Source: Planotetraspora kaengkrachanensis | GTDB taxonomy: Bacteria > Actinomycetota > Actinomycetes > Streptosporangiales > Streptosporangiaceae | Reading direction: 5' to 3' | Length of the DNA stretch: 64,000 bases | NCBI RefSeq assembly: GCF_016862895.1 | Contig: NZ_BONV01000028.1 | Location: forward strand, 62,001 to 126,000 | Shown here: piece after piece, positions 1-64,000 of the stretch | How the letters are laid out: each line of letters opens with the position of its first letter | Position numbering within the stretch: position 1 is the stretch's first letter | The notes under the pieces: model-generated | The model's database searches: none | Told to the model about the DNA's origin: nothing | The model's input: only the letters and a program-made list of their open reading frames with translations | Position numbers and translations under genes: made by a program

Positions 1-606
1 GTCGTCGGAGGTGCCGTCCGAGGCCACATAGTCCTCGGGCGAGCCGACGGAAACTCCCTCCTGGGGGGCGGCGTCGACCACGACCGGCTCACCTGCCTCG
101 TCGAGCGGCGGCTCCGGGGACCCCAGCGCGAGCGTGAGCCGTCCCACGCGGCGGGCCAGCACGGTCAGCAGTTCACGGTCGGTGGGATCCGCCTGGTGCA
201 GGTTGTCCACGATCAGGGAGCGCGGTCCGGGCAGGCAGTCGCGGATGAACTCGGCGAGCCCGTTGGCTATCCGCAACGTCCGGCGCGGCGCCGGCACGAG
301 GATCCGTTCGTTCTCTGACAGGCGAGCCTCGATGGGCTCCCGTCGTGGCGGGACCAGGCGCCGCAGGTCGGGAGCGGCGGCACGGATCTCGATGTCGTGT
401 CGCGCCACCAGGTCAGGGGAACGCTCCAATGCGATCGGCACGAGTTCGCGCAGGATGACGCTGCCGATCGAGTACGGACCGCGCAGCCGTCGATGCCCGT
501 TGATCACAGGCGTCAGGGGGGCAGGTGACTCCAGGGAGCGGAGCGCCAGCACGCGATCGCGGGAGAGGTTCCCCCGAACCCAGATGTGGCGGAGGTTCTC
601 CCTCAC
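1..606 (-). CDS. Large protein, N-terminal part only (putative ATPase/TPR-type partner of a small peptide)
   Basis: The frame is open from a GTG at 606 to the window edge (202 codons), so only the N-terminus is visible. The GTG overlaps the TGA stop of the 24-codon gene before it (GTGA), which implies coupled translation. Visible sequence includes HRRLRGPYSIGSVILRELVP near residue 45 and a segment near residue 150 reading RSLIVDNLHQADPTDRELL, which resembles the Walker B region of STAND/AAA-like ATPases (hydrophobic strand, D, then xxHxADPTD). From memory, proteins with an RRxLRGPYxxxG motif in actinomycetes are long and carry TPR repeats; the present piece cannot show that. No Walker A is seen in the visible part. 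Function is not recognised; the coupling argues that it acts with the peptide. Confidence 0.75.
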   Translation of the reverse strand, partial: MRENLRHIWVRGNLSRDRVLALRSLESPAPLTPVINGHRRLRGPYSIGSVILRELVPIALERSPDLVARHDIEIRAAAPDLRRLVPPRREPIEARLSENERILVPAPRRTLRIANGLAEFIRDCLPGPRSLIVDNLHQADPTDRELLTVLARRVGRLTLALGSPEPPLDEAGEPVVVDAAPQEGVSVGSPEDYVASDGTSDD

Positions 607-677
607 CCCTTGTGGATGACGCTCGAAGTTCCCGTGAGCTTCATCGTGCCGGGCTTGCGGACAATGATCTTCTTCAT
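603..677 (-). CDS. 24-residue basic peptide, possible RiPP precursor or signalling peptide
   Basis: A short ATG frame at 677 is preceded by an AAAGAGG ribosome-binding site about 5 bases upstream. It encodes 24 residues beginning MKKIIVRKPG and ending SSVIHKG, with a lysine/arginine-rich front and a Thr/Ser-rich back half (TGTSS). Its TGA overlaps the GTG of the downstream large gene. The strong ribosome-binding site, the coupling and a codon choice free of rare codons make it more than a chance frame. It has no Cys, so it cannot form lanthionine rings. Nothing proves maturation; a leader peptide that only drives coupling is an alternative. Confidence 0.55.
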   Translation of the reverse strand: MKKIIVRKPGTMKLTGTSSVIHKG

Positions 678-757
678 TATGCCTCTTTCCCCGTTTAACG
701 GATAAGGCACAAGTATTAGTACAAATCAGCGATCCGCCAAGGGCCCAGAGGCATTAA
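678..757. promoter_or_regulatory. AT-rich leader/promoter region of the peptide gene
   Basis: This 80-base gap before the peptide gene is markedly richer in A and T than the rest of the window and also follows the stop of the GNAT gene. It is the only place where a promoter for the peptide and the large protein can sit. No clear -35/-10 pair or operator palindrome could be assigned. Confidence 0.35.
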
Positions 758-1261
758 CTATCGGTTGAAAAGTCGCGGAACCTCCGCATTCAGGCGTTTC
801 TCGCCATATAGCACCACAGCGTTCCCACGGACCTCGCGACGGAGCTCGCGCCAGCCCGACTTGCGGTAGAGCTCCACGGCGGCGACCTGCTGGAGAGTCG
901 TGTCACCTCGTAGCAACGAGTAGCCGAGTTGCCCGGCCCGCTGCTCCAGCGCCGCCATGATCTGACCGCCGTAGCCCCGGCGCTGATGCGCCGGATGCAC
1001 CCGGAGCCTGCACATCTCCGCCGTCTGCTCGTCGACCCGGCGCAGCCCGCCCATCGCGACGATCCCGGAGCCGACCACCTCGCCGATGAGGAAATCGCCG
1101 CGGTCGGCCAGGTAGACCTCGCTGATTCTCGGGAAGTCGTCGTCGTAGTAGACGCCGTCCCCCGGCAGGAGTCCCACCTGGGCCAGGCCGATCTGATGCA
1201 GCGTCCAGACCGCGTCGAGATCGGACCAGCGGTACTGCCTGATCTTCAGGACCGCCACCAT
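758..1261 (-). CDS. GNAT family N-acetyltransferase
   Basis: 167 residues from ATG 1261 (MVAVLKIRQYRWSD), chosen because AAGGG lies about 8 bases upstream and because the longer frame would run 70 bases into the previous gene. It is a single GNAT fold: beta strand with MGGLRRVDEQTAEMCRLRVHPAHQRRGYGGQIM, which contains the acetyl-CoA pyrophosphate loop (R-R-G-Y-G-G), followed by helix and the late strand ending in ELYRKSGW. The acceptor substrate cannot be told. The gene starts 10 bases after the stop of the XRE/TPR regulator, so the two are probably cotranscribed. Confidence 0.88.
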   Translation of the reverse strand: MVAVLKIRQYRWSDLDAVWTLHQIGLAQVGLLPGDGVYYDDDFPRISEVYLADRGDFLIGEVVGSGIVAMGGLRRVDEQTAEMCRLRVHPAHQRRGYGGQIMAALEQRAGQLGYSLLRGDTTLQQVAAVELYRKSGWRELRREVRGNAVVLYGEKRLNAEVPRLFNR

Positions 1262-1271
1262 GTCGCGCCCT

Positions 1272-2879
1272 TCACACTTCACGTTCCGCGGCCCCGGAAG
1301 CGGATGCCGACGAGTTGGAATCTCCGGGCGCGAGACGGTCACGGAAGGCCCGCAACTGCGGCAGGTCGCCGTACTTCGCCTGGATTGCCTTGATCAGGTC
1401 ACCGGCGGGCCGCATGGCGAGCCGGGGGAAGTCGTCGACGTCGGGGCCGCAGGCGTCGACGGCCGCGGTGGCCATCTGCAGCGCCTCGTCGATGTCTCCC
1501 TCGATGAAGCGGCACATGGCGCGGTCGAACCGGATCAGCGTCTGGTCGAGCATGTCCTCGTCCGTGTACTTGCCGAGCGCCTGCTCCAGCACCACGTCGG
1601 CCTCCAGCGTCTGGCCCAGCTTCACCAGGACGTCGCCCTGGTAGAAGTAGAGCTGACGCTCGGTGTACCCGAAGGCCGCGTCCTCCTGGTCGTTCGAGCT
1701 CATCTGGGCGAAGGCCTGGCGGGCCCGGTGCAGCGCCCGTTTCGCCTGCTCGACCACGTCCTGACGTGACCCGTTGGCGCCCGCGAGCATCGCCAGGGCC
1801 CTGGCCTCGACGACGGGCGCCATGGTCCTGGCCGCGCAGGGAGTGTGCCCGGCCATGTCGCGGCTCTTCTTCGCCAGCGACAGCGCCTCGCGCGGGTCGC
1901 CGTAGTAGAGCGGCACCAGCGCCTCACGCGCGGTGACCCAGGCGCGCAGCGCGCGGTCGCCGGTCTCGTCGGCCGCGGTGCGCCCGGTGCGGAAGAACGA
2001 CCGGGCCAGGCGATGGTCGCCGAGGTCGATCATGATCATCCCGCACAGCCCGGAGAGCTGGGCCGCCATCCGGCACAGCCGCTCCTGCACGTCGACGGGC
2101 TGACGGCGTTCCATGGCCTTGCGGACCGTGGAGAACTCCAGCAGAACGTCGCAGAGCAGCCGCAGGGGCGGGGTGTTCATATATTGCCGGCCGAAGCCGC
2201 TGGTCGATTGCTCCCATTGGTCGAGCATCGCCGGGGAGACGGTCGCCGACACCATGGTGTCGTCCATCTTCCGCCGCACGTTATCGACCGCGCCGAGCAA
2301 CTGGCTGTCCATGCCGACGCCGGCGGTGACACCGGCACCGCCCGCGAGAAGCTTCAACAGCGTCCTGCGTAGCACGTTCTCGTCCTCCTCGCCCCCGTCG
2401 GTGGGAGGAAAGCCGCCGTCCTGGGGGACGAGCAGCTGACGCAGCCCGGGGGAAATGTCGGGTCGTTCTTCTTTCGGCTCCCCACTACCGGGACCACCGG
2501 GCGCCAGGTGGGGATGGCCGCAGATGCAGGGACCATCGAATCCCAGGGCGACCGGCTCGACCCGGTAGACCGAACACAGGTAGTGAAGATACTCGGGACC
2601 AGGCCTCTTCATGCCCGACTCGTACGCGGACAGAAGAGTCTCGCCGATGCCGGGCACGGGTTTCCCGTCCCTCTCGAACAGGGCTCGTACCTGTTCGATC
2701 ACATCTGCGAGGGCGATGCCGTTCGAGAGACGATGCGACTTGATCTTCGTGGTGCCGAACTGCGGTCCGCACACCTCGTGGATCTCGTCGGCGATCATGG
2801 CCAGGCTGCGCCCGGCCGCGAGGCCGCGAGCCCGCACCTGACGGGCGATCTCCGTCTCCCTGTGCTGCCTGCCGGACAT
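1272..2879 (-). CDS. XRE-family helix-turn-helix regulator with TPR-like C-terminal region
   Basis: 535 residues. The N-terminal ~115 residues form a helix-turn-helix with an actinomycete-style long loop (KIKSHRLSNGIALADVIEQV, then GIGETLLSAYESGMKRPGPEYLHYLCSVYRVEP). A CxCGHPH element follows near residue 118. The remaining ~350 residues are alpha-helical and alanine/arginine rich with repeated blocks such as LARSFFRTGRTAADETGDRALRAWV and EALQMATAAVD, fitting TPR repeats. A short stretch LLKLLAGGAGVTAGVGM near residue 180 is hydrophobic and Tat-like in look but internal. Proteins with this plan occur as developmental or antibiotic regulators in actinomycetes (NsdA-like). It is divergent from a small conserved protein at 3219. 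Confidence 0.88.
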   Translation of the reverse strand: MSGRQHRETEIARQVRARGLAAGRSLAMIADEIHEVCGPQFGTTKIKSHRLSNGIALADVIEQVRALFERDGKPVPGIGETLLSAYESGMKRPGPEYLHYLCSVYRVEPVALGFDGPCICGHPHLAPGGPGSGEPKEERPDISPGLRQLLVPQDGGFPPTDGGEEDENVLRRTLLKLLAGGAGVTAGVGMDSQLLGAVDNVRRKMDDTMVSATVSPAMLDQWEQSTSGFGRQYMNTPPLRLLCDVLLEFSTVRKAMERRQPVDVQERLCRMAAQLSGLCGMIMIDLGDHRLARSFFRTGRTAADETGDRALRAWVTAREALVPLYYGDPREALSLAKKSRDMAGHTPCAARTMAPVVEARALAMLAGANGSRQDVVEQAKRALHRARQAFAQMSSNDQEDAAFGYTERQLYFYQGDVLVKLGQTLEADVVLEQALGKYTDEDMLDQTLIRFDRAMCRFIEGDIDEALQMATAAVDACGPDVDDFPRLAMRPAGDLIKAIQAKYGDLPQLRAFRDRLAPGDSNSSASASGAAEREV

Positions 2880-3218
2880 TCCGGCCCCTCTCTCGTGACC
2901 GGCCGCGCGCGCCGCTCACGTGTCCCGACCGGTCCTCATCTGCTAACGGAGTGTGACACGAAAGTCGCGCTCCGCCTACCTAATAATGATGACCCAAGCG
3001 TTACCCGGCAACGACCAAGGACTACACGTGCTGACTAAGGATCGTCCTCCGGTAGGGGTTTTCTTTCAACCCACTTGGGGTTTCCTCCACCACAGGGCCC
3101 TCTTGCACTCGTTGACCCATTCAGTTCGGTGAGTCATGGTGGGCGCACCAGGCCGAAGATGCAGGATTGCAAACCGTGCAATTCAGGTCGAAGCCGAAAT
3201 GAAGGAGGAGGACGCGAG
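2880..3218. promoter_or_regulatory. Divergent intergenic region between regulator and small companion gene
   Basis: This 339-base gap separates two divergent genes and must carry both promoters. It contains a locally AT-rich patch near 2980-2995 (CTAATAATGATGA) upstream of the regulator. The in-frame upstream extension of the rightward gene through this gap has no coding character. No palindromic operator was clear. Confidence 0.4.
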
Positions 3219-3479
3219 GTGGGCGAGGACGATGTGCGGCGACTGGAGCGACTGGTCGGCGAGCTCGATGCCCGGGGGCTGAGCGCGCGTGTCGTGCGCG
3301 CACCGTCGGGGCGCGCCTACGTGCGTGTCATCAATCCGAACGCGACGAGCCTCACAGAGAACGTGGTCTGCCAGGCCGCCGACTACTGGTGGTCCTGGGG
3401 AGAGCGGATGCATCGGGCCGACGATCCCGTCGGCGCGGCCACCAAGGTCGCCCGCGTGCTCGCCGCGGTGAGCGAGTAG
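3219..3479 (+). CDS. Small conserved actinobacterial protein paired with XRE regulator
   Basis: 86 residues from GTG 3219 (VGEDDVRRLERLVGEL), selected because GGAGGAGGA ends 7-8 bases before it; a longer in-frame start at 3075 lacks such a site. Visible motifs are VRVINPNATSLTENVVC and YWWSWGERMHRADDPVGAATKVARVL. A WSWGE...DD...AA..VA.VL pattern is one I associate with short proteins sitting next to XRE regulators in actinomycetes; their biochemical role is not established. Divergent placement suggests a regulator/partner module. Confidence 0.75.
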   Translation: MGEDDVRRLERLVGELDARGLSARVVRAPSGRAYVRVINPNATSLTENVVCQAADYWWSWGERMHRADDPVGAATKVARVLAAVSE

Positions 3480-3532
3480 GAGAGGCGATGGGCCGGATGA
3501 CGCTCAGCCACGCCGGCCCCCCGCCCCCACCG

Positions 3533-3584
3533 CGGCCCCGTGGGGCCGGTGGGGTGCCCGGTGCGGAGCGTTCCGCAGGAACGC
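3533..3584 (+). terminator. Two consecutive perfect hairpins after the 86-residue gene
   Basis: CGGCCCC (3533-3539) pairs with GGGGCCG (3542-3548) over a 2-base loop, and GCGTTCC (3568-3574) pairs with GGAACGC (3578-3584) over a 3-base loop. Both are 7-bp perfect stems 54 bases or more after the stop at 3479. No T-tract follows, as is common for actinomycete terminators; such tight loops could also be read as DNA rather than RNA structures. Confidence 0.5.
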
Positions 3585-3953
3585 TGTGGCACCCCGCCGG
3601 TTCCGCGTCGACCACTCAAGCTCAAGTACGGCACACTCCGCCCCGACCCGAAGGGCGGCACCCATGAGGAGCCGTACGCACCAGACTGCCGTCCGGCACG
3701 GCCGACGAGGCCGAACTGGAGGGCTATCGGGGGGATCCCCCTCTCGGAGAACGGTCAGGGACATGCTTCCGGGTGCGTGTCCCAGCCCTGCCGCACGTCA
3801 CTGGAGCGTTCCCGGTCCGCCCTCCGCGGCCCCGGATCGACGGACGCTTCCGTCTTCCCCGGCGATGTGACGGTGGCCGGTTCGGTCGGCAGCATGGGTT
3901 AGGTTTTCCCTGCCTGCTGCTGTCGCCGAACCGATCCGAGGGGGATCCACCCA
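3585..3953. other. Non-coding stretch upstream of mscS-like gene
   Basis: Together with 3480-3532 this makes a ~470-base stretch without a convincing gene. Open frames exist on both strands but are Arg/Pro/Ser-rich with no recognisable domain or ribosome-binding site. It presumably holds the promoter of the channel gene. Confidence 0.5.
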
Positions 3954-4994
3954 TTGTTCCCGCTGTCGACTGTGTCGCCCCCGTTGCCGTTCGCGACAAC
4001 GCCCCCGGGGTCGCCTGGCCCGTTCGACATCACCGCGACTGCGCAGAACATGGCGAAGGCCTGCGAGAGCGGTGACGGCATCCTCTGCTCGATCCTCAAC
4101 GTGATGGTCCCGGCCGACGGCTTTCCCAAGTGGGTGCCCCTCGTGGCCGGCGTCACGGACGTCATCCTCGCCCTCGGGCTGATCCTGCTCATCGCGCTCA
4201 TCGTGCGGAGCGTGGCGCACCGGCTGATCACCCGGGTCACGCTCCACGCGAGCGAGGGCGTGCTCCCCGAGCGCCTGCGCGGCAAGAACCTTCTCGGATC
4301 GGAGACCACGTCTGCGATCCTCACCGAGCGGCGCAGGCAGCGCGCCGAGACCATGGGGTCGGTGCTGCGCAGCCTCGCCTCGGTCGTCATCCTCGGCACC
4401 GCCACCCTGATGATCATGGCCAAGCTCGGGGTCGAACTGGCGCCCCTCCTGACCAGCGTCGGAATCATCGGTGTCGCCGTCGGCTTCGGCGCTCAGGAGC
4501 TGGTCAAGGACTTCATCGCGGGCATGTTCATGCTGCTCGAAGACCAGTACGGCGTGGGCGACGTGATCAACACCGGAGTGGCGACGGGCACCGTCGAGGC
4601 GGTCACGCTGCGCATCACCCGCATCCGCGACGCCGACGGCACCGTGTGGTACGTGCGCAACGGCACGATCACCCGTGTGGGCAACGAGTCGCAGGGCTGG
4701 TCCCGGGCCCTCGTCGACGTCCCCGTCCCCTATGACGCGGACGCCTCGGCGATCCACGACCTGCTCAGGGAGGTCGCCGCCGAGATGTACGCCGACCCCG
4801 ACTACCACGACGCCGTCATCGTCGAGGAACCTCAGGTGTTCGGGCTGGAGCAGATCTCCGACACCGCGGTCATCTTCCGGGTCAGCGTCAAGACCGTGCC
4901 GTCCAGCCAACTGGGGGTCGCCCGCGAACTGCGCCTGCGGATCAAGCGCGCGTTCGACCGGCAGGGCCTGACGTTCGCCGCCCCCACCGTGTGA
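3954..4994 (+). CDS. Mechanosensitive ion channel, MscS family
   Basis: 346 residues from TTG 3954. The N-terminus is loop-like and outside the membrane, followed by TM segments at ~60-85 (LVAGVTDVILALGLILLIALIV) and ~140-160, then the MscS pore helix signature LTSVGIIGVAVGFGAQELVKDF and the beta domain IAGMFMLLEDQYGVGDVI. The C-terminal alpha/beta domain runs to the end. It would open under membrane tension to release solutes on osmotic downshock. About 35 bases separate it from glbO on the same strand. Length and plan fit small actinobacterial MscS proteins. Confidence 0.92.
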   Translation: MFPLSTVSPPLPFATTPPGSPGPFDITATAQNMAKACESGDGILCSILNVMVPADGFPKWVPLVAGVTDVILALGLILLIALIVRSVAHRLITRVTLHASEGVLPERLRGKNLLGSETTSAILTERRRQRAETMGSVLRSLASVVILGTATLMIMAKLGVELAPLLTSVGIIGVAVGFGAQELVKDFIAGMFMLLEDQYGVGDVINTGVATGTVEAVTLRITRIRDADGTVWYVRNGTITRVGNESQGWSRALVDVPVPYDADASAIHDLLREVAAEMYADPDYHDAVIVEEPQVFGLEQISDTAVIFRVSVKTVPSSQLGVARELRLRIKRAFDRQGLTFAAPTV

Positions 4995-5029
4995 ACCGAC
5001 CTGGCCTCCGCCTGACCTAGGCTTGAACG

Positions 5030-5413
5030 GTGACAAGCGAGCAGACCGCCTCATTCTTCGAGGCCGTCGGTGGCGAGGAGATCTTCCGGCGACTGGTCCA
5101 CCGGTTCTACGAAGGCGTGGTCGAAGACCCCCTGCTGCGCCCCCTCTACCCCGAGGACGACCTCGACGGAGCAGAGGAGCGCCTGCGCATGTTCCTCATC
5201 CAGTACTGGGGTGGGCCGAACGACTACAGCCAGCAGCGCGGCCACCCCCGGCTGCGCATGCGGCACGCCCCGTTCGTGATCGGCGAGCCCGAGCGGGACG
5301 CGTGGCTCAAGCACATGGGCGACGCCGTACAGTCGCTCGACCTGCCGCCGGAGCTCGAAAAGCAGCTGTGGGACTACCTCGTCTACGCCGCCCACAGCAT
5401 GATCAACGCATAA
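5030..5413 (+). CDS. glbO: Group II truncated haemoglobin (GlbO/trHbO type)
   Basis: 127 residues from GTG 5030. It shows the 2-on-2 globin pattern: Tyr27 (B10) in HRFYEGV, the PLYPEDDL turn, the [13 protein letters not shown] segment with proximal His79, and Trp92 (G8) in RDAWLKHM, which is diagnostic for group II. GlbO proteins bind O2 tightly and are linked to redox protection or oxygen delivery in actinobacteria. The gene is followed 30 bases later by a GH13 hydrolase gene on the same strand. Confidence 0.95.
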
Positions 5414-5443
5414 GTCCGGGAAACGACGGGCAGCGATTCATCC

Positions 5444-6997
5444 ATGGAAGCTTCCCCCTGGTGGCGTGACGCCGTCGTCTACGAGATCTATGTCCGCAGT
5501 TTCGCCGACGCCTCCGGAGACGGCGTGGGTGATCTCGCCGGCATCCGGAGCCGCCTGCCGTACCTGGCGGCTCTGGGCGTCGACGCGATCTGGCTGACGC
5601 CCTTTTACCCCTCCCCCATGGCGGACGGCGGCTACGACGTCGCCGACTACCGCGACGTCGACCCGCTGTTCGGGTCCCTCGCCGACTTCGACGACCTCGT
5701 GGCGGACGCCCACGCCCACGGCCTGCGGCTGATGGTGGACATCGTCCCCAACCACTCCTCCTCCGCGCACCCGTGGTTCCAGAAGGCCCTGGCGGCTCCC
5801 AGAGGGTCCGAGGAACGCGACCGCTACATGTTCCGCGACGGCGCGTCCCCGACCGGCGACGGTGCCCGCCCGGAGCCCAACAACTGGCTATCGGTGTTCG
5901 GCGGCCCCGCCTGGACGCAGGTGCCCGACGGGCAGTGGTACCTCCACCTGTTCGCGCCGCAGCAGCCCGACTTCAACTGGAACAATCCCGAGGTCCGCGA
6001 GGAGTTCCTCGACGTCCTGCGCTTCTGGCTGGATCGCGGGATCGACGGATTCCGGATCGACGTGGCGATGGGCCTGATGAAGGCCCCCGGACTGCCCGAC
6101 ACCGACCCCGGATTCGGCGCCAGGTCCCCGATCTGGAGCCGGCCGGAGGTCCACGACATCTACCGCGACTGGCGGCGGGTGCTCGACTCCTATCCCGGCG
6201 TGCGGGCGGCCGTCGGCGAGGTCTGGACCGACTCGGCCGAGGACCTCGCCCTCTACGTACGGCCCGACGAACTCCACCAGAGCTTCAACTTCGCCTGGCT
6301 GGAGGCGCCGTGGTCCGCGACGGCGTTCCGCGAGGTCATCGACGCGACCTTGCGCGCCGTCCCCGCGCCCACCTGGGTGTTGTCCAACCATGACGTCGTC
6401 CGGCACACCACCCGATACGGCGAGGGGGCTCCCGATCCGTCCTTGGGCCTCGCCCGCGGCCGCGCCGCTCTGCTGGCGATGCTCGCCCTCCCGGGATCGG
6501 CGTATCTCTACCAGGGGGAGGAACTGGGATTACCTGAGGTGAAGAATCTTCCCCCCGAAGCCCGCCAGGACCCCATCTTCTTCCGCTCCAAGGGCGAGGT
6601 TCTCGGCCGGGACGGCTGCCGCGTACCCCTCCCCTGGTCGGGTAGGTCCGCGCCGTTCGGATTCGGGACGGGGGGATCCTGGCTGCCGCAGCCGGCGGAC
6701 TGGGCCGACCTCACCGCCGAGCGGCAGTCCGCCGACCCGTCCTCGACGCTGGCGTTCTACCGGAGGGCCCTGGCCGCCCGGCGCGCCCTGCGGGGCACCC
6801 TGCCGGACACGACGACCTGGCTGGAGGCACCGGGCGACACCCTGTTCCTCGGCCGCGGCCGGCTCGTCAGCGCGATCAACTGCGGAACCGAGCCGGTACG
6901 GCTCCCGCCGTACGAGCAGGTCCTGATCTCCAGCGGCCCCCTGGACGGGCGGGATCTCCCGCCGGACACGGCGGCCTGGCTTCTCACCGCCGAATGA
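5444..6997 (+). CDS. GH13 alpha-glucosidase / oligo-1,6-glucosidase-like enzyme
   Basis: 517 residues, (beta/alpha)8 GH13 fold. The four conserved regions are present: DIVPNHSS (99-106), GFRIDVAMG with nucleophile Asp206, GEVW with acid/base Glu259, and SNHDVVR with Asp317. QPDFNWNNPEV near 175 is typical for exo-acting alpha-glucosidases. There is no signal peptide, so it acts in the cytoplasm on imported malto- or isomalto-oligosaccharides. Exact linkage cannot be told. The gene lies 30 bases behind glbO; a strong terminator follows. Confidence 0.9.
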   Translation: MEASPWWRDAVVYEIYVRSFADASGDGVGDLAGIRSRLPYLAALGVDAIWLTPFYPSPMADGGYDVADYRDVDPLFGSLADFDDLVADAHAHGLRLMVDIVPNHSSSAHPWFQKALAAPRGSEERDRYMFRDGASPTGDGARPEPNNWLSVFGGPAWTQVPDGQWYLHLFAPQQPDFNWNNPEVREEFLDVLRFWLDRGIDGFRIDVAMGLMKAPGLPDTDPGFGARSPIWSRPEVHDIYRDWRRVLDSYPGVRAAVGEVWTDSAEDLALYVRPDELHQSFNFAWLEAPWSATAFREVIDATLRAVPAPTWVLSNHDVVRHTTRYGEGAPDPSLGLARGRAALLAMLALPGSAYLYQGEELGLPEVKNLPPEARQDPIFFRSKGEVLGRDGCRVPLPWSGRSAPFGFGTGGSWLPQPADWADLTAERQSADPSSTLAFYRRALAARRALRGTLPDTTTWLEAPGDTLFLGRGRLVSAINCGTEPVRLPPYEQVLISSGPLDGRDLPPDTAAWLLTAE

Positions 6998-7073
6998 ACC
7001 ACTGATGTGGAGGTCGCGGCGCGAAGCCGACGCCGCTCGTCGGTGACGGAGGCTTCGACGGCCGCGGAAGGCA

Positions 7074-7104
7074 AACGGCCGGGACGATCGACGTCCCGGC
7101 CGTT
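7074..7104. terminator. Bidirectional terminator between convergent GH13 and ettA genes
   Basis: A perfect 13-bp stem AACGGCCGGGACG/CGTCCCGGCCGTT (7074-7086 with 7092-7104) closes a 5-base loop. It lies 76 bases after the GH13 stop and 23 bases after the ettA stop, so it can end transcription from both sides. AA before and TT after give it weak T-tracts on both strands. Confidence 0.85.
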
Positions 7105-7127
7105 GAATCCACGTGCGGCGTGCCGCC

Positions 7128-8792
7128 CTAGTCGCGGGTCAGCTTGCGGTAGGTGACCCGGTGCGGCCGTGCGGCGTCGGCGCCCAGTCGCTCGATCTTG
7201 TTCTTCTCGTAGTCCGCGAAGTTCCCCTCGAACCAGAACCAGTTCGAGCCCTCCTCCCACGCCAGGATGTGCGTGGCGATGCGGTCGAGGAACCACCGGT
7301 CGTGCGAGGTGATCACCGCGCAGCCCGGGAAGTCGAGCAGCGCGTTCTCCAGACTCGACAACGTCTCGGTGTCGAGGTCGTTGGTGGGCTCGTCGAGCAG
7401 GAGGACGTTGCCGCCCTGCTTGAGCGTCAGCGCGAGGTTGAGCCGGTTGCGCTCGCCGCCCGACAGGACACCCGAGGGCTTCTGCTGGTCGGGGCCCTTG
7501 AAGCCGAATGCGGCGACGTACGCCCGCGACGGCATCTCCACGTTGCCGACCTTGATGTGGTCGAGCCCGTCGGAGACGACCTCCCAGACGTTCTTCTTCG
7601 GGTCCATGCCCTCGCGGCTCTGGTCGGCGTAGGAGATCTTCACGGTCTCGCCGACCGTGATCCCTCCGGCGTCCGGTGTCTCCACACCCATGATCATGCG
7701 GAACAGCGTGGTCTTGCCGACGCCGTTCGGTCCGATGACGCCGACGATGCCGTTGCGGGGCAGGTCGAAGGAGAGGCTGTCCATGAGCACCCGGTCCTCG
7801 AAGCCCTTGGTGAGCTTCTCCGCCCGGATGACCGTCGTGCCCAGACGCGGGCCCGGCGGGATCTGGATCTCTTCGAAGTCGAGCTTGCGGTACTTGTCCG
7901 CCTCGGCCGCCATCTCCTCGTAGCGCTGGAGACGGGCCCGGCTCTTGGTCTGGCGGGCCCGGGCGTTGGAGCGGACCCACTCCAGCTCCTCTTCCAGGCG
8001 CTTCTTGCGCTTGGCGTCCTTTTGGCCCTCGATCCTCAGACGGGCGGCCTTGGCCTCGAGGTAGGTGGAGTAGTTGCCCTCATAGGGGAAGCACCGGCCG
8101 CGGTCGAGCTCCAGGATCCAGTTCGCGACGTTGTCCAGGAAGTACCGGTCGTGGGTGACGGCCAGGACGGTCCCGGGATACTTCTCCAGGTGCTGCTCGA
8201 GCCACTGGACGCTCTCGGCGTCGAGATGGTTGGTGGGCTCGTCGAGCAGCAGCAGGTCGGGCTGCTCAAGCAGTAACTTGCACAGGGCCACCCGGCGGCG
8301 CTCGCCACCGGAAAGCTGGGTCACGTCGGCGTCGGGCGGCGGGCAGCGCAGCGCGTCCATCGCCTGCTCGAGCTGGCTCTCCAGATCCCACGCGTTCCGG
8401 TGGTCCAGCGCGTCCTGCAGCTTGCCCATCTCGTCGAGGAGCTCGTCGCTGTAGTCGGTGGCCATCTGCTCGGCGATCTCATTGAACCTGTCGAGCATCG
8501 CCTTCGTCTCGGCGACGCCTTCCTCGACATTGCCCAGGACCGTCTTCGCCTCGTTGAGCGGCGGCTCCTGCTGCAACATGCCCACCGTGAAACCGGGCAT
8601 CAGCCGGGCGTCACCGTTGGACGGCTGCTCCAGGCCCGCCATCATCTTCAGGAGCGTGGACTTGCCCGTGCCGTTCGGGCCCAGAACGCCGATCTTGGCT
8701 CCCGGCAGGAACGACAACGTGACGTCGTCAAGAACCACCTTGTCGCCGTGCGCCTTGCGCACGCGCTGCAACGTGTAGATGTACTCCGGCAT
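7128..8792 (-). CDS. ettA: Energy-dependent translational throttle protein EttA (ABC-F)
   Basis: 554 residues with two ABC cassettes and no membrane part. Cassette 1 has Walker A GPNGTGKS (38-45), signature LSGGERRRVALCKLLL and Walker B LLLLDEPTNHLD. A charged linker (GQKDAKRKKRLEEELEWVRSNARARQTKSRARLQ) corresponds to the P-site tRNA interaction motif. Cassette 2 has GPNGVGKTT, LSGGERNRLNLAL and LLLDEPTNDLD. EttA binds the ribosomal E site and gates entry into elongation according to ATP/ADP. It starts 10 bases after the diguanylate cyclase gene and probably shares its transcript. Confidence 0.96.
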   Translation of the reverse strand: MPEYIYTLQRVRKAHGDKVVLDDVTLSFLPGAKIGVLGPNGTGKSTLLKMMAGLEQPSNGDARLMPGFTVGMLQQEPPLNEAKTVLGNVEEGVAETKAMLDRFNEIAEQMATDYSDELLDEMGKLQDALDHRNAWDLESQLEQAMDALRCPPPDADVTQLSGGERRRVALCKLLLEQPDLLLLDEPTNHLDAESVQWLEQHLEKYPGTVLAVTHDRYFLDNVANWILELDRGRCFPYEGNYSTYLEAKAARLRIEGQKDAKRKKRLEEELEWVRSNARARQTKSRARLQRYEEMAAEADKYRKLDFEEIQIPPGPRLGTTVIRAEKLTKGFEDRVLMDSLSFDLPRNGIVGVIGPNGVGKTTLFRMIMGVETPDAGGITVGETVKISYADQSREGMDPKKNVWEVVSDGLDHIKVGNVEMPSRAYVAAFGFKGPDQQKPSGVLSGGERNRLNLALTLKQGGNVLLLDEPTNDLDTETLSSLENALLDFPGCAVITSHDRWFLDRIATHILAWEEGSNWFWFEGNFADYEKNKIERLGADAARPHRVTYRKLTRD

Positions 8793-8802
8793 GCCCCTAA
8801 GA

Positions 8803-10104
8803 CTAGGGGATCGCGCCGGTGGTGCCGTCCGCTCTGCGCTGACGCGGGGGTGCCGGGGTCGCAGGAAGGCAGATCCGGTCGCGGCCCAGCGCCTTGGCCC
8901 GGTAGAGCGCGAGGTCGGCGGCAGCGAGCAGCTCGATCAGATCCTCGCCGTGGGTGTTCATGATGGCGACGCCGGCGGAGACGGTGACCGACACCATGAC
9001 ATGGTCGGCGGCCACGGCCATCCGGCCCACCCGGGTCCGGAGACGTTCGGCGATCCTGCGGGCCTCGGTGAGGTCGGCGCGCGGCAGCAGGACCACGAAC
9101 TCCTCGCCGCCGAACCTGCCGACGACGTCGTACTCGCGCAGCTGGCTCCGCAGGGTGGCGGCGACCTCGATCAGCACCTGGTCGCCGACCAGGTGCCCGT
9201 GAGTGTCGTTCACCCGCTTGAAGTGGTCGATGTCGATGATGATCACGGCGAGCGTCTCGCCGGTCCGCTGCGCCCGGACGATCTCCGTGTCCGCTTCCAG
9301 CTGCCACGCCGCCGCGTTGAGCAATCCGGTCTTCGGGTCCGTACGGGCGGCCGCCTGGAGTTGCGCGTGCAACAGGCTGCGCTGGAGAAGCACGACGGGC
9401 GGGAGCACCAGGAGCAACAGCCACAGGTTGAGCCCGCAGACGACGGCGACCAGCACTCCGAGGCACAACTCCACAGCGTCGAGCATGAGCCGCTCCCGAT
9501 CCCACAGGACCGAGCTCCAGCGGCCCTTGGGGTCGGCGGTGTGCGCGGCGACCGCGATCAGCGCCGTGTTGAGCACGGTGAACAGGATCGCGCAGGCGAC
9601 GGCGACCGCGATCGGCCCGACGCCGCCGCTGCTCAGCAGGACCGGATCGCCTATCCAGCCGTGGAAGGCCGCCGACGCCGCGCACGCGGCGAGGCCGATG
9701 GCCGCTGCGCTGAACACCCGCCGGTACAGGACCGTCGCCCGTACCCGGGCCTGCAGCAGGAACTGCAGGGGAATCGGAGCGAGCAGGGCGTAAAGCGGGG
9801 GCAGCAGGAGGGCCGCCGGAAGCCACCAGGCCGACAGCAGGTCGCGGGAGACCCCGGCCGGCATGCCCAGCCGCCTCGTCGCCTCGATGCAGACCACGCC
9901 GCAGAACGTCAGCGCCGCGAACGTCAGGAGATCATGGACGTGCAGGTCGGTCCGCGCCGCGATGACGCAGATGGCGACCAGGTCGAGGGCGATGATCCCG
10001 CAGAGATAGGTCTTGAGCGGGCGCGGCAGGGCGAGCAGGGGCCACCGGCCCCGCGAGAGGATCGCTTCTCGCGGCTTGGCCGAGGTATGACTGGGCCCCG
10101 TCAT
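8803..10104 (-). CDS. Membrane diguanylate cyclase (GGDEF domain)
   Basis: 433 residues from ATG 10104, chosen after a G-rich Shine-Dalgarno-like run; a longer open frame to 10434 has no coding character. The N-terminal ~245 residues hold about 8 hydrophobic helices (for example LPRPLKTYLCGIIALDLVAI and LWLLLLVLPPVVLL), an uncharacterised membrane sensor. The C-terminal GGDEF domain carries the active motif RFGGEEFVVLLPR and, five residues before it, REYD, matching the inhibitory I-site RxxD. It should therefore make c-di-GMP and be feedback inhibited. In filamentous actinomycetes c-di-GMP controls development through BldD. It precedes ettA by 10 bases. Confidence 0.93.
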   Translation of the reverse strand: MTGPSHTSAKPREAILSRGRWPLLALPRPLKTYLCGIIALDLVAICVIAARTDLHVHDLLTFAALTFCGVVCIEATRRLGMPAGVSRDLLSAWWLPAALLLPPLYALLAPIPLQFLLQARVRATVLYRRVFSAAAIGLAACAASAAFHGWIGDPVLLSSGGVGPIAVAVACAILFTVLNTALIAVAAHTADPKGRWSSVLWDRERLMLDAVELCLGVLVAVVCGLNLWLLLLVLPPVVLLQRSLLHAQLQAAARTDPKTGLLNAAAWQLEADTEIVRAQRTGETLAVIIIDIDHFKRVNDTHGHLVGDQVLIEVAATLRSQLREYDVVGRFGGEEFVVLLPRADLTEARRIAERLRTRVGRMAVAADHVMVSVTVSAGVAIMNTHGEDLIELLAAADLALYRAKALGRDRICLPATPAPPRQRRADGTTGAIP

Positions 10105-10458
10105 CCCGCCCCCCCAACGCAACCAAAACGGCGTCTCACGATGTGTAACACAATAGTTGCGGAGTGTGCGGCGCGCGACGGGAACCGCTACCTTGGCACG
10201 GTGGCTATCTGCATCTGATGGCCTAGGGGTGGGTCTGCGGCGATTTGCCTGGAGACTCGTCTGGTGGAATCCGCTCCATCCGGAGCGGGCGGTTGGGAAA
10301 GGAGCAGCCATGGTGCGGGGTGTGACCTGGACCTGAGTTGGTGCTCTTGCAGCGACACGGAAAGTCGCCATCGGCCGATCCCCGGAAGCTCCCCCGCGGC
10401 GGGCACCGGCCGCGCACGGCCGATGCCCCTCCACAGTGTCGGAAGTCCGGACACCCGG
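10105..10458. other. 354-base gap with hairpins and a 9-codon frame
   Basis: Between ssb and the diguanylate cyclase, both leftward, lies an unusually long gap. On the + strand it holds a perfect 7-bp hairpin CCGCTCC-atcc-GGAGCGG (around 10272-10289), then an AAGGAG site 6 bases before ATG 10310, which opens a frame of only 8 codons before TGA. Further GC-rich inverted repeats lie around 10370-10430. No known riboswitch consensus (including c-di-GMP I/II and 6C) could be matched by eye. Confidence 0.4.
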
Positions 10459-11151
10459 CTACGCCGCCCGGGTGCCCGTGAGCCAGGAATCAGCTCGCCC
10501 GTCGTCCCCTTCCTGCTCAAGGCTCTCCTCGACCTCGCCGGTCTCAGAGCGTCCGGAGCCGGCCCCTCTGCCTCCTTCGACCCCGGCCCCTCCGCCCTCC
10601 AGAGCCCGCAGCCCCTCCGAGAAGCCCTCCCCCTGCGTCCCTGACGTGGTCTCCCCCAGTGCGGTCGCTCCGGCCACAGCGGCCCCCGCCGGGGCGGCCT
10701 CGGGCACGGTCGCCCCGGGCGCGGTCAGCTCCCACTCCCTGGTGGCGTCCTCCATGGCCTGCCGGTCGTCGCCGGCGACGCCGACGTAGGAGCGCGCGGG
10801 CTTCTCGAACGTGGCGATGCCCCATTTCAGGTCGTGACCGACCGAGACGGCCTCCACCTCGGCCCAGAACCGGCTCTCCCCCTCCCGCTCGAACTGCTTG
10901 ATCCGCAGCCTGCCGTACACGACGACCGGCTGCCCCTTGGTGACCGACTGATGGACGTTGTCGGCCAGTCCCCGGTAGCAGCGAACCGTGTAATAGGTGG
11001 TGTCCCTGGTCTGCCAGGTGTTGGTCTGCTGGTCGAGGACCCGCCTGTTGACGGCCATCCGCATCGAGGTGACGCGGCTGCCGTCCTTGAACTGGTACTG
11101 CCGTGGATCGTCGGTGACGTTCCCGCTCAGCGTGACGTAGATGTCGCTCAT
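10459..11151 (-). CDS. ssb: Single-stranded DNA-binding protein, second type without acidic tip
   Basis: 230 residues from ATG 11151 (MSDIYVTLSGNVTDD), preceded by GGGGAAGG about 8 bases upstream. Residues 1-110 are an OB fold with SSB features (GNVTDDPRQYQFKDGS, FWAEVEAVSVGHDLKWG). The remaining ~110 residues are Ala/Gly/Glu-rich and disordered, and the protein ends ADSWLTGTRAA instead of the DDDIPF tip that recruits repair and replication proteins. Actinomycetes usually carry a second SSB besides the essential one; this looks like it. It is divergent from the sigma factor. Confidence 0.9.
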   Translation of the reverse strand: MSDIYVTLSGNVTDDPRQYQFKDGSRVTSMRMAVNRRVLDQQTNTWQTRDTTYYTVRCYRGLADNVHQSVTKGQPVVVYGRLRIKQFEREGESRFWAEVEAVSVGHDLKWGIATFEKPARSYVGVAGDDRQAMEDATREWELTAPGATVPEAAPAGAAVAGATALGETTSGTQGEGFSEGLRALEGGGAGVEGGRGAGSGRSETGEVEESLEQEGDDGRADSWLTGTRAA

Positions 11152-11353
11152 GACGCGCCTTCCCCGGGCCCGGGCACTCGCCGGACTCCGATGACACAGT
11201 GGCCCGCCGGTCGTGATCTCCACGTTTCCGAACGTCGTTCTGGGGATTTCGAGCAGGCTGTGGACGGCCGTGAACCCGAAAGAGCAGGAGTGGCAAGACA
11301 TCGTTGTCCCCCATAGCCCACGAAAGGCCGCGTTTCATGCAACGGTGCCAGCG

Positions 11354-11935
11354 ATGACTGCTCAAACCGCAGCCCTACCACGGGACTCCGACCTGATCGC
11401 CGACTCGCGGACCGAGCCCGAGGCCTTCGCGGTCCTGTTCGACCGCTACGCCGGCATGCTCTACCGCTACGTGTCCCGGCGCGTGGGCCCGGAGATCGCC
11501 GAGGACCTCGTCGGGGAGACGTTCCTCGCGGCCTTCGCCGGCAGGTCGGGTTACGACCTGTCGTACGCCGACGCCCGCCCATGGCTGTTCGGCATCGTCA
11601 CCAACCTCATCTCCCGGCATCGCCGGACGGAGGCCGCGCACTACCGGGCCCTGCAGCGCAGCCCGATCGAGGACGTCGCCCACAGCGACGACGACCGGAT
11701 CGCCGCCGGGGTGACCGCACGGGCGGCCCGCCCGCTGCTCGCCCGCGCCCTCGCCGGTCTCGCCCCCAAGGATCGCAACGTCCTTTTACTGGTCGCCTGG
11801 AGCGACCTGTCGTACGAGGAGGTCGCCCAGGCGCTGGGCGTGCCGATCGGCACTGTGCGGTCCCGGCTCAACCGGGCCAGGCGGAAGGTCCGCTCGGTGC
11901 TCGGTGACAGCAACCCGATGCGCGAGGAGAACTGA
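11354..11935 (+). CDS. ECF-type RNA polymerase sigma factor
   Basis: 193 residues from ATG 11354 (MTAQTAALPRDSDL). Region 2 is FAVLFDRYAGMLYRYVSRRVGPEIAEDLVGETFLAAFAGRSGYD followed by ARPWLFGIVTNLISRHRR; region 4 is LAPKDRNVLLLVAWSDLSYEEVAQALGVPIGTVRSRLNRARRKVR. Regions 1.1 and 3 are absent, as in ECF factors. Its TGA is followed by a single base and then the ATG of the LCP-family protein, so the pair is an operon. The downstream protein has a short cytosolic part and one TM helix, the layout of an anti-sigma factor, so it may control this sigma factor. Confidence 0.93.
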   Translation: MTAQTAALPRDSDLIADSRTEPEAFAVLFDRYAGMLYRYVSRRVGPEIAEDLVGETFLAAFAGRSGYDLSYADARPWLFGIVTNLISRHRRTEAAHYRALQRSPIEDVAHSDDDRIAAGVTARAARPLLARALAGLAPKDRNVLLLVAWSDLSYEEVAQALGVPIGTVRSRLNRARRKVRSVLGDSNPMREEN

Positions 11936-11936
11936 C

Positions 11937-13001
11937 ATGGACGATCTGACAATGCTCCGCGACCTCGGGCGCACCCTGGAGCACGAACCCCCGCCGTCGC
12001 TCGTACGCCAACGGCAGCGACTGCTCGAAGGCGCCCGCCCGCGGCGCGGCGTCCCCCGCCTGATGCGCGGCTGGGGGTTGATCGGGCTCGCCGCCGTGGT
12101 CACTGCCGCCGCCATCGTCGTGCCGACGATGATCGTCCACCCCCGATCGGCGAAGACGCCCGTGACCGACCCCGCCGCCCGGCCGGTCGAGGAGCTCAAC
12201 CTGCTGGTCCTGGGCGTGGACAGGCGCATACCTGTGTCAGTCGTGGGGGGCCCCGACAAACTAGGCGCCAGAAGCGACACGATGATGCTCGTGCACATGC
12301 CCGCCGACCGGAAGAAGATCACGGTTGTCTCCATTCCGCGGGACACCATCATCCAGATCCCCGCCTGCAAGGACGCCAGTGGAACGAGCGTCCCCACCCA
12401 TCGCGGCATGGTGAACTCGGCGTTCACCGATGGCGGCGCCTCCTGTGCGGAGAAGACCGTCGAGTCCATCACGGGCATCCGGATCGATCATGTGGTGGAG
12501 GTGCAGTTCGACGGGTTGAAGAACATCGTGAACGCCCTCGGCGGAGTCGAGATCACGCTGCCGAAGGCCGTGAAGGACAAGGACGCAGGTCTCGACATGC
12601 CCGCCGGCAGGCATCTCGTGAAGGGCGATGAAGCGCTGGCCTATGTGCGCACCCGCCACTCACTGGGTAACGGATCAGATGTGAGCCGGATCGAGCGGCA
12701 GCAGCAGTTCCTGGCCTCGATGTTCAAGAAGGCCAGGTCGGTGCTGACCGATCCGGTCCGCCTCCTCGCCTTCCTTCGCGAGTCCAGCAAGACGATCAAG
12801 ACGACCCCCGCGCTCGACGTGCAGGGGATGGTGGGCGTAGCCCAGAGCCTGGCCGGGGTCACATCACGGGACTTCCGTTTCCTCACCGTTCCATGGCGTC
12901 CCTACCGGCTTGACCCCAACCGGATCGAGTTGAGGCAACCGGCGGCGGACAAGCTCTTCACCAGCCTGGGCGGCATCCCGCCGAAGAAGACCGGCAAATA
13001 G
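11937..13001 (+). CDS. LytR-CpsA-Psr (LCP) family protein with anti-sigma-like cytosolic head
   Basis: 354 residues. Residues 1-45 are cytosolic (MDDLTMLRDLGRTLEHEPPPS...), 46-67 form one TM helix, and the rest is extracellular. The LCP domain shows NLLVLGVDRR, RSDTMMLVHMPADRKKITVVSIPRDT, and HVVEVQFDGLKNIVNALGGVEI. LCP enzymes transfer glycopolymers from lipid carriers to peptidoglycan; catalytic Arg/Asp positions in RSDTMM and SIPRDT are kept. The cytosolic head resembles the first residues of membrane proteins that follow sigma factors in these organisms, and the gene starts one base after the sigma factor stop. A terminator follows at 13026. Confidence 0.9.
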   Translation: MDDLTMLRDLGRTLEHEPPPSLVRQRQRLLEGARPRRGVPRLMRGWGLIGLAAVVTAAAIVVPTMIVHPRSAKTPVTDPAARPVEELNLLVLGVDRRIPVSVVGGPDKLGARSDTMMLVHMPADRKKITVVSIPRDTIIQIPACKDASGTSVPTHRGMVNSAFTDGGASCAEKTVESITGIRIDHVVEVQFDGLKNIVNALGGVEITLPKAVKDKDAGLDMPAGRHLVKGDEALAYVRTRHSLGNGSDVSRIERQQQFLASMFKKARSVLTDPVRLLAFLRESSKTIKTTPALDVQGMVGVAQSLAGVTSRDFRFLTVPWRPYRLDPNRIELRQPAADKLFTSLGGIPPKKTGK

Positions 13002-13025
13002 GCCCGGACGGGCACTGAGGCAGAG

Positions 13026-13057
13026 GGCCCGCATCCCGACAGGGGCGGATGCGGGCC
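13026..13057 (+). terminator. Terminator after the sigma/LCP operon
   Basis: An 11-bp perfect stem GGCCCGCATCC (13026-13036) and GGATGCGGGCC (13047-13057) with a 10-base loop, followed by TTCC, lies 25 bases after the LCP stop codon. It precedes a repeat cluster. Confidence 0.85.
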
Positions 13058-13084
13058 TTCCGGCGTCGCGCCCGACCGACTCCA

Positions 13085-13223
13085 TGCATGATCAAGAAAG
13101 ACGTTTGCGCAGGTCGCGGGACATATCGCCGAACCTGTGCATGATCACGAACTGCGTTCGCGCTGGTCAGCGCCCGCGTCGCCGAACCCGTGCATGATCA
13201 CGGCGGGGGCGTGTGCATGATCA
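13085..13223. repeat. 53-bp periodic repeat array, cluster A (core TGCATGATCA)
   Basis: The decamer TGCATGATCA occurs at 13085, 13138, 13191 and 13214, that is at spacings of 53, 53 and 23 bases. Read on the minus strand, each core is followed by a unit with GGTTCGGCGA about 12 bases on and, in the complete unit, CGCGACCTG. The array fills the space between the convergent LCP and GTPase genes; the last core is 18 bases past the GTPase stop. Related arrays lie at 45036 and 46205. Confidence 0.85.
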
Positions 13224-13240
13224 CGGCGGGGAGGGGCGGG

Positions 13241-14872
13241 TCAGCGTTTGGCTTGGGTGATCGCGGCGAAGTACTCGTTGTAGCGCTGGAGTTCACGCTC
13301 GACCGGTTGGATGACCGTCTCCTCCGCGACCGTGGTGACCCGGCGGCGCATGTCGCGCTCGAGGCGATCCCGCTCGTTGCTCGCGCCCAGAATCACGAAG
13401 TTCCGGCTCGCCACGGCCGACAGGATGCCCAGGCCGAGGACGCTGACCAGCATCAGCCCCACCCAGGGCAGGGCTCCGACGTCGCCCAGCACGCTCACCG
13501 GCGGCCTGCCGGCGTTGAAGACGCCGTACGCCAGGATCGAGCCGACCCACGCGAGCCCCACCACGAAGAGGAAGACCAGGAGGTACTGCCAGATCTTCAG
13601 CAGCCACCACCAGCCGGGCACCCGGTCGAGTGGCGGCGCCACCTCGGACAGCTCGGCGGACAGCGCCTTGGGCAGTTGGACGGACCGACCGCGTGCCGCC
13701 TGGCGAACTCCGTTCTGCCACACGTCCGGCATCCCGGCCGTGAGGCCGTCCGCGAGGGCCTGGACGGCGTTGTCCACCTCGGCCGGCTGGGCGCTGACGG
13801 CGCTGCCCACGAGGCTGCGGATGTCGTCCTTCACGGCTCCGAGCTTGAGACTGCTCAGCGGGTCGCGCCGGAGCTTGCCTGCCCACCGCGCGTACGGCCA
13901 GCCGACCCAGTCGACCGAGCGCACGCCGTAGACGTTCTCCATGGCCTCGCCGAGGGCCGCGACACCGACGGCGTCGCACAAGGCGTCGGTCAGACCGGCC
14001 TTGCGGGCGCCGTCCACCGTGGGGTCGACGTGGAGCAGGTCGGGCACGTTCTTGGCCAGGCGCGCCATGAGCCGGTCGAGGTCGGCCTCGAGCCGCTGGT
14101 AGGCCGCCCGCCGGGTGGACACCGACTCGGCGAGCACGGCCTTGAGCCCGTCGATGCCCTTGCCCGTCAGCGCGGACGTGGCGACGACCTGGGGATCGGT
14201 CACCCCTTCCCGCCTGAGCAGGTCCTCCAGATCGGCGACGCACTCGGCCTGCTCCTCGTGGCTCAACCGGTCGGCCTGATTGAGCACGAAGACCGTCACG
14301 GCGTCGTTCCCCGCGAGGTCGGTCACATACCGGCGGTGCACGGACGCGTCGGCGTACTTCTGCGGGTCGAGCACCCACACGACGAGGTCGGCGACCTGGA
14401 TCAGCCGGTTGGCCTCCGGGTCGGTGAGCGCCCGGATGGAGTCGTGGTCGGGCAGGTCGAGCAGGATGAGCCCGTGGAGCTGGCTCTCGCCCTTGTCGAG
14501 CGCGCTCGCCCGGGCGAACCGGTGCCGCCACTGGATCTGCAGCCAGTCGAGCAGGGGCCCCGCGCCCTCCAGGCCCCACACGCAGGCGTGGGTGCGGGCG
14601 GTGGTCGGCCTGCGCACCCCGATGGGCGAAAGCTCCAACCCGGAGATCGAGTTGAACAGGGACGACTTGCCGCTGCCCGTTCCCCCGGCGAGCGCCACCA
14701 CGGTGTGGTCGGGCGACAGCTTGAGCCGGTCGCCGGCCCGCAGGAGCAACTGGGCGGCCTCGGTGATGAGCGCGGGATCGATCCTGCCCTGGCCGAGCTC
14801 GACGATCTTGGAGAGTGCGGCGAGCCGAGTGCCCAGTCCGTGCCGCGTCTCGGCGGTGCTGACAGTGCTCAT
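13241..14872 (-). CDS. Dynamin-like GTPase B (YfjP-type) with C-terminal membrane helices
   Basis: 543 residues. The G domain shows G1 AGGTGSGKSS (62-71), G2-like RRPTTARTH, G3 LLDLPDHDS and G4 FVLNQADRL. After a helical middle there are two hydrophobic segments near 440-470 (WWLLKIWQYLLVFLFVVGLAWVGSILAYG) and 485-510 (VGLMLVSVLGLGILSAV), then a basic coiled helix RDRLERDMRRRVTTVAEE. This plan matches bacterial dynamin-like/YfjP GTPases that remodel or stabilise membranes; Streptomyces DynA/DynB act at sporulation septa. It follows the other GTPase gene after 37 bases. Confidence 0.87.
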   Translation of the reverse strand: MSTVSTAETRHGLGTRLAALSKIVELGQGRIDPALITEAAQLLLRAGDRLKLSPDHTVVALAGGTGSGKSSLFNSISGLELSPIGVRRPTTARTHACVWGLEGAGPLLDWLQIQWRHRFARASALDKGESQLHGLILLDLPDHDSIRALTDPEANRLIQVADLVVWVLDPQKYADASVHRRYVTDLAGNDAVTVFVLNQADRLSHEEQAECVADLEDLLRREGVTDPQVVATSALTGKGIDGLKAVLAESVSTRRAAYQRLEADLDRLMARLAKNVPDLLHVDPTVDGARKAGLTDALCDAVGVAALGEAMENVYGVRSVDWVGWPYARWAGKLRRDPLSSLKLGAVKDDIRSLVGSAVSAQPAEVDNAVQALADGLTAGMPDVWQNGVRQAARGRSVQLPKALSAELSEVAPPLDRVPGWWWLLKIWQYLLVFLFVVGLAWVGSILAYGVFNAGRPPVSVLGDVGALPWVGLMLVSVLGLGILSAVASRNFVILGASNERDRLERDMRRRVTTVAEETVIQPVERELQRYNEYFAAITQAKR

Positions 14873-14909
14873 CGATCTCCCACCGTGGTGCCGGGAAGCG
14901 TCGCCGGAG

Positions 14910-17252
14910 TCATCGTGCGACCTCGAGGTTGTACGTGGCCTGGTAGAGCCGGGTGGCGGCGGCCTCGTCCGGGATTCCCGCGCTGTCGAGTTCGTCGACG
15001 TACCGCAGGGTCTCCTCGTCGAAGAGCAGGCTGATCCGCGCCCGCAGGTCGCTCCGCGCCTTGGCGCTGATGTTGCGCAGGGACTCCGCGCCGAGCAGCC
15101 CGCGCAGCAGCCGCTGGGGCAGGGCGCTGTTGCCCTGGCCCACCGAGACGTCGGTGGTGCCGTAACCGAGCAGTCCGACGGTGAAGATCAGGGACAGGGA
15201 CTCGACGTCGAAGGAGACCAGCCGCGCCACGGACCGCTTGGTGACGCCCTCGGTCCTGATCAGCTCGGTCACGTGGTCCTGCCACGCGGTGATGGTCCGC
15301 ACGGTCCGCCGTACGACCTCTTCCGAGGGACGGCCGAGCCCGGGGGTGGCGGCGAGCCGGTCACCGGCTCCCGCGCGCTGACGCCACCGGACGACGACCT
15401 CCTCGGCCGCCCGCTGGATCGCCGAGGTGATCACCGACTCGAGCCCGGTGCGCAGGGCCGACTTCAGGGCACGGAGCCGCTCGGGCCCCTTGTGCTGCGC
15501 CTTGCCGCCACGCCGCAACTGGAGGGTGCGCATGAGATCGCCGGAGCCGGCGAAGTCCTGCCAGCGGGCGAGCACCTCGCCCCTGAGCAGCGAGCCGTTC
15601 CTGGTCGCCTCGTCGATCTCCGCCAGGGCCGCCATGTAGGCCGAGTCGACGTCGGAGCGCAGGTCGGCGCGCAACACCACCTGCGTCTCCAGATGCCTGG
15701 CCAGGGCGGGCAGCCGGGTTCTGAAGCTGTCGAAGACGCCGTTCAGCGTCGCCTGCACTGCCTCGGCTCGAAGTTCCTCGTCGACGGACATCTCCGCGAG
15801 CCACAGACGGAGGTCGGTGACCTCCTCGTCGGCCAGCCTGCCCTCGCGGACGGCCGTCTCGTTGATGACGAAGCGCTCCACGTCGGCCAGGCCGTACTCG
15901 TCGAGCATGCGGCCGAAGTGCTTGACGATGACGTCGCGGGATCTCATCGGGACCCGGGACAGGACGATGACCAGACGCGCCCCGCGTTCCTTCGCGCGGC
16001 GCAGCAGCCCCCACGACGGCGCGTCCGCGTACCGGGCGGCGGTGGTGACGAACACCCACAGGTCCGCCGCGTCCAGCATGCGATGCGCGATGTCCTGGTG
16101 TTCCTCGACGACGGAGTCGATGTCCGGCGTGTCGAGCAGCGCCACGCCCTGCGGCAGCCGCGGCGTCGCGACCAGCACGACGGAGTCGGGCCCCGTGCCG
16201 GCGTCGGCCTTGTCGACCCTGGTCAGACCGCCGAGCAGGTCGCCCTTGGCGAACCACTCGTAGTCGTCGGGGTGACAGGCGAGCACCGGGGTCCCGGTGG
16301 TGGGGCGGCGCACGCCCGTCGCCGTCACGTTCTGTGCGGCGAGCGTGTTGACCAGGGTCGACTTGCCCGCTCCGGTGGAGCCGGCCACGACGATCAGTGC
16401 GGGGGCCGTGCTCATGTGGACGCGCGGGATGACGTAGTCGTCGATCTGGGCCAGCACGGCGTCCTGGGCCTTGCGCGCATCCTCGGCGCCGGGCACGTCG
16501 AGGCCGAAGTGCAGGCCCTTGACGGCCACGCGGAGCTGGGCGAGCGCGGCGGTCAGCGCCGCCGACACCGGTTCAGGCAACGGCATCTCGCGCACGGGCA
16601 GGCCGATCGGAGACGGGGACCGGTCCGCGGCGCCCGTGTCGGCGGGCTCACCGTCCGGATCCTCACCGTCCGGATCCTCACCGGACTCCGCCCGCGGCTT
16701 CTCCACGTCTTCCTGCGACTCCCCGGGCTCCTCCAGCGGTTTCCCGGAAGCATCCTCGTCCGCGGGCCCGGCGGGAGGGTCCGTGCCTCCCGGCGCCTCG
16801 GCCCGGGCGTCGGGCCCGTCCGGCGGAGCCTCGCCCTCGTCCGGTGACCCCGCGCCCGCGCCGGCGTCGGAGGAGGCGTCGTCCTCGGCGCCGGGGGCCC
16901 CGTCCGGGCCCTCCGCGGCAGTGGACTCGGAGCCGGGCTGCTCGGGGCCGGGCTGCCCTAGGCCGGACTCCTCGGGGCCGGACTCACCCGAACCGGCGTC
17001 CGGCGCGGAATCCTCGGCCTCCGCGCGCCCGGACCCGGCGTCGTCCCCGTCGGAAACCCTGCCGGAGACCCTGCCGGAAACCCCGTCGGAATCCTTGCCG
17101 GAATCCACGTCGGGGTCCTCGTCACGGATCGAGCGGAACGTGAAGGTCTGCTCCCCGGGCGTCTCTGGCCGGCCCTCGACGCCCGGCTCCTGTGTCTCGC
17201 CGGACTGCTCGACGGCCTCGGGGTCGGGCGTGTTCTTGGCAGCCGATTTCAC
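14910..17252 (-). CDS. Dynamin-like GTPase A with long acidic N-terminal tail
   Basis: 780 residues. Residues 1-215 are a low-complexity, Glu/Asp/Gly/Pro/Ser-rich tail with repeated DPDGE-like and SGRVS-like units. The G domain starts near 285 with G1 [14 protein letters not shown] (P-loop 291-299), G2-like RRPTTGTP, G3 LLDTPDIDS and a later IVLSRVPM in the G4 position, where the usual N/TKxD is degenerate. The C-terminal half is helical with a hydrophobic stretch [14 protein letters not shown]. It overlaps the CobA-like gene by ATGA and is followed by GTPase B; the two likely form a heteromeric pair. Confidence 0.87.
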
Positions 17253-18481
17253 GGGACCCGCTCCGCTCGCACCATCTCGATCTCCTGGCCGACTCTGACG
17301 ACCTCGCCGACGATCGCGATCGCAGGCGGACGTATCCCCGCCGCGGTCACTCGTTCCGCCACAGTGGAGAGCGTGGCGGAGACAGCTCGCTGGGTGGGAA
17401 GAGTACCGTCCTGTACCACCATTACGGGAGTTTCCGGCGAACGTCCGTCTCGAATCAGCGTTCGGGCGAGTTCTCCGATGCGCTCAACTCCCATCAGCAG
17501 CACCAGAGTCCCCTGTGATCTCGCCAGCCCGGGCCAGTCGACGGTGGAGCGGGGATCGTCGGGGGCCACGTGGACGGAGATCACGTGGAACTCCTGGCTG
17601 ACCCCTCGGTGCGTGACGGGGACGCCGGCGGAGGCGGGGACGGCGACGGCGCTCGTGATGCCGGGGACCACCATCACCGGGATGCCGGCCCTCGCGCACG
17701 CGATCATCTCCTCGCCGCCGCGGCCGAAGACGAAGGAGTCTCCGCCCTTCAGCCGGACCACGAACTTGCCCTTGCGGGCGTGCTCGATGAGCAGTTCGTT
17801 GATCTTCTCCTGGGCGAGCGCGCGGCCATAGGGGATCTTCGCGGCGTCGATGAGCTCGACGTCAGGGGGCAGTTCGTCGAGCAGGGCACGTGGCGCCAGG
17901 CGGTCGGCGACGACGACGTCGGCCTGCGCGAGCAGCTGCCGTCCCCTGACGGTGATCAGTCCGGGATCCCCGGGGCCGCCGCCGACGAGCGCGACGCCGA
18001 CGGGCTTGGTGCGGTGCCGCCGGGCGTCGACGGTGCCGTCCCGCAGGGCGCCGACGACGGCGTCGCGGATGCCCGCGGCCCGCCGCGGGTCGCCTCCGGC
18101 GGTGATGGCGACGCTCACCTCGTCGACCCGGCCGCTGGCCGGCGTCCAGGCGGCGGAGGCGTCCTTGTCGTCGGCCCGCACGCACCAGATGCGCTTGGCG
18201 TCGGCCTCGGCGGCGATCGCCGTGTTGACCTCACGATGGTCGGTGCATGCGTGCACCAGCCAGGCTCCGTCGCAGTCGCCCACCTGGTACGGCCGTCGCT
18301 CCCACGTCACGCGGCCGTCGGCGATGAGGTCGTCGAGCGCCGGCGTGACGCTCGGCGAGACCAGGGTGACCGACGCTCCGGCGTCGAGCAGCGTGGGAAC
18401 GCGCCGCTGGGCGACGTGTCCGCCGCCTACGACGAGAACCCGCCGCCCGTCGAGGCGGAGGCCGAGCAGGTAGGGCGCCAT
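17249..18481 (-). CDS. cobA: Uroporphyrinogen-III C-methyltransferase fused to siroheme-synthase N-domain
   Basis: 410 residues. Residues 1-155 resemble the NAD-binding dehydrogenase/chelatase half of CysG ([31 protein letters not shown]). From ~162 the SUMT domain follows: [43 protein letters not shown] and [22 protein letters not shown]. It methylates uroporphyrinogen III to precorrin-2 and may oxidise it to sirohydrochlorin. The next genes upstream are cobT and a sirohydrochlorin chelatase, so it serves cobalamin or siroheme synthesis. Its stop overlaps the start of a dynamin-like GTPase. No cobalamin riboswitch is recognisable in the 125-base leader. Confidence 0.92.
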
Positions 18482-18606
18482 GACCCCAGTCTCCCTAATG
18501 CGTCAAGCGTGGTCTGTTAAGAGGCAAACCTACCCGTTGACCTGTGACGGCACTCACCAGATGAGACTTATCGGCAGTCCACCGGGTCTTGGGTCGATTC
18601 CGGGAG

Positions 18607-19692
18607 TCAACGCTCCTTGTCCGCCACCCCGGCGGAGTCGAACGTCGCCACGTCGTGCATGACCCGCACCGCGGCGCTGACCAGCGGATGCGCGAGCAGC
18701 CCGCCCGTGCCCTCCCCGAGGCGGAGCTCGAGGTCGACCAGGGGCCGGAGCCCGAGGTGGGCGAGCGCCACCGCGTGGCCCGGCTCGGCCGAGCGGTGCC
18801 CGGCGACGCAGTAGCCCGCCGCGTCGGGGGCGAGCGCAGCCGCGACGAGGGCGGCGGCTCCCGCGATCACGCCGTCGAGGATGACGGGCACCCGGGCCGC
18901 CGCGGCGCCGAGGATGAACCCGGCGATGGCCGCGTGCTCGAACCCTCCGACGGTCGCGAGCGCCTGGAGGACCTCGTCCTGTCCCTGGGGGACGGCTCCC
19001 GCCTCCCCGTAGCCGTTGACCGCCAGCGCGCGGCGGACCACGTCGATCTTGTGCTGGTACATGGCGTCGTCGACGCCGGTGCCGCGCCCCGTGGCGGACG
19101 CCGGTTCCCGGCCGGTGAACAGGCTGATCAGCGCGGCCGAGGCCGTGGTGTTGGCGATCCCCATGTCACCGGTGATCAGGCAGCGGTTGCCTGCCGCGAC
19201 GAGGTCCCCGGCGGTCCTGATGCCGGCGGACAGGGCCTCGATCGCCTGGTCGCGCGTCATCGCGGGGCCCTGGGACAGGTCCGCCGTGCCGTACGCGACC
19301 TTGCGGGACAGGACGTCGGGCAGCGGGGTGAGATCCGCGGCCACGCCGACGTCGACCACCGTCACCGAGGCGCCGGCCTGCGCGGCGAACGCGTTGGCGA
19401 CGGCTCCTCCCGCGGCGAAGTTGGCCACCATCTGTGCGGTGACCTCCTGCGGCCAGGGGCTGACCCCCTGGGCGTGGACACCGTGGTCGGCGGCGAAGAT
19501 GGCCAGTGCGACGGGCACGGGCATCGGCGGGGGGCAGGCCGCGGCGACACCGGCGAGCCGCACCGCGACGTCCTCGAGGACGCCGAGGGAGCCGCGCGGC
19601 TTCGTGAGACGGTCCTGACGGGTCCGTGCCTCGGCCATCGCGACCGGGTCCACCGGCCAGATGGCCGAGACGGTCGCGTCGAGCAGGGTCAT
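18607..19692 (-). CDS. cobT: Nicotinate-nucleotide-dimethylbenzimidazole phosphoribosyltransferase
   Basis: 361 residues from ATG 19692 (MTLLDATVSAIWPVD), with GGAG 6 bases upstream. Family features are LTKPRGSLGVLEDVAVRLAG, IFAADHGVHAQGVSPWPQEVTAQMV, and CLITGDMGIANTTASAALI. It makes alpha-ribazole phosphate for the lower ligand of cobalamin. It starts 10 bases after the chelatase gene. The 77-residue in-frame extension upstream is only a shadow of the acidic chelatase tail. Confidence 0.95.
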   Translation of the reverse strand: MTLLDATVSAIWPVDPVAMAEARTRQDRLTKPRGSLGVLEDVAVRLAGVAAACPPPMPVPVALAIFAADHGVHAQGVSPWPQEVTAQMVANFAAGGAVANAFAAQAGASVTVVDVGVAADLTPLPDVLSRKVAYGTADLSQGPAMTRDQAIEALSAGIRTAGDLVAAGNRCLITGDMGIANTTASAALISLFTGREPASATGRGTGVDDAMYQHKIDVVRRALAVNGYGEAGAVPQGQDEVLQALATVGGFEHAAIAGFILGAAAARVPVILDGVIAGAAALVAAALAPDAAGYCVAGHRSAEPGHAVALAHLGLRPLVDLELRLGEGTGGLLAHPLVSAAVRVMHDVATFDSAGVADKER

Positions 19693-19702
19693 GCTCACTC
19701 CT

Positions 19703-20719
19703 TCAGACGGCGCTGGGGATCCCCGTCCCGGCGTCGAGCCCAGGCTCGATCTCCGCGTCGAACTCCGCCTCGAGTTCGGCGCCGATCTCCGCGTCGAGCT
19801 CGTCGTCGGCGACTGGCTCGCGCTCGGCGCCTGCTTCGGCGTCGGGGGACGCGGCGAGCTTGGCGCGCGCAGGCGATTCGATCGTGAGCATGTCATGGTA
19901 GCGGCGCGCCGCGCGCCAATCATCCGCGCCCGCGAGGGCCTCCTCGTAACGGTCGACGACGACGTCCGCGAGCCCTTCGCAGTCGCCGATGACCTCTGCG
20001 CAGCGGATGTCGAGCCCCTCGTGGTTGGCGCCGTAGGCCAGGGCCTGCGCCCAGATGCGCTCGAGCACCGCCCCGGCGAACAGGATGTACGGCAGGACGA
20101 TCACCCGCTTGGCGCCGAGTCTGCGGCAGCGCTCCAGACCGCCGGGGACCCCGGGACGGGTGTGCGAGACGTAGGCCGTCTCGACCGTGAGCAGGTCGGA
20201 CGCGTGGGTCTCCCAGAAGAGCCTGGAGACCCGGTGGACCTCGGCGTTCACCTCGGGGTCCGCGGATCCGTGGCCGACCAGCACGACGGCCGTCTCGGCG
20301 GGCCCGATGAACTCCGGCGGCTCGTCGGTCACCAGGCGTGGCATCTCCGCGCGGGCGTCCGCGAGCCGCTCCGCGAGGATGTCGAGCACGCGGGGGTCCG
20401 CGCCGAGCGGCCTGCCGAGGTCGTACTCGAACGTCGGGTGCCGCTCCTGCTCGAGCGCCAGCGTTCCCGGGATGTCGCCGAGGGCGTGCCGGTCGCCGGT
20501 GAGGCTCAGGGGCACCGCGATCACGTGGTGGTGCCCGCGTGCCACGAGGGAGGAGACGGAGTCGCTCAGCGGAGGGCGGGCGTTGGTGATGAAGCCGCCG
20601 CTCACCTCCGCGGGCAGTGCGTCGAGGCGGCAGCGGAGGCGGTGTACGAATCTGCCGAATTCGGCCACGCCGGTCTCATCGTGGGTTCCGTGTCCGATGA
20701 GCAACAGCGGCGGTTTCAT
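19703..20719 (-). CDS. Sirohydrochlorin chelatase (CbiX-like) with acidic C-terminal tail
   Basis: 338 residues from ATG 20719 (MKPPLLLIGHGTHD); GGGAG sits 8 bases before it, favouring this over ATG 20734. Two CbiX/CbiK-like halves are seen: LLLIGHGTHDETGVAEF and VVLVGHGSADPEVNAEVHR, each with the metal-binding His-Gly region, plus KRVIVLPYILFAGAVLERI. It inserts cobalt or iron into sirohydrochlorin. The final ~65 residues form an acidic repeat-like tail (DAEIGAELEAEFDAEIEPGLDAG) not found in the basic enzyme. It is first of a cbiX-cobT-cobA order. Confidence 0.88.
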   Translation of the reverse strand: MKPPLLLIGHGTHDETGVAEFGRFVHRLRCRLDALPAEVSGGFITNARPPLSDSVSSLVARGHHHVIAVPLSLTGDRHALGDIPGTLALEQERHPTFEYDLGRPLGADPRVLDILAERLADARAEMPRLVTDEPPEFIGPAETAVVLVGHGSADPEVNAEVHRVSRLFWETHASDLLTVETAYVSHTRPGVPGGLERCRRLGAKRVIVLPYILFAGAVLERIWAQALAYGANHEGLDIRCAEVIGDCEGLADVVVDRYEEALAGADDWRAARRYHDMLTIESPARAKLAASPDAEAGAEREPVADDELDAEIGAELEAEFDAEIEPGLDAGTGIPSAV

Positions 20720-20844
20720 GTACTGATCTCCCATGCCTTGACCTGCGGAGACGTGATCCGGCTCGTGAGGATAACCCTCCGGGCCCAATCATGGGCGCCT
20801 CTTGACCGATAGGCCCAGGTGGCGAGGAAATTTTTTACCTTTTC

Positions 20845-21921
20845 TCACTTAATTTCCCCTTGAAGCACGCTGAACAGCAGGGCGTCGGCCCGTCCACCGG
20901 GCACGGGAAGCGCCTGGCGCAGGATGCCCTCCTCGATGAAACCGGCCCGCCTCGCGACCGCCTGGCTGGCGCGGTTGCCGGTCGCGACCAGCAGGTGGAC
21001 GCGGTGGAACCCCGCGTCCAGCAGGTACGAGGTGACGGTCCTGGTCGCCTCGGCCGCGAATCCCTGCCGCCGGGACCAGGGCGAGATCCAGTAGCCGATC
21101 TCGACGTCTCCCCGCTCGTGATCCTCGCGCTGCACGCCGATGGCGCCCGCGAGGCGCCCGCCCTCCCGCGGCTCGATGGCGAAGTTGCCGCCGACGGCCG
21201 TGCCTCCGGCGTGGGCGACGCGGGTGCACCAGTCGAGCGCGCGCTCGAGGGTGAAGTCCTCGGCCCACGGCATCCAGCGGCCGATCTCGGCGTCGTCCCG
21301 CACCGCGGCGAGCAGGTCGAAGGCGTCGCGTTTGACGAAGGGCCGCAGGGTCAGCCGGTCGCTCTCCAGCCGGCGCTCCACGCGGGTGTCGCCGCGGAGC
21401 ATGCCGAAGACGACCAGGTCGTGCGGGCCGTCGTCCTCGTACCCCGCACCACGCAGCAGCCCCTCACGGGTGAAGCCGGCCTTCTCCGCGACCCGGATGG
21501 ACGCCGCGTTGTCGGCGTTGGCCCGCAACTCGATCCTGCGCAGGGCCCCCGTCCGGAGCAGGCGGCCGGTGACACCCCTGACGGCCTCGGTGGCGTAGCC
21601 GCGGCCCCGGTGCGCCGGGTGAACGCCGTACCCCACCTCCGACGTGGCGGCGCCCCACTGCGTCTTGAACAGGCTGATCGCGCCGACGACGGCGCCGGAG
21701 GCCTCCATGGCGAGATGGATCCCCTGCCCTGAGCGCCACAGCTCGTGGACGCCCTGCGACAGCCACTGCGGTATCCCCGCCGGATGCCCGGGAGCGCCCG
21801 GCGGCAGCGCGGTGGAGTGCGCCCCCTCGCTGATGACCGTCCGCACCATGACGGCGTCCCGGGGTCCGAACGGCCGCAGCACCAGCCGCTCGGTGTTGAT
21901 CGTCAGCTGCTCGTCGAACAC
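20845..21921 (-). CDS. Tandem two-domain GNAT acetyltransferase (RimJ/RimL type)
   Basis: Two RimJ/L-type acetyltransferase domains lie in one chain. Domain 1 has TERLVLRPFGPRDA, EVGYGVHPAHRGRGYATEAVRGV and IRVAEKAGFTREG; domain 2 has SDRLTLRPFVKRDA, EIGYWISPWSRRQGFAAEATRTV and QAVARRAGFIEEG. GTG 21921 follows CTGGAG by 7 bases and places the first strand at the usual distance; GTG 21969, 16 codons earlier, is the alternative (374 residues). Each half keeps an acetyl-CoA loop (RGRGYA and RRQGFA), so both may be active. The target is unknown. Confidence 0.87.
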   Translation of the reverse strand: MFDEQLTINTERLVLRPFGPRDAVMVRTVISEGAHSTALPPGAPGHPAGIPQWLSQGVHELWRSGQGIHLAMEASGAVVGAISLFKTQWGAATSEVGYGVHPAHRGRGYATEAVRGVTGRLLRTGALRRIELRANADNAASIRVAEKAGFTREGLLRGAGYEDDGPHDLVVFGMLRGDTRVERRLESDRLTLRPFVKRDAFDLLAAVRDDAEIGRWMPWAEDFTLERALDWCTRVAHAGGTAVGGNFAIEPREGGRLAGAIGVQREDHERGDVEIGYWISPWSRRQGFAAEATRTVTSYLLDAGFHRVHLLVATGNRASQAVARRAGFIEEGILRQALPVPGGRADALLFSVLQGEIK

Positions 21922-22064
21922 AGCGCCACTCCAGGGAGATGCCGATTTGCCATCTGCTTCCTCGCCCACCTGGGCCTTCGCACGTTACGGACGGGCCCTC
22001 GCCGATGTTTGGGGCGGCCGGGCCGGGTACGAGGCATCTCATGACCCTATTCGGAGGTGAGGTC

Positions 22065-22364
22065 ATGAGTATCCAACGTGGCGGCGCCGAACACGCTCCC
22101 CGTCTCGGCCGCGACCGGGAGCACGGGCCCGGCGGCGGCATCGGCATCACGCCCGCCGACGTGGAACGCCGCGGCAACCTGGCGAAATGGCTCAGCGACG
22201 CCCGCTTCCCCGCGGACGGACATGACCTCCTCACCCATGCCGGCGCCAAGAACGCCCCCGACGCCGTGCTGCAGGCCCTGCGCGACCTGCCCGACCTCAG
22301 GTACCAGAACGTCGGGCAGGTCGCCGAGGCCCTCGGCCTGGGGGTGGAACGGCACCATCAGTGA
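22065..22364 (+). CDS. DUF2795 domain protein
   Basis: 99 residues from ATG 22065, with GGAGGTGAGG just upstream. The first 40 residues are polar and Gly/Arg-rich; the C-terminal half (ERRGNLAKWLSDARFPADGHDLLTHAG...VLQALRDLPDLRYQNVGQVAEALG) fits the DUF2795 helical domain, which is frequent in actinobacteria. Function is not known. It is divergent from the double GNAT gene and convergent with lutC, 22 bases away. Confidence 0.82.
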   Translation: MSIQRGGAEHAPRLGRDREHGPGGGIGITPADVERRGNLAKWLSDARFPADGHDLLTHAGAKNAPDAVLQALRDLPDLRYQNVGQVAEALGLGVERHHQ

Positions 22365-22386
22365 GAGTGGCGCCACCGGTGAGAGC

Positions 22387-23007
22387 TCAGCCGGAGGTCA
22401 CGACCACCACTTCGAGCGTCCGCGGTCCATGGACGCCCTCGACCCGGTTGAGCTCGATGTCGCTGGTCGCGGACGGACCGCTGATCCAGGTCAGCGGACG
22501 TGCCGGGTCGAGCCGGGCGACGGCGCCGGGGACGCCCGACTCGATCTGGTCCTGCCGCACGACGCACAGGTGGTAGTCCGGCAGGAGCGTGAGCGCCCGC
22601 CGGCCCTGCCCCTCCCCGGCGTCCAGCACGATCGTCCCCGTCTCCGCGACGGCGACGGCGCACGTCGTCAGGATCCCGTCGGCCGTGTCGAGGTCGGCCG
22701 CGCTCAGCCGCGGCTCGTCGCCGATCCGCTCGAACCCTCCGGACGGCAGCCAGGTCTCCGGGAACCCCTCGGGCACGACGAGCCGCCGGACGCCGCGCGC
22801 GGCGAGCGAGTCGGCGACCAGCGCCGCGACGCCCGCCTCCTCGACGACGTGGACGACGGCCTTGTAGTCGCGCACGCGGTCCGCCAGCAGGTCGACCAGT
22901 CCGTCCGTGGCGGGCTCCGGACCCCGGTAGGACCGGGGGATCTCGACGTCGGGTACGCCCTCGACCGCGGCGCGGACCCGAGCGAGGATCACGTCGCGAG
23001 CGCTCAT
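22387..23007 (-). CDS. lutC: Lactate utilisation protein C (LUD domain)
   Basis: 206 residues from ATG 23007; the ATGA overlaps the lutB stop. The LUD fold shows GVAALVADSLAARGVRRLVVPEGF and CAVAVAETGTIVLDAGEGQGRRALTLLPDYHLCVV, ending in ISGPSATSDIELNRVEGVHGPR. LutC acts with LutA and LutB in the iron-sulfur L-lactate dehydrogenase complex. It is last in the lutABC operon. Confidence 0.94.
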   Translation of the reverse strand: MSARDVILARVRAAVEGVPDVEIPRSYRGPEPATDGLVDLLADRVRDYKAVVHVVEEAGVAALVADSLAARGVRRLVVPEGFPETWLPSGGFERIGDEPRLSAADLDTADGILTTCAVAVAETGTIVLDAGEGQGRRALTLLPDYHLCVVRQDQIESGVPGAVARLDPARPLTWISGPSATSDIELNRVEGVHGPRTLEVVVVTSG

Positions 23008-24446
23008 CGTGCGCCTCCGTCCGTACGGTTCCACCAGTCGCGGAACGACTCCTTCGGAATGGCGGGCAGGTCGCGGGTGTCCGTCCATCCGCCGAGCGGG
23101 CCGGGCAGCCGCTTCGGTACGAGGCGGCGCATCCTGCCGCCCATCCGCTGGGCCCGGGCCAGCCGTCCCTGCCGTTTGAAGACCCAGCCGGCGGCGGCCA
23201 TGCCCGCGCGCTCGGCCACCGGGTGACGGCTGCGGCCGCGCAGTTCGATGAGGACCGACGGGATGTCGATGGCGACCGGGCACACCTCGTAGCACGCGCC
23301 GCAGAGCGAGCTGGCGTATGGCAGCGACCGGTCGAGCTCGGATCCCATCCCGCGCAGCTGCGGGGTGAGGATCGCCCCGATCGGCCCCGGATAGACCGAC
23401 CCGTACGCGTGGCCGCCGGAGCGTTCGTACACGGGGCAGACGTTGAGGCAGGCCGAGCAGCGGATGCAGCGCAGCGCCTGGCGGCCGAGGTCGTCGGCGA
23501 GCACGCCGGTGCGGCCGTTGTCGAGCAGGACGAGGTGGAACTCCTGGCCCTCGGTGGCCCCGGTCCACATGGAGGTGTACGGGTTCATCCGCTCGCCGGT
23601 CGAGCTCCGGGGCAGCAACTGGAGGAACACCTCGAGGTCGCGCCAGGTCGGCACCAGCTTCTCGATCCCCACCACGCTGATCAGCGTCTCGGGGAGGGTC
23701 AGGCACATCCGGCCGTTGCCCTCCGACTCGAGCACGACCAGCGTCCCGGTCTCCGCGACCATGAAGTTGGCCCCGGAGATGGCGACCTTGGTGGCCAGGA
23801 AGCGCTCCCGCAGATGCAGGCGGGCGGCCTCGGCCAGGGCCGCGGGTTCGTCGGTGAGCCGCTCCGGCGCCGGTCGGCCCCACTCGGACATGTGCCGGAC
23901 GAAGATCTCGCGGATCTCCGACCTGTTCCGGTGGATGGCGGGGACCAGGATGTGGGACGGCCAGTCGTCCCCGAGCTGGACGATCAGCTCGGCCAGGTCC
24001 GTCTCGTAGGCGGTGATCCCCTCGGCGTGCAGGGCCTCATTGAGCCCGATCTCCTGGGTGGCCATCGACTTGACCTTGACCACCTGCGTCTCGCCGGTGG
24101 CCTTGACGAGGTCGGTGACGATCCGGTTGGCCTCGGCGGCGTCGCGGGCCCAGTGCACGTGGCCGCCGGCCTTCGTGACGGCCTCCTCGAGCCGCACCAG
24201 GTAGGTGTCCAGGTTGCGGAGCGTGTGGTCCTTGATCGCCTTGCCGGCCTGACGCAGGTCGGGCCAGTCGGGCAGCTCCCCCACGACGCTCGCCCGCCTG
24301 CCGCGGATCGTCCCGGTCGCCTTGCGCAGGTTGAACCTGAGCTGGGAGTTCCTCACGGCCTTCGCGGCGTTCTCCGGGAAGGTCTCCTTGCCGGAGTAGC
24401 CCATCATCGAGACGGTTCCCGGCATGCCGAGGAAGGTGCGGCTCAT
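23004..24446 (-). CDS. lutB: Lactate utilisation iron-sulfur protein LutB
   Basis: 480 residues from ATG 24446, overlapping the lutA stop by ATGA. The N-terminal LUD-like region contains GANFMVAETGTLVVLESEGNGRMCLTLPE; the C-terminal part holds two 4Fe-4S motifs, CIRCSACLNVCPVY and CGACYEVCPVAI. It passes electrons from lactate oxidation within the LutABC complex. The length equals that of characterised LutB proteins. Confidence 0.95.
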   Translation of the reverse strand: MSRTFLGMPGTVSMMGYSGKETFPENAAKAVRNSQLRFNLRKATGTIRGRRASVVGELPDWPDLRQAGKAIKDHTLRNLDTYLVRLEEAVTKAGGHVHWARDAAEANRIVTDLVKATGETQVVKVKSMATQEIGLNEALHAEGITAYETDLAELIVQLGDDWPSHILVPAIHRNRSEIREIFVRHMSEWGRPAPERLTDEPAALAEAARLHLRERFLATKVAISGANFMVAETGTLVVLESEGNGRMCLTLPETLISVVGIEKLVPTWRDLEVFLQLLPRSSTGERMNPYTSMWTGATEGQEFHLVLLDNGRTGVLADDLGRQALRCIRCSACLNVCPVYERSGGHAYGSVYPGPIGAILTPQLRGMGSELDRSLPYASSLCGACYEVCPVAIDIPSVLIELRGRSRHPVAERAGMAAAGWVFKRQGRLARAQRMGGRMRRLVPKRLPGPLGGWTDTRDLPAIPKESFRDWWNRTDGGAR

Positions 24447-25207
24447 CGCGATTCCTCCCGTTCGCGGGCGTCGCCGGGTTCCGTGGACGCCAGGATCTCG
24501 GCGAGGTGCATGACCCGCACGCCCGCCTTCTGGCGGGTGAGCGTGCCGCCGATGTGCATCAGGCAGGAGTTGTCGGCCGCGCAGAGCACCTCGGCGCCCG
24601 TGTCCAGCACGTTCCTGACCTTGTCCCCGCACATGGCCGCCGAGATATCCGGATTTTTCACGGCGAAGGTGCCGCCGAAGCCGCAACACTCCTCGGCACC
24701 CGCCAGCGGGACGAGTTCCAGACCCCTGACCTGCTCGAGCAGCCTCCTCGGCCGGTCGCCCAGGCGGAGCCCCCTGAGCGAGTGGCAGGTCGGATGGTAG
24801 GTGACCCGATGGGGGAAGTAGGCGCCCACGTCGGTGACGCCGAGCACGTCGACCAGGAACTCCGACAGGTCGTACACATGCGGGACCGTGTCGGCCACCG
24901 CCTCGGCCACCGCCCCGGGGAAGGCGCCGCCGTCCGCCAGCCTGGGGTACTGCTCCCGCACCATCGCGCCGCACGACCCCGAGGGGACGACGACGGCGTC
25001 GTAGCCGCGGAACACCGTCACGAAACGGTCCGCCAGCCGTACGCCCTCGGCCCGGTAGCCGGTGTTGAGGTGCATCTGCCCGCAGCAGGTCTGCGCCTCC
25101 GGGAAGTCGACGTCGACGCCGAGCCTCCGGAGCAGGGTCACGACCGCCTTCCCGGTGTCAGGGAACAGCGTGTCGTTGACACAGGTGATGAACAGGGCGA
25201 CCCGCAC
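24443..25207 (-). CDS. lutA: Lactate utilisation protein LutA (CCG domains)
   Basis: 254 residues from ATG 25207. It carries two cysteine-rich CCG regions: QTCCGQMHLNTGYRAEG near residue 40 and the paired PSGSCGAM, then EECCGFGGTFAVKNPDIS in the second half. These bind iron-sulfur clusters and heterodisulfide-reductase-like partners. Its start lies 18 bases from the operator pair at 25226, so it is the first gene controlled by the divergent FadR-type regulator. Confidence 0.95.
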   Translation of the reverse strand: MRVALFITCVNDTLFPDTGKAVVTLLRRLGVDVDFPEAQTCCGQMHLNTGYRAEGVRLADRFVTVFRGYDAVVVPSGSCGAMVREQYPRLADGGAFPGAVAEAVADTVPHVYDLSEFLVDVLGVTDVGAYFPHRVTYHPTCHSLRGLRLGDRPRRLLEQVRGLELVPLAGAEECCGFGGTFAVKNPDISAAMCGDKVRNVLDTGAEVLCAADNSCLMHIGGTLTRQKAGVRVMHLAEILASTEPGDAREREESR

Positions 25208-25225
25208 ATGCCCTCCCGCGATGTA

Positions 25226-25251
25226 TGGTCAGACCAAATATGGTCAGACCA
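25226..25251. promoter_or_regulatory. Two copies of a FadR/LldR-type operator
   Basis: TGGTCAGACCA occurs twice, at 25226-25236 and 25241-25251, 15 bases apart centre to centre. It is a perfect 11-base palindrome around a central A/T and fits the FadR-subfamily consensus TNGTNNNACNA. It stands between lutA and the regulator gene, so it should serve autoregulation and lactate-dependent repression. Confidence 0.88.
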
Positions 25252-25297
25252 TACATCCATCATCCCTCGCGTACCACGCGTGACCGGAGGAGGCCCC

Positions 25298-26011
25298 GTG
25301 ACCGAGCTCGCCGGGCAGGCGCGCAACCCCGCCCGCGTGCGCGCCTTCGAGGGAGTCCTCGCGCGGATCGAGGAGCGGATCGCGGCCGACGGCCTCACCG
25401 TGGGCGACCGGTTGCCCGGTGAACGCCAGCTCGCCGAGCAGCTCCAGGTGAGCCGGTCGTCGGTCCGCGAGGCCCTGCGCGTGCTGGAGAGCCTGGGCGT
25501 GGTGTCGTCGCAGGTCGGGCGGGGCCCGGACGCGGGAGCCGTCCTGACCTCGCGTCCCGGCAGCGCGCTCACCGGTCTGCTGCGCCTGCACCTCGGGCTG
25601 GCCACGCTGTCGCTGCGCGAAGTGGTCGACACGCGGCTGATGATCGAGCAGTGGTCCGCGGGGCACGCGGCCCGTTCCCGGGCGGGCCTGGAGACCATGG
25701 AGCGGGCCATCGCGGCCATGGACGCGGCGCGCGGCCCGGAGGAGTTCGTCGAGCACGACATCGCCTTCCACGCCGCCATCGCCGAGGCCTCGGGCAACCG
25801 GCTCACCTCGGCGATCATGCAGGCGCTGCGCGGGGCCGTCCAGCGCTTCGCCATCGACGCCGTCGTACGGCTGGGCGACACCGGGGGCCTGCAGGCCGAC
25901 CATCGCCGGATCCGCGACGCGATCAGGGACGGCGACGCCGCGACCGCGGTGGAGGCGATAGCCGTACATCTGGAGCGCGCATATCCGTCCACGGCTGGCC
26001 CAGCGAGCTAG
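25298..26011 (+). CDS. FadR-type GntR regulator of lactate utilisation
   Basis: 237 residues from GTG 25298, which follows GGAGGAGG. The winged helix is GDRLPGERQLAEQLQVSRSSVREALRVLESLGVV; the FCD effector domain follows (DTRLMIEQWSAGHAA, EHDIAFHAAIAEASGN, DHRRIRDAI), with Asp/His residues that bind metal and carboxylate ligands. Position and operators make it the LutR/LldR-like regulator of lutABC. The following LLM gene begins 19 bases later and may be read through. Confidence 0.92.
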   Translation: MTELAGQARNPARVRAFEGVLARIEERIAADGLTVGDRLPGERQLAEQLQVSRSSVREALRVLESLGVVSSQVGRGPDAGAVLTSRPGSALTGLLRLHLGLATLSLREVVDTRLMIEQWSAGHAARSRAGLETMERAIAAMDAARGPEEFVEHDIAFHAAIAEASGNRLTSAIMQALRGAVQRFAIDAVVRLGDTGGLQADHRRIRDAIRDGDAATAVEAIAVHLERAYPSTAGPAS

Positions 26012-26030
26012 AACGTGTTCTACTTAGGGC

Positions 26031-27044
26031 GTGGCTGACGATCTCAGACTGGGACTGAATCTCGGGTACTGGCAGCGGAACGCCGACGACGCGACCGAAC
26101 TGGTCCAGACGGCCGAACGGCTCGGTTACGAGTCGGTGTGGACGGCCGAGGCCTACGGGAGCGACGCCTTCACGCCCCTCGCCTGGTACGGCGCGCGCAC
26201 CAGCAGGATCAAGCTCGGGACGAGCGTCGCCCAGTTGTCCGCGCGGCCTCCCGTCACCACCGCGATGACGGCGATGACGCTCGACCACCTCACCGGCGGG
26301 CGCCTGCTCCTCGGTGTGGGCGCGTCGGGGCCCCAGGTGGTCGAGGGCTGGTACGGCCAGCCGTTCTCCCGGCCTCTCGCGCGGACCCGCGAGTACGTCG
26401 AGATCATGCGCAGGGTCTGGCGCCGGGAGGAGCCCGTCACGGGCCCGGGACCGCACTATCCCCTGCCGCTCCCCGGCGGCCTGGGCAAGCCGCTCAAGCT
26501 GATCACCCATCCCCTCCGGGACGACATCCCCCTCTACCTCGGCGCGGAGGGCCCGAAGAACGTCGCGCTCGCCGCCGAGGTCGCCCAGGGCTGGCTGCCG
26601 CTGTTCGTCTTCCCCGAGAAGATCGAGGCCATGTACGGCGAGGCGCTCGCCGGCGCGGCTCCCGGCTTCGACGTCGCGGCCATGGTGAACGTCATCGTGA
26701 CCGACGACGTCCGCGCCGCCATCGACGGGGTGAAGATGATGCTCACCCTGTACATCGGCGGCATGGGCGCCAAGACGCGCAACTTCCACGCCGACATCGT
26801 GGGCAGGATGGGGTACGCCGAGGCCGCCGAGCGGATCCAGGCGCTCTATCTGGCCGGGCGCAGGGACGAGGCGTTCGCCGCCATCCCGGACGAACTCGCC
26901 GACGGCATCTCGCTGGTCGGGCCCATCGGCCGCATCCACGAACGGCTCGAACTGTGGCGCAAGAGCCCGGTGACGAACCTGCTGGTCATGGGCCCGCGCG
27001 ACGAAGCCACGCTGAAGGACATCCGGGACCTCGTCCTGGGATGA
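26031..27044 (+). CDS. LLM-class flavin-dependent oxidoreductase, probably F420-dependent
   Basis: 337 residues from GTG 26031, luciferase-like TIM barrel: GYESVWTAEAYGSDAFTPLAWYGART, TTAMTAMTLDHLTGGRLLLGVGASGPQVVEGWYGQPF and IPLYLGAEGPKNVALAAEVAQGWLP. This pattern is that of actinobacterial F420-dependent oxidoreductases. Substrate is unknown. Its stop overlaps the start of the DUF5990 gene. Confidence 0.9.
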   Translation: MADDLRLGLNLGYWQRNADDATELVQTAERLGYESVWTAEAYGSDAFTPLAWYGARTSRIKLGTSVAQLSARPPVTTAMTAMTLDHLTGGRLLLGVGASGPQVVEGWYGQPFSRPLARTREYVEIMRRVWRREEPVTGPGPHYPLPLPGGLGKPLKLITHPLRDDIPLYLGAEGPKNVALAAEVAQGWLPLFVFPEKIEAMYGEALAGAAPGFDVAAMVNVIVTDDVRAAIDGVKMMLTLYIGGMGAKTRNFHADIVGRMGYAEAAERIQALYLAGRRDEAFAAIPDELADGISLVGPIGRIHERLELWRKSPVTNLLVMGPRDEATLKDIRDLVLG

Positions 27045-27535
27045 GGCGCGCGGCCCGCCCGGAGGCGGATGATGGCGGGGTGCGGATCCACATCGAGGCG
27101 ACGAACCTGCCCGGCCGTTCGTGCCCTCCCGGAGCAGGCTTTCCCGGCTACGACGGCATCCACGTCGGCGTCCAGGGGCGGGTCCGCCGTGACGAGTTGC
27201 TCGGCCTCCACCCCGGTGACGCGGCCTCGGCCGCGTGGACACTGGAGTGCACGGCCGTCGCCACGGCGGACGGCACGGACTTCAGGGGTGCCCAGATCCA
27301 GGGCCGCCCGGGAGGACGGTTCATCTACCTGGCCTGGGGCTCGGTCGACGGCGCGGGCGTCTTCACGATGTTCCGGCGGGCGAAGCTCATGCTCGACGCC
27401 GTCGATCCCGCCACCGCCGAGGCCGCGGTCCGGACGGGACGGCTCGTCGCGCGTCTCGGGCTCACCGACGGCAAGGGGGAGCCGCTCTGCGCCGCCGTGC
27501 GGCCGCCCCTCATCGAATGGTCGGCGGGCGCCTGA
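27041..27535 (+). CDS. DUF5990 family protein
   Basis: 164 residues from ATG 27041, overlapping the LLM stop (ATGA). The body (IHIEATNLPGRSCPPGAGFPGYDGIHVGVQGR, then AQIQGRPGGRFIYLAWGSV and FTMFRRAKLMLDAV) corresponds to DUF5990, a small beta-rich family of unknown role. A GTG at codon 14 (VRIHIEA) could be the true start. Tight coupling suggests joint use with the LLM enzyme. Confidence 0.82.
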   Translation: MRRAARPEADDGGVRIHIEATNLPGRSCPPGAGFPGYDGIHVGVQGRVRRDELLGLHPGDAASAAWTLECTAVATADGTDFRGAQIQGRPGGRFIYLAWGSVDGAGVFTMFRRAKLMLDAVDPATAEAAVRTGRLVARLGLTDGKGEPLCAAVRPPLIEWSAGA

Positions 27536-27559
27536 GGTGGTCAGCGCCCCGTCGAGCCG

Positions 27560-29758
27560 TCAGCTCGTACCCGACTGATACGCGGTCGGCAGCTTCGCCT
27601 TGCTCAGGGCCGCCGCGAGCCGCGGGGTCAGCGAATCGATGTACGTCGCCGTGATGTGCGAGCCCTGGCGGTAGACGAGCACGTTGCCGATCACGGGCGC
27701 GCACCGGTCGGCGGGACAGATGGCGTCGAACAGGTCGACGAACGCCACGCCAGGCCTGCCCTTCGCCGCCAGGCTCTGCGTGGGCGCCGCGCTCGCGGCG
27801 TAGCGCTTGCGGTCGAAGGCGCAGGCCGACAACTTGTCGGGGTTCTTCGCGACGCACTCGTAGACGTTCATGCCGGGGGGCGGGTTGTCCGCCACCACCA
27901 CGACCCTCGTGTGCAGCGACGTCAGCTCGGACCAGGCACCGCGCAGACCCTGCACCATGGCCGCCTGGGTCGGCTTCCCGCCGGCGTCCAGCCCCTTGGC
28001 CTCCCCCTGTGAGGTGATCACGAAGCTCGGCGGGTCCGCCGTCAGCCGCCGGCGCACCTCGTCGGTCCATTCCCGGCACGACTGGTACGGCTTGCCGTCG
28101 TACTCGGTCGACGCCAGTGAGTAGCCGCACGCGGACTTGAAGTAGGTGACCAGGTTCCAGCTGTTCTGGTCGGCCAGCGACTGCAGCGCCGGCATCCACT
28201 GGGCCATCTTTGAGTCGCCGACCACCGCCACGGTGGTCGGGCCGCTCCGATCGCCGTACTGGCAGGTGACCACCTCGGACTTGGTCGTGACCTGCTGACA
28301 TCCCTTGGCGTACGCGTCCGGCACGTCGGCCGCCGCCTCGGTGGGAGTCGGCGTCATCCAGTCGACGTGTTCCACCACGGCTCCGGCCGGGCTGTCACGC
28401 GGCTTGTCGCCGAGGGCCGCGGCGCCCTGTGCCACCGCACCCGCGGGCACCTGCGTGCCGCCCACGGACAGCAGCAGGACCAGACCGGCGGCCACGCCCA
28501 GCAGGGTGAAGTTGGCGCCCATGCTGAGCGCGAGCCGCGACGAGCGTGCGATGGCCGCGGAATGCCGGAGGGGATTCTCCACGACGCGAGCGGTCAGCCA
28601 GGCCGGGACGACCGAGACGGCCGCCACGACCAGGCCCTGCTTGGCCGACAGGTCACCGAAGTACGCGGTCGCCGCCACGAGCAGCGGCCAGTGCCACAGG
28701 TAGAGCGAGTACGACAGGCCGCCGATCCATCGCATCGGTTTCACACCGAGTAGCGACGCCGGCCCTCCCCTGGTCACCGCGAACCCGGCCGCGATGACCG
28801 CCGCGGCTCCGAGCGTGGGCAGCGCGGCGGCGTACCCGGGCCACGCCGTCTCACCGGTGATGAGCAGCCCGGCCGCGGCGATCGCGGCCAGGCCCGCCCA
28901 GCCGAGGACGATGGCCGGGACGCGCGGCAGCCGGGTGAACGCGCCGGCGGCGAGCGCCACCGCGGCGCCGATCCCCAGCTCCCACATGCGGGTCGTCGTC
29001 TCGAAGAACGCGCGGGCGGGGACGTTCGCCGTCTCGCTCAGCGACCAGGCGAACGACGGGACGACCACCAGGGCCAGGCCCACCCAGAGCGTCGGCCTCG
29101 TCCGCCCCCGGAGCATCCGGGCCACCACGATGGCGGCGAGGATCAGCAGCGGCCACACCAGGTAGAACTGCTCCTCCACCGCCAGCGACCAGAAGTGCTG
29201 CACCGGAGAAGGCTGGGAGTCCTCGGCCAGGTAGTCGACGGACCGGTCGGCGAACCGCCAGTTCACGATGTAGAGAGCCGCGCCGGCGATGTCCCCGCCG
29301 ATCTCGCTCCACCGCGTCGCCGGGATGAACAGGCGCGTCAGGACCGCGCTCACCAGCAGGACGATGCCCGCGGCCGGCAGCAGGCGCTTGGCCCGCCGGG
29401 CGTAGAACCGGACGAGCGAGATCGTCCCTGTCCTGCCCATCTCCGACACGAGCTGCGTCGTGATCAGGAATCCCGAGATGACGAAGAAGACGTCGACGCC
29501 GACGAATCCGCCGGGGAGGAAGGGCAGTCCCGCGTGGTACAGCAGGACCAGCCCGACGGCGACCGCGCGGAGCCCTTCGATGTCACCGCGGAACCGGCTC
29601 GAGGACGCGCGCCCGGCGGCGGGCGCCGCCTGCCCGGCGGACGTGGCGGTCGCCGGGGACTCCTCCAGCATCAGACGCCCTTGTGGAGCGGCCACCGGGT
29701 GCCCGTTCGCTTCGGAGTCACGACTCGGCGAGGCATCCCGGCTGCTCAGTGCGATCAC
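27560..29758 (-). CDS. Acyltransferase-3 membrane protein fused to SGNH domain (OafA/OatA-like)
   Basis: 732 residues. After a polar ~55-residue cytosolic head, the acyltransferase-3 domain starts with FRGDIEGLRAVAVGLVLLYHAG and GGFVGVDVFFVISGFLIT and has about 10-11 TM helices to ~440. A linker leads to an extracellular SGNH domain with VAVVGDSKMAQWMPALQSL (block I Gly-Asp-Ser) and a C-terminal SHITATYIDSL. These proteins O-acetylate cell-surface polysaccharides or peptidoglycan. It ends 24 bases from the convergent DUF5990 gene. Confidence 0.92.
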   Translation of the reverse strand: MIALSSRDASPSRDSEANGHPVAAPQGRLMLEESPATATSAGQAAPAAGRASSSRFRGDIEGLRAVAVGLVLLYHAGLPFLPGGFVGVDVFFVISGFLITTQLVSEMGRTGTISLVRFYARRAKRLLPAAGIVLLVSAVLTRLFIPATRWSEIGGDIAGAALYIVNWRFADRSVDYLAEDSQPSPVQHFWSLAVEEQFYLVWPLLILAAIVVARMLRGRTRPTLWVGLALVVVPSFAWSLSETANVPARAFFETTTRMWELGIGAAVALAAGAFTRLPRVPAIVLGWAGLAAIAAAGLLITGETAWPGYAAALPTLGAAAVIAAGFAVTRGGPASLLGVKPMRWIGGLSYSLYLWHWPLLVAATAYFGDLSAKQGLVVAAVSVVPAWLTARVVENPLRHSAAIARSSRLALSMGANFTLLGVAAGLVLLLSVGGTQVPAGAVAQGAAALGDKPRDSPAGAVVEHVDWMTPTPTEAAADVPDAYAKGCQQVTTKSEVVTCQYGDRSGPTTVAVVGDSKMAQWMPALQSLADQNSWNLVTYFKSACGYSLASTEYDGKPYQSCREWTDEVRRRLTADPPSFVITSQGEAKGLDAGGKPTQAAMVQGLRGAWSELTSLHTRVVVVADNPPPGMNVYECVAKNPDKLSACAFDRKRYAASAAPTQSLAAKGRPGVAFVDLFDAICPADRCAPVIGNVLVYRQGSHITATYIDSLTPRLAAALSKAKLPTAYQSGTS

Positions 29759-30013
29759 CTATCTACAGCGACGTTGTCGGTACGTTGCCCAGTCGGCCCG
29801 TTGAATGGATACGTCCGCTCTTGTGGCTAGGCGGCAGCATAGTGGCCGCTTCGGGCGATACGTGGAGAGATCGGGGCGTGGGCGCCGGAGACGGCCCGCA
29901 CAGAGCGTCGCCGGGTGGGCGTTCCCAGCGGGCCGGACGACTTCACCTGATTAAGAGGATCACTGACGGGATAGGACTGAGACAGGTTCCACGCACGCCG
30001 GGGGGAGAATCAC

Positions 30014-30904
30014 ATGCGGTCGACCTCGTCACCCGTGAGCCGTGCGGCCGCCGGCGTGTACGTCTGGCTCACGCTGCAGGTCCTCGCGATGGCCGCGCTG
30101 GTGGTCTTCGAAGAGGCCCGCGGGCACCGGCTGGCGCAGCAGATCGCGGCGTTCGGCGGCGACCCGCAAGCGCCGGAGGCCCGCCAGGTGGCGGGCGCCG
30201 TTACGGTGTTCGCGATCCTGATGATGGCGCTGACCATCGCGACCCTCGCCACCGGAGCGGCCTACCTGACCTGGCTGCGGCGCGCCCTGCCCGGAACCTC
30301 CAGGCTGAGGCTCCTCGCGTCCTGGCTCGTGCCCGGGGTCAACCTGGTGGCGCCGCTCGTACTGGCCGACCGCGCCTGGCGCGACGCCGGCAACGGAGTC
30401 ATCTGGACGGAGGCCGGTCGCCGGTCCGGCGGGCCCGGCGAACAGGGCCGCGGGCGGTGGCTGCTCCTGGGCGCCTGCTGGTGGGCGAGCCTGCTGGTGG
30501 CGGTGTTCCTGGTTTTCGTACGGCACGGGCACGCCGGCCTGACCGGCGCGGGGCTGCTCCAGCTTGGCGCCACGATCATCGCCGCCGTCCTGTGCGCCGC
30601 GACCGTCCGGGAGATCACCGTCCTCGGGGAGATGAGGCACTCGCCGCGGGCGTTCGAGCACCGGGAGTTCTCCGAGCTACGGGAACGGCGGCTCAAGGCC
30701 AGGCCGCCGGCGCATCACTCGAGCTACGTCTTCTCTTCGTCGTCCGGCCCGGTCTCCGCGGAGCACGCGGGCCGGGATCGTCACCGCCCGGGCGGCGGCC
30801 CTGAGCTGCCCGAGCTGGCATGCCAGAGCCGTCGCTGGGGCTCCGCCGGATGGCCGCGGATCCGTCCCTCCCGCACCCCCGGAGTCGGCCCGATATCGGA
30901 GTAG
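30014..30904 (+). CDS. DUF4328 membrane protein
   Basis: 296 residues from ATG 30014. Four hydrophobic segments are visible near 12-32, 62-88, 150-175 and 180-205; the conserved middle is TWLRRALPGTSRLRLLASWLVPGVNLVAPLVLADRAWRDAG, typical of DUF4328. The last ~60 residues are low-complexity and the end overlaps the 3' end of convergent dnaE2 by 124 bases. Function unknown. The 255 bases before it show no gene. Confidence 0.83.
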   Translation: MRSTSSPVSRAAAGVYVWLTLQVLAMAALVVFEEARGHRLAQQIAAFGGDPQAPEARQVAGAVTVFAILMMALTIATLATGAAYLTWLRRALPGTSRLRLLASWLVPGVNLVAPLVLADRAWRDAGNGVIWTEAGRRSGGPGEQGRGRWLLLGACWWASLLVAVFLVFVRHGHAGLTGAGLLQLGATIIAAVLCAATVREITVLGEMRHSPRAFEHREFSELRERRLKARPPAHHSSYVFSSSSGPVSAEHAGRDRHRPGGGPELPELACQSRRWGSAGWPRIRPSRTPGVGPISE

Positions 30905-33900
30905 GGCGAGAGCCTGAAACCGTTGCCGTACTCGATGGGCCGCCCGCCCACACCCGCGCCGGAGGCGGGCTGCTCGCTCAGCACCGCGCGGACGGCGCCG
31001 ATGCCCTCGGCCCGCCACAGCCGTTCGAGGTCGAGCAGGTTCCAGCAGTGGACGGCCCGCAGCGAGACGGCCCTCCCGCCGGTGCGCCTGACCACCCCCC
31101 GGGCCAGCAGGAGCCACGACCCGAACACGGTGGCCGCGGTGTGCGCCTGCACCGACTCGAAGAACGTCAGGTCGATCGGGCCGGTCGAGTCGTCGAGCGT
31201 CGTGAAGATCACCCGCTGACCCGAGCGCACGGCCGGGGTCTGGGTGGCCACCTTCACTCCCGCGACCAGGATCTCCGCGCCGTTGCGCCGGCTCAGCAGG
31301 TCTTTCGACCTGGTCACGCCGATGGCGTCGAGGAGCTCGTCGTGGAAGGCGATCACGTGGCGACTGACGTCCATGCCGAGGATCGACAGCTCGGCCTCGA
31401 CCGCCTCGACCTCGGTCATCTCCGGCAACTCCCCCGGTATGACCTGCTCGGTGAACGCCATGGGCAGCTGTACCGCCGACCCGGTGGTCACGCCGGTCGA
31501 AGAGGCCCGGTCGAGCGTGCCCACCTGGGCGACCAGGTCGCGCCGGGTCAGCTCTCCCGGCCGCCACCGGGGCTCTCCCGGCCGCAGACCGTACAGCGCG
31601 TCGAAGCCGCCGACCTCGATGATCCGCTCGGCCGTCGGGCGCGAGGGGCGGGCCCGCTCCCAGAAGTCGGCCATCGAGGTGTACGGCCGGCCCGCGACCA
31701 TCCGGTCGACCTCCGCCTCGCTCGCCCCCTTGACCGCGGAGAACGGCACCCGCAGGCCGTACCCGCGCCCGATGTCGCCGATCCCGGCCCCGCCGGGGCC
31801 GCCGGGCGCGACGGAGCCCGTCCGTTCCACGAGCCATTCCCTGCCGGAGCGGTTGACGTCCAGCGGAAGGATGTCGACCCCGCACTGGCGGGCCTCGTCG
31901 AGGATCACGCGGTTGGGGTACATGCCGGGCTCGTGGGTGAGCACGCCGGCGAAGAAGGCGGCCGCGTGGTGCCGTTTGAGCCAGGCCGACTGGTAGGTGG
32001 GCAGCGCGAACGCCGCCGCGTGCGCCTTGCAGAACCCGAAGCCGCCGAACGCGTCGAGCACCTTCCACGCCTTCTCGACCGCGGCGTCGTCGAAGCCGTT
32101 CTCCGTGGCGAGCGGCACGAACCACGACCGGACGATCTCCCGGCCCGCCGGGGTCCCGAGGGTGCGGCGCATCTTCTCCGCGAACGACAGGCTCTTCCCC
32201 GTCATCACATGGATGATCTTCAGGACCTGCTCGTGGAAGACGACCACCCCGTTGGTCTCCCGGAGTGCTTCCTTCAGGTCCTTGTGCGGGTAGTACGGCT
32301 CGCGGTAGCCGTGCCTGGCCTCCAGGTAGGGGGTGACCATGTCGGAGTTGACCGGTCCCGGCCGGAACAGCGAGATGTCCACGATCAGGTCGTGCATGGT
32401 CCGGGGCTCGAGCTTGGCCACCAGCTCCCGCTGACCGGGCGACTCGATCTGGAAGCAGCCGAGCGTGCGGCCGGTGCGGATCATGTCGTAGGTGGGCCGG
32501 TCGTCATGGGGGACGGCGTCCAGGTCGACCCTCCGGCCGTCCACCCGCTCGATCTCCTTGAGCGAGTAGGCCATCGCCGACTGCATGCGCACCCCGAGCA
32601 CGTCGAGCTTGAGCAGCCCGGCCTCCTCGACGTCGTCCTTGTCGAACTGCGACATCGGGAAGCCGAGCAGGCTGCGCTCCACCGGCGTCCGGTCGCGGAG
32701 GGCGGAGTTGCCGATCAGCACCCCGCACGGGTGGAGCGCGATGTGCCGGGGCAGCCCGTCGAGCCGCTCCGCCAGCCGGAACATGTTCTGCAGCCCCCGG
32801 TCGTTCAGCCCGCTGTCGCGCAACTCAGGCAGGTCGGCCAGGGCTGCGCCGATCTGCTTGGCCCTGACGTGCGGAAACGCCTTGGCGATGACGTCGATCT
32901 CGTGCGGCGGCAGGCCCATCGCCGCTCCCACGTCGCGCAGCGCGCTGCGTGCCCGGTAGGTCTCCATCATGGAGACGCAGGCCACGCGCGCCTCGCCGTA
33001 CCTGCCGAGGATGGCCCGGTAGCAGTCGAGGCGGCGGGCGGACTCCACGTCGACGTCGATGTCGGGCAGGCCGCGGCGCCCCTCGGAGAGGAAGCGCTCC
33101 ATCAGCAGGCCGTGCTCGAGGGGGTTCACCTCGCCGATGCCGATGAGGTGGTTGACCAGGCTGCCCGCGCCGGAGCCCCGGATCGCGCAGCGGATGCCCA
33201 TCGAACGGATCATGTCCGTGATACCGGCGACCGCGATGAAATATCCGGACAGGCGCTTCTTCTCGATGATATCCAGCTCGTCGGCGAGACGCTCCCTGGC
33301 GTCGCGCGAACGGGCCATGCCGCGGTCGATCAGCCCGTCCTCGCACCGGTGCCGCAGCAGCGGGACCGGGTCCTCGCCGATCTCCGGCAGGTGCAGCCGG
33401 GGATCGTCCTCGTCCAGGAGCGGCACGATCTCGACGGGGTCCAGCCGGCACTGCTCCGCGACGCGGCGCGTCCACTCCAGCAGCCGGCCGGCGCGCTCGG
33501 CGTCTCCCCCGCAGATCTTGAAGGCGACGCGGGTCATCTCCTGGCCGTCCTTCAGGTAGGCGTGCGCGGTGGGGTTCTCGACGTGCCGCGTGTGCAGGGG
33601 CACGAGCTTGCGCGCCGCGTCGAGCACGTTGCCGACCTGGTGGCCGGCGGCGTCGAGATAGCGCACCGCGTTGGTGAGCACGGCGGGCACGCCCATCGAG
33701 CCGGCCAGCGCGAGCATGCGGGCGGCGATGTTCGCCTCGTGGTAGCCGAAGAGGTCGGACAGTTCGACGACCAGGCCGGGCACCACGGAACGCCAGGCGG
33801 CCAGCAGGGTCCTGGCCTGCTCGTCCCGTCGCTCCGCCACCGCGCGGCCGACGCCGGACCGCGGGCCGAGCATCACCACCAGCCGCGGGTCGCCGTCGGG

Positions 33901-34275
33901 GCCCGTCGCGTGCTCGGCCACCATCCCCGGCGTCACGTACGGCTCGCCGCGCTCCCCCGCGTGATGGGCCGCGGTGACCAGGCGGCACAGGGCGGCCCAG
34001 CCGCCGGAGCGGGCGAGCACGACGATCCGCGCCGGCTCGTCTCCCGGCCGGGCCGCCTGCGTCTCTGTCGCGAGGTCGACGCCGACGATCGGATCGATCC
34101 CCGCCGCGTGGCACGCCTGAATGTGCTTGACCGCACCGTAGAGACCGTCGCGGTCGGTCAGCGCGAGCGCGTCCATGCCGTGCTCGGCCGCCCTCCGGAC
34201 GAGGGCGTCGGGGAACGCCGTGCCGTACCGGAGCGAGTACGCCGAGGCCACATGCAGGTGTGTGAAGGAGGTCAT
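30781..34275 (-). CDS. dnaE2: Error-prone DNA polymerase DnaE2 (ImuC)
   Basis: 1164 residues from ATG 34275 (MTSFTHLHVASAYSLRYG), with GGGAGG 6 bases upstream. The PHP domain is N-terminal; the C-family polymerase core has GLPDIDVDVES, whose Asp pair is catalytic; a helix-hairpin-helix part (FWERARPSRPTAERIIEVGGFDALYGL) and an OB fold (VAGVKVATQTPAVRSGQRVIFTTLDD) follow. DnaE2 carries out mutagenic translesion synthesis with ImuA/ImuB; neither partner is in the window. A DUF6504 gene and a LexA-like box precede it. Confidence 0.95.
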   Translation of the reverse strand: MTSFTHLHVASAYSLRYGTAFPDALVRRAAEHGMDALALTDRDGLYGAVKHIQACHAAGIDPIVGVDLATETQAARPGDEPARIVVLARSGGWAALCRLVTAAHHAGERGEPYVTPGMVAEHATGPDGDPRLVVMLGPRSGVGRAVAERRDEQARTLLAAWRSVVPGLVVELSDLFGYHEANIAARMLALAGSMGVPAVLTNAVRYLDAAGHQVGNVLDAARKLVPLHTRHVENPTAHAYLKDGQEMTRVAFKICGGDAERAGRLLEWTRRVAEQCRLDPVEIVPLLDEDDPRLHLPEIGEDPVPLLRHRCEDGLIDRGMARSRDARERLADELDIIEKKRLSGYFIAVAGITDMIRSMGIRCAIRGSGAGSLVNHLIGIGEVNPLEHGLLMERFLSEGRRGLPDIDVDVESARRLDCYRAILGRYGEARVACVSMMETYRARSALRDVGAAMGLPPHEIDVIAKAFPHVRAKQIGAALADLPELRDSGLNDRGLQNMFRLAERLDGLPRHIALHPCGVLIGNSALRDRTPVERSLLGFPMSQFDKDDVEEAGLLKLDVLGVRMQSAMAYSLKEIERVDGRRVDLDAVPHDDRPTYDMIRTGRTLGCFQIESPGQRELVAKLEPRTMHDLIVDISLFRPGPVNSDMVTPYLEARHGYREPYYPHKDLKEALRETNGVVVFHEQVLKIIHVMTGKSLSFAEKMRRTLGTPAGREIVRSWFVPLATENGFDDAAVEKAWKVLDAFGGFGFCKAHAAAFALPTYQSAWLKRHHAAAFFAGVLTHEPGMYPNRVILDEARQCGVDILPLDVNRSGREWLVERTGSVAPGGPGGAGIGDIGRGYGLRVPFSAVKGASEAEVDRMVAGRPYTSMADFWERARPSRPTAERIIEVGGFDALYGLRPGEPRWRPGELTRRDLVAQVGTLDRASSTGVTTGSAVQLPMAFTEQVIPGELPEMTEVEAVEAELSILGMDVSRHVIAFHDELLDAIGVTRSKDLLSRRNGAEILVAGVKVATQTPAVRSGQRVIFTTLDDSTGPIDLTFFESVQAHTAATVFGSWLLLARGVVRRTGGRAVSLRAVHCWNLLDLERLWRAEGIGAVRAVLSEQPASGAGVGGRPIEYGNGFRLSPYSDIGPTPGVREGRIRGHPAEPQRRLWHASSGSSGPPPGR

Positions 34276-34313
34276 CGGAGCCTCCCTGTTCGGAAATCCC
34301 CGTGTCGTTCCCA

Positions 34314-34580
34314 TCAGTCCCAGGCCCTCAGGAGGAGCCAGCCGCCGCTCGCGGTGTCGAAGCGCAGCTCGTAGGTGCCGACGTCCCTGCCCGCAGCGGC
34401 CTCGAGCCGCCAGAACCGGCGCTCCCCCGGGTCCGCGTCATTGGTCTTCCACCACTCACGGGCGACCACCCAGTGGTCCTGCACCTGCCGTACGGCGTAG
34501 AGCCGGTCCCGCCAGACGAACTGAGCAGGCTGACCGTCCCGGACCCACACCTCGATCGGATCACCGTAGAGTCTGCTCAA
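34314..34580 (-). CDS. DUF6504 protein, companion of DnaE2
   Basis: 88 residues if the TTG at 34580 is used; GGGAGAAG lies 5 bases before it. ATG 34601 and ATG/GTG 34610 in the same frame would add 7 or 10 residues but have no ribosome-binding site. The family pattern PIEVWVRDGQPAQFVWRDRLYAVRQVQDHWVVAREWW is seen. Such proteins sit next to dnaE2 or imuB in actinomycetes; the role is not known. It ends 38 bases before dnaE2. Confidence 0.82.
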   Translation of the reverse strand: MSRLYGDPIEVWVRDGQPAQFVWRDRLYAVRQVQDHWVVAREWWKTNDADPGERRFWRLEAAAGRDVGTYELRFDTASGGWLLLRAWD

Positions 34581-34654
34581 GACGTCTTCTCCCTGTGGCA
34601 TCACGGCCACCCGGGGGAAGACGGGCGGATCAATCGGGCAGAATGCCCGCTACT

Positions 34655-34670
34655 TCGAACATACGTTCCC
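34655..34670. promoter_or_regulatory. LexA (SOS) box candidate
   Basis: TCGAAC-ATAC-GTTCCC matches the actinobacterial consensus TCGAAC-N4-GTTCGA except for the last two bases. It lies 75 bases upstream of the DUF6504 start, where a promoter for the DUF6504-dnaE2 unit is expected. dnaE2 is SOS-induced in mycobacteria. Confidence 0.75.
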
Positions 34671-34718
34671 AGGAGATCGAACGCAAGTCGCCACAGCGGC
34701 GGCGTGTGTCATCCCGGG

Positions 34719-35456
34719 TCAATCGCCTGCCCTGCGAACCAGAGAGTTCGCCGTCGTGGAGTTGCGGATGCTGAAGGTGACGCTGCCCGCGCGATAACGG
34801 TCGTCCGAGCACTCGGCCGGACGCCCCTCCTGGCTCGTGGTCGTGCGCCGCTGGCGCAGCAGGGGGCTGCCGCGGCGGACGCCGAGCAGCCGCGCGTCCT
34901 CCGCCCCCGCGGCGACGGCGTCGATCAGGTGCTCACCGTAGGCGAAGACGAGGCCGACCGCCTCGTACAGCTCCTGGGTGACGGACTCGCAGGCCGGGTC
35001 GAGCTTCTCGACGGCCGGGGCGATCCAGCCCGCGTAGACGGTCCGCTCCACCAGGACGGGCTCGCCGTCGAGGCGGCGCAGCCTGAGCACGGAGAGGACC
35101 TCCTCGCCCGGGGTGATCGCCAGCCGCACCGCCTCCGACGGGGTCGACGGACGGCGGTGCGAGTCGAGCACCAGACCTCCGGCGCGGTGGCCCACCGAGC
35201 GCGCCCACTGGGCGAAGCTGTGCAACTCGGCGAAGCTCTGGCTGCGCTCACTTCCGAGCACGATCCGCCGCGCCCCCTGCCGGGTGCCGACGAGCCCTTC
35301 CGCCACCAGGACCGCCACGGCCTGACGGACCGTGCCCCGTGCCGCGTTGAAACGCGAGGCCAGCTCGGCCTCCGTGGGCAGTTGGGCGCCGATCCGATAG
35401 TCGCCCCGGACGATCGCGTCCCGCAGTTCTCCCGCGATGTGTTCATAACGCGCCAT
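34719..35456 (-). CDS. GntR regulator with UTRA domain (HutC/PhnF type)
   Basis: 245 residues from ATG 35456 (MARYEHIAGELRDAI); GAAGGA is 9 bases upstream. The winged helix is GAQLPTEAELASRFNAARGTVRQAVAVLVAEGLV, and the UTRA domain follows (FAQWARSVGHRAGG, LVERTVYAGWIAPAVEKLD, SPLLRQRRTTT). It is divergent from an ABC importer operon, with a short palindrome between them, so it most likely represses that operon and responds to its substrate. Confidence 0.9.
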   Translation of the reverse strand: MARYEHIAGELRDAIVRGDYRIGAQLPTEAELASRFNAARGTVRQAVAVLVAEGLVGTRQGARRIVLGSERSQSFAELHSFAQWARSVGHRAGGLVLDSHRRPSTPSEAVRLAITPGEEVLSVLRLRRLDGEPVLVERTVYAGWIAPAVEKLDPACESVTQELYEAVGLVFAYGEHLIDAVAAGAEDARLLGVRRGSPLLRQRRTTTSQEGRPAECSDDRYRAGSVTFSIRNSTTANSLVRRAGD

Positions 35457-35513
35457 CGTCCCGGTCCTTCTCCGTTCATATCCGTGACACAAAAGTCCGA
35501 CTTACTGGTCTCG

Positions 35514-35527
35514 CTTGTTTGTACAAG
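35514..35527. promoter_or_regulatory. Candidate GntR/UTRA operator
   Basis: CTTGTTTGTACAAG contains CTTG...CAAG as outer half sites and the perfect octamer TTGTACAA. It is placed 57 bases upstream of the regulator start and 43 upstream of the importer start, as expected for a shared operator. Recognition by this regulator is inferred. Confidence 0.55.
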
Positions 35528-35569
35528 TTGCTCTAGGTTCGATCCACATATCTCAGTGGGAGGCACCCG

Positions 35570-36718
35570 TTGTCCACTCGTATCGCCGGCGTCATGGCCG
35601 CGCTAACCGTAGCCACCCTGACAGCCGCCGCATGCGGCTCCGCCCCGAAGTCGGACACGACGACCGCTTCCGGTGGCACGAACTCCGCCGCGGCGACCTC
35701 CGCCGCGGACTTCGGCGGCATGGACAAGCTCGTCGAGGCCGCCAAGAAGGAGGGCCAGCTCAACGTCATCACGCTCCCGCCGGACTGGGCGAACTACGGC
35801 GAGATCATCCAGGCTTTCTCGACCAAGTACGGTATCAAGGTCAACAGCGACAACCCTGACGGCTCGAGCCAGGACGAGATCAACGCCGTCAAGACCCTCA
35901 AGGGCCAGGACCGCGCCCCCGACGTCCTCGACCTCGGTTCCGCCTTCGCCCTCAGCGGCGCCAAGGAAGGCCTGTTCGCGAACTACAAGGTCGCGAGCTG
36001 GGACAAGATCCCCGACGGCCAGAAGGACGCGAACGGCGCCTGGTTCTACGACTACGGCGGCTACGTCTCGATCGGCTGCGACGCCAAGAAGGTCCCCAAC
36101 TGCCCGGCGACCTTCGCCGACCTGCTGAAGCCCGAGTACAAGGGCAAGGTCGCCATGAACGGCGACCCGACCAAGTCCGGCTCGGCGTTCGCCGGCGTCT
36201 ACGCCGCCGCGCTGGCCAACCAGGGCTCCTTCGACGACATCCAGCCCGGCCTCGACTTCTTCAAGAAGCTCAAGGAGTCCGGCAACTACAACCCCGTCGA
36301 GTCCACCCCGGCCACGGTCGAGAAGGGTGAGACCCCGATCAGCATCGACTGGGACTACCTCAACGCGAGCTACTCCAAGGAGTTCGCGGACAAGGGCGTC
36401 GACTGGAAGATCGCCATCCCGACCGACGGCAAGTACGCCAGCTACTACGCCCAGGCGATCAACAAGTCGGCTCCCCACCCGGCGGCCGCCCGCCTCTGGG
36501 AGGAGTTCCTCTACAGCGCCGAGGGCCAGAACCTGTGGCTGAAGGGCTACGCCCGCCCGGTGCTGCTGCCCGCGATGCAGGCCGACGGCAGCGCCGACGC
36601 CACCCTGGTGGCGCAGCTTCCCACGGTTGACGGCACCCCGACGTTCCCGACGCCGGAGCAGGTCGACAAGGCCAAGGCGACGCTGGCCAGCGGCTGGGGC
36701 GCGGCGGTCGCGGGCTGA
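35570..36718 (+). CDS. ABC importer substrate-binding lipoprotein (AEP/Fe3+/polyamine type)
   Basis: 382 residues from TTG 35570, preceded by GTGGGAGG. A lipoprotein signal ends in LTAAAC with Cys22; a Thr/Ser/Ala linker follows. The mature part (LVEAAKKEGQLNVITLPPDWANYGEIIQAFSTKYGI, AMNGDPTKSGSAFAGVYAAAL) is a type-II periplasmic-binding-like fold of the 2-aminoethylphosphonate/iron/spermidine group. The ligand cannot be read from sequence. It heads a five-gene overlapping operon. Confidence 0.9.
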   Translation: MSTRIAGVMAALTVATLTAAACGSAPKSDTTTASGGTNSAAATSAADFGGMDKLVEAAKKEGQLNVITLPPDWANYGEIIQAFSTKYGIKVNSDNPDGSSQDEINAVKTLKGQDRAPDVLDLGSAFALSGAKEGLFANYKVASWDKIPDGQKDANGAWFYDYGGYVSIGCDAKKVPNCPATFADLLKPEYKGKVAMNGDPTKSGSAFAGVYAAALANQGSFDDIQPGLDFFKKLKESGNYNPVESTPATVEKGETPISIDWDYLNASYSKEFADKGVDWKIAIPTDGKYASYYAQAINKSAPHPAAARLWEEFLYSAEGQNLWLKGYARPVLLPAMQADGSADATLVAQLPTVDGTPTFPTPEQVDKAKATLASGWGAAVAG

Positions 36719-37590
36719 TGACCGCACCCTCCGCGGTTCGTACGGCTTCCGCCTCCGGCGGCGGCCGTACGAAGTCCAAGAGCTGGCTGGCGACCGTACC
36801 CCTGCTGGCCTTCGTCATCCTGATCTTCGGCGTGCCACTCGTGATCATTCTCGGTGGCACGTTCAAGCGGGAGGGCGCGTTCAGCGCCGCGAACATCACC
36901 GAGTCGCTGCAGGGGGCCTACCTCACCGCACTGCTCGGAAGCGTGAAGCTCTCGGCGCTCGTCGCGGTCGTGGGCGCGCTGCTGGGGACGTTCCTCGCCC
37001 AAGCCGTGGTCACCTCCCGGTTCCGCCTGCTGCGTGAGGCGGTGCTGACGGCGTCCGGCGTGCTGTCCAACTTCGGCGGCATTCCCCTGGCCTTCGCCTG
37101 GATCGCCACCCTGGGGAACTCCGGCGTGATCACCAAGGCCCTCGGCCTCGACTCCGCCGGGTGGAGCCTGTACAACTTCTGGGGCCTCGCCCTGGTCTAC
37201 CTGTACTTCTCCATCCCGCTGATGGTCGTCGTGGTCGTGCCGGCGCTGGACGGCCTGCGCCCGCAGTGGCGTGAGGCGGCCCAGAACAACGGCGCGAACA
37301 CCTGGCAGTTCTGGCGGCACGTCGGGATCCCGGTGCTGACGCCGACGCTGCTGGGCGGGGTCGTCCTGCTGTTCGGCGGCGCCTTCGCGGCGTACGCGAC
37401 GGCGGCGGCGATGGTCGGCGGCACCGTCCCCCTGGTCACCCTGCAGATCGCCAACGCCCTGTCCGGCAACGTCCTCATCGGACACGAGAACGTCGCGCTG
37501 GCGCTCAGCCTCGACATGATCATCATCGCGGGGCTCGTCATGGCGGTCTACCTCCCGCTGCAGCGAAGGAGCGCCCGATGGCTGCGCTGA
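36718..37590 (+). CDS. ABC transporter permease 1
   Basis: 290 residues. ATG 36718 shares a base with the TGA of the binding-protein gene (TGATG). About six TM helices are seen (WLATVPLLAFVILIFGVPLVIILG, ALVAVVGALLGTFLAQAVV), with the cytosolic EAA loop near REAAQNNGANTWQFWRHVGIPVLTPTLLGG that docks on the ATPase. It pairs with the second permease. Confidence 0.93.
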   Translation: MTAPSAVRTASASGGGRTKSKSWLATVPLLAFVILIFGVPLVIILGGTFKREGAFSAANITESLQGAYLTALLGSVKLSALVAVVGALLGTFLAQAVVTSRFRLLREAVLTASGVLSNFGGIPLAFAWIATLGNSGVITKALGLDSAGWSLYNFWGLALVYLYFSIPLMVVVVVPALDGLRPQWREAAQNNGANTWQFWRHVGIPVLTPTLLGGVVLLFGGAFAAYATAAAMVGGTVPLVTLQIANALSGNVLIGHENVALALSLDMIIIAGLVMAVYLPLQRRSARWLR

Positions 37591-38468
37591 CTCCCGAGGG
37601 CCCGGTGGCTCCGCTGACTCCCCCGGCCGTGGCCTCCGGACCCGTGGGCGGGGCCGGCAGGCCGCGCCGGATCCGGGTGTGGCGCGGCGCGATCCTCGCG
37701 ATCGCCGCGATCTACTTCCTGGTCCCGCTGATCGCCTCGTTCACGTTCACGGTCAAGGCGCCCGAGCAGGACTTCTCCCTGGACGCCTACGGCCAGATCT
37801 TCTCCGCCGAGGGCTTCGGCCGGTCGCTGCTGCTGTCGGTCGGGCTCGGCGTCGCCACCATCGCGGTGGTCCTGCTCCTGACCCTGCCCGCGATGCTGGC
37901 CGTACGGCTCAGCATCCCGAAGCTGAAGCCGGTGCTGGAGATCCTGTGCACGCTCCCCCTGGTCGTGCCCCCGATCACCTTCGTCGCCGGCATCACCACG
38001 GTGCTGCGCCTCGGCCCCGACTACCTGGCGAGCACGCCGTTCTACCAGACGATCTTCGCGATCCAGGACGAGAACTTCCCCATCGTGCTGGTGCTGGCCT
38101 ACGTCATCCTGGCGCTGCCGTTCGTCTACCGGTCTCTGGACGCGGGTCTGGGCGCCATCGACGTGCGCACGCTCGTGGAGGCGGCCAGGAACCTCGGCGC
38201 GTCGTGGCCGCACCTGATCTTCCGGGTGATCGTGCCGAACCTGCGGTCGTCCCTGGCCAGTGCGTCCTTCCTCACGCTGGCCCTCGTGCTCGGAGAGTTC
38301 ACGATCGCGAGTCTGCTCAACTTCCAGACCTTCCCCGTCTGGATCTACACGATCTCCGGCTCGCAGGCTCAGGTCTCGGTGGCCGTCTCGGTGTTCAGCC
38401 TCCTGATCACCTGGCTGCTGCTGCTCGTCCTGTCGTCTGCCGGCGCTAGGCAAAGGAGCGGCTCATGA
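37578..38468 (+). CDS. ABC transporter permease 2
   Basis: 296 residues; starts 13 bases inside the end of permease 1. The N-terminal ~35 residues are polar, then about six TM helices (AILAIAAIYFLVPLIASFTF, LVVPPITFVAGITTVL). The EAA loop is EAARNLGASWPHLIFRVIVPNLRSSLASA. The stop overlaps the ATPase ATG. Confidence 0.93.
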   Translation: MAALTPEGPVAPLTPPAVASGPVGGAGRPRRIRVWRGAILAIAAIYFLVPLIASFTFTVKAPEQDFSLDAYGQIFSAEGFGRSLLLSVGLGVATIAVVLLLTLPAMLAVRLSIPKLKPVLEILCTLPLVVPPITFVAGITTVLRLGPDYLASTPFYQTIFAIQDENFPIVLVLAYVILALPFVYRSLDAGLGAIDVRTLVEAARNLGASWPHLIFRVIVPNLRSSLASASFLTLALVLGEFTIASLLNFQTFPVWIYTISGSQAQVSVAVSVFSLLITWLLLLVLSSAGARQRSGS

Positions 38469-39550
38469 ACGGGGCCAAGGTGGAGCTGCGCGGGCTTCGT
38501 CGGAACTTCTCCGGCACCGCCGCGCTGGACGGGCTGGACCTCACCATCGAGTCGGGCGAACTGATCGCCCTCCTCGGGCCCTCGGGGTGCGGCAAGACCA
38601 CGGCCCTGCGGTGTGTCGCGGGCTTCGAGCAGCCGGACGAGGGCGCCGTGCTGGTCGACGGCAAGGACATCACCCGGGTGCCCGCGAACAAGCGGGACGC
38701 GGGCATGGTGTTCCAGTCCTACAGCCTGTTCCCCAACCTGAACGTCAGGGACAACGTGGCCTTCGGCCTCCGGGTGCGCAAGGTGCCCGCCACCAAGCGG
38801 CACGCCCGTGCGCAGGAACTGCTGGAGCTGATCGGCCTGCCGCACATCGGCGGGCGGTTCCCGCACCAGCTGTCGGGTGGGCAGCAGCAGCGTGTCGCGC
38901 TGGCCCGCGCGCTCGCTCTGGAGCCCCGGGTGCTGCTGCTCGACGAGCCGCTGTCCGCGCTCGACGCCAAGGTCCGGGTCTCGCTCCGTGAGGAGATCCG
39001 GCGGCTTCAGCTCTCGCTCGGCATCACGACGATCTTCGTGACGCACGACCAGGAGGAGGCCCTGTCGATGGCCGACCGGGTCGCCGTGCTGCGCGCGGGC
39101 CGCCTGGAGCAGGTCGCCGACCCGGCCACGCTGTACGACCGCCCCGCGACGCCGTTCGTGGCGGAGTTCGTCGGCACGATGAACCGCGTCCCCGGCCGGA
39201 TCGAGGGGGACCAGGTGGCGGTGCTCGGGCAGACGCTGCCCGTGGACGGCGACCTCCCCGGAACGCCGGACGTGGACGTGCTGATCCGGCCGGAGGCCGT
39301 GCTCCTCACGCCGGACTCGGAGGCGGACGGCATGGTCCTGGTCTCCTCGTTCCGCGGGTCGACCGCGCAGCTGCGCGTGCAGCTCGGCGACATCGAGGTG
39401 CTCGCCGACGTGCCCGGGCACGACAGCGTGCGGCTCGCTCCCGGCACCCGGGTGCGGGTCAAGCTCGTGGAACGGCCCGTACTGGTCTCGGCGTCCTCGG
39501 GCGCCACGACCCCGGCGACGGCTCCGGTCCCGGAGCACGATGTCGTCTGA
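38465..39550 (+). CDS. ABC transporter ATP-binding protein (PotA/UgpC-like)
   Basis: 361 residues; ATGA overlap with permease 2. Walker A GPSGCGKTT, Q-loop VFQSYSLFPNLNV, signature LSGGQQQRVALARAL, Walker B LLLLDEPLSALDA and switch FVTHDQEEALSM are intact. The C-terminal ~110 residues form a TOBE regulatory domain (VDVLIRPEAVLL). It energises the importer. Confidence 0.95.
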   Translation: MNGAKVELRGLRRNFSGTAALDGLDLTIESGELIALLGPSGCGKTTALRCVAGFEQPDEGAVLVDGKDITRVPANKRDAGMVFQSYSLFPNLNVRDNVAFGLRVRKVPATKRHARAQELLELIGLPHIGGRFPHQLSGGQQQRVALARALALEPRVLLLDEPLSALDAKVRVSLREEIRRLQLSLGITTIFVTHDQEEALSMADRVAVLRAGRLEQVADPATLYDRPATPFVAEFVGTMNRVPGRIEGDQVAVLGQTLPVDGDLPGTPDVDVLIRPEAVLLTPDSEADGMVLVSSFRGSTAQLRVQLGDIEVLADVPGHDSVRLAPGTRVRVKLVERPVLVSASSGATTPATAPVPEHDVV

Positions 39551-40217
39551 ACCACCGAAGTCGTCCGGGAAGCTGGGCGCCGTCCTGTTCGACATGGACG
39601 GCACAGTCGTGGACACCGAGGGACTGTGGTGGGCGGCCTGCTTCGAGGTCGCCCTCCACCTCGGATCCGCCCTGGCGGCTTCGGACCAGCACATCCTGCT
39701 CGGCCTGTCGATCGAGGACGCCGCGGAGCACCTCATCCGGATGGCCGACGGCGCGCCGTCGCGGCGGGAGGTGGAGACCATGATCACAAAGGCCTTCACC
39801 GTCCGGGTCGAGGCGGGCGTGACAACGCTGCCGGGAGCGCTCCCGTTGCTCGACGCACTGGATGCGGCGGGGATTCCGGCGGCCCTGGTCAGCGCGTCGC
39901 CCCGGCGGATCGTCGACATCGTGCTCGAGACGATCGGCGCGCACCGGTTCCAGTTGTCGATCGCGGCCGAGGAGAGCGCCAGGAACAAGCCGGCGCCCGA
40001 CCCCTACCTGACGGCCATGAGGAAGCTCGGGGTCGATCCGGAGGACTGCGTGGCGATCGAGGACAGCCCCACGGGCGTCGCCTCCGCCCGCGCCGCCGGT
40101 TGTGCGGTCATCCTGGCGGGCGGCGCGGACGCCGTACCCGCCGGGGTGGCCAGGGTGTCCACGCTGGAGAGTGTGGATCTGCCGCTGCTGCGGCTGCTCG
40201 TGTCGCGCCGCGACTGA
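39540..40217 (+). CDS. HAD-superfamily phosphatase (beta-phosphoglucomutase-like)
   Basis: 225 residues; ATG 39540 lies 11 bases before the ATPase stop. HAD motif I VLFDMDGTVVDTEG with Asp18/Asp20, motif II LVSASP, motif III Lys in RNKPAPDPY and motif IV EDSPTGVASARAAG are all present, with an alpha-helical cap between I and II. It should dephosphorylate a small sugar- or organophosphate. As last gene of the importer operon it likely acts on the imported compound; a phosphonate hydrolase of the PhnX type is not supported by motif I. Confidence 0.9.
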   Translation: MSSEPPKSSGKLGAVLFDMDGTVVDTEGLWWAACFEVALHLGSALAASDQHILLGLSIEDAAEHLIRMADGAPSRREVETMITKAFTVRVEAGVTTLPGALPLLDALDAAGIPAALVSASPRRIVDIVLETIGAHRFQLSIAAEESARNKPAPDPYLTAMRKLGVDPEDCVAIEDSPTGVASARAAGCAVILAGGADAVPAGVARVSTLESVDLPLLRLLVSRRD

Positions 40218-40307
40218 CGGATCCCGGGGGCGGGAACGCGGGAACAACCGGTGACATGACACTGGTTGGGCATGATCATAGGTGAAGCCTGAAGACAGGA
40301 GTCGCAC

Positions 40308-41267
40308 ATGCGTGCCGTCGTCGTTCCCTCCCACGGCGATTCGTCGGCCCTGCGCGTGACGGAGGTCCCCGATCCGGTGCCCGGGCCCGGAGAGGTCCTC
40401 GTCGACGTGGCCGCGAGCGGGGTCAACTTCATCGACGTCTACCACCGCGAGGGCCGCTATCCCCTGCCGCCCCCGCGTGTGGTCGGCTCCGAGGGCGCGG
40501 GCACGGTGTCGGCCGTCGGCGAGGGCGTGACCGACATCGTGGTCGGCGACCGGGTGGGATGGGTCAACATCCTCGGCTCCTACGCCGAGAAGGCCGTGAT
40601 CCCTGCGGCGAGGGCGATCGTGCTGCCCGATGGGTTGTCGCCGGAGACGGCGGCGGCCGTGCTCCTCCAGGGGCTCACCGCCCACTACCTCACGCACGCG
40701 ACGCATGAGATCCGGCAGGGCGACGACGTACTCGTCCACGCGGCCGCCGGCGGGATGGGCCTGCTGCTGACGCAGATGGCCAAGCTGCGGGGCGCCCGGG
40801 TGATCGGCACGGTGTCCAATGCGGAGAAGGAGAAGCTCGCGCGGGAGGCCGGGGCCGACGAGGTGTTCGGCTACGACGGCTTCGCCGAGCGCGTCAAGGC
40901 GCTCACCGGCTCCGGCGTCCACGTCGTATACGACGGCGTCGGCGCGGCCACCTTCGACGGCTCGCTCGCGTCGCTGCGGCCGCGCGGCCTGCTCGCCCTG
41001 TACGGCGCGGCCAGCGGGCCGGTCCCGCCGTTCGACCTCCAGCGGCTGAACCAGGCGGGCGCGCTGTTCGTCACCCGGCCGTCCCTGGGCTGGTACACCT
41101 CGACCCGCGAGGAGTTGCTCGCGCGGGCCGACGACCTGCTGGGCTGGGTCGCCTCGGGCGCGCTCAAGGTGCACGTCTTCCAGCGGTACGCGCTGGAGGA
41201 CGTGCGGCAGGCGCACGACGACCTCGAGGCCCGCCGTACGACCGGCAAGGTGCTGCTGATCCCCTAG
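40308..41267 (+). CDS. NADPH:quinone oxidoreductase (zinc-free MDR)
   Basis: 319 residues from ATG 40308 with GACAGGAG before it. It shows GPGEVLVDVAASGVNFIDVYHREGRYPLPPPRVVGSEGAG, the quinone reductase signature, and the NADPH fold VLVHAAAGGMGLLLTQMAKLRGARVIGT. Zinc ligands of true alcohol dehydrogenases are missing. It reduces quinones or enones with NADPH. It stands alone 90 bases behind the HAD gene. Confidence 0.93.
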   Translation: MRAVVVPSHGDSSALRVTEVPDPVPGPGEVLVDVAASGVNFIDVYHREGRYPLPPPRVVGSEGAGTVSAVGEGVTDIVVGDRVGWVNILGSYAEKAVIPAARAIVLPDGLSPETAAAVLLQGLTAHYLTHATHEIRQGDDVLVHAAAGGMGLLLTQMAKLRGARVIGTVSNAEKEKLAREAGADEVFGYDGFAERVKALTGSGVHVVYDGVGAATFDGSLASLRPRGLLALYGAASGPVPPFDLQRLNQAGALFVTRPSLGWYTSTREELLARADDLLGWVASGALKVHVFQRYALEDVRQAHDDLEARRTTGKVLLIP

Positions 41268-41304
41268 CCGGCGTCGGCCTGGCCTTGTCCCGAGGCCGGC
41301 GGTG

Positions 41305-41415
41305 TCACGTCGCGGCGTGGAAGATCAGCACGCCGAGGTAGACGCCGCCGGCGACGGCGACCACATGAAGGACGATCGACAACACGCGGACCGCGGTGGG
41401 GCTCATGGGCGTCAT
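41305..41415 (-). CDS. Small single-pass membrane protein, 36 residues
   Basis: 36 residues from ATG 41415 (MTPMSPTAVRVLSIVL...), whose ATGA overlaps the stop of the SHOCT gene; ATG 41406 is an alternative giving 33. A hydrophobic helix covers almost the whole chain (VLSIVLHVVAVAGGVYLGVLIF), followed by HAAT. The overlap and the membrane-type composition support a real small protein. Function unknown; it may act with the SHOCT membrane protein. Confidence 0.65.
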   Translation of the reverse strand: MTPMSPTAVRVLSIVLHVVAVAGGVYLGVLIFHAAT

Positions 41416-42134
41416 CCGTTCAGCAGGCGATTCTTGGCGGCGGTGTACTCGGCGTCGTCGAGCCCCCCTGCCTGGTGCAGGGCGGCCAGCCGTTCGAGCT
41501 CGTCGACGAGGCCCGGCGCCGAGACGGAGCCGGGTCGGGAGCCGGAGCCAGGGGCGGGCTCGGGTGGGACCGGGGCGGACGGCCGGCGGCCGCGCCGATC
41601 CCGATCACCAGGGAGCTCCACGGTGGTGGTCCAGCGCACCTCACCGGGCCGCCTGACGAACCCTTGCGGCGTGGGCTCCGGCGGGGCGACGCCCCAGAAG
41701 ACCCGCCGCAGCGCGTCCCGGTTCGCCAGGAACAGCAGCGGGAGGCCGCCCATGAGGATGAACAGCACGGCGCAGACCATGAAGCCCCAGTCGACGGGGT
41801 ACTCGGGATTGACGGCCGCGTCCAGGAAGGCCCAGCCGAGGCTGATGAACAACGCCGGCCACGCCAGCACGACGATCTTCGGGCCCACCGGCAGGACACT
41901 GAGGGCGTAGAGGCCGGTCGAGACCAGCCCGCCGAGGACCGAGACGGGCATGATCCAGGCGATGCCCTCCGGGCAGGACGTCTCGACGACGTACGGCCCG
42001 CCCGCCCCGCAACTGCCGCCGAGTGTCATGACCGCGCTGGCGCCGAGGTAGAGCAGGGTGATCGCGCAGCTCAGCGCGCAGAGCCCGACGAACAGCCCGA
42101 TGGACCGCCGTACGAGCCGAAGGGGGGTGATCAT
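41412..42134 (-). CDS. SHOCT-domain membrane protein
   Basis: 240 residues. Four TM helices are visible at about 12-38, 60-80, 85-105 and 115-137, with a two-Cys extracellular loop (GGSCGAGGPYVVETSCPEG) between the first two. A Pro/Arg-rich linker leads to a C-terminal SHOCT motif LVDELERLAALHQAGGLDDAEYTAAKNRLL. SHOCT domains are short oligomerising or nucleic-acid-related tails; the function of this protein is not known. Confidence 0.88.
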   Translation of the reverse strand: MITPLRLVRRSIGLFVGLCALSCAITLLYLGASAVMTLGGSCGAGGPYVVETSCPEGIAWIMPVSVLGGLVSTGLYALSVLPVGPKIVVLAWPALFISLGWAFLDAAVNPEYPVDWGFMVCAVLFILMGGLPLLFLANRDALRRVFWGVAPPEPTPQGFVRRPGEVRWTTTVELPGDRDRRGRRPSAPVPPEPAPGSGSRPGSVSAPGLVDELERLAALHQAGGLDDAEYTAAKNRLLNG

Positions 42135-42200
42135 GGTTCGAATATAGATCGGAACCGGCCCGCCGCCAGGGGTTGCGAGGACATCGGTCCGCGACGCGGT

Positions 42201-43253
42201 CTACGGCAACGGCTCCTCCGGCCACTCCAGGAGGCGGGCTCCGAGCACCGCCGTCTCCAGCGTGAACCGCTGGGTGGGGTCGGTCGGCGAGAATCCGGTG
42301 AGCCTGCGGATCCGCTCCAGGCGGTAGGTGATGGTCCTCGTGCTGATGCCGAGCCTGCGGGCCGCCGCGGTGTGGTTCCCCTGGACGGCGAAGACCGCCT
42401 CCAGGGTCTCCAGCAGGGCCTCGGGCCCGCCGCGGGCCTTGGTGAGAGGTGCGAGCACGGTGGTGACGAGGTCGACGATCGCGCCCCTGTCCCGGAGCAG
42501 GACGGGGAAGACGAGCAGATCGGCCGCCTTCAGCACCTGCGGGCGCAGGCCGAGCCGCTCGCCGAGCTCGATGGCGCCGGCGGCCTCCTGGTAGGAGGTG
42601 ACGATGCCCCCGGGGCCCGAGTGCGGCCTGCCGACGCCGGCCCGCCAGGTCGTCAGCGCCGCACGGACATGATGGACGAACTCGCCCCCTGCCGCGCCGA
42701 GCGAGGCCGGCGAGACGCACACGAGCAGGCCGTCCCGCACCGCCACCAAAATGTTGTGCGAGCCGAACCTGGCGACCAGAGCCTGCTCGATCCTGCGGAT
42801 CAGCGGGTCTCCTCCTGTCAGGGGTTCGCCGGCCTTGACGACGGTCGCCATGTAGGCCTCCGCGAGGCGCAACCCGAAGTGCTCGGCCCGCCGGGCGTCG
42901 GCCCGGCCCTGGAGCAGGTCGGCGACGAACTCGCGGCGGCCGTCCTCCTCCTTCCTGATGGCCGTGAGCTGGGCCTCCTCATAACCCTCCGCGAAGGCCG
43001 CCATGCTCCGCCGTACGGCGGAGAACGCTCCCCCCTCCGTGAGCTCGGCGGCGTGCAGGCAGGCGTCGGCGAGCAGGCGCAGGGGGATGCCGCGCTCGGC
43101 GGCGAGCGCTCCGCAGGCACGCATGTCGTCCACTTCGGCCCGGCTGGGTAACCGGCCCGTCGCGACCGTGGCGGCGAGCACCGAAAGGTACCCGCCGAGA
43201 AGATCGGCGGGCACCCCGGTGGCCTCGCTCACCCGAGCGAGAACGTCATTCAT
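42201..43253 (-). CDS. PucR/CdaR-type regulator in an ABC-exporter operon
   Basis: 350 residues; the ATG at 43253 overlaps the permease stop (TGATG). The middle contains a GGDEF-like degenerate domain (RRIEQALVARFGSHNILVAV..., TSYQEAAGAIELGERLG) and the C-terminus the PucR helix-turn-helix: ALLETLEAVFAVQGNHTAAARRLGISTRTITYRLERIRRLTG. Such regulators sense metabolites. Its place as third gene of the operon suggests that it controls the exporter. Confidence 0.9.
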   Translation of the reverse strand: MNDVLARVSEATGVPADLLGGYLSVLAATVATGRLPSRAEVDDMRACGALAAERGIPLRLLADACLHAAELTEGGAFSAVRRSMAAFAEGYEEAQLTAIRKEEDGRREFVADLLQGRADARRAEHFGLRLAEAYMATVVKAGEPLTGGDPLIRRIEQALVARFGSHNILVAVRDGLLVCVSPASLGAAGGEFVHHVRAALTTWRAGVGRPHSGPGGIVTSYQEAAGAIELGERLGLRPQVLKAADLLVFPVLLRDRGAIVDLVTTVLAPLTKARGGPEALLETLEAVFAVQGNHTAAARRLGISTRTITYRLERIRRLTGFSPTDPTQRFTLETAVLGARLLEWPEEPLP

Positions 43254-44053
43254 CAGACGCCTACATCACGCCGCTCGAAGGCCAGCACGGCCGTCATCGC
43301 CAGCACGGCGGTCGCCGCGAGGATCACAAGGTAGTCCCCCACCGGCCAGCCCTGGAAGACCGGCCGTCCGTCCAGGTAGTAGTGGAACGGCGAGACCCAG
43401 CGCAACCATGAGATCGCGTCGACGCTCTTGCCGAGCGTCTCGATCACGTAGCCCCCGACGGCGTAGCCTCCGCCCACCGCGAGCGCGAGGGCCCTCTTGC
43501 CCGTTGCCGCGCCGAGGGCCAGCGCCAGTGTGCCGAAGAAGAAGGCGATCAGGAACAGCCCGGTGTGCGCGGCGACGATGTTGCCCGCCGGCACCTTGAG
43601 GTCGCCCACCGCCGCCAGAGCCAGAACCAGGATCAGCGTCACCAGCGCGACGGCCAGCAGGCCGAGCGAGAAGGCCGCCCAGCGCTCCAGGACGAGCCGC
43701 CTGCGGTCGATCGGCAGCGTCATCGTGAGCTCCAGCGTCCCCTCCTCCTCGGGGACGGCGATCGCCCGGGTCCCGAGGGTCATCGCGAACATGATCAGGA
43801 GCAGCGGGACAAGGAGCTGGTAGACGACCGTCTGGAGGTAGCCGGTGCCCGACGCGATGTCGGCGAGCCCGCCCATGAGGTCCTTCAGCGGGCCGGGGTA
43901 CTTCGACAGCGCGGCCTGCTGGTAGAAGTCCGGATTGCTCCGGATGCTCGGATAGATCGACAGATAGAGCGACAGGAAGGCGGAGATGCCGATCAGCCAC
44001 CCGATGACGCTCCGGCGGTATTCACCGAGGGTCTTACGCACCAGCGTGGGCAC
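43253..44053 (-). CDS. ABC transporter permease (ABC-2 type)
   Basis: 266 residues, six TM helices (VIGWLIGISAFLSLYLSIY, LLVPLLLIMFAMTLGTRAI, LGLLAVALVTLILVLALAAV, AHTGLFLIAFFFGTLALALG and the final pair). After the second helix it has PEEEGTLELTMTLPIDRRRLVLERW, the motif of the ABC-2 permease intracellular loop. It overlaps the end of the ATPase gene by 20 bases. Exported substrate unknown. Confidence 0.92.
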   Translation of the reverse strand: MPTLVRKTLGEYRRSVIGWLIGISAFLSLYLSIYPSIRSNPDFYQQAALSKYPGPLKDLMGGLADIASGTGYLQTVVYQLLVPLLLIMFAMTLGTRAIAVPEEEGTLELTMTLPIDRRRLVLERWAAFSLGLLAVALVTLILVLALAAVGDLKVPAGNIVAAHTGLFLIAFFFGTLALALGAATGKRALALAVGGGYAVGGYVIETLGKSVDAISWLRWVSPFHYYLDGRPVFQGWPVGDYLVILAATAVLAMTAVLAFERRDVGV

Positions 44054-44948
44054 GGGGGGCCTCCTCGCTGTAGTAGGTGAGGAAGATCTCTTCGAGGTCG
44101 GGCTCCGAGCTGACCATGTGGACCACGGTGAACTTCGCCGCGGCCTTGATGAGGGCGTCGGGCCGGCCGTCTATCGTGCAGCGCAGGTTCGCGCCCTCCA
44201 CCGTGACGTCCCGCACTCCGGGCAGCCCCTCGAACGCCTCCCTGGGCACGGGTGCGTCGAAGTGGAACTCGACGTGCCGGACGGCCCGCTCCCGCAGGGC
44301 CGCGACGTCCTCGACCGCCACCAGCCGGCCGGATCGGACGATGCCCACGCGATCGGCCACGTTCTGGACCTCGGCCAGCACGTGGGACGACATCAGCACG
44401 GTGCGCCCTGACGTGCGGACCTCCCGGACCATGGCCAGGAACTCCTGCTGGACCAACGGGTCGAGTCCGCTCGTCGGCTCGTCGAGGATGAGCAGCTCCG
44501 GCTCGTGCATGAACGCCTGGATGAGGCCGACCTTCTGCTTGTTGCCCTTGGAGAGCTGGCCCATCCTGATCGACAGGTCGGCGTCCAGCCGCTCGGCGAG
44601 CTCGTCGATCCGCCCCCGGCTCACCCCGCCCCGGACGTCGGCCATGAAGTTCAGGAAGTCATGGGCCCGCTCCCGCCCTTCGAGCGCGAGCTCGCCGGGC
44701 AGGTATCCGATCCGCCCGCGCACCGCGCTGTCGCGGGTGTCGGCCCCGAGGACGGTCGCGCGGCCGGAGGTCGGCCGGATCACGTCGAGGAGCAGCCGGA
44801 TCGTCGTCGTCTTCCCAGCGCCGTTGGGCCCGAGATATCCGAAGACCTCCCCCGGCTGGATCTGGAGGGTGAGGTCCTCCAGACCCTTGCGCCTGCCGTA
44901 GAACTTGGTCAGTCCTTCGGTCTCCACCACTGCTGTCATGCTCGCCAT
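44034..44948 (-). CDS. ABC exporter ATP-binding protein (DrrA/CcmA-like)
   Basis: 304 residues from ATG 44948; ATG 44939 three codons later is equally likely because AGGA is either 2 or 11 bases upstream. Walker A GPNGAGKTTT, Q-loop, signature variant LSKGNKQKVGLIQAF, Walker B LLILDEPTSGLD and H-switch SHV are seen; a C-terminal ~80-residue regulatory part ends EPDLEEIFLTYY, typical of DrrA-like proteins. The K for G change in the LSGGQ motif (LSKGN) is common in this subgroup. Confidence 0.92.
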   Translation of the reverse strand: MASMTAVVETEGLTKFYGRRKGLEDLTLQIQPGEVFGYLGPNGAGKTTTIRLLLDVIRPTSGRATVLGADTRDSAVRGRIGYLPGELALEGRERAHDFLNFMADVRGGVSRGRIDELAERLDADLSIRMGQLSKGNKQKVGLIQAFMHEPELLILDEPTSGLDPLVQQEFLAMVREVRTSGRTVLMSSHVLAEVQNVADRVGIVRSGRLVAVEDVAALRERAVRHVEFHFDAPVPREAFEGLPGVRDVTVEGANLRCTIDGRPDALIKAAAKFTVVHMVSSEPDLEEIFLTYYSEEAPRAHAGA

Positions 44949-45035
44949 GTTCCTGCGGCGGCCCCGCCCCGCGGTATGCCGGAGATAGGACACTTCCGCC
45001 CCCGTTCTCTTCTGACATCCGGCATTGTTCGGTGG

Positions 45036-45205
45036 TGATCATGCACACGTTCGTGAAGAGCCCCCGCGACCTGGCCCCTCCCCTCCCCGTGATCATGCAC
45101 GCTTTCGGGAATGTGCGTCCCGACCTGGGCTCCTCCGGTTCGTGATCATGCACACATTCGTGGACTTGCACCGCGACCTGCGGCTTCGCCGTCCGTGATC
45201 ATGCA
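45036..45205. repeat. 53-bp periodic repeat array, cluster B
   Basis: TGATCATGCA, the reverse complement of the cluster A core, occurs at 45036, 45090, 45143 and 45196 (spacings 54, 53, 53). Every unit shares TTCG about 4-5 bases after the core and CGACCTG near its centre. The last core supplies the GCA codon and TGA stop of cobD. The array lies between the ABC ATPase start and the cobD end and is inverted with respect to cluster C. Confidence 0.88.
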
Positions 45206-46152
45206 CGGCGACGCGTACGGCGGAGCAGTCTCGCCCCCGCCGCCACGGCCACCGCCGAGAGCGACACCGCCCGGGCCAGCCGTACGGACCTGCGGACGTC
45301 CGCGACCGCGGGGCGAGGGCCGTCGCCGAGTTCGGGCCGGCGCTCCACGCGTCCGCCGTAGTTGTTGGCGCCGCCGAGCCGTACGCCGAGGGCCCCGGCG
45401 AAGGCGGCCTCGCACCGCCCGGCGTTGGGGCTGGGGTGGCGATGGCCGTCGCGGCGGAGCACGGCGAGCGCGCGGCGCGGGGACCCGCCGGCGACCGGCG
45501 CGAGGGCCGTCGTGAGCAGGCCGGTCAACCGCGCGGGCACGAGGTTGGCGACATCGTCCAGCCGAGCGGAGGCCCAGCCGAACCGGTTGTAGCGCTGCGA
45601 CCGGTGGCCGACCATGGCGTCCAGGGTGTTGATCGCGCGGTAGGCGACCAGGCCGGGCACCCCCGCGACCGCTCCCCAGAAGAGCGGCGCGACGACGGCG
45701 TCGGAGGTGTTCTCGGCGATCGACTCGACGGTCGCCCTGGCCAGTTCCTCCGCGTCGAGACCCGCGGGGTCGCGGCCGCACAGGTGCGGCAACCGCTCAC
45801 GCGCGGCGCGGAGATCACCCGACTCCAGGGAGCCGGCCATGTGGGCGCCCTCCTTCGCGAGGGTCGTGCCCCCGAGGACGGCCCAGGTCGCGGCGGCCGT
45901 CACGGCCGTACGGGCGAGCGGACGCGAGCGGGTCAGCCGGTCGGCGAGCAGCCCGAGACCTCCGGTGGCACCGACGCAGAGCAAGGTGAACGCGGTTCCG
46001 GCAAGCCGCGAGTCCCTATATATGCGCTTTTCCAGGGCGGAGACGCGACTGCCGAACACCGCCACCGGATGTCCTCGCCGCGGGTCCCCCACGACCGCGT
46101 CGACCGCCGCGCCCAGAAGGATCCCCGCCGTCGTGCCGCTTCCCCTGATCAC
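45199..46152 (-). CDS. cobD: Adenosylcobinamide-phosphate synthase (CbiB/CobD)
   Basis: 317 residues from GTG 46152 (VIRGSGTTAGILLGAAVDAVVGDPRRGHPVAVFG). A longer frame from 46215 begins inside repeat cluster C and is unlikely. Family features are DPRRGHPV near the start, LARATVESIAENTSDAVVAPLFW, NTLDAMVGHRSQRYNRFGWASARLDDVANLVPAR and PNAGRCEAAFAGALGVRLGG. It is an integral membrane enzyme joining cobyric acid with aminopropanol phosphate. The last two codon positions (GCA TGA) come from a repeat core. No riboswitch is recognisable. Confidence 0.92.
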   Translation of the reverse strand: MIRGSGTTAGILLGAAVDAVVGDPRRGHPVAVFGSRVSALEKRIYRDSRLAGTAFTLLCVGATGGLGLLADRLTRSRPLARTAVTAAATWAVLGGTTLAKEGAHMAGSLESGDLRAARERLPHLCGRDPAGLDAEELARATVESIAENTSDAVVAPLFWGAVAGVPGLVAYRAINTLDAMVGHRSQRYNRFGWASARLDDVANLVPARLTGLLTTALAPVAGGSPRRALAVLRRDGHRHPSPNAGRCEAAFAGALGVRLGGANNYGGRVERRPELGDGPRPAVADVRRSVRLARAVSLSAVAVAAGARLLRRTRRRA

Positions 46153-46204
46153 CTGGGCATTCTGGCGTATTCCTGGGCGTGCACGGCATGCGGGGAGGGG
46201 CTCA

Positions 46205-46371
46205 TGCATGATCACGACGAGGGTTCGCCCAGGCCGCGGGGAGCGTCGAACCCGCGCATGATCACGGACGGCGAAGCCGCAGGTGGCGGTGCAGATTTCC
46301 GAAAGTGTGCATGATCACGGGGAGAGGAGGGGGCAGGTCGCGAGGGCTCTTCACGAATCTGTGCATGATCA
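46205..46371. repeat. 53-bp periodic repeat array, cluster C
   Basis: TGCATGATCA cores start at 46205, 46255 (variant CGCATGATCA), 46308 and 46362, spacings 50, 53 and 54. Read on the minus strand, its unit between 46362 and 46308 matches the first unit of cluster B at about 39 of 44 positions, and the next matches the third unit of B at about 36 of 43. It is thus an inverted, shuffled copy of cluster B. It lies between cobD and the phosphotransferase, starting 20 bases from the stop of the latter. Confidence 0.88.
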
Positions 46372-46391
46372 CCACCAAAACGTGGGGGGCG

Positions 46392-47213
46392 TCAGATGAG
46401 GTGCTCGTGGAGGGCGTCGTCGTTGGCGTCGAGCCAGCGGGCGGCCCTCCTGATCCTCTGGCCCGCGCCCTCTTCCCACATGCGGGCCCAGCCTCCGCCA
46501 CGTGTCTCCGCCTTCTCCCGCATGGCGACGTATGACCGGTCGAAGCGGGTCCTGGCCGTCTCCACCAGTCGCAGCCTGTCGCGCCGGGCCAGGCCGTACG
46601 CGTCGCAGAACAGCCGCAACCGCGCGCCCGCGTCGAGACCACGCTGGACCGGATCGCGGTCGACGGGATCGGCGAGCGGCGCCCAGTGCCGCAACGTCGT
46701 GACCACGTCGAACAGCCGGGTCGTCGGCCGCGCCAGGTCGAAGTCGATCAGAGCGTACGGCACGAGCCGCGCCGGCCCATCAGGTGAGGGCTCCTCGCGG
46801 AAGACGACGTTCGCGGGGGTGACGTCACAGTGCCCGACGAGTTCGGGCTCGTGGTCGAGAGCGGAGCCGTCCTCCCAGACCGCCCCGGCAGGAGGCTCGA
46901 ACGACTCCGCGGCGTCGTGGAACCTCCGCAGAAGGCGGGCGAGCGCGACGAGGGTTTCGTCACTCACCGCATAACCGGGCAGGGGGCGCGCCGGGACCTC
47001 ACCCGCCACGTAGGAGAGGATCTCGGTCTCCCCTTCGACGCCGATCACGCGGGGCGCCCCGGCGAAACCGGCCGATTCGAGGTGCCGGAGCAGCGCGTGG
47101 ACCGAGGGCGAGCATGCTCGCATCGGGCGCCGGACACTGGCGCCCACCCGCAGGACTCCTTCGGTGACGTCACCGCCGAGGAGGACCGCCGAGGGAGCCG
47201 AACGCACGACCAT
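46392..47213 (-). CDS. Aminoglycoside phosphotransferase-fold kinase
   Basis: 273 residues. The kinase-like motifs are GHCDVTPANVVF (127-138, catalytic Asp130 and Asn135) and YALIDFDLARPTTRLFDV, with metal-binding Asp. The N-lobe is short. Members phosphorylate aminoglycosides, choline, homoserine or other small alcohols, and this divergent actinomycete form need not confer resistance. It is divergent from the oxidoreductase gene at 47342. Confidence 0.85.
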   Translation of the reverse strand: MVVRSAPSAVLLGGDVTEGVLRVGASVRRPMRACSPSVHALLRHLESAGFAGAPRVIGVEGETEILSYVAGEVPARPLPGYAVSDETLVALARLLRRFHDAAESFEPPAGAVWEDGSALDHEPELVGHCDVTPANVVFREEPSPDGPARLVPYALIDFDLARPTTRLFDVVTTLRHWAPLADPVDRDPVQRGLDAGARLRLFCDAYGLARRDRLRLVETARTRFDRSYVAMREKAETRGGGWARMWEEGAGQRIRRAARWLDANDDALHEHLI

Positions 47214-47341
47214 GGCGATTCACCCTAGCGGCGGCGACCTGGCCTCGCATCCAATTCGGTCACACCTTTTCGGCATGTACTGATGACCAAAGACGGAAAT
47301 GTCGATCAGCGGTCACAAGCCGGTAGGAATGGACACCTAAG

Positions 47342-48322
47342 ATGATCCGCGTGCGAATCGGAACGCTCGGCGCCGCCAGGATCACCCCTTCCGCTCTGAT
47401 CAAGCCGGCGAAGCTGGTACCGGGTGTCGAGGTCGCCGCGGTGGCCGCCAGAGACCGGGTGCGCGCGGGCGCATTCGCGGCCAAACACGGGATCCCCGTC
47501 GTCCACGAGTCCTACGAGGCGTTGATCGCCGACTCGTCCATCGACGCGGTGTACAACCCGCTGCCCAACGCCCTGCACGCCGAATGGACCCTCAGGGCGC
47601 TGGAGGCGGGCAAGCACGTGCTGTGCGAGAAGCCGCTCGCGTCGAACGAACCCGAGGCCGTGTCGGTGGCCGAGGCGGCCGACAAGTCCGGACTTGTCGT
47701 GATGGAGGCCTTCCATTACCGGTACCACCCGCTGGCTGATCGGATGGTGTCGATCGTCGGGGAGCTCGGCGAGATCCGGCAGATCGAGACGTGGATGTGC
47801 TTCCCGCTCCCCCGGTTCTCGGACATCCGATACTCGCTGCCGCTGGCCGGCGGGGCGCTCATGGACGCCGGCTGCTACGCCGTCCACCTGGCCAGGCTTC
47901 TTGGTGGCGGGGAGCCGAAGGTGCTCGCGGCCCGGGCCCTGCTCCGGTCACCCGGGGTGGACCGGGCGATGTCGGCCTCACTCGAGTTCCCCTCGGGCGC
48001 CCTCGGCCGGATCAACACGTCGTTGTGGTCGTCGCAACTGCTGAGGATCGCCGCCAGGGTCACCGGCTCCCGCGGCCAGATGCGGGTGTTCAACTTCATC
48101 GCGCCCCAGGCGCTCCACCGGCTCTCGTACACCGTCGACGGGGTCACCACGCGGGTGAAGGTGCCCGGCGAGGCGACGTACACCTACCAGCTCAGGGCGT
48201 TCCTGTCGGCCGTGGAAACCGGGGAGGGCAACCTCACGCCGCCGTCCGACTCGATCGCCAACATGGCCGTCATCGACGAGATCTACCGGAAGGCCGGCCT
48301 GTCCCCCCGCGGCACGATCTGA
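47342..48322 (+). CDS. Gfo/Idh/MocA family oxidoreductase
   Basis: 326 residues from ATG 47342. The NAD(P)-binding start is VRIGTLGAARITPSALIKPA; the EKPLA motif (VLCEKPLASN) and MEAFHYRYHP with GGALMDAGCYAVHLARLL follow, the Lys/Asp/His set expected in this family. It oxidises or reduces a sugar or inositol-type substrate. Substrate unknown. It ends 59 bases before the tRNA gene. Confidence 0.92.
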   Translation: MIRVRIGTLGAARITPSALIKPAKLVPGVEVAAVAARDRVRAGAFAAKHGIPVVHESYEALIADSSIDAVYNPLPNALHAEWTLRALEAGKHVLCEKPLASNEPEAVSVAEAADKSGLVVMEAFHYRYHPLADRMVSIVGELGEIRQIETWMCFPLPRFSDIRYSLPLAGGALMDAGCYAVHLARLLGGGEPKVLAARALLRSPGVDRAMSASLEFPSGALGRINTSLWSSQLLRIAARVTGSRGQMRVFNFIAPQALHRLSYTVDGVTTRVKVPGEATYTYQLRAFLSAVETGEGNLTPPSDSIANMAVIDEIYRKAGLSPRGTI

Positions 48323-48381
48323 GGCGCCGGCCGAATACCAGTTGTCGCGGCACTCGTGGGATCATGCACAATTAGGCACGA

Positions 48382-48455
48382 GCGCCCTTAGCTCAGCCGG
48401 ATAGAGCATCGGACTTCTAATCCGACGGTCGGGGGTTCGAATCCCTCAGGGCGCG
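48382..48455 (+). tRNA. tRNA-Arg (anticodon UCU)
   Basis: A cloverleaf folds over 74 bases: acceptor GCGCCCU/AGGGCGC, D arm with AGCTCAGCCGGATAGAGC, anticodon stem TCGGA/TCCGA with loop CTTCTAA (anticodon TCT), T loop TTCGAAT and discriminator G. CCA is not encoded. It reads the rare codon AGA. tRNA-Arg genes are common integration sites, and the DNA downstream is accessory in character. Confidence 0.95.
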
Positions 48456-48461
48456 CTCCTC

Positions 48462-48495
48462 AGACCAGCCCAGATGTGCTCTGAGCTGGTCTTTT
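48462..48495 (+). terminator. Intrinsic terminator of tRNA-Arg
   Basis: AGACCAGC (48462-48469) pairs with GCTGGTCT (48485-48492); the inner CAGATGTGCTCTG can extend the stem. It is followed directly by a T-run (48492-48495). It begins 6 bases after the tRNA. Confidence 0.88.
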
Positions 48496-48564
48496 GCGTT
48501 GTACGGCTCCCGCCGCATGCGCAGCCGAATGCCACCGAGAGCCGCCGTTTGTCGCCAGCCGCGG

Positions 48565-48592
48565 AATATACGCGGGATGATGTTGGTCGCGT
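48565..48592. repeat. 28-bp imperfect direct repeat, left copy
   Basis: The segment ATATACGCGGGATGATGTTG, running on to GGTCGCGT, recurs at 49938-49965 with three to four substitutions (ATGAT to GTGAC among them). The two copies lie 1.37 kb apart in the same orientation and bracket the lipoprotein gene and the 171-residue gene. In 48496-48780 nothing else is seen besides this repeat. Confidence 0.7.
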
Positions 48593-48780
48593 CACCACGT
48601 GGTTCCTGCGGGTCGCGCGGGATGGGACCAACCCCTGAACAGGCCGATTTGCTCCAGGACCAGCGTTCCGTAATCATCGGTCGGGTGTCTGCCACCCAGC
48701 CCAGCCACTGCCGCCTGGCGAGTCGACGGCGCAGAAGCGGCCTGGATCATTGGCGTCGATAATCGGCCGCTGGACGTGAT

Positions 48781-49341
48781 GTGACGATGGACGGCATCGT
48801 GCGACTGGTCACCATTCGTACCTTTCTGACGGCCCTCGCCGTCACCGGCCTCGTCGCGGTGGGCGGGTGTTCGAGCGGGCCCGCCGGAGACTCGGCGGTG
48901 AACCAGACTGCGGTGGCCAGCCCGACGGAGCGGGCCACCTCGAGCCCGGCGCCGCTGACCGCGAAGCAGGCGGCCGTTCGCTATCTGGCCATCGTCAAGC
49001 CCTACAACGTCGCGCTCGAGAGCCTGGAACAGGCGGTCAACAGCGGCCGGCCGATCGCGACCCTGCGAACGTCGGCGGCCAAGGTCGCCGCAGCGAACAA
49101 GACCCAGATCCGCGGGCTTGCGGACACGAAGTGGCCTGCTGCTGTGCGTGCGCCCATCAAGGAGTTGCAGGCCGAATCGCTCAAGGCCCAGCCGTACTGG
49201 CTCGAGGCCGCGAAGGCGCAGACCCAGGACGCGCTGATTCAGCAGGTGCTGAAAGCCGCGCGGCACGACGGGGCGGACGCGGGAAACAAGATCCGCCACC
49301 TGCTCGACCTGGGGAAGTACGACGAGAGTGACTATTCCTGA
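48781..49341 (+). CDS. Secreted lipoprotein, unknown function
   Basis: 186 residues from GTG 48781 (ATG two codons later is an alternative). The signal ends in a lipobox LVAVGGC with Cys30 acylated. A Ser/Thr/Ala linker leads to an alpha-helical, Ala/Gln/Lys-rich domain (KQAAVRYLAIVKPYNVALESLEQAVNSG, KAQTQDALIQQVLKAARHDGADAGNKIRHLLDL). The helix pattern suggests a helical bundle. No known family is recognised. Confidence 0.82.
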   Translation: MTMDGIVRLVTIRTFLTALAVTGLVAVGGCSSGPAGDSAVNQTAVASPTERATSSPAPLTAKQAAVRYLAIVKPYNVALESLEQAVNSGRPIATLRTSAAKVAAANKTQIRGLADTKWPAAVRAPIKELQAESLKAQPYWLEAAKAQTQDALIQQVLKAARHDGADAGNKIRHLLDLGKYDESDYS

Positions 49342-49404
49342 AGCGCGCGTGCCGACGTTCTGACCGCGGCAGGACATGCGCGACGAAAGCGGAGGAGCGC
49401 TCGT

Positions 49405-49920
49405 ATGGGGGTTTTCTATGAGTACTACCGCGCTTCGGATCGCGAGGCGGCAGTTGTCCGGCCTGACCGTTCCCGCGTGGTCGCCAATCCTTCTCGCGAG
49501 GTTCCTGCGTTCGATGCCGTGGAGACCAAGTGGGTCGACCCGAAAGTAGTCCTGGGGCGACTGGTGACGTTCATCGGTGATGTTGACTTCTCCCTGGATC
49601 TGGTCGGCACGGTGACCTTGTACCCTCCCCCGGAGGGGGCTCCGAAAAGCGACAAGGAGTGGGACGCGTTGCCGGAGGACTCTCCTTATCTGGAGGGGCC
49701 GGGTATCGAGGAATTGACGGTGAACGTCCGTGACGTCCTTGCTGGCGCGGACGACGCACGTCTCCCGCTGGTGGCGGAGCGGTGGTCGAAGATCGAGGAG
49801 TTTTCGCACTTCAGCTCCGTGGATGGGGAGTACATGCTGTCCCTCGTGAGAGGCCTCGCCGGATTGGCCCGCCGCGCAAAGGCGAGTGACCAGATGCTCT
49901 ACTGCTGGAGCAGCCTGTGA
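49405..49920 (+). CDS. Conserved hypothetical protein (MGVFYEYY type)
   Basis: 171 residues from ATG 49405 with GGAGGAG 7-8 bases upstream. Sequence starts MGVFYEYYRASDREAAVVRPD and contains TKWVDPKVVLGRLVTFIGDVDF, ELTVNVRDVLAGADDARLPLVAERWSKIEEF and MLYCWSSL. Similar proteins occur in Streptomyces from memory, but no function is known; a toxin-immunity role is a guess only. A terminal copy of the 28-bp repeat begins 17 bases after its stop. Confidence 0.75.
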   Translation: MGVFYEYYRASDREAAVVRPDRSRVVANPSREVPAFDAVETKWVDPKVVLGRLVTFIGDVDFSLDLVGTVTLYPPPEGAPKSDKEWDALPEDSPYLEGPGIEELTVNVRDVLAGADDARLPLVAERWSKIEEFSHFSSVDGEYMLSLVRGLAGLARRAKASDQMLYCWSSL

Positions 49921-49937
49921 TCTAGAGCTCTTCGCGG

Positions 49938-49965
49938 GATATACGCGGGGTGACGTTGGTCGCGT
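49938..49965. repeat. 28-bp imperfect direct repeat, right copy
   Basis: Right partner of the repeat at 48565, starting GATATACGCGGGGTGACGTT. It follows the 171-residue gene; the remaining bases to 50170 show no gene. Confidence 0.7.
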
Positions 49966-50170
49966 TTCCGCAAGTCGCCACGCGGTTTCCGGTGCCCATG
50001 CGGGATGACGCCCGACGCAGAGAACGCCAAAGGGGCCCCAGAGTGATCCGAGACCCTCCGCCAGCGAGGACTTCCCTCGTAGCTGGGACCCAGGTGAGTG
50101 GTCCATCTATCGCCGCCGAGGCTCCGCCCGTACCGCATCTGATCCCGCCGCACCCCAAGCGAGCGGCTTC

Positions 50171-51358
50171 TCAGCCTCGCCTGAGGTCTCCCAGCGCGAC
50201 CATGGCGTTGTCAGGCAGGTCGGCGACCCGCAACAGCTCGCCGCGGGACACCCGCCAGGCCAGCAGCCGGGAGGGCCGGCCGCGACTGGCGAAGAGCACC
50301 GTGTCCTCGTCGTACCAGCCCATCACCTGACAGCACCCCTTCCACCGATCAATCCCCGGCAACACAAGTCCCGCGGCGAGCTGCCCTGTCTCGGCGTCCA
50401 GCACCACGATCACTTCGGCCTCGATGACGTCGGCATAGGGCCGCGGGCCTCCGGCGCCGAAGACATCCCCGGCGATACGCCCGCCGCGCAGCCAGCCCGT
50501 CCCCCACCACTCGCCCGTGCCCACGGCGAGTCGAGGGCGCATGCGGCTCAGCAGGGTCCCAGAGGTGTCCCAGCGTGTCAGTTCAGCCACCTGCGATGAG
50601 GGGGTGTGCAGTCGGTAGAGGTCCGTCCCCGGCTCGCCGCCCGCCACCGTCCCGAACCCGGGGTACGGCGCACGACTGACCCTCCCGGTCTCACTGTCCA
50701 CCAGGTACACAGCCTCCTGCTGCTCGACCACGAGCGTGACGCCGTCCGGACGCCAGGAGACGATCTCGTTGAAGCCGGGCACCGGCCATCGGCGGGAGGT
50801 CGCGTCAGTCAGGTCGACGACCACGACCTCATCCCGCTGTGGAAAGGCCGCCATACGTCCGTCCGGGCTCAGCGCGGTGTCGTCCAAGGCAGATTGCTCG
50901 TTGTGCCCGTCGGTCACACTGGCCAACTCGATGTTGTCCAGTTCGCGTAATCCGCCGTCGTCCCCCAGGGCGAGCACCGGGCCGGGGTCGCCCTTGCCGC
51001 CTCGTTGGAACAACGCCAGCGCCTGCGCCATCGGCGCGGTGGACAGCGGAGTGGCGCCGTTCAGCGAGAGTTTGTCAGGAAGGAGCGTCTCCAGCCGGGG
51101 TAGCCGGTCTTCGTCGGCCCTCTCAACGCCTATCCAGATACCCGGAGTCACAGCCCTCGCGGTTACCACCGCCGATGCCGGCACGGATGGCGTGGGCGTG
51201 GCCGCCGACGACGTCGGACTGTCCGCGGACCGCATCCCGGCCGTCCTGGGCCAGGCCGTCACGGCTGCCAGCAGCACTACGAACACGCCTGCTGCCACAA
51301 CCACCCAGCGCGCGCCGCGTCCCCCGTTGCCGCTGTCGAGTACCTCCTGATCGTCCAC
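50171..51358 (-). CDS. Membrane-anchored beta-propeller-like protein
   Basis: 395 residues from GTG 51358 (VDDQEVLDSGNGG), preceded by GGAAGGCG. An N-terminal helix WVVVAAGVFVVLLAAVTAW anchors it; a Ser/Thr/Pro linker follows. The outer part has repeated strands of WD40/TolB-like type (LSPDGRMAAFPQRDEVVVVDL, SWRPDGVTLVVEQQEAVYLVDSETG, VIVVLDAETGQLAAGL). Function unknown; such proteins bind ligands or partner proteins. Confidence 0.8.
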   Translation of the reverse strand: MDDQEVLDSGNGGRGARWVVVAAGVFVVLLAAVTAWPRTAGMRSADSPTSSAATPTPSVPASAVVTARAVTPGIWIGVERADEDRLPRLETLLPDKLSLNGATPLSTAPMAQALALFQRGGKGDPGPVLALGDDGGLRELDNIELASVTDGHNEQSALDDTALSPDGRMAAFPQRDEVVVVDLTDATSRRWPVPGFNEIVSWRPDGVTLVVEQQEAVYLVDSETGRVSRAPYPGFGTVAGGEPGTDLYRLHTPSSQVAELTRWDTSGTLLSRMRPRLAVGTGEWWGTGWLRGGRIAGDVFGAGGPRPYADVIEAEVIVVLDAETGQLAAGLVLPGIDRWKGCCQVMGWYDEDTVLFASRGRPSRLLAWRVSRGELLRVADLPDNAMVALGDLRRG

Positions 51359-51793
51359 ACTTCGCCTTCCTGCCCAGTGAAATGACTCACCAGGTAGTAC
51401 TGACGGGCACGAGAAAAGGTTCCTACCGCTTCGATGGCCCGAGGGACGTCCGGACGCCTCATCGACTTCTGATAACGGCATCCCCGGAGGGGATTAGGCA
51501 AAGCACACTCAACATCATTCGACTTATTTTGGAGGACGCGACTGCCGGCGGAGTGATAAACACGGGAGCAGGCCGGGCTAAGCAGATAGAAGACCAGGAA
51601 GTCGCGTAAGCGATCCTCCGATCACGATGCAGATTCGCGCAGGATTCGTCAGCAAGGTAATCGCGCTTCAGCCCAGGCAGCAGACTTGCCGAATCGATCT
51701 CATAGCGGCGCTACGCCCGCTCGGCGCCGGGCATGCGACCTGGGGGCCGGGCGCTGGACGGTCGTCGTCGCCGCTCGAATGCCTCACTGCGCG
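51359..51793. other. Intergenic stretch, less GC-rich, no gene found
   Basis: 435 bases between two leftward genes. An open frame on the + strand runs to 51609 but lacks a start signal and a recognisable domain. The composition is less GC-biased than elsewhere (for example CACACTCAACATCATTCG), consistent with foreign origin. Confidence 0.4.
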
Positions 51794-52153
51794 CTACGCG
51801 TCGGCGATGTCGCGTAGCGCGAGCGCTTCGGCGTCGGTCAGTCCTTCGCGCGCTGCCACCCTGCGCCGTGCCCGAACCTGCGCACTCGTTTGTGGGCGGT
51901 ATTTCGGATCCCTGGAGCAACCGCAGATCACGAATCCCTCGTAGCGCAGACCCGCCCCCAGAACGGCCGCGACCGCTGCCCACTGGCTGTCGTCGGACTT
52001 GCGCGGTGCCGCGAAGTCGTGGCCAGCGAAGACCATCGGCCTCCGACAGCGCGTGCAGAGATGCTCCGCGTCGTCCCACAGGAATTTATGACTCTGGCGA
52101 CATGGAACGCACACGTAGTGGACCTTGTAGACAACCGACGTATAGGTACACAC
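51794..52153 (-). CDS. Zinc-ribbon protein, paralogue of the gene at 52640
   Basis: 119 residues from GTG 52153, the nearest start to the conserved part; no good ribosome-binding site is seen and ATG 52195 is possible. Two zinc knuckles CVPCRQSHKF and CTRCRRPMVF are followed by HDFAAPRKSDDSQWAAVAAVLGAGLRYEGFVICGCSRDPKYRPQTSAQVRARRRVAAREGLTDAEALA. The same layout (CxPCR, CxRC, AAPR-SD, W, L-AG-R, GYRPRT, EVRAR) is found in the gene at 52640. Function unknown. Confidence 0.7.
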   Translation of the reverse strand: MCTYTSVVYKVHYVCVPCRQSHKFLWDDAEHLCTRCRRPMVFAGHDFAAPRKSDDSQWAAVAAVLGAGLRYEGFVICGCSRDPKYRPQTSAQVRARRRVAAREGLTDAEALALRDIADA

Positions 52154-52302
52154 GGTGACAGGATATCCGCGCCTCTCTCCGGAGTCCCTTCTCATCAAAG
52201 CAGCAGGACGGCACCAGGCGAATGGACAGACAACTACAGCTGCACCAGGGGTGCCGACCCGAGAGGCGGCCATTCAATGGCAGAGAGCGGTCTGACTTTC
52301 CA

Positions 52303-52635
52303 GTGCTGGCGCGACGGGATCTTGTCACCCTCGCGGACCTTCTCACAGCTCTGGGTCCGATGATCGAGGGCTACCGGTGGCGGCTGGTGATGGACGAGGT
52401 AATCAGCCACCGCTATCAGGAGATCGTCGAAGCCGCAGAAGGCTCCCTCGTGGAAACTGAGCAACTTGTCATGATGTTCGGAGACGATGCTCAGCTCATT
52501 GACGGCGAGCTGACCGCTCATGATGCGGACGGCGCGATCGTCGATCTGAAGATATGTGCCCTGGACAGGCCCTTACAGCCCTGCGGGGCAGCTCGAATAC
52601 CCTGTCGACCTTGGTCGGCGGCGGGCCTACTCTGA
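52303..52635 (+). CDS. Hypothetical protein upstream of zinc-ribbon gene
   Basis: An open frame from GTG 52303 (ATG 52222 is a longer option) to 52635 encodes about 110 residues. The part LADLLTALGPMIEGYRWRLVMDEVISHRYQEIVEAAEGSLVETEQLVMMFGDDAQLIDGEL has the hydrophobic/charged balance of a folded protein; the end is less convincing. It stops 4 bases before the zinc-ribbon start. No family recognised. Confidence 0.45.
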   Translation: MLARRDLVTLADLLTALGPMIEGYRWRLVMDEVISHRYQEIVEAAEGSLVETEQLVMMFGDDAQLIDGELTAHDADGAIVDLKICALDRPLQPCGAARIPCRPWSAAGLL

Positions 52636-52639
52636 CCGC

Positions 52640-52975
52640 ATGGCTCATGGGAAGACCTCCTTCGTCTGCTTGCCCTGCCGCGCTTCGTACAAGCAGCCCT
52701 ATCCCGGCCGGGGCGTCGACGACCGGCTCTGCCCGCGCTGCGCCGAGCCGCTTATACATGTCGGTTCTGCCTTCGCGGCGCCGCGTCGTAGCGACAAGGC
52801 CGGTTGGCGAACGCTCTCGGTTCTGCTGAACGCAGGTGTCCGCTTTCACAAGAGTTGTTGTGGCGGCCCCGGCTATCGACCGCGCACGCTCAGCGAGGTA
52901 CGAGCACGCATGGCGTACGCCCGCAGCACCGGAGAACCGTTCTCCAGAGCGCTAGTGCGCCGCGAACTGCCCTAG
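52640..52975 (+). CDS. Zinc-ribbon protein (CLPCRASYKQ type)
   Basis: 111 residues from ATG 52640 (MAHGKTSFVCLPCRASYKQP). Zinc ligands are CLPC and CPRC; then AEPLIHVGSAFAAPRRSDKAGWRTLSVLLNAGVRFHKSCCGGPGYRPRTLSEVRARMAYARSTGEP. Such short proteins are widespread in actinomycetes and have sometimes carried a misleading deoxyxylulose-phosphate synthase label; nothing in the sequence supports that enzyme. It is a paralogue of the gene at 51794 and separated from it by a hypothetical gene. Confidence 0.82.
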   Translation: MAHGKTSFVCLPCRASYKQPYPGRGVDDRLCPRCAEPLIHVGSAFAAPRRSDKAGWRTLSVLLNAGVRFHKSCCGGPGYRPRTLSEVRARMAYARSTGEPFSRALVRRELP

Positions 52976-52976
52976 G

Positions 52977-53075
52977 AGAGTCCACCGAGCGCCTTTCCAG
53001 CTTGTCCAGGGCGGTGGCCTGGTGCTCTGGCAGCACGTGAGCGTAGGTGTCCATCGTCAGCACGATTGTGCTGCT
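52977..53075 (-). pseudogene. Tyrosine recombinase C-terminal remnant
   Basis: About 33 codons read SSTIVLTMDTYAHVLPEHQA followed by TALDKLERRSVDS, matching the end of phage-type tyrosine integrases, where TMDTYAHVLP contains the nucleophilic Tyr. The upstream catalytic R-K-H-R region is absent, so only the tail remains. It indicates an old integrative element. The surrounding 53076-53268 shows no gene. Confidence 0.78.
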
Positions 53076-53268
53076 TCCCCTTCGGGCGGGTCGACGGCAT
53101 ACGGGATGATCAGCAGGGCGGGCGTACGCGCCGGTGCGCAACCGTGGACACTGATGGCGTGAACGATCGTCCCGACGTAGCCACCAAACCCATGACCGCC
53201 CGCGTCCCCGTACACGACTAATCAGGCGGGCTTGCGCCTGTGCGGCGCCCGAAGCTCGTTCCTGGCGC

Positions 53269-54774
53269 CTACTCGCCGTCTGTATCGGCCGCGGGCGATG
53301 GCGTCGTGCCGTCCGCGACGCGACCGGCACGGATGATGCCCAATCCCACCAGCGCCGCAGCCAAGACGGTGAGCGCGAGGCCAGCCCAGGTGACCGCTTC
53401 ACGGAACTCCGTGGTCTGGTGAGTGCTCCAGCTCGACGTGGCGATATCGCCGGTGAAGAGCGCTGCGAGGATGGTCCCGCTGGCAGCGATGCCGATTCCG
53501 GTGGTGACTTCGCTGGCCGTGTCCACTAGCGCCGCTCCGATGGTGGTGCGGTTGGTCGGGAGGCCACGCATCACGTTGGTCCCGGCGACGACACCTACGA
53601 CGCGCATACCGGCGGCGACGAGCACGAGCGCGAGGGCGACCCACACGTACCCGAAGCGGCCCAGCAGCCCGTAGACGGCGAGCCCGCACACGACAGCTCC
53701 GGCGCTGAGCCAGGCGGCCTTGTCGAGACCGACGCGCGTGACCAGCGGACCGATGAGAGCACCGCCAGCGATGAGCACGACGACCTGCGGGAACATTCCC
53801 ATAGCCGCTTGAGCAGGTGTCCAGCCCCAATCGAGCTGGAGCTGCAGGGTCACGAGGTAACCGAGGCCGGCGGTCGCAAGGCCTGCGCCGGCCTTGAACG
53901 CCAGGCCGCTCGACACGAGTGGGCGAGCGACGAGTTTGAGGTCGAGCAGCGGATAGCGGGCAGAACGCTCCCGGACGACGAACAGCACTGCCATCACGAT
54001 GGCCGCTGCCGTGGTCAGCAACGGGAGAGGTGATGCGGTGCCCGCGTCGACGAACAGCGTCGGTGCGACCAGTGCGAGCATGATCGTGGCCGTGCCGAGC
54101 AGGGCACCCGCGCCATCGATCGGGTCGCGGTGCAGCTCGTCCACCCTGTCAGCGGGGATGCCGCGTCGAATGCCGATGAACGCGAGTGCGGCGATCGGCA
54201 CGTTCACCAGCAGCAGCACCTGCCACGGAGCGAACGCGAGCACGAAGCCGCCTGCCGTGGGCCCGATCGCGAGTCCGACCAGGCCCACGGTCGAGATCAG
54301 CGTCGTCGCACGGACGCGGAGCCCGTCCTCGTCGAACAGGCGGAACGCCAAGGCGAGGGAGCCTGGCGTCGTCATCGCGGCCGCGACGCCCATTGCCGCG
54401 CGAATCGCGATGAGCTGCTCCGCCGTGGTGACGAACGCGGTTGCCAGACTTGCCGCACCCAGCAGCACCAGCCCGACCAGCATGACCTTGCGGCGGCCCA
54501 CCCGGTCAGCCAGCGCGCCGAGGGCCAGCATCAGCCCGCCGAACACGACGGCATACACGCCCGTGACCCACTGCAGCACAGTCGTCGACGCCGACAGTTC
54601 AAGGCCGATGGTCGGCAGTGCGACGTTGAGGATCGAGTTGTCGAGCACCTCGAACAGAAACACCGCTGACAGCCCTGCGAGCGCTACGCCCGCTTCACGG
54701 AGGGAGCGCGGTGAGGGAGAGACTTCGGTGGGAGCGCCGACGTTCTCGACAGCTCCAGTACGACGGACATTCAC
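53269..54774 (-). CDS. MFS drug exporter, DHA2 (EmrB/QacA) type
   Basis: 501 residues with 14 predicted TM helices. Motif A GALADRVGRRKVMLVG and the DHA2 start FLFEVLDNSILNVALPTIGLELSAS...LQWVTGVYAVVFGGLMLALG are clear; motif C-like GPTAGGFVLAFAPWQVLLLVNVPI follows. It exports lipophilic drugs or antibiotics by proton antiport. No TetR/MarR regulator stands next to it. The gene lies beside the integrase remnant, so it may have come with the element. Confidence 0.92.
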   Translation of the reverse strand: MNVRRTGAVENVGAPTEVSPSPRSLREAGVALAGLSAVFLFEVLDNSILNVALPTIGLELSASTTVLQWVTGVYAVVFGGLMLALGALADRVGRRKVMLVGLVLLGAASLATAFVTTAEQLIAIRAAMGVAAAMTTPGSLALAFRLFDEDGLRVRATTLISTVGLVGLAIGPTAGGFVLAFAPWQVLLLVNVPIAALAFIGIRRGIPADRVDELHRDPIDGAGALLGTATIMLALVAPTLFVDAGTASPLPLLTTAAAIVMAVLFVVRERSARYPLLDLKLVARPLVSSGLAFKAGAGLATAGLGYLVTLQLQLDWGWTPAQAAMGMFPQVVVLIAGGALIGPLVTRVGLDKAAWLSAGAVVCGLAVYGLLGRFGYVWVALALVLVAAGMRVVGVVAGTNVMRGLPTNRTTIGAALVDTASEVTTGIGIAASGTILAALFTGDIATSSWSTHQTTEFREAVTWAGLALTVLAAALVGLGIIRAGRVADGTTPSPAADTDGE

Positions 54775-55029
54775 TGCGCACTCCTTCGATGTGAAGAAGT
54801 GGCGGACCGTCCGGTACCGCGTATGCGCGCGTGGCCCCTACTCCATCAACCGGCGTCGATGCCCAGCAGTGAACACACGTTTCTACTTCCAGTGCTCCGA
54901 CACTACACCCGGCCCGAAGATCACGTCGCGGCCCTCCGCCGCTACAGAACCTCGCTCAACGCCCGAACCCTTCAGCGTCGCGGCCGGATCGCTTCGCGGA
55001 CCCTTGACACGGGGGACTGTTCCGGGCAC

Positions 55030-55569
55030 TTAGGACGGGGGCGAATCGGGGGCCGGGCCGCGCGCATGGAGTACCTCACGCTTGCGGCCGAAGATGACAA
55101 GCGCGGCGACTACGTAGAAGCCGCCTGCCAGGGCGAAAGCATAAGTATCCGCAGCAGCGGATCCCCACTTAGGATCGATGATGTCTATCAGTGCAGGTTT
55201 GTCGACTTCATAGCGGATCAGCACGCGATCCCCAGGCTTCGGCGCAGGGCGAGGATTTTGAATCGTATCCAACTGCGTTGAAAACTCCTCTCCCGCAACC
55301 GTGGCGAACGCGATATCTACTCGATTCGACCGCACGCTCCTGGGCGTCGAACCAAAACTCTTTATCAGTCCATACGTGGAAATCGTCTCGCCATGGGTCC
55401 TGGATTGCTGGTCCAGTTGCAGGTAGACAATACCCGACAATACAAGCAGGGTTATGCCCACCACGGGCAGCAAAGCCCGCAGCAATTTCACGCCACTTAA
55501 CACGATGAGCACTAATCCTGCTAGTAGCAGGAAAACAGAAACAGCCGGCCACCAGTAGAGAACATCCAT
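55030..55569 (-). CDS. DUF3592-type membrane protein
   Basis: 179 residues. Two TM helices open the chain (WWPAVSVFLLLAGLVLIVLSGVKLLRALLPVVGITLLVLSGIVYL), a beta-rich outer part follows with VDIAFATVAGEEF...KPGDRVLIRYEVDKPALIDIIDPKW, and a last helix AFALAGGFYVVAALVIF. This is the DUF3592 layout. Base composition is lower in GC than in its neighbours, consistent with transfer. Function unknown. Confidence 0.82.
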   Translation of the reverse strand: MDVLYWWPAVSVFLLLAGLVLIVLSGVKLLRALLPVVGITLLVLSGIVYLQLDQQSRTHGETISTYGLIKSFGSTPRSVRSNRVDIAFATVAGEEFSTQLDTIQNPRPAPKPGDRVLIRYEVDKPALIDIIDPKWGSAAADTYAFALAGGFYVVAALVIFGRKREVLHARGPAPDSPPS

Positions 55570-55739
55570 TTAATGAGCCATTTCATCCGAGCTGAGATAT
55601 TGAGTACGGCCATGGAGATCAAGGGGCCGCACAAACAGAGAAAGGGCCGTCAAGCGTGACCTCAGTGGCGTTCGACGTACGGTCGATCCAATATTGCGAC
55701 CCTGCCCGCGTCCTTCGGCTCCGTCGTGCGGCCAGGACG

Positions 55740-56171
55740 TCAGAGTTCCCGGTCTTCGGCCAGGTCTTCCCACGCCAACTCCCGGAACGCCGGCAGAACG
55801 TCCTCCCCGACGGGCAGCGAGACGTCGGCCTGAAACCATGCCACGACGAGCACGGATTCGCACCACACGGAGTCGTCGTCCTTGCGTAACGGTGACCCGC
55901 TGAAAACACCCACGCACCGCACGGCGGGCAACACCTCAACCGGCCCCAAGCGGCCGGGCTTCTCATCCGGGTAGGTCCGCGGCGGGTCGATGAGATGGAA
56001 CGGCATCGACGGGTAGCTCGTTCGTGCCCAACTGCTGAGGCTCGAAATGGCTCTGTCGTTCACCCTGGCGCATGGGTAGCCCTCCAACAACCCGTCGTAC
56101 GTAGCAGAGAGCTCGACGGTCGAAAGGGCAAGGTCTCGTCCCGACGAGCGCCGAACATGCGCAAGGGGCAT
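55740..56171 (-). CDS. Conserved hypothetical protein
   Basis: 143 residues from ATG 56171 (MPLAHVRRSSGRDLALSTVELSATYDGLLEGYPC), chosen because AGGAAG lies 7-8 bases upstream. Other features are PFHLIDPPRTYPDEKPGRLGPVEVLPAVRCVGVF and the Trp/Asp-rich end VAWFQADVSLPVGEDVLPAFRELAWEDLAED. I associate the TYDGLLEGYPC opening with actinomycete orphan genes, function unknown. Gap 55570-55739 contains no gene. Confidence 0.7.
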   Translation of the reverse strand: MPLAHVRRSSGRDLALSTVELSATYDGLLEGYPCARVNDRAISSLSSWARTSYPSMPFHLIDPPRTYPDEKPGRLGPVEVLPAVRCVGVFSGSPLRKDDDSVWCESVLVVAWFQADVSLPVGEDVLPAFRELAWEDLAEDREL

Positions 56172-56274
56172 CAAACCGGCTTCCTGTGAGGAGTCACCGC
56201 GACGACGCACCAGCGGCGCCATACGTGGTCATTTCCTCACAATCGAACCATCACCGCGATGCCTTCGGCTCCTC

Positions 56275-56308
56275 ATTGAGCGAACCCCGTAATTGAGCGA
56301 ACCCCGTA
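56275..56308. repeat. 17-bp exact tandem duplication
   Basis: ATTGAGCGAACCCCGTA occurs twice back to back (56275-56291 and 56292-56308) between the conserved hypothetical gene and the MDR oxidoreductase. The size suggests slippage or the scar of an excised insertion. Confidence 0.9.
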
Positions 56309-56375
56309 GACGTCATGCCAGGCGGCTCAACAGCTTGCCTCCAGCGATCTTCACGGCGCCCCGCGTCGTCACAAG

Positions 56376-57386
56376 TCACAAACCGGGGCCGACGCGCAGC
56401 ACGATGCGGCCGCGGTATCGGCGGGACTCTCCGCGGGCGGCGGCCTCTACGTCCTCGTGTGCGGCGCGTGCCTGGGCCAGCGGGAGGACCGTGGTGTCCA
56501 GGCGGAGGCCGTCGCGGGGCAGCCGCCGGTTGATCCAGGCGGCGGCCTCGGCCAGCTCCGCAGTGGTGGCCAGGCTGATCGCGAAGCCGACCACGGACCG
56601 GTCGTGCGTGTAGAGGCGGCCGACGTCGAAGGAGTCGTCGCCCTGCGCGTTCGCCAGCCCCGCCATCACCAGGACGCGTCCCCGGTCGGCGAGCGCGTCG
56701 ACCGCGGACCTCAGGGAGTCACGCCCGGTCGTGTCGCAGTAGACGTCGACACCTCGGGGGGCCGCGCCGCGCAGGGCCGCGACCGGATCGGCCGCGGTGG
56801 AGTCGATCACCGCGTCGGCGCCCAGCTCGGCGCAGTACTCGGTGTTGCGGGAACCGCGGGCGGCGGCGATCACACGGACGCCGAGGTCCTTGGCGATGCG
56901 GATGAGGCATGTCCCGACGGCCCCGTTGCCACCGGCCACGAACAGCGTCTCCCCGGAGCGCATGCGGGCGTGGTGGACCAGGCCCGTGTAGGCGGTGGCG
57001 GCCGGATGCAGCACGGCGACGGCGTCGAGCGGATCCACCCCGTCGGGCAGCCGGTAGAGCCGGTCGGCCGGGACGCACGCGAGTTCCGCTGACGCGCCCT
57101 GCCGCCCGCCGTACCCGAGGCTGTTGGTCCAGACGCGGGTGCCGGGCGCGAGCCCGGAGGCGCCGGGGTCGGCCACCTCGCCGACAAGGTCACGGCCGAG
57201 CACCAGCGGCAGGGGAATCGGTGTGTGATAGGCGCCGGAGCGCACGAACGTGTCCACCCGGTTGACGGCCGTCGCGGCCACCCGGACAAGGACCTCGCCG
57301 GGGGCGGCCACCGGGTCGGGGAGCTCACCGAAGCGGATCGAGGACGCGGGGCCGCGCTGGTCGACGTAAGCCGCACGGATGATCAC
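56376..57386 (-). CDS. Zinc-free MDR oxidoreductase (quinone/enone reductase-like)
   Basis: 336 residues from GTG 57386 (VIIRAAYVDQRGPASSIRFGELPDP), right after AAGGGGGGTG; GTG 57389 is equivalent. It has GEVLVRVAATAVNRVDTFVRSGAY, LVLGRDLVGEVADPG and the nucleotide fold ETLFVAGGNGAVGTCLIRIAKDLGVRVIAAARG. It follows the GntR gene by 44 bases on the same strand. Confidence 0.9.
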   Translation of the reverse strand: MIIRAAYVDQRGPASSIRFGELPDPVAAPGEVLVRVAATAVNRVDTFVRSGAYHTPIPLPLVLGRDLVGEVADPGASGLAPGTRVWTNSLGYGGRQGASAELACVPADRLYRLPDGVDPLDAVAVLHPAATAYTGLVHHARMRSGETLFVAGGNGAVGTCLIRIAKDLGVRVIAAARGSRNTEYCAELGADAVIDSTAADPVAALRGAAPRGVDVYCDTTGRDSLRSAVDALADRGRVLVMAGLANAQGDDSFDVGRLYTHDRSVVGFAISLATTAELAEAAAWINRRLPRDGLRLDTTVLPLAQARAAHEDVEAAARGESRRYRGRIVLRVGPGL

Positions 57387-57430
57387 CACCCCCCTTCGTC
57401 GATCTTCACATCGTCTCAAACGCCGGCGTT

Positions 57431-58129
57431 CTAGCCGCGGATCTTCTCCACGTCCTGGACGGCCTTGTCCAGCAGGCTCCGCATGGCGGTCTCGGCCGCG
57501 TTCGCGTCTCGCGCCCGGATCGCCTCCACCACCGCCCGGTGGCTCGGCACCGGGTCGTCATGCGTTTCGACGCCGCCGTGCACCAGGCGGTCGCGCTGGG
57601 CAAGGCCGGTCTCCATGACGACCTCCATGCGTTCGAGCAACTCGTTGTGCGTGGCGTTCAGCAGCGCGCGATGGAAGCTCAGGTCGGCGGCGACGGCGGC
57701 GGGCGGGTCGCCGTTCGCGGCGGCCATCTCGTCCAGGGCTCCGGCCAGCGCGGCCAGGTCGTCTTCGGTCGCCCGGCTCGCGGCCAGCCGGGCGGCGGCC
57801 GGCTCGATGATGCCGCGGACCTCGTGCAACTTGTCGAGCAGCCGCGGGTCGGCGCCCTCGGCGAACTGCCAGCGGATCACGTCGCCGTCGAGCAGGTTCC
57901 AGTCCGCGCGGGGCCGGACGAACGTGCCGCGCTTCTGCCTGGCGTCGACCAGGCCCTTGGCGGACAGAACCTTGAGCGCCTCCCGCAGCGCGGTGAGGCT
58001 GACATCGAGCTCCTCCTGGAGCGCGGTCATGTTCAGCGTCTCACCTGCGGCGATCTCTCCGGCGAGGATGCGGCGTGCGATGACCTCGACGGTCTGACCG
58101 TGGACGCCGCGGCGGGCATACTGCGCCAA
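57431..58129 (-). CDS. GntR regulator with FCD domain (DgoR-like)
   Basis: 232 residues from TTG 58129 (read MAQYARRGVHGQTVEVIARRILAGEI). The helix-turn-helix is LNMTALQEELDVSLTALREALKVLSAKGLV, with RGTFVRPRADWNLLDGDVIRW, a feature of DgoR-type regulators of galactonate and related acids. The FCD domain has EVRGIIEPAAARLAA and DLSFHRALLNATHNELLERM. It sits downstream of a secreted alpha-galactosidase, so control of galactoside use is plausible. Confidence 0.88.
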   Translation of the reverse strand: MAQYARRGVHGQTVEVIARRILAGEIAAGETLNMTALQEELDVSLTALREALKVLSAKGLVDARQKRGTFVRPRADWNLLDGDVIRWQFAEGADPRLLDKLHEVRGIIEPAAARLAASRATEDDLAALAGALDEMAAANGDPPAAVAADLSFHRALLNATHNELLERMEVVMETGLAQRDRLVHGGVETHDDPVPSHRAVVEAIRARDANAAETAMRSLLDKAVQDVEKIRG

Positions 58130-58230
58130 CGCTCTTCACACCCTTCTCGCTCGTCCGCATCGATCTTCAGGCTGAGGCTCTCACGCACCCGGACTCCGGA
58201 CCGGCCCCTGGCAGCAGGGTACGCAGGACG

Positions 58231-58270
58231 ATGACGACGGCCCCACCCAGATGACGACGGCCGCACCCAG
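58231..58270. repeat. 20-bp tandem repeat, two copies
   Basis: ATGACGACGGCC(C/G)CACCCAG occurs at 58231-58250 and 58251-58270 with one substitution; a third copy starts at 58271 (ATGA) and then departs. The second copy forms one arm of the terminator that follows. Confidence 0.85.
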
Positions 58271-58294
58271 ATGAATCATCACCTGGGTGCGGCC
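58259..58294 (-). terminator. Terminator of the alpha-galactosidase gene
   Basis: A perfect 12-bp stem GGCCGCACCCAG (58259-58270) with CTGGGTGCGGCC (58283-58294), loop of 12 bases, lies 10 bases past the stop of the alpha-galactosidase gene. The repeated copy at 58239-58250 can form the same arm with one mismatch, giving an alternative hairpin. Confidence 0.85.
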
Positions 58295-58304
58295 GCCGGC
58301 CGGT

Positions 58305-60377
58305 TCAGCAACTGGCGTTCAGGCCCGCCCAGTTCGCACGGTCGTTGTAGCCGCCGTCACCCGCGTCGCCGACGACCAGGTCGAGCACCCGGACGCCGCT
58401 CAGGTCGACGTCGACCTGGCGGACGTCGTCGCGGGTCAGCACCCCGCTGTCGAACAGCACCTTTCCGTCGCCGACGACCTGGAACGTCGACGTGGCGCCC
58501 TCGGGCCCGACGTTGCGCACCGCGTCGTCCAGGCCGATGGTCGCGGTCAGCCGGCGGCACTGGTCGCCGACGTAGTAGCGGACCGTCGACGGTGAGGCGA
58601 CCCCGAGGCCGGTCGGGTACACCTGGCCGAGCATGCTGATCGGCGACCAGCCGCCGACGCTCAGGTCGACCGTCGGGCTCATCCATCCGCTGGTGGCGCT
58701 GATCCAGGTGTGGTGGGACAGGACGACGTCGCCGTCCGGGGGCACCGGCGCGACCACCACCGCGGAAACCGTCGCCTGCTGCAGGCGGCCGTGCACGATC
58801 GTGTCGTACGACGTGGTGGCGGTCAGGGTGGCGTCACCGGCGGCGGCGGTGGCCGGGAGGGTCGCGGCGAAGGCGAAGGTGGCGGCGTGGCCGGGGGCCA
58901 GCAGCTTCGGCGCCTTGCTCAGCTCGCGGACCGTCCAGCCGGTGGGCGCCGCCAGCCTGACCTTCGGCGAGAGGACCGGCAGCGTGCCGTCGTTGCGCAC
59001 GGCCACCTCGACCCGCGCCTCGTCGCCACCGGCGACCACGGGCGCCGACCCGTCCGCCACCGGGTCTCCACCGACCTGCGTCACCTGCGGCAGCCCGGCG
59101 ACCACGTGCGGGACTCCCGGCAAGCCGTGGGCCCGGCCGACCCGGAACAGCGCCGCGCCGTGGGCGGGGACGGCCGCGCTGATGGTGCCGGCGCTCTCGG
59201 TGACCTGGTTCGTCCACGCGTTCTTGAGGGTGAACCGGCCTCCGGACAGGCCTACGGAGGACGCCTTCGTGGTGAGGGTCTTCGAGCTGTCGCCCCGGTT
59301 GAGCAGCACCACGGCCCGGTCGCCGTCGGCCAGCCGCTTCACCCAGGTCTCCGTCGTGCCGGCGGGGCCGACGCGGACGGCCTGCACACCGGCTGCGTCC
59401 TGGTCGATCGCGACCACGTCGGGGTCGGTGAGGATGTCCACGGACGTCTGGCTGAGCTTGCGGACGTCGCTGCCGATCACCAGCGGCGCGGCCGCCACGG
59501 ACCAGAGCGTCATCTGGGTGCGGAATTCCTCGTCCGTCATGCCCATCTCGGGGCCGAGGTAGTCCGGGTCGTTGAAGTGACCGGGCCCGGCGACCTCGGG
59601 GTGCCGCGCGTTGGCGTCATAGTTGCGCAGCACGTCCTTGAACTTGATGTCGCCGACGAAGCCGACGTCGGTGTAGGTCCGCCAGGACTGCGCGATCGCC
59701 GGGGCGTAGCTCCAGGAGAAGGTGGACTGCTGCTCCTCGGGATAGTTTCCCCAGTCCGGCGAGGTCACCGGGTTGCACAGGTTGAAGATCATCGGCCGGT
59801 GGCCGGCGTTGTTGCGCAGCGCCTGGGCGAACTCGGTGTAGACGGTCTTCGGGTCCAGGTTCGCGGCGATCCCGCAGAGGAAGTCCACCTTCACCGCGTC
59901 GAACTTCCAGGCCGCGAACTGGTCCGCGTCGCGCTGGTAGTAGCCGTGGCTGCCGAGCCCGCATCTGCCGGGGATGTACGGCCCTGCGTCGGTGTAGATG
60001 CCGGCCTTCAGGCCCTTGCTGTGGATGTAGTCCACCAGCGGCTTCAGGCCGTTGGGGAAACGGGTCCTGTCGGCCTGCAGGTCACCGGCGGCCGTCCGCG
60101 GCTCCGGGTCCTGCCAGCCGCCGTCCAGCCAGACGATGTCGTAGCCGGCCTTGGCCAGGCCGCGGGAGACGAGCGCGTCGGCGACCTCCTTCACGGACTC
60201 CTCCGAGAAGGCGCCGCCGAGGCCGAAGTAGGTGTTCCAGCCCTGGTACGGCGTGGGGCTGACCACCTGCTTCGCCGCCACCCGCGCACCGGTCCCCGCG
60301 TCGGCCTGGGCGGTCGCGGGGGCGACCAGCAGGCCTGCCACGAGGGCGGTCACAGCGGTGAGCACATGTCGTTTCAC
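58305..60377 (-). CDS. Secreted GH27 alpha-galactosidase with NPCBM domain
   Basis: 690 residues. A signal peptide covers 1-26 (VAPATAQADA). The GH27 catalytic barrel has TPYQGWNTYFGLGG, YDIVWLDGGWQDPE, the nucleophile motif FDAVKVDFLCG and the acid/base motif GHFNDPDYLGPEMGMTDEE. After a beta-sandwich, a NEW3-like domain (~440-540) and a C-terminal NPCBM carbohydrate-binding domain follow (SWSPISMLG-like WSPISMLGQVYPTGLGVASPSTVRYYVG to the end). It releases galactose from alpha-galactosides or galactomannan outside the cell. Confidence 0.94.
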   Translation of the reverse strand: MKRHVLTAVTALVAGLLVAPATAQADAGTGARVAAKQVVSPTPYQGWNTYFGLGGAFSEESVKEVADALVSRGLAKAGYDIVWLDGGWQDPEPRTAAGDLQADRTRFPNGLKPLVDYIHSKGLKAGIYTDAGPYIPGRCGLGSHGYYQRDADQFAAWKFDAVKVDFLCGIAANLDPKTVYTEFAQALRNNAGHRPMIFNLCNPVTSPDWGNYPEEQQSTFSWSYAPAIAQSWRTYTDVGFVGDIKFKDVLRNYDANARHPEVAGPGHFNDPDYLGPEMGMTDEEFRTQMTLWSVAAAPLVIGSDVRKLSQTSVDILTDPDVVAIDQDAAGVQAVRVGPAGTTETWVKRLADGDRAVVLLNRGDSSKTLTTKASSVGLSGGRFTLKNAWTNQVTESAGTISAAVPAHGAALFRVGRAHGLPGVPHVVAGLPQVTQVGGDPVADGSAPVVAGGDEARVEVAVRNDGTLPVLSPKVRLAAPTGWTVRELSKAPKLLAPGHAATFAFAATLPATAAAGDATLTATTSYDTIVHGRLQQATVSAVVVAPVPPDGDVVLSHHTWISATSGWMSPTVDLSVGGWSPISMLGQVYPTGLGVASPSTVRYYVGDQCRRLTATIGLDDAVRNVGPEGATSTFQVVGDGKVLFDSGVLTRDDVRQVDVDLSGVRVLDLVVGDAGDGGYNDRANWAGLNASC

Positions 60378-60564
60378 ATCGGGTTCCTTTGCTGCCGGGG
60401 GAATGGCGGACGCCGCGATGGGCTACTCGCTCGATGTTCTGGACCTGCTCGCGTCTCCGCCCGCACCTCGCTCGCGCGCAGCGGCCCCGCGACGCTGAGG
60501 GAGACTCCCCGACCGGCTGCCAGACCCAGTCATGTCCGCACTCCTGAGGTGTTCGTTTCCGGGA

Positions 60565-60611
60565 TCTTGTCTCCCGTTACGGCAGCGTGTCAATAATAAT
60601 TCGTAAATTAT
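60565..60611 (-). promoter_or_regulatory. Promoter and AT-rich operator of the alpha-galactosidase gene
   Basis: On the minus strand TTGACA (60588-60593) is followed after 17 bases by ACAAGA (60565-60570) or after 18 by CAAGAT, a good -35 and weak -10. Just upstream is ATAATT-CGTA-AATTAT read on the + strand (60596-60611), a perfect 6-bp inverted repeat, strikingly AT-rich here and a likely regulator site. The remaining 60378-60724 holds no gene. Confidence 0.65.
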
Positions 60612-60724
60612 GAGTTGTTAGCTGCCGAGTGGTGAGCGGCACGATCGTCAGGCCGGGCCGGCCGGGAATACGATGAGCCTCACCTGATCGTCGAAGGGCC
60701 TGTGAGAATGGCAGCCGGACCGGC

Positions 60725-61951
60725 ATGCGTCGCCTGAACGCGCTCGCCGAGCGTGTCGCGACGCGCCTCGACCAGCTCGCCGTCCGGATGGTCGACGCCT
60801 TCGTGGCGGAGATCCCCCTCTACGCCCATCTGCCCAGGGAGCAGCTGGAGGGTGAGGTCCTCGAGATCTGCCGGCACAACCTCCGGCTCTTCTTCCGGCT
60901 CTTCAGCCATGACGAGCTGCCGGATGAGCGAGAGATTCTGATCGTCCGCCGCAGCGCGGCACTGCGGGCGGAGGAGCGGGTGCCCCTGGAGACGGTGCTC
61001 GCCGCCTACCGCGTGGGAACCAGGATCGGATGGCAGCAGCTCTGCGACGACGCTCGTCCCGACGAGCGCGCCGACCTGTTCGAGGCCGCGCATCTGGTGA
61101 TCACGTTCAACAACGTCGTCACCGGCGCGGTCGCCGCGGCGTACCTCGAGGAGCGGCAGGCGATCCACGACGAGGACCGGGAAGAGCGCCGGCGGCTGGC
61201 CGAGGCGCTCCTCGCGGGGACCCCCGCACGCCGGCTGGCCGAGCGCGCCGACCATCGGCTGGCCGACGGCTACCACGTGCTGGCCGTCCGGGTCGAGTCC
61301 TCAGTCGACGAGCGCGACGAGGAGGTGGAACGCGCCGTGGCGGCCCGCCGCAAGTTGCGGCGGATGGAGCAGAGCCTGGCCGACGACGCCGGTCACGAGC
61401 CGCAGCCGCTCAGCGTGCTCACGCCCGGCGGCGGCATGGTCCTGCTCCCGTGCACGGACCCGGACGACCGGGACGCCCGTGCCGCCGACGTGGTGGCGCG
61501 CATGGCGAAGGCCGCCGACGCGCCGGTGTTCGCCGGGCTCGCCACGGGGGCGGACCCGGGCGGCGTACCGTCGGCGGCGGCGGAGGCCGACCGTGTGCTC
61601 GGGCTCGCCGTACGGCTGAACGCCGAGCCTGGAACGTACACGCTCGACGACGTCCTCCTCGAATACGTGCTGTCGAGCGCGGGAGACGTGGGCCGGCGAC
61701 TGGCCGACGTCCTCCAGCCGCTGGAATCCGGGCCCGAACTCGTGCAGACCCTCGCCGCGTGGTTCGCCAACGACTTCCACCGGGTGCCCACGGCGGCCTC
61801 GCTGCACATCCACCCCAACACCCTCGACTACCGGCTGACCCGGATATGCGAACTCACGGGGTACTCCGTCGGGTCGGGGCGCGGCGTCCTCGTGCTGGGT
61901 GCGGCGCTGGCCCTGCAGACGCTTGGGAGAAATCACAACGAACGGTCCTGA
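60725..61951 (+). CDS. PucR-family transcriptional regulator
   Basis: 408 residues from ATG 60725. N-terminal helices (ERVATRLDQLAVRMVDAFVAEIPLYAHLP) resemble the RsbRD/PucR input region (LAAYRVGTRIGWQQL); the C-terminal helix-turn-helix is ALQTL-type WFANDFHRVPTAASLHIHPNTLDYRLTRICELTG. It may regulate the divergent alpha-galactosidase or the secreted protein downstream; the neighbour relation is the only clue. Confidence 0.9.
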   Translation: MRRLNALAERVATRLDQLAVRMVDAFVAEIPLYAHLPREQLEGEVLEICRHNLRLFFRLFSHDELPDEREILIVRRSAALRAEERVPLETVLAAYRVGTRIGWQQLCDDARPDERADLFEAAHLVITFNNVVTGAVAAAYLEERQAIHDEDREERRRLAEALLAGTPARRLAERADHRLADGYHVLAVRVESSVDERDEEVERAVAARRKLRRMEQSLADDAGHEPQPLSVLTPGGGMVLLPCTDPDDRDARAADVVARMAKAADAPVFAGLATGADPGGVPSAAAEADRVLGLAVRLNAEPGTYTLDDVLLEYVLSSAGDVGRRLADVLQPLESGPELVQTLAAWFANDFHRVPTAASLHIHPNTLDYRLTRICELTGYSVGSGRGVLVLGAALALQTLGRNHNERS

Positions 61952-62038
61952 ACTCTCGGGTGAACGCCGATAGTTGGCGGACGTGTGATCGAGTTAACAT
62001 CCCACGACGCCGATTCTGGCTTTAGCCGAGGACGTTTC

Positions 62039-64000
62039 ATGAATCGCTCGTTCGCTTTATTCAGCGCACTGGCCGTGACCACCGCGCTAATGGTGACCAC
62101 TCCCGTCGCCGCGGCCGCGGGAACGCCGGCCCCGCCCCGAGATCCCGGCACCGGACATGCCGCCGGACCTGCAGCCGGACCTGCAGCCGGACCGGGTCAC
62201 GACCACGGCGGCCCGCGACCCGGTTGCGATCCGATCGACCCGACCGCCTGTCTGCTGCCGTTTCCCAACGACTATTTCACCGTTGCCGACCGGTCCACGG
62301 AAACCGGCCGGCGAATCGCCTTTTCGCCGGAGATGATGCCGCAGAACGTCGCCGGCACGCCGATCGATCCGACCGAATGGAATCGCAACGACGGTTTCAG
62401 CCCCGGCACCCCGATTCTCACCAGGGTGCCCGGCGTCGATTTGACGAGGACCAAGGCGGCCCCGATCACCGACATCGGCGCCTCACTCGACGAAGACGCG
62501 CCCATCGTGCTGCTCAACGCCCGCACCGGCAAGCGCACGGCGTACTGGGCGGAACTCGACGCCAACGCGACCGATCCCGCCCGCCAGGCTTTGATCATCC
62601 ACCCGGCCGCGAACCTCGCGGAGGGGACGCGGTACATCGTCGCGCTCCGCTCGATGCGTGACAGCGCCGGCCGCCTCATCCCGCCCGGCCCCGCCTTCGC
62701 CGCGTACGCCGACTCCCCGCACGGCGCGGGGAAGGTCGACTCGCGGCGTCAGGCGCAGATGAACAAGATCTTCGCGACGCTCGAGAAGGCCGGGGTGAAA
62801 CGGCACAGCCTCTACCTCGCCTGGGACTTCACGGTCGCCAGCGAGCAAGGCCTGTCCGAACGCATGCTGCACATCCGCGATGACGCCTTCCGGCAGCTCG
62901 GCGACACCGACCTGGACGACAAGCGCGTCAAGGGGCGCTCCCCCAGGTTCGCCGTCGACTCGGTGCAGGACTTCGCCGCGTGCGGCTCCGACGGTTGCCA
63001 GACGGGTGAGAACGACCAGGTCGCACGCCGCGTCGCGGGACGTGTCTTCGTGCCGTGTTACCTCGACGAGAGCGGTTGCCCCTCCGGGGCGACGTTCCAC
63101 TACGCGAACGGCGCCTCGGTGCCGTCGCAGATCCCCGGCAACGAGCGGGCCGCGAACTTCATCTGCAACATCCCCCGCTCGGCCGTGTCCGGCGGGCGGA
63201 TCCGCAAGGCGCACCCGTCGCTGTACGGCCACGGCCTGCTCGGCAGCGCAGACGAGGTCGACTCGGGCAAGCTGTACACGATCGGCGACGACCACGGCAT
63301 CATGTTCTGCGCGACCGACTGGATCGGCCTCGCGCGCGACGACCGTGCGACCGCCGCCGCGGCCTACAGCGACATCTCGAAGTTCCCGACCGCCGCCGAC
63401 CGCGGGCAGCAGGGCATGCTCGACTTCCTCTACCTGGGCCGGGCGATGATCCACCCGGACGGCTTCGCGGCGAACCCGGCCTTCCAGTTCACCGTGCACG
63501 GCAGGACGGAATCGGTCATCGACACCCGGGAGCTGCTCTACCTGGGCGGCAGCCAGGGCGGCATCATGGGCGGCTCCCTCACGGCTGTGGCGCCCGACTT
63601 CACCCGCGGCGTGCTCGGCGTTCCCGGCATGAACTACAGCCTGCTGCTCAACCGCAGCGTCGACTTCGCGCCCTTCCAGGCGATCTTCGACCAGAACTAT
63701 CCCGACAAGCTCGACCAGCAGATCATCTTCGGGCTGCTGCAGATGTTGTGGGATCGGTCGGAGGCCGGCGGCTACGCGCACCACATGACGACCGACACCT
63801 ACCCGAACACGCCCGCCCACCAGGTGCTCCTGCTCGCGTCCTACGGCGATCACCAGGTCTCCACCTGGTCCGCCGCGGTCGAGGCGCGCACCATCGGCGC
63901 CCGCATCCGCACGCCTCTCCTCGACCCGGGCCGCTCACAGGAGAAGACGCCGTTCTGGGGCGTGCCCCGGATGGAGCGCTCGCCGTACCGCGGGCCGGCG
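62039..64000 (+). CDS. Large secreted protein, alpha/beta-hydrolase-like (3' end outside window)
   Basis: 654 codons from ATG 62039 (GAGGA 8 bases upstream) run to the window edge without a stop. A signal peptide covers residues 1-28; a repeat-bearing linker AGPAAGPAAGPG and a His/Gly part follow. Further on are PGCDPIDPTACLLPFPNDYFTV, GRRVFVPCYLDESGCP, HPSLYGHGLLGSADEV and LYLGGSQGGIMGG, the last a nucleophile elbow of the G-x-S-x-G type (Ser in GGSQGG). It probably is an extracellular esterase or hydrolase of unknown substrate. Confidence 0.85.
   Translation, partial: MNRSFALFSALAVTTALMVTTPVAAAAGTPAPPRDPGTGHAAGPAAGPAAGPGHDHGGPRPGCDPIDPTACLLPFPNDYFTVADRSTETGRRIAFSPEMMPQNVAGTPIDPTEWNRNDGFSPGTPILTRVPGVDLTRTKAAPITDIGASLDEDAPIVLLNARTGKRTAYWAELDANATDPARQALIIHPAANLAEGTRYIVALRSMRDSAGRLIPPGPAFAAYADSPHGAGKVDSRRQAQMNKIFATLEKAGVKRHSLYLAWDFTVASEQGLSERMLHIRDDAFRQLGDTDLDDKRVKGRSPRFAVDSVQDFAACGSDGCQTGENDQVARRVAGRVFVPCYLDESGCPSGATFHYANGASVPSQIPGNERAANFICNIPRSAVSGGRIRKAHPSLYGHGLLGSADEVDSGKLYTIGDDHGIMFCATDWIGLARDDRATAAAAYSDISKFPTAADRGQQGMLDFLYLGRAMIHPDGFAANPAFQFTVHGRTESVIDTRELLYLGGSQGGIMGGSLTAVAPDFTRGVLGVPGMNYSLLLNRSVDFAPFQAIFDQNYPDKLDQQIIFGLLQMLWDRSEAGGYAHHMTTDTYPNTPAHQVLLLASYGDHQVSTWSAAVEARTIGARIRTPLLDPGRSQEKTPFWGVPRMERSPYRGPA

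What the first reader, a model, noticed from the sequence alone, without database searches (positions are those of the whole stretch)
13085..46371. Undescribed 53-bp periodic repeat family with TGCATGATCA core
Twelve cores at three sites (13085/13138/13191/13214; 45036/45090/45143/45196; 46205/46255/46308/46362) recur at 53-54 bases with one 50 and one 23. Between the cores the units share TTCG shortly after the core and CGACCTG near the middle, so it is a long unit and not just a short palindrome. The exact phase of 53 (about five helical turns) puts every TGATCA palindrome on the same DNA face, which fits a protein-binding array (nucleoid, segregation or replication-related) as well as a REP-like element. 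All three arrays sit in non-coding DNA.
Basis: seen in the sequence. Interest (0 to 1): 0.8.

Follow-up and report, generated by a model that had tools for sequence, protein, structure and literature searches.

The report
Outward-facing 53-bp intergenic repeat arrays
The repeats are real: they belong to a large set of regularly spaced DNA arrays lying mostly between gene ends in a group of soil actinomycetes, and they look like binding sites kept by selection for a protein not yet identified.

Summary
Confirmed, and far larger than seen. The 12 cores are where stated (11 exact, 46255 one mismatch). The host genome (Planotetraspora clade) has 613 TGCAWGATCACG. Arms of 2-7 cores read outward; 348 of 389 neighbouring exact cores are 53 bp apart; paired arms often flank a 13-bp centre (18 of 68 pairs). 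Arrays lie in 22 of 118 convergent, 27 of 475 tandem and 2 of 122 divergent gaps. Units at different loci share only short boxes, which hardly change between species while the rest differs by about 29% in matched units. Positions are inherited, yet cores switch together between genera. One species is losing its arrays. The same core is abundant, with other spacings, in a few distant actinobacterial families. The REP hallmarks tested were not met: no Y1 transposase in 5 of 8 array carriers, no unit hairpin covariation. Best reading: boundary arrays bound by an unidentified protein, BIME-like in role; an ArgR-type protein is a weak lead. Binding and function were not shown.

The parts
13085..13223 (+). 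Arm 1, outward to the right: four exact cores at 13085, 13138, 13191, 13214 (spacings 53, 53, 23)
   Evidence: array at the orthologous place in G125, G022 and G077, one core left in G104
13224..13240 (+). G-rich terminal tract between the outer core and the stop of the minus-strand gene 13241-14872
   Evidence: sequence; tract seen across arms
45036..45205 (-). Arm 2, outward to the left: four exact cores at 45036, 45090, 45143, 45196 (54, 53, 53)
   Evidence: conserved place in G125, G022, G077, G059, one core left in G104
45199..45201 (-). Stop codon TGA of cobD/cbiB inside the innermost core of arm 2
   Evidence: same overlap in five relatives
45199..46152 (-). cobD/cbiB gene lying between the two diverging arms (start is my prediction; the open frame reaches 46215)
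   Evidence: PF03186, 3.6e-96
46205..46371 (+). Arm 3, outward to the right: cores at 46205, 46255 (one mismatch), 46308, 46362 (50, 53, 54)
   Evidence: conserved place in G125, G022, G077
46372..46391 (+). Terminal tract (partly G-rich) before the stop of the minus-strand gene 46392-47213
   Evidence: sequence

Best explanation
The arrays are chromosomal binding sites, kept by selection, for a sequence-specific DNA-binding protein not yet identified. Each arm is a row of sites, a 20-bp core box (CGAAnnTGTGCATGATCACG) plus a middle box (GCAGGTCRG) every 53 bp, about five helical turns, ending in a G-rich tract; two arms often point away from a dyad centre. The protein would line up along one face of the DNA and form a nucleoprotein block between neighbouring genes, most often convergent ones: a boundary that limits read-through, holds supercoils or pins the nucleoid, in the way proposed for BIMEs. 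Shown: anatomy, placement, constraint, inherited positions, joint core switches, loss in one lineage. Inferred: that a protein binds, that it acts on double-stranded DNA, and what the block does.
For: Fixed spacing with free sequence between boxes: 348 of 389 exact neighbours at 53 bp. Box constraint: GA of CGAA has 0 mismatches in all five species comparisons (12 to 62 unit pairs) while variable positions differ by 0.15-0.29 (CGAA was not used to pick units). Units at different loci alike in both halves: 0 of 4,864 pairs, so shared boxes are not recent copies. At two loci the array stays at the same gene end while all cores differ between genera (TGCAAGATCACG in G034, TGCATGATCACG or near variants in Planotetraspora), at a third G215 mixes both versions. 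Avoidance of divergent gaps, 2 of 122. The core scores as an ARG-box-like operator: 0 of 2,000 letter shuffles reach it.
Against: No binding protein identified. No gene-content test was possible. In distant families with the same core the spacing is not fixed, which weakens the helical-face argument. Loss in G104 (24 cores against 85-93 at 14 shared loci) shows the arrays are dispensable. Facing gene ends is not strict: 62 of 195 arms face a gene start, and single arms in tandem gaps split 13 to 7. The matched units were chosen to be at least 60% alike at variable positions, and core conservation there is inflated because cores were used to find units.
Confidence: 0.45

Rival explanations
1. 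A selfish, non-autonomous mobile element (MITE- or REPIN-like): a dyad with outward cores and C/G-rich ends, moved by an enzyme encoded elsewhere and tolerated where it harms least.
For: Patchy occurrence in unrelated families of the class (G325 289, G384 287, G531 101, G323 35, G443 29, G366 22 copies); inverted architecture with a terminal tract found on arms facing gene ends and gene starts alike; intergenic placement avoiding promoters; clean absence at locus B in G104.
Against: No recent copies: 0 of 4,864 unit pairs from different loci alike in both halves. Array positions shared across species at the loci compared and, at three loci, between genera. Boxes conserved long after separation. 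No Y1 transposase in 5 of 8 array carriers; no viral, plasmid or phage match (the last two with one arm only). The tree places the locus-B absence as a loss.
Confidence: 0.25
2. An RNA-level element of transcript ends: a terminator, Rho-loading site, ribosome-stalling or mRNA-protecting sequence.
For: Outer core a median 17.5 bp from the stop codon in arms facing gene ends (118 of 178 arms face ends); leader between stop and core C 0.54, G 0.19 against 0.36-0.39 and 0.33-0.35 elsewhere, similar in g65; paired arms fold strongly as RNA (8 of 8 pairs z below -2, mean -12.4) and 11 of 32 gene-sense arms have z below -2.
Against: The same C/G-rich tract occurs on arms facing gene starts (G 0.508 against 0.511), so it belongs to the array and not to transcript ends. 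No stem covariation in the unit. Exact 53-bp phase has no obvious meaning for single-stranded RNA. Pair folding follows from inverted arms sharing boxes.
Confidence: 0.15
3. A recombination target, like neisserial intergenic mosaic elements: cores are sites for a recombinase or for homologous exchange that reshuffles genes between arms.
For: A 426-nt gene is inverted in G104 with cores at the junctions, while G000, G125, G022, G077 and G059 share the other orientation; unit halves copied within and across arms; one predicted gene between arms in 7 of 63 pairs.
Against: One inversion found among the regions compared; copying can come from ordinary recombination; aligned gene order is otherwise largely collinear.
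Confidence: 0.1

Closest known systems
REP / BIME elements (abstract of PMC2817692; passages of PMC3733652 and PMC12306157)
   Same: More than 100 copies per genome, intergenic, many near stop codons, composite regularly spaced arrays; proposed roles in protein binding, chromosome organisation and termination
   Different: Here units within an arm run in one direction, 53 bp apart, and diverge from a centre; the core is not a stem-loop; no Y1 transposase in 5 of 8 array carriers; core ends do not carry the GTAG tag
Neisserial intergenic mosaic elements with dRS3 repeats (passages of PMC3898611)
   Same: A 20-bp conserved box separating variable stretches in intergenic arrays; linked to rearrangement
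   Different: dRS3 is ATTCCC(N8)GGGAAT, RS units are 30-160 bp of repeat families; here the spacing is fixed at 53 bp, between-box sequence is unique, and arms are polar
ARG boxes bound by ArgR, S. coelicolor (PMC5839063: passages and the section with the box table)
   Same: Gel-shift-positive fragments have boxes with CGTGATCATGCA (SCO5864), TGCATGATCA (SCO2686_B0) and TGCAAGATCA (SCO3943_B0), both core versions of these arrays
   Different: ARG boxes are degenerate 20-bp operators, single or in pairs, mostly near gene starts; here the core is nearly invariant and in rows away from promoters
MIRU and BOX repeats (recalled, no call)
   Same: Intergenic modular repeats of about 45-100 bp
   Different: Sequences and dyad layout differ as far as recalled; not compared here

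Membership tests
REP / BIME | high copy number in intergenic DNA | tested here: met
   613 core copies in G000; gap classes
REP / BIME | each unit an imperfect palindrome able to form a stem-loop | tested here: not met
   none of the 40 highest mutual-information pairs links positions 25-30 with 47-52; single units fold little better than shuffles, mean z -0.64, 5 of 32 below -2
REP / BIME | cognate RAYT (Y1 transposase) | tested here: not met
   PF01797: 0 matches in G000, G022, G104, G125, G059; 4 in G077, 1 each in G034 and G084, 10 in G065, 1 in G097; draft genomes
REP / BIME | GTAG or CGTC tag at one end | tested here: inconclusive
   no GTAG or CGTC in the core box or middle box of the consensus; not searched systematically
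Neisserial intergenic mosaic elements | dRS3 sequence ATTCCC(N8)GGGAAT | tested here: not met
   consensus has no such box; definition
MITE / REPIN-type mobile element | near-identical dispersed copies | tested here: not met
   0 of 4,864 between-locus unit pairs alike in both halves
MITE / REPIN-type mobile element | target-site duplication at an empty site | tested here: inconclusive
   one array-free site (locus B, G104) was inspected; no clear duplication seen, and the tree makes it a loss
ARG-box array (ArgR-type protein) | core scores as an ARG box | tested here: met
   34-box model without core strings: five lineage sequences in the top 0.009-0.27% of background; 0 of 2,000 letter shuffles reach the score; one motif tried, after the fact
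ARG-box array (ArgR-type protein) | bound by ArgR or a paralog | not testable with these tools
Intrinsic terminator | GC-rich hairpin followed by a T run in each arm | not tested
   the terminator scan was not run; unit folding only

The most novel reading that the evidence does not exclude
A chromosome-wide boundary system of actinomycetes: a dedicated DNA-binding protein and, by rough division of 613 cores, some 150-200 outward-facing arms between genes, whose recognition sequence changes as a set between genera while the arrays stay in place, and which has arisen or been kept separately in several families of the class.
Probability: 0.25. Interest if true: 0.85.

Novelty: new variant of a known kind. 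Interest (0 to 1): 0.6.

Why it matters
Intergenic repeats are often taken for debris or mobile elements. Here spacing and recognition boxes are conserved between species, the boxes change as a set between genera, and close relatives carry few arrays, so the partner protein could be found by comparing gene content of carriers and losers. That would make the old question of what such arrays do between genes directly testable.

Tried and rejected
Hairpin in each unit (CAGGT with ACCTG): no covariation. RAYT-driven REP: not met in 5 of 8 array carriers. Long-hairpin element: paired arms fold strongly, which follows from inverted arms sharing boxes. A terminator with a C-rich leader looked strong until the same tract was found on arms facing gene starts; kept as a rival. 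Viral contigs, plasmids and phages: no match (by pattern; with the arm 46180-46400 only; near records may be left out by the tool). One search used a pattern with the second gap too short; its counts are void and one search replaced it. In one search many single matches outside the clade look coding. G255 (13 matches): the listed ones are similar repeats mostly on one contig, judged by eye as coding. G400: a 27-bp perfect tandem repeat. Papers: no report of this repeat found with Planotetraspora + repeat (5 papers), six terms on intergenic convergent-gene repeats in Actinobacteria (1 paper), at least three of Streptosporangiaceae, intergenic, repeat, palindromic (12 of 4,104 listed), and six core strings (10 papers, of which I opened PMC5839063 only); most subscription journals are not held. 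Limits: genes come from my own simple codon-usage predictor; G000 loci were fetched because they hold arrays, so rates are inflated; one search compared 48 query proteins (duplicates included) and found 8 distinct genes with relatives in the g1 loci held, 4 of them with a core at the 3' end there.

Full report
WHAT WAS CHECKED. Chance gives about 0.02 exact copies in the window and 1.29 with one mismatch allowed, against 19 found. The arm 45036-45205 lies on the minus strand and 46205-46371 on the plus strand; they diverge and flank a cobD/cbiB gene. The innermost left core contains that gene's stop codon; the same overlap occurs in G104, G022, G125, G077 and G059.

GENOME-WIDE. The window lies in an 8.77-Mb genome of 96 contigs. 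G000 has 178 + 176 strict double cores against 0 + 0 for the reversed pattern. Of 297 family genomes 12 have any: the five of genus g1, G059 with 218, and six with one or two. A looser pattern (GATCACG twice, 52-54 bp apart) gives 424, 624, 620, 143 and 609 in G000, G022, G077, G104 and G125, 434 in G059, 171 and 39 in two g34 genomes, and 179, 57, 54, 49 and 17 in five g65 genomes; G255 has 13, G167 10, the others 0-8.

ANATOMY. In 201 distinct arms of the g1 and G059 loci held there are 2-7 cores, 3-5 in 186. Neighbouring exact cores are 53 bp apart in 348 of 389 cases. The unit consensus from 101 G000 units: TGCATGATCACG, a weak G..GT, GCAGGTCRG at +24 to +32, CGAA at +45 to +48, then the next core. 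Of 68 arm pairs, 18 have a 13-bp centre, 28 at most 20 bp, 32 between 21 and 150, 8 above 500. In g65 (read) and g34 (from coordinates) the centre can be 2 bp, a 26-bp inverted repeat. Beyond the outer core a 20-nt tract is G 0.51, C 0.20.

PLACEMENT. Arrays sit in 22 of 118 convergent, 27 of 475 tandem and 2 of 122 divergent gaps of regions partly chosen for arrays. Of 195 arms with a neighbour, 133 face a gene end and 62 a gene start. Single arms in tandem gaps split 13 to 7. Much of the gene-end bias is therefore avoidance of promoters. A C-rich leader between stop and core (C 0.54, G 0.19) first suggested termination, but the tract is equally strong where the arm faces a gene start, so it is part of the array.

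CONSTRAINT AND HISTORY. Units at different G000 loci are unlike outside the boxes: 0 of 4,864 pairs alike in both halves, against 1 of 94 within arms and 2 of 92 across arms. Between species the boxes hold while the rest drifts: for 28 unit pairs of G000 and G125, core 0.037 mismatches per site (mostly its first base), CGAA 0.045, variable positions 0.29. Core figures are biased by how units were found; CGAA is not. A tree of five genes with G059 as outgroup groups G000 with G104 and G022 with G125, G077 outside them. At 14 loci held in four species, cores with at most one mismatch number 85 (G000), 24 (G104), 93 (G125) and 91 (G022). G104 lacks one array cleanly (locus B) and shows scattered core changes; in it a 426-nt gene is inverted with cores at the junctions.

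OTHER GENERA AND FAMILIES. g34 uses TGCGAGAAACTGCAAGATCACG and near variants; g65 has TGCGACAAACTACAAGATCACG at the outer end of the arms read. At two loci the array is at the same gene end in G034 and in Planotetraspora with different cores; at a third, G215 mixes both versions where G059 has one. Across 335 genomes of the class, TGCAWGATCACG numbers 289 in G325, 287 in G384, 101 in G531, 35 in G323, 29 in G443 and 22 in G366, all outside the family, 613 in G000 and 65 in G119; the rest have 0-7, reversed-pattern controls 0-2. In the eight G384 and four G325 stretches read, cores again form outward arms, with other neighbouring boxes and unfixed spacing from 32 to about 70 bp. The shared 12-mer with different surroundings points to a shared recogniser, or to convergence.

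A LEAD ON THE PROTEIN. A string search found the core in an ARG box of a gel-shift-positive S. coelicolor fragment. A model from 34 boxes without core strings puts five lineage sequences in the top 0.009-0.27% of background, and 0 of 2,000 letter shuffles of the core reach it; the core was the best place in 65 of 101 units. This is one motif, tried after the fact. ArgR is expected in most actinomycetes (recalled), which fits a core shared between families but not the losses; a paralog would fit better. No genome search was left to look for one.

VERDICT. A real, large and constrained family of intergenic arrays, closest in kind to BIMEs and neisserial mosaic elements but failing defining tests of each. 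Most likely protein-binding boundary arrays; the protein and the effect are not shown.

Noticed in passing
L031:8095-8573 versus L051:7758-8235: A 426-nt gene next to an array is inverted in G104 relative to five relatives, with array cores at both junctions.
   Followed up: partly
L284-L295 (G384 and G325): Two actinobacteria of other families carry nearly 300 copies each of the same 12-mer in outward arms with their own neighbouring boxes.
   Followed up: partly
L296-L297 (G366): In a third family the core caps a long GC-rich hairpin downstream of genes, more like a REP doublet.
   Followed up: no
G084 versus G034; g65 genomes: Array numbers differ strongly within genera (171 versus 39; 179 versus near background), so loss or gain is frequent.
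   Followed up: no
L049:7135-7250, L038:11058-11173, window 45143 with 46255: Some unit pairs are identical from the core to the middle box and differ after it, as if half-units were copied along or between arms.
   Followed up: partly
L164-L170: Gene order downstream of the gene at locus A differs between genera, while G000, G022, G077 and G059 keep an array at its end.
   Followed up: no
G400:C2:256786-257089 and 1130823-1131126: Unrelated perfect 27-bp tandem repeat that also matched the 53-bp pattern.
   Followed up: no
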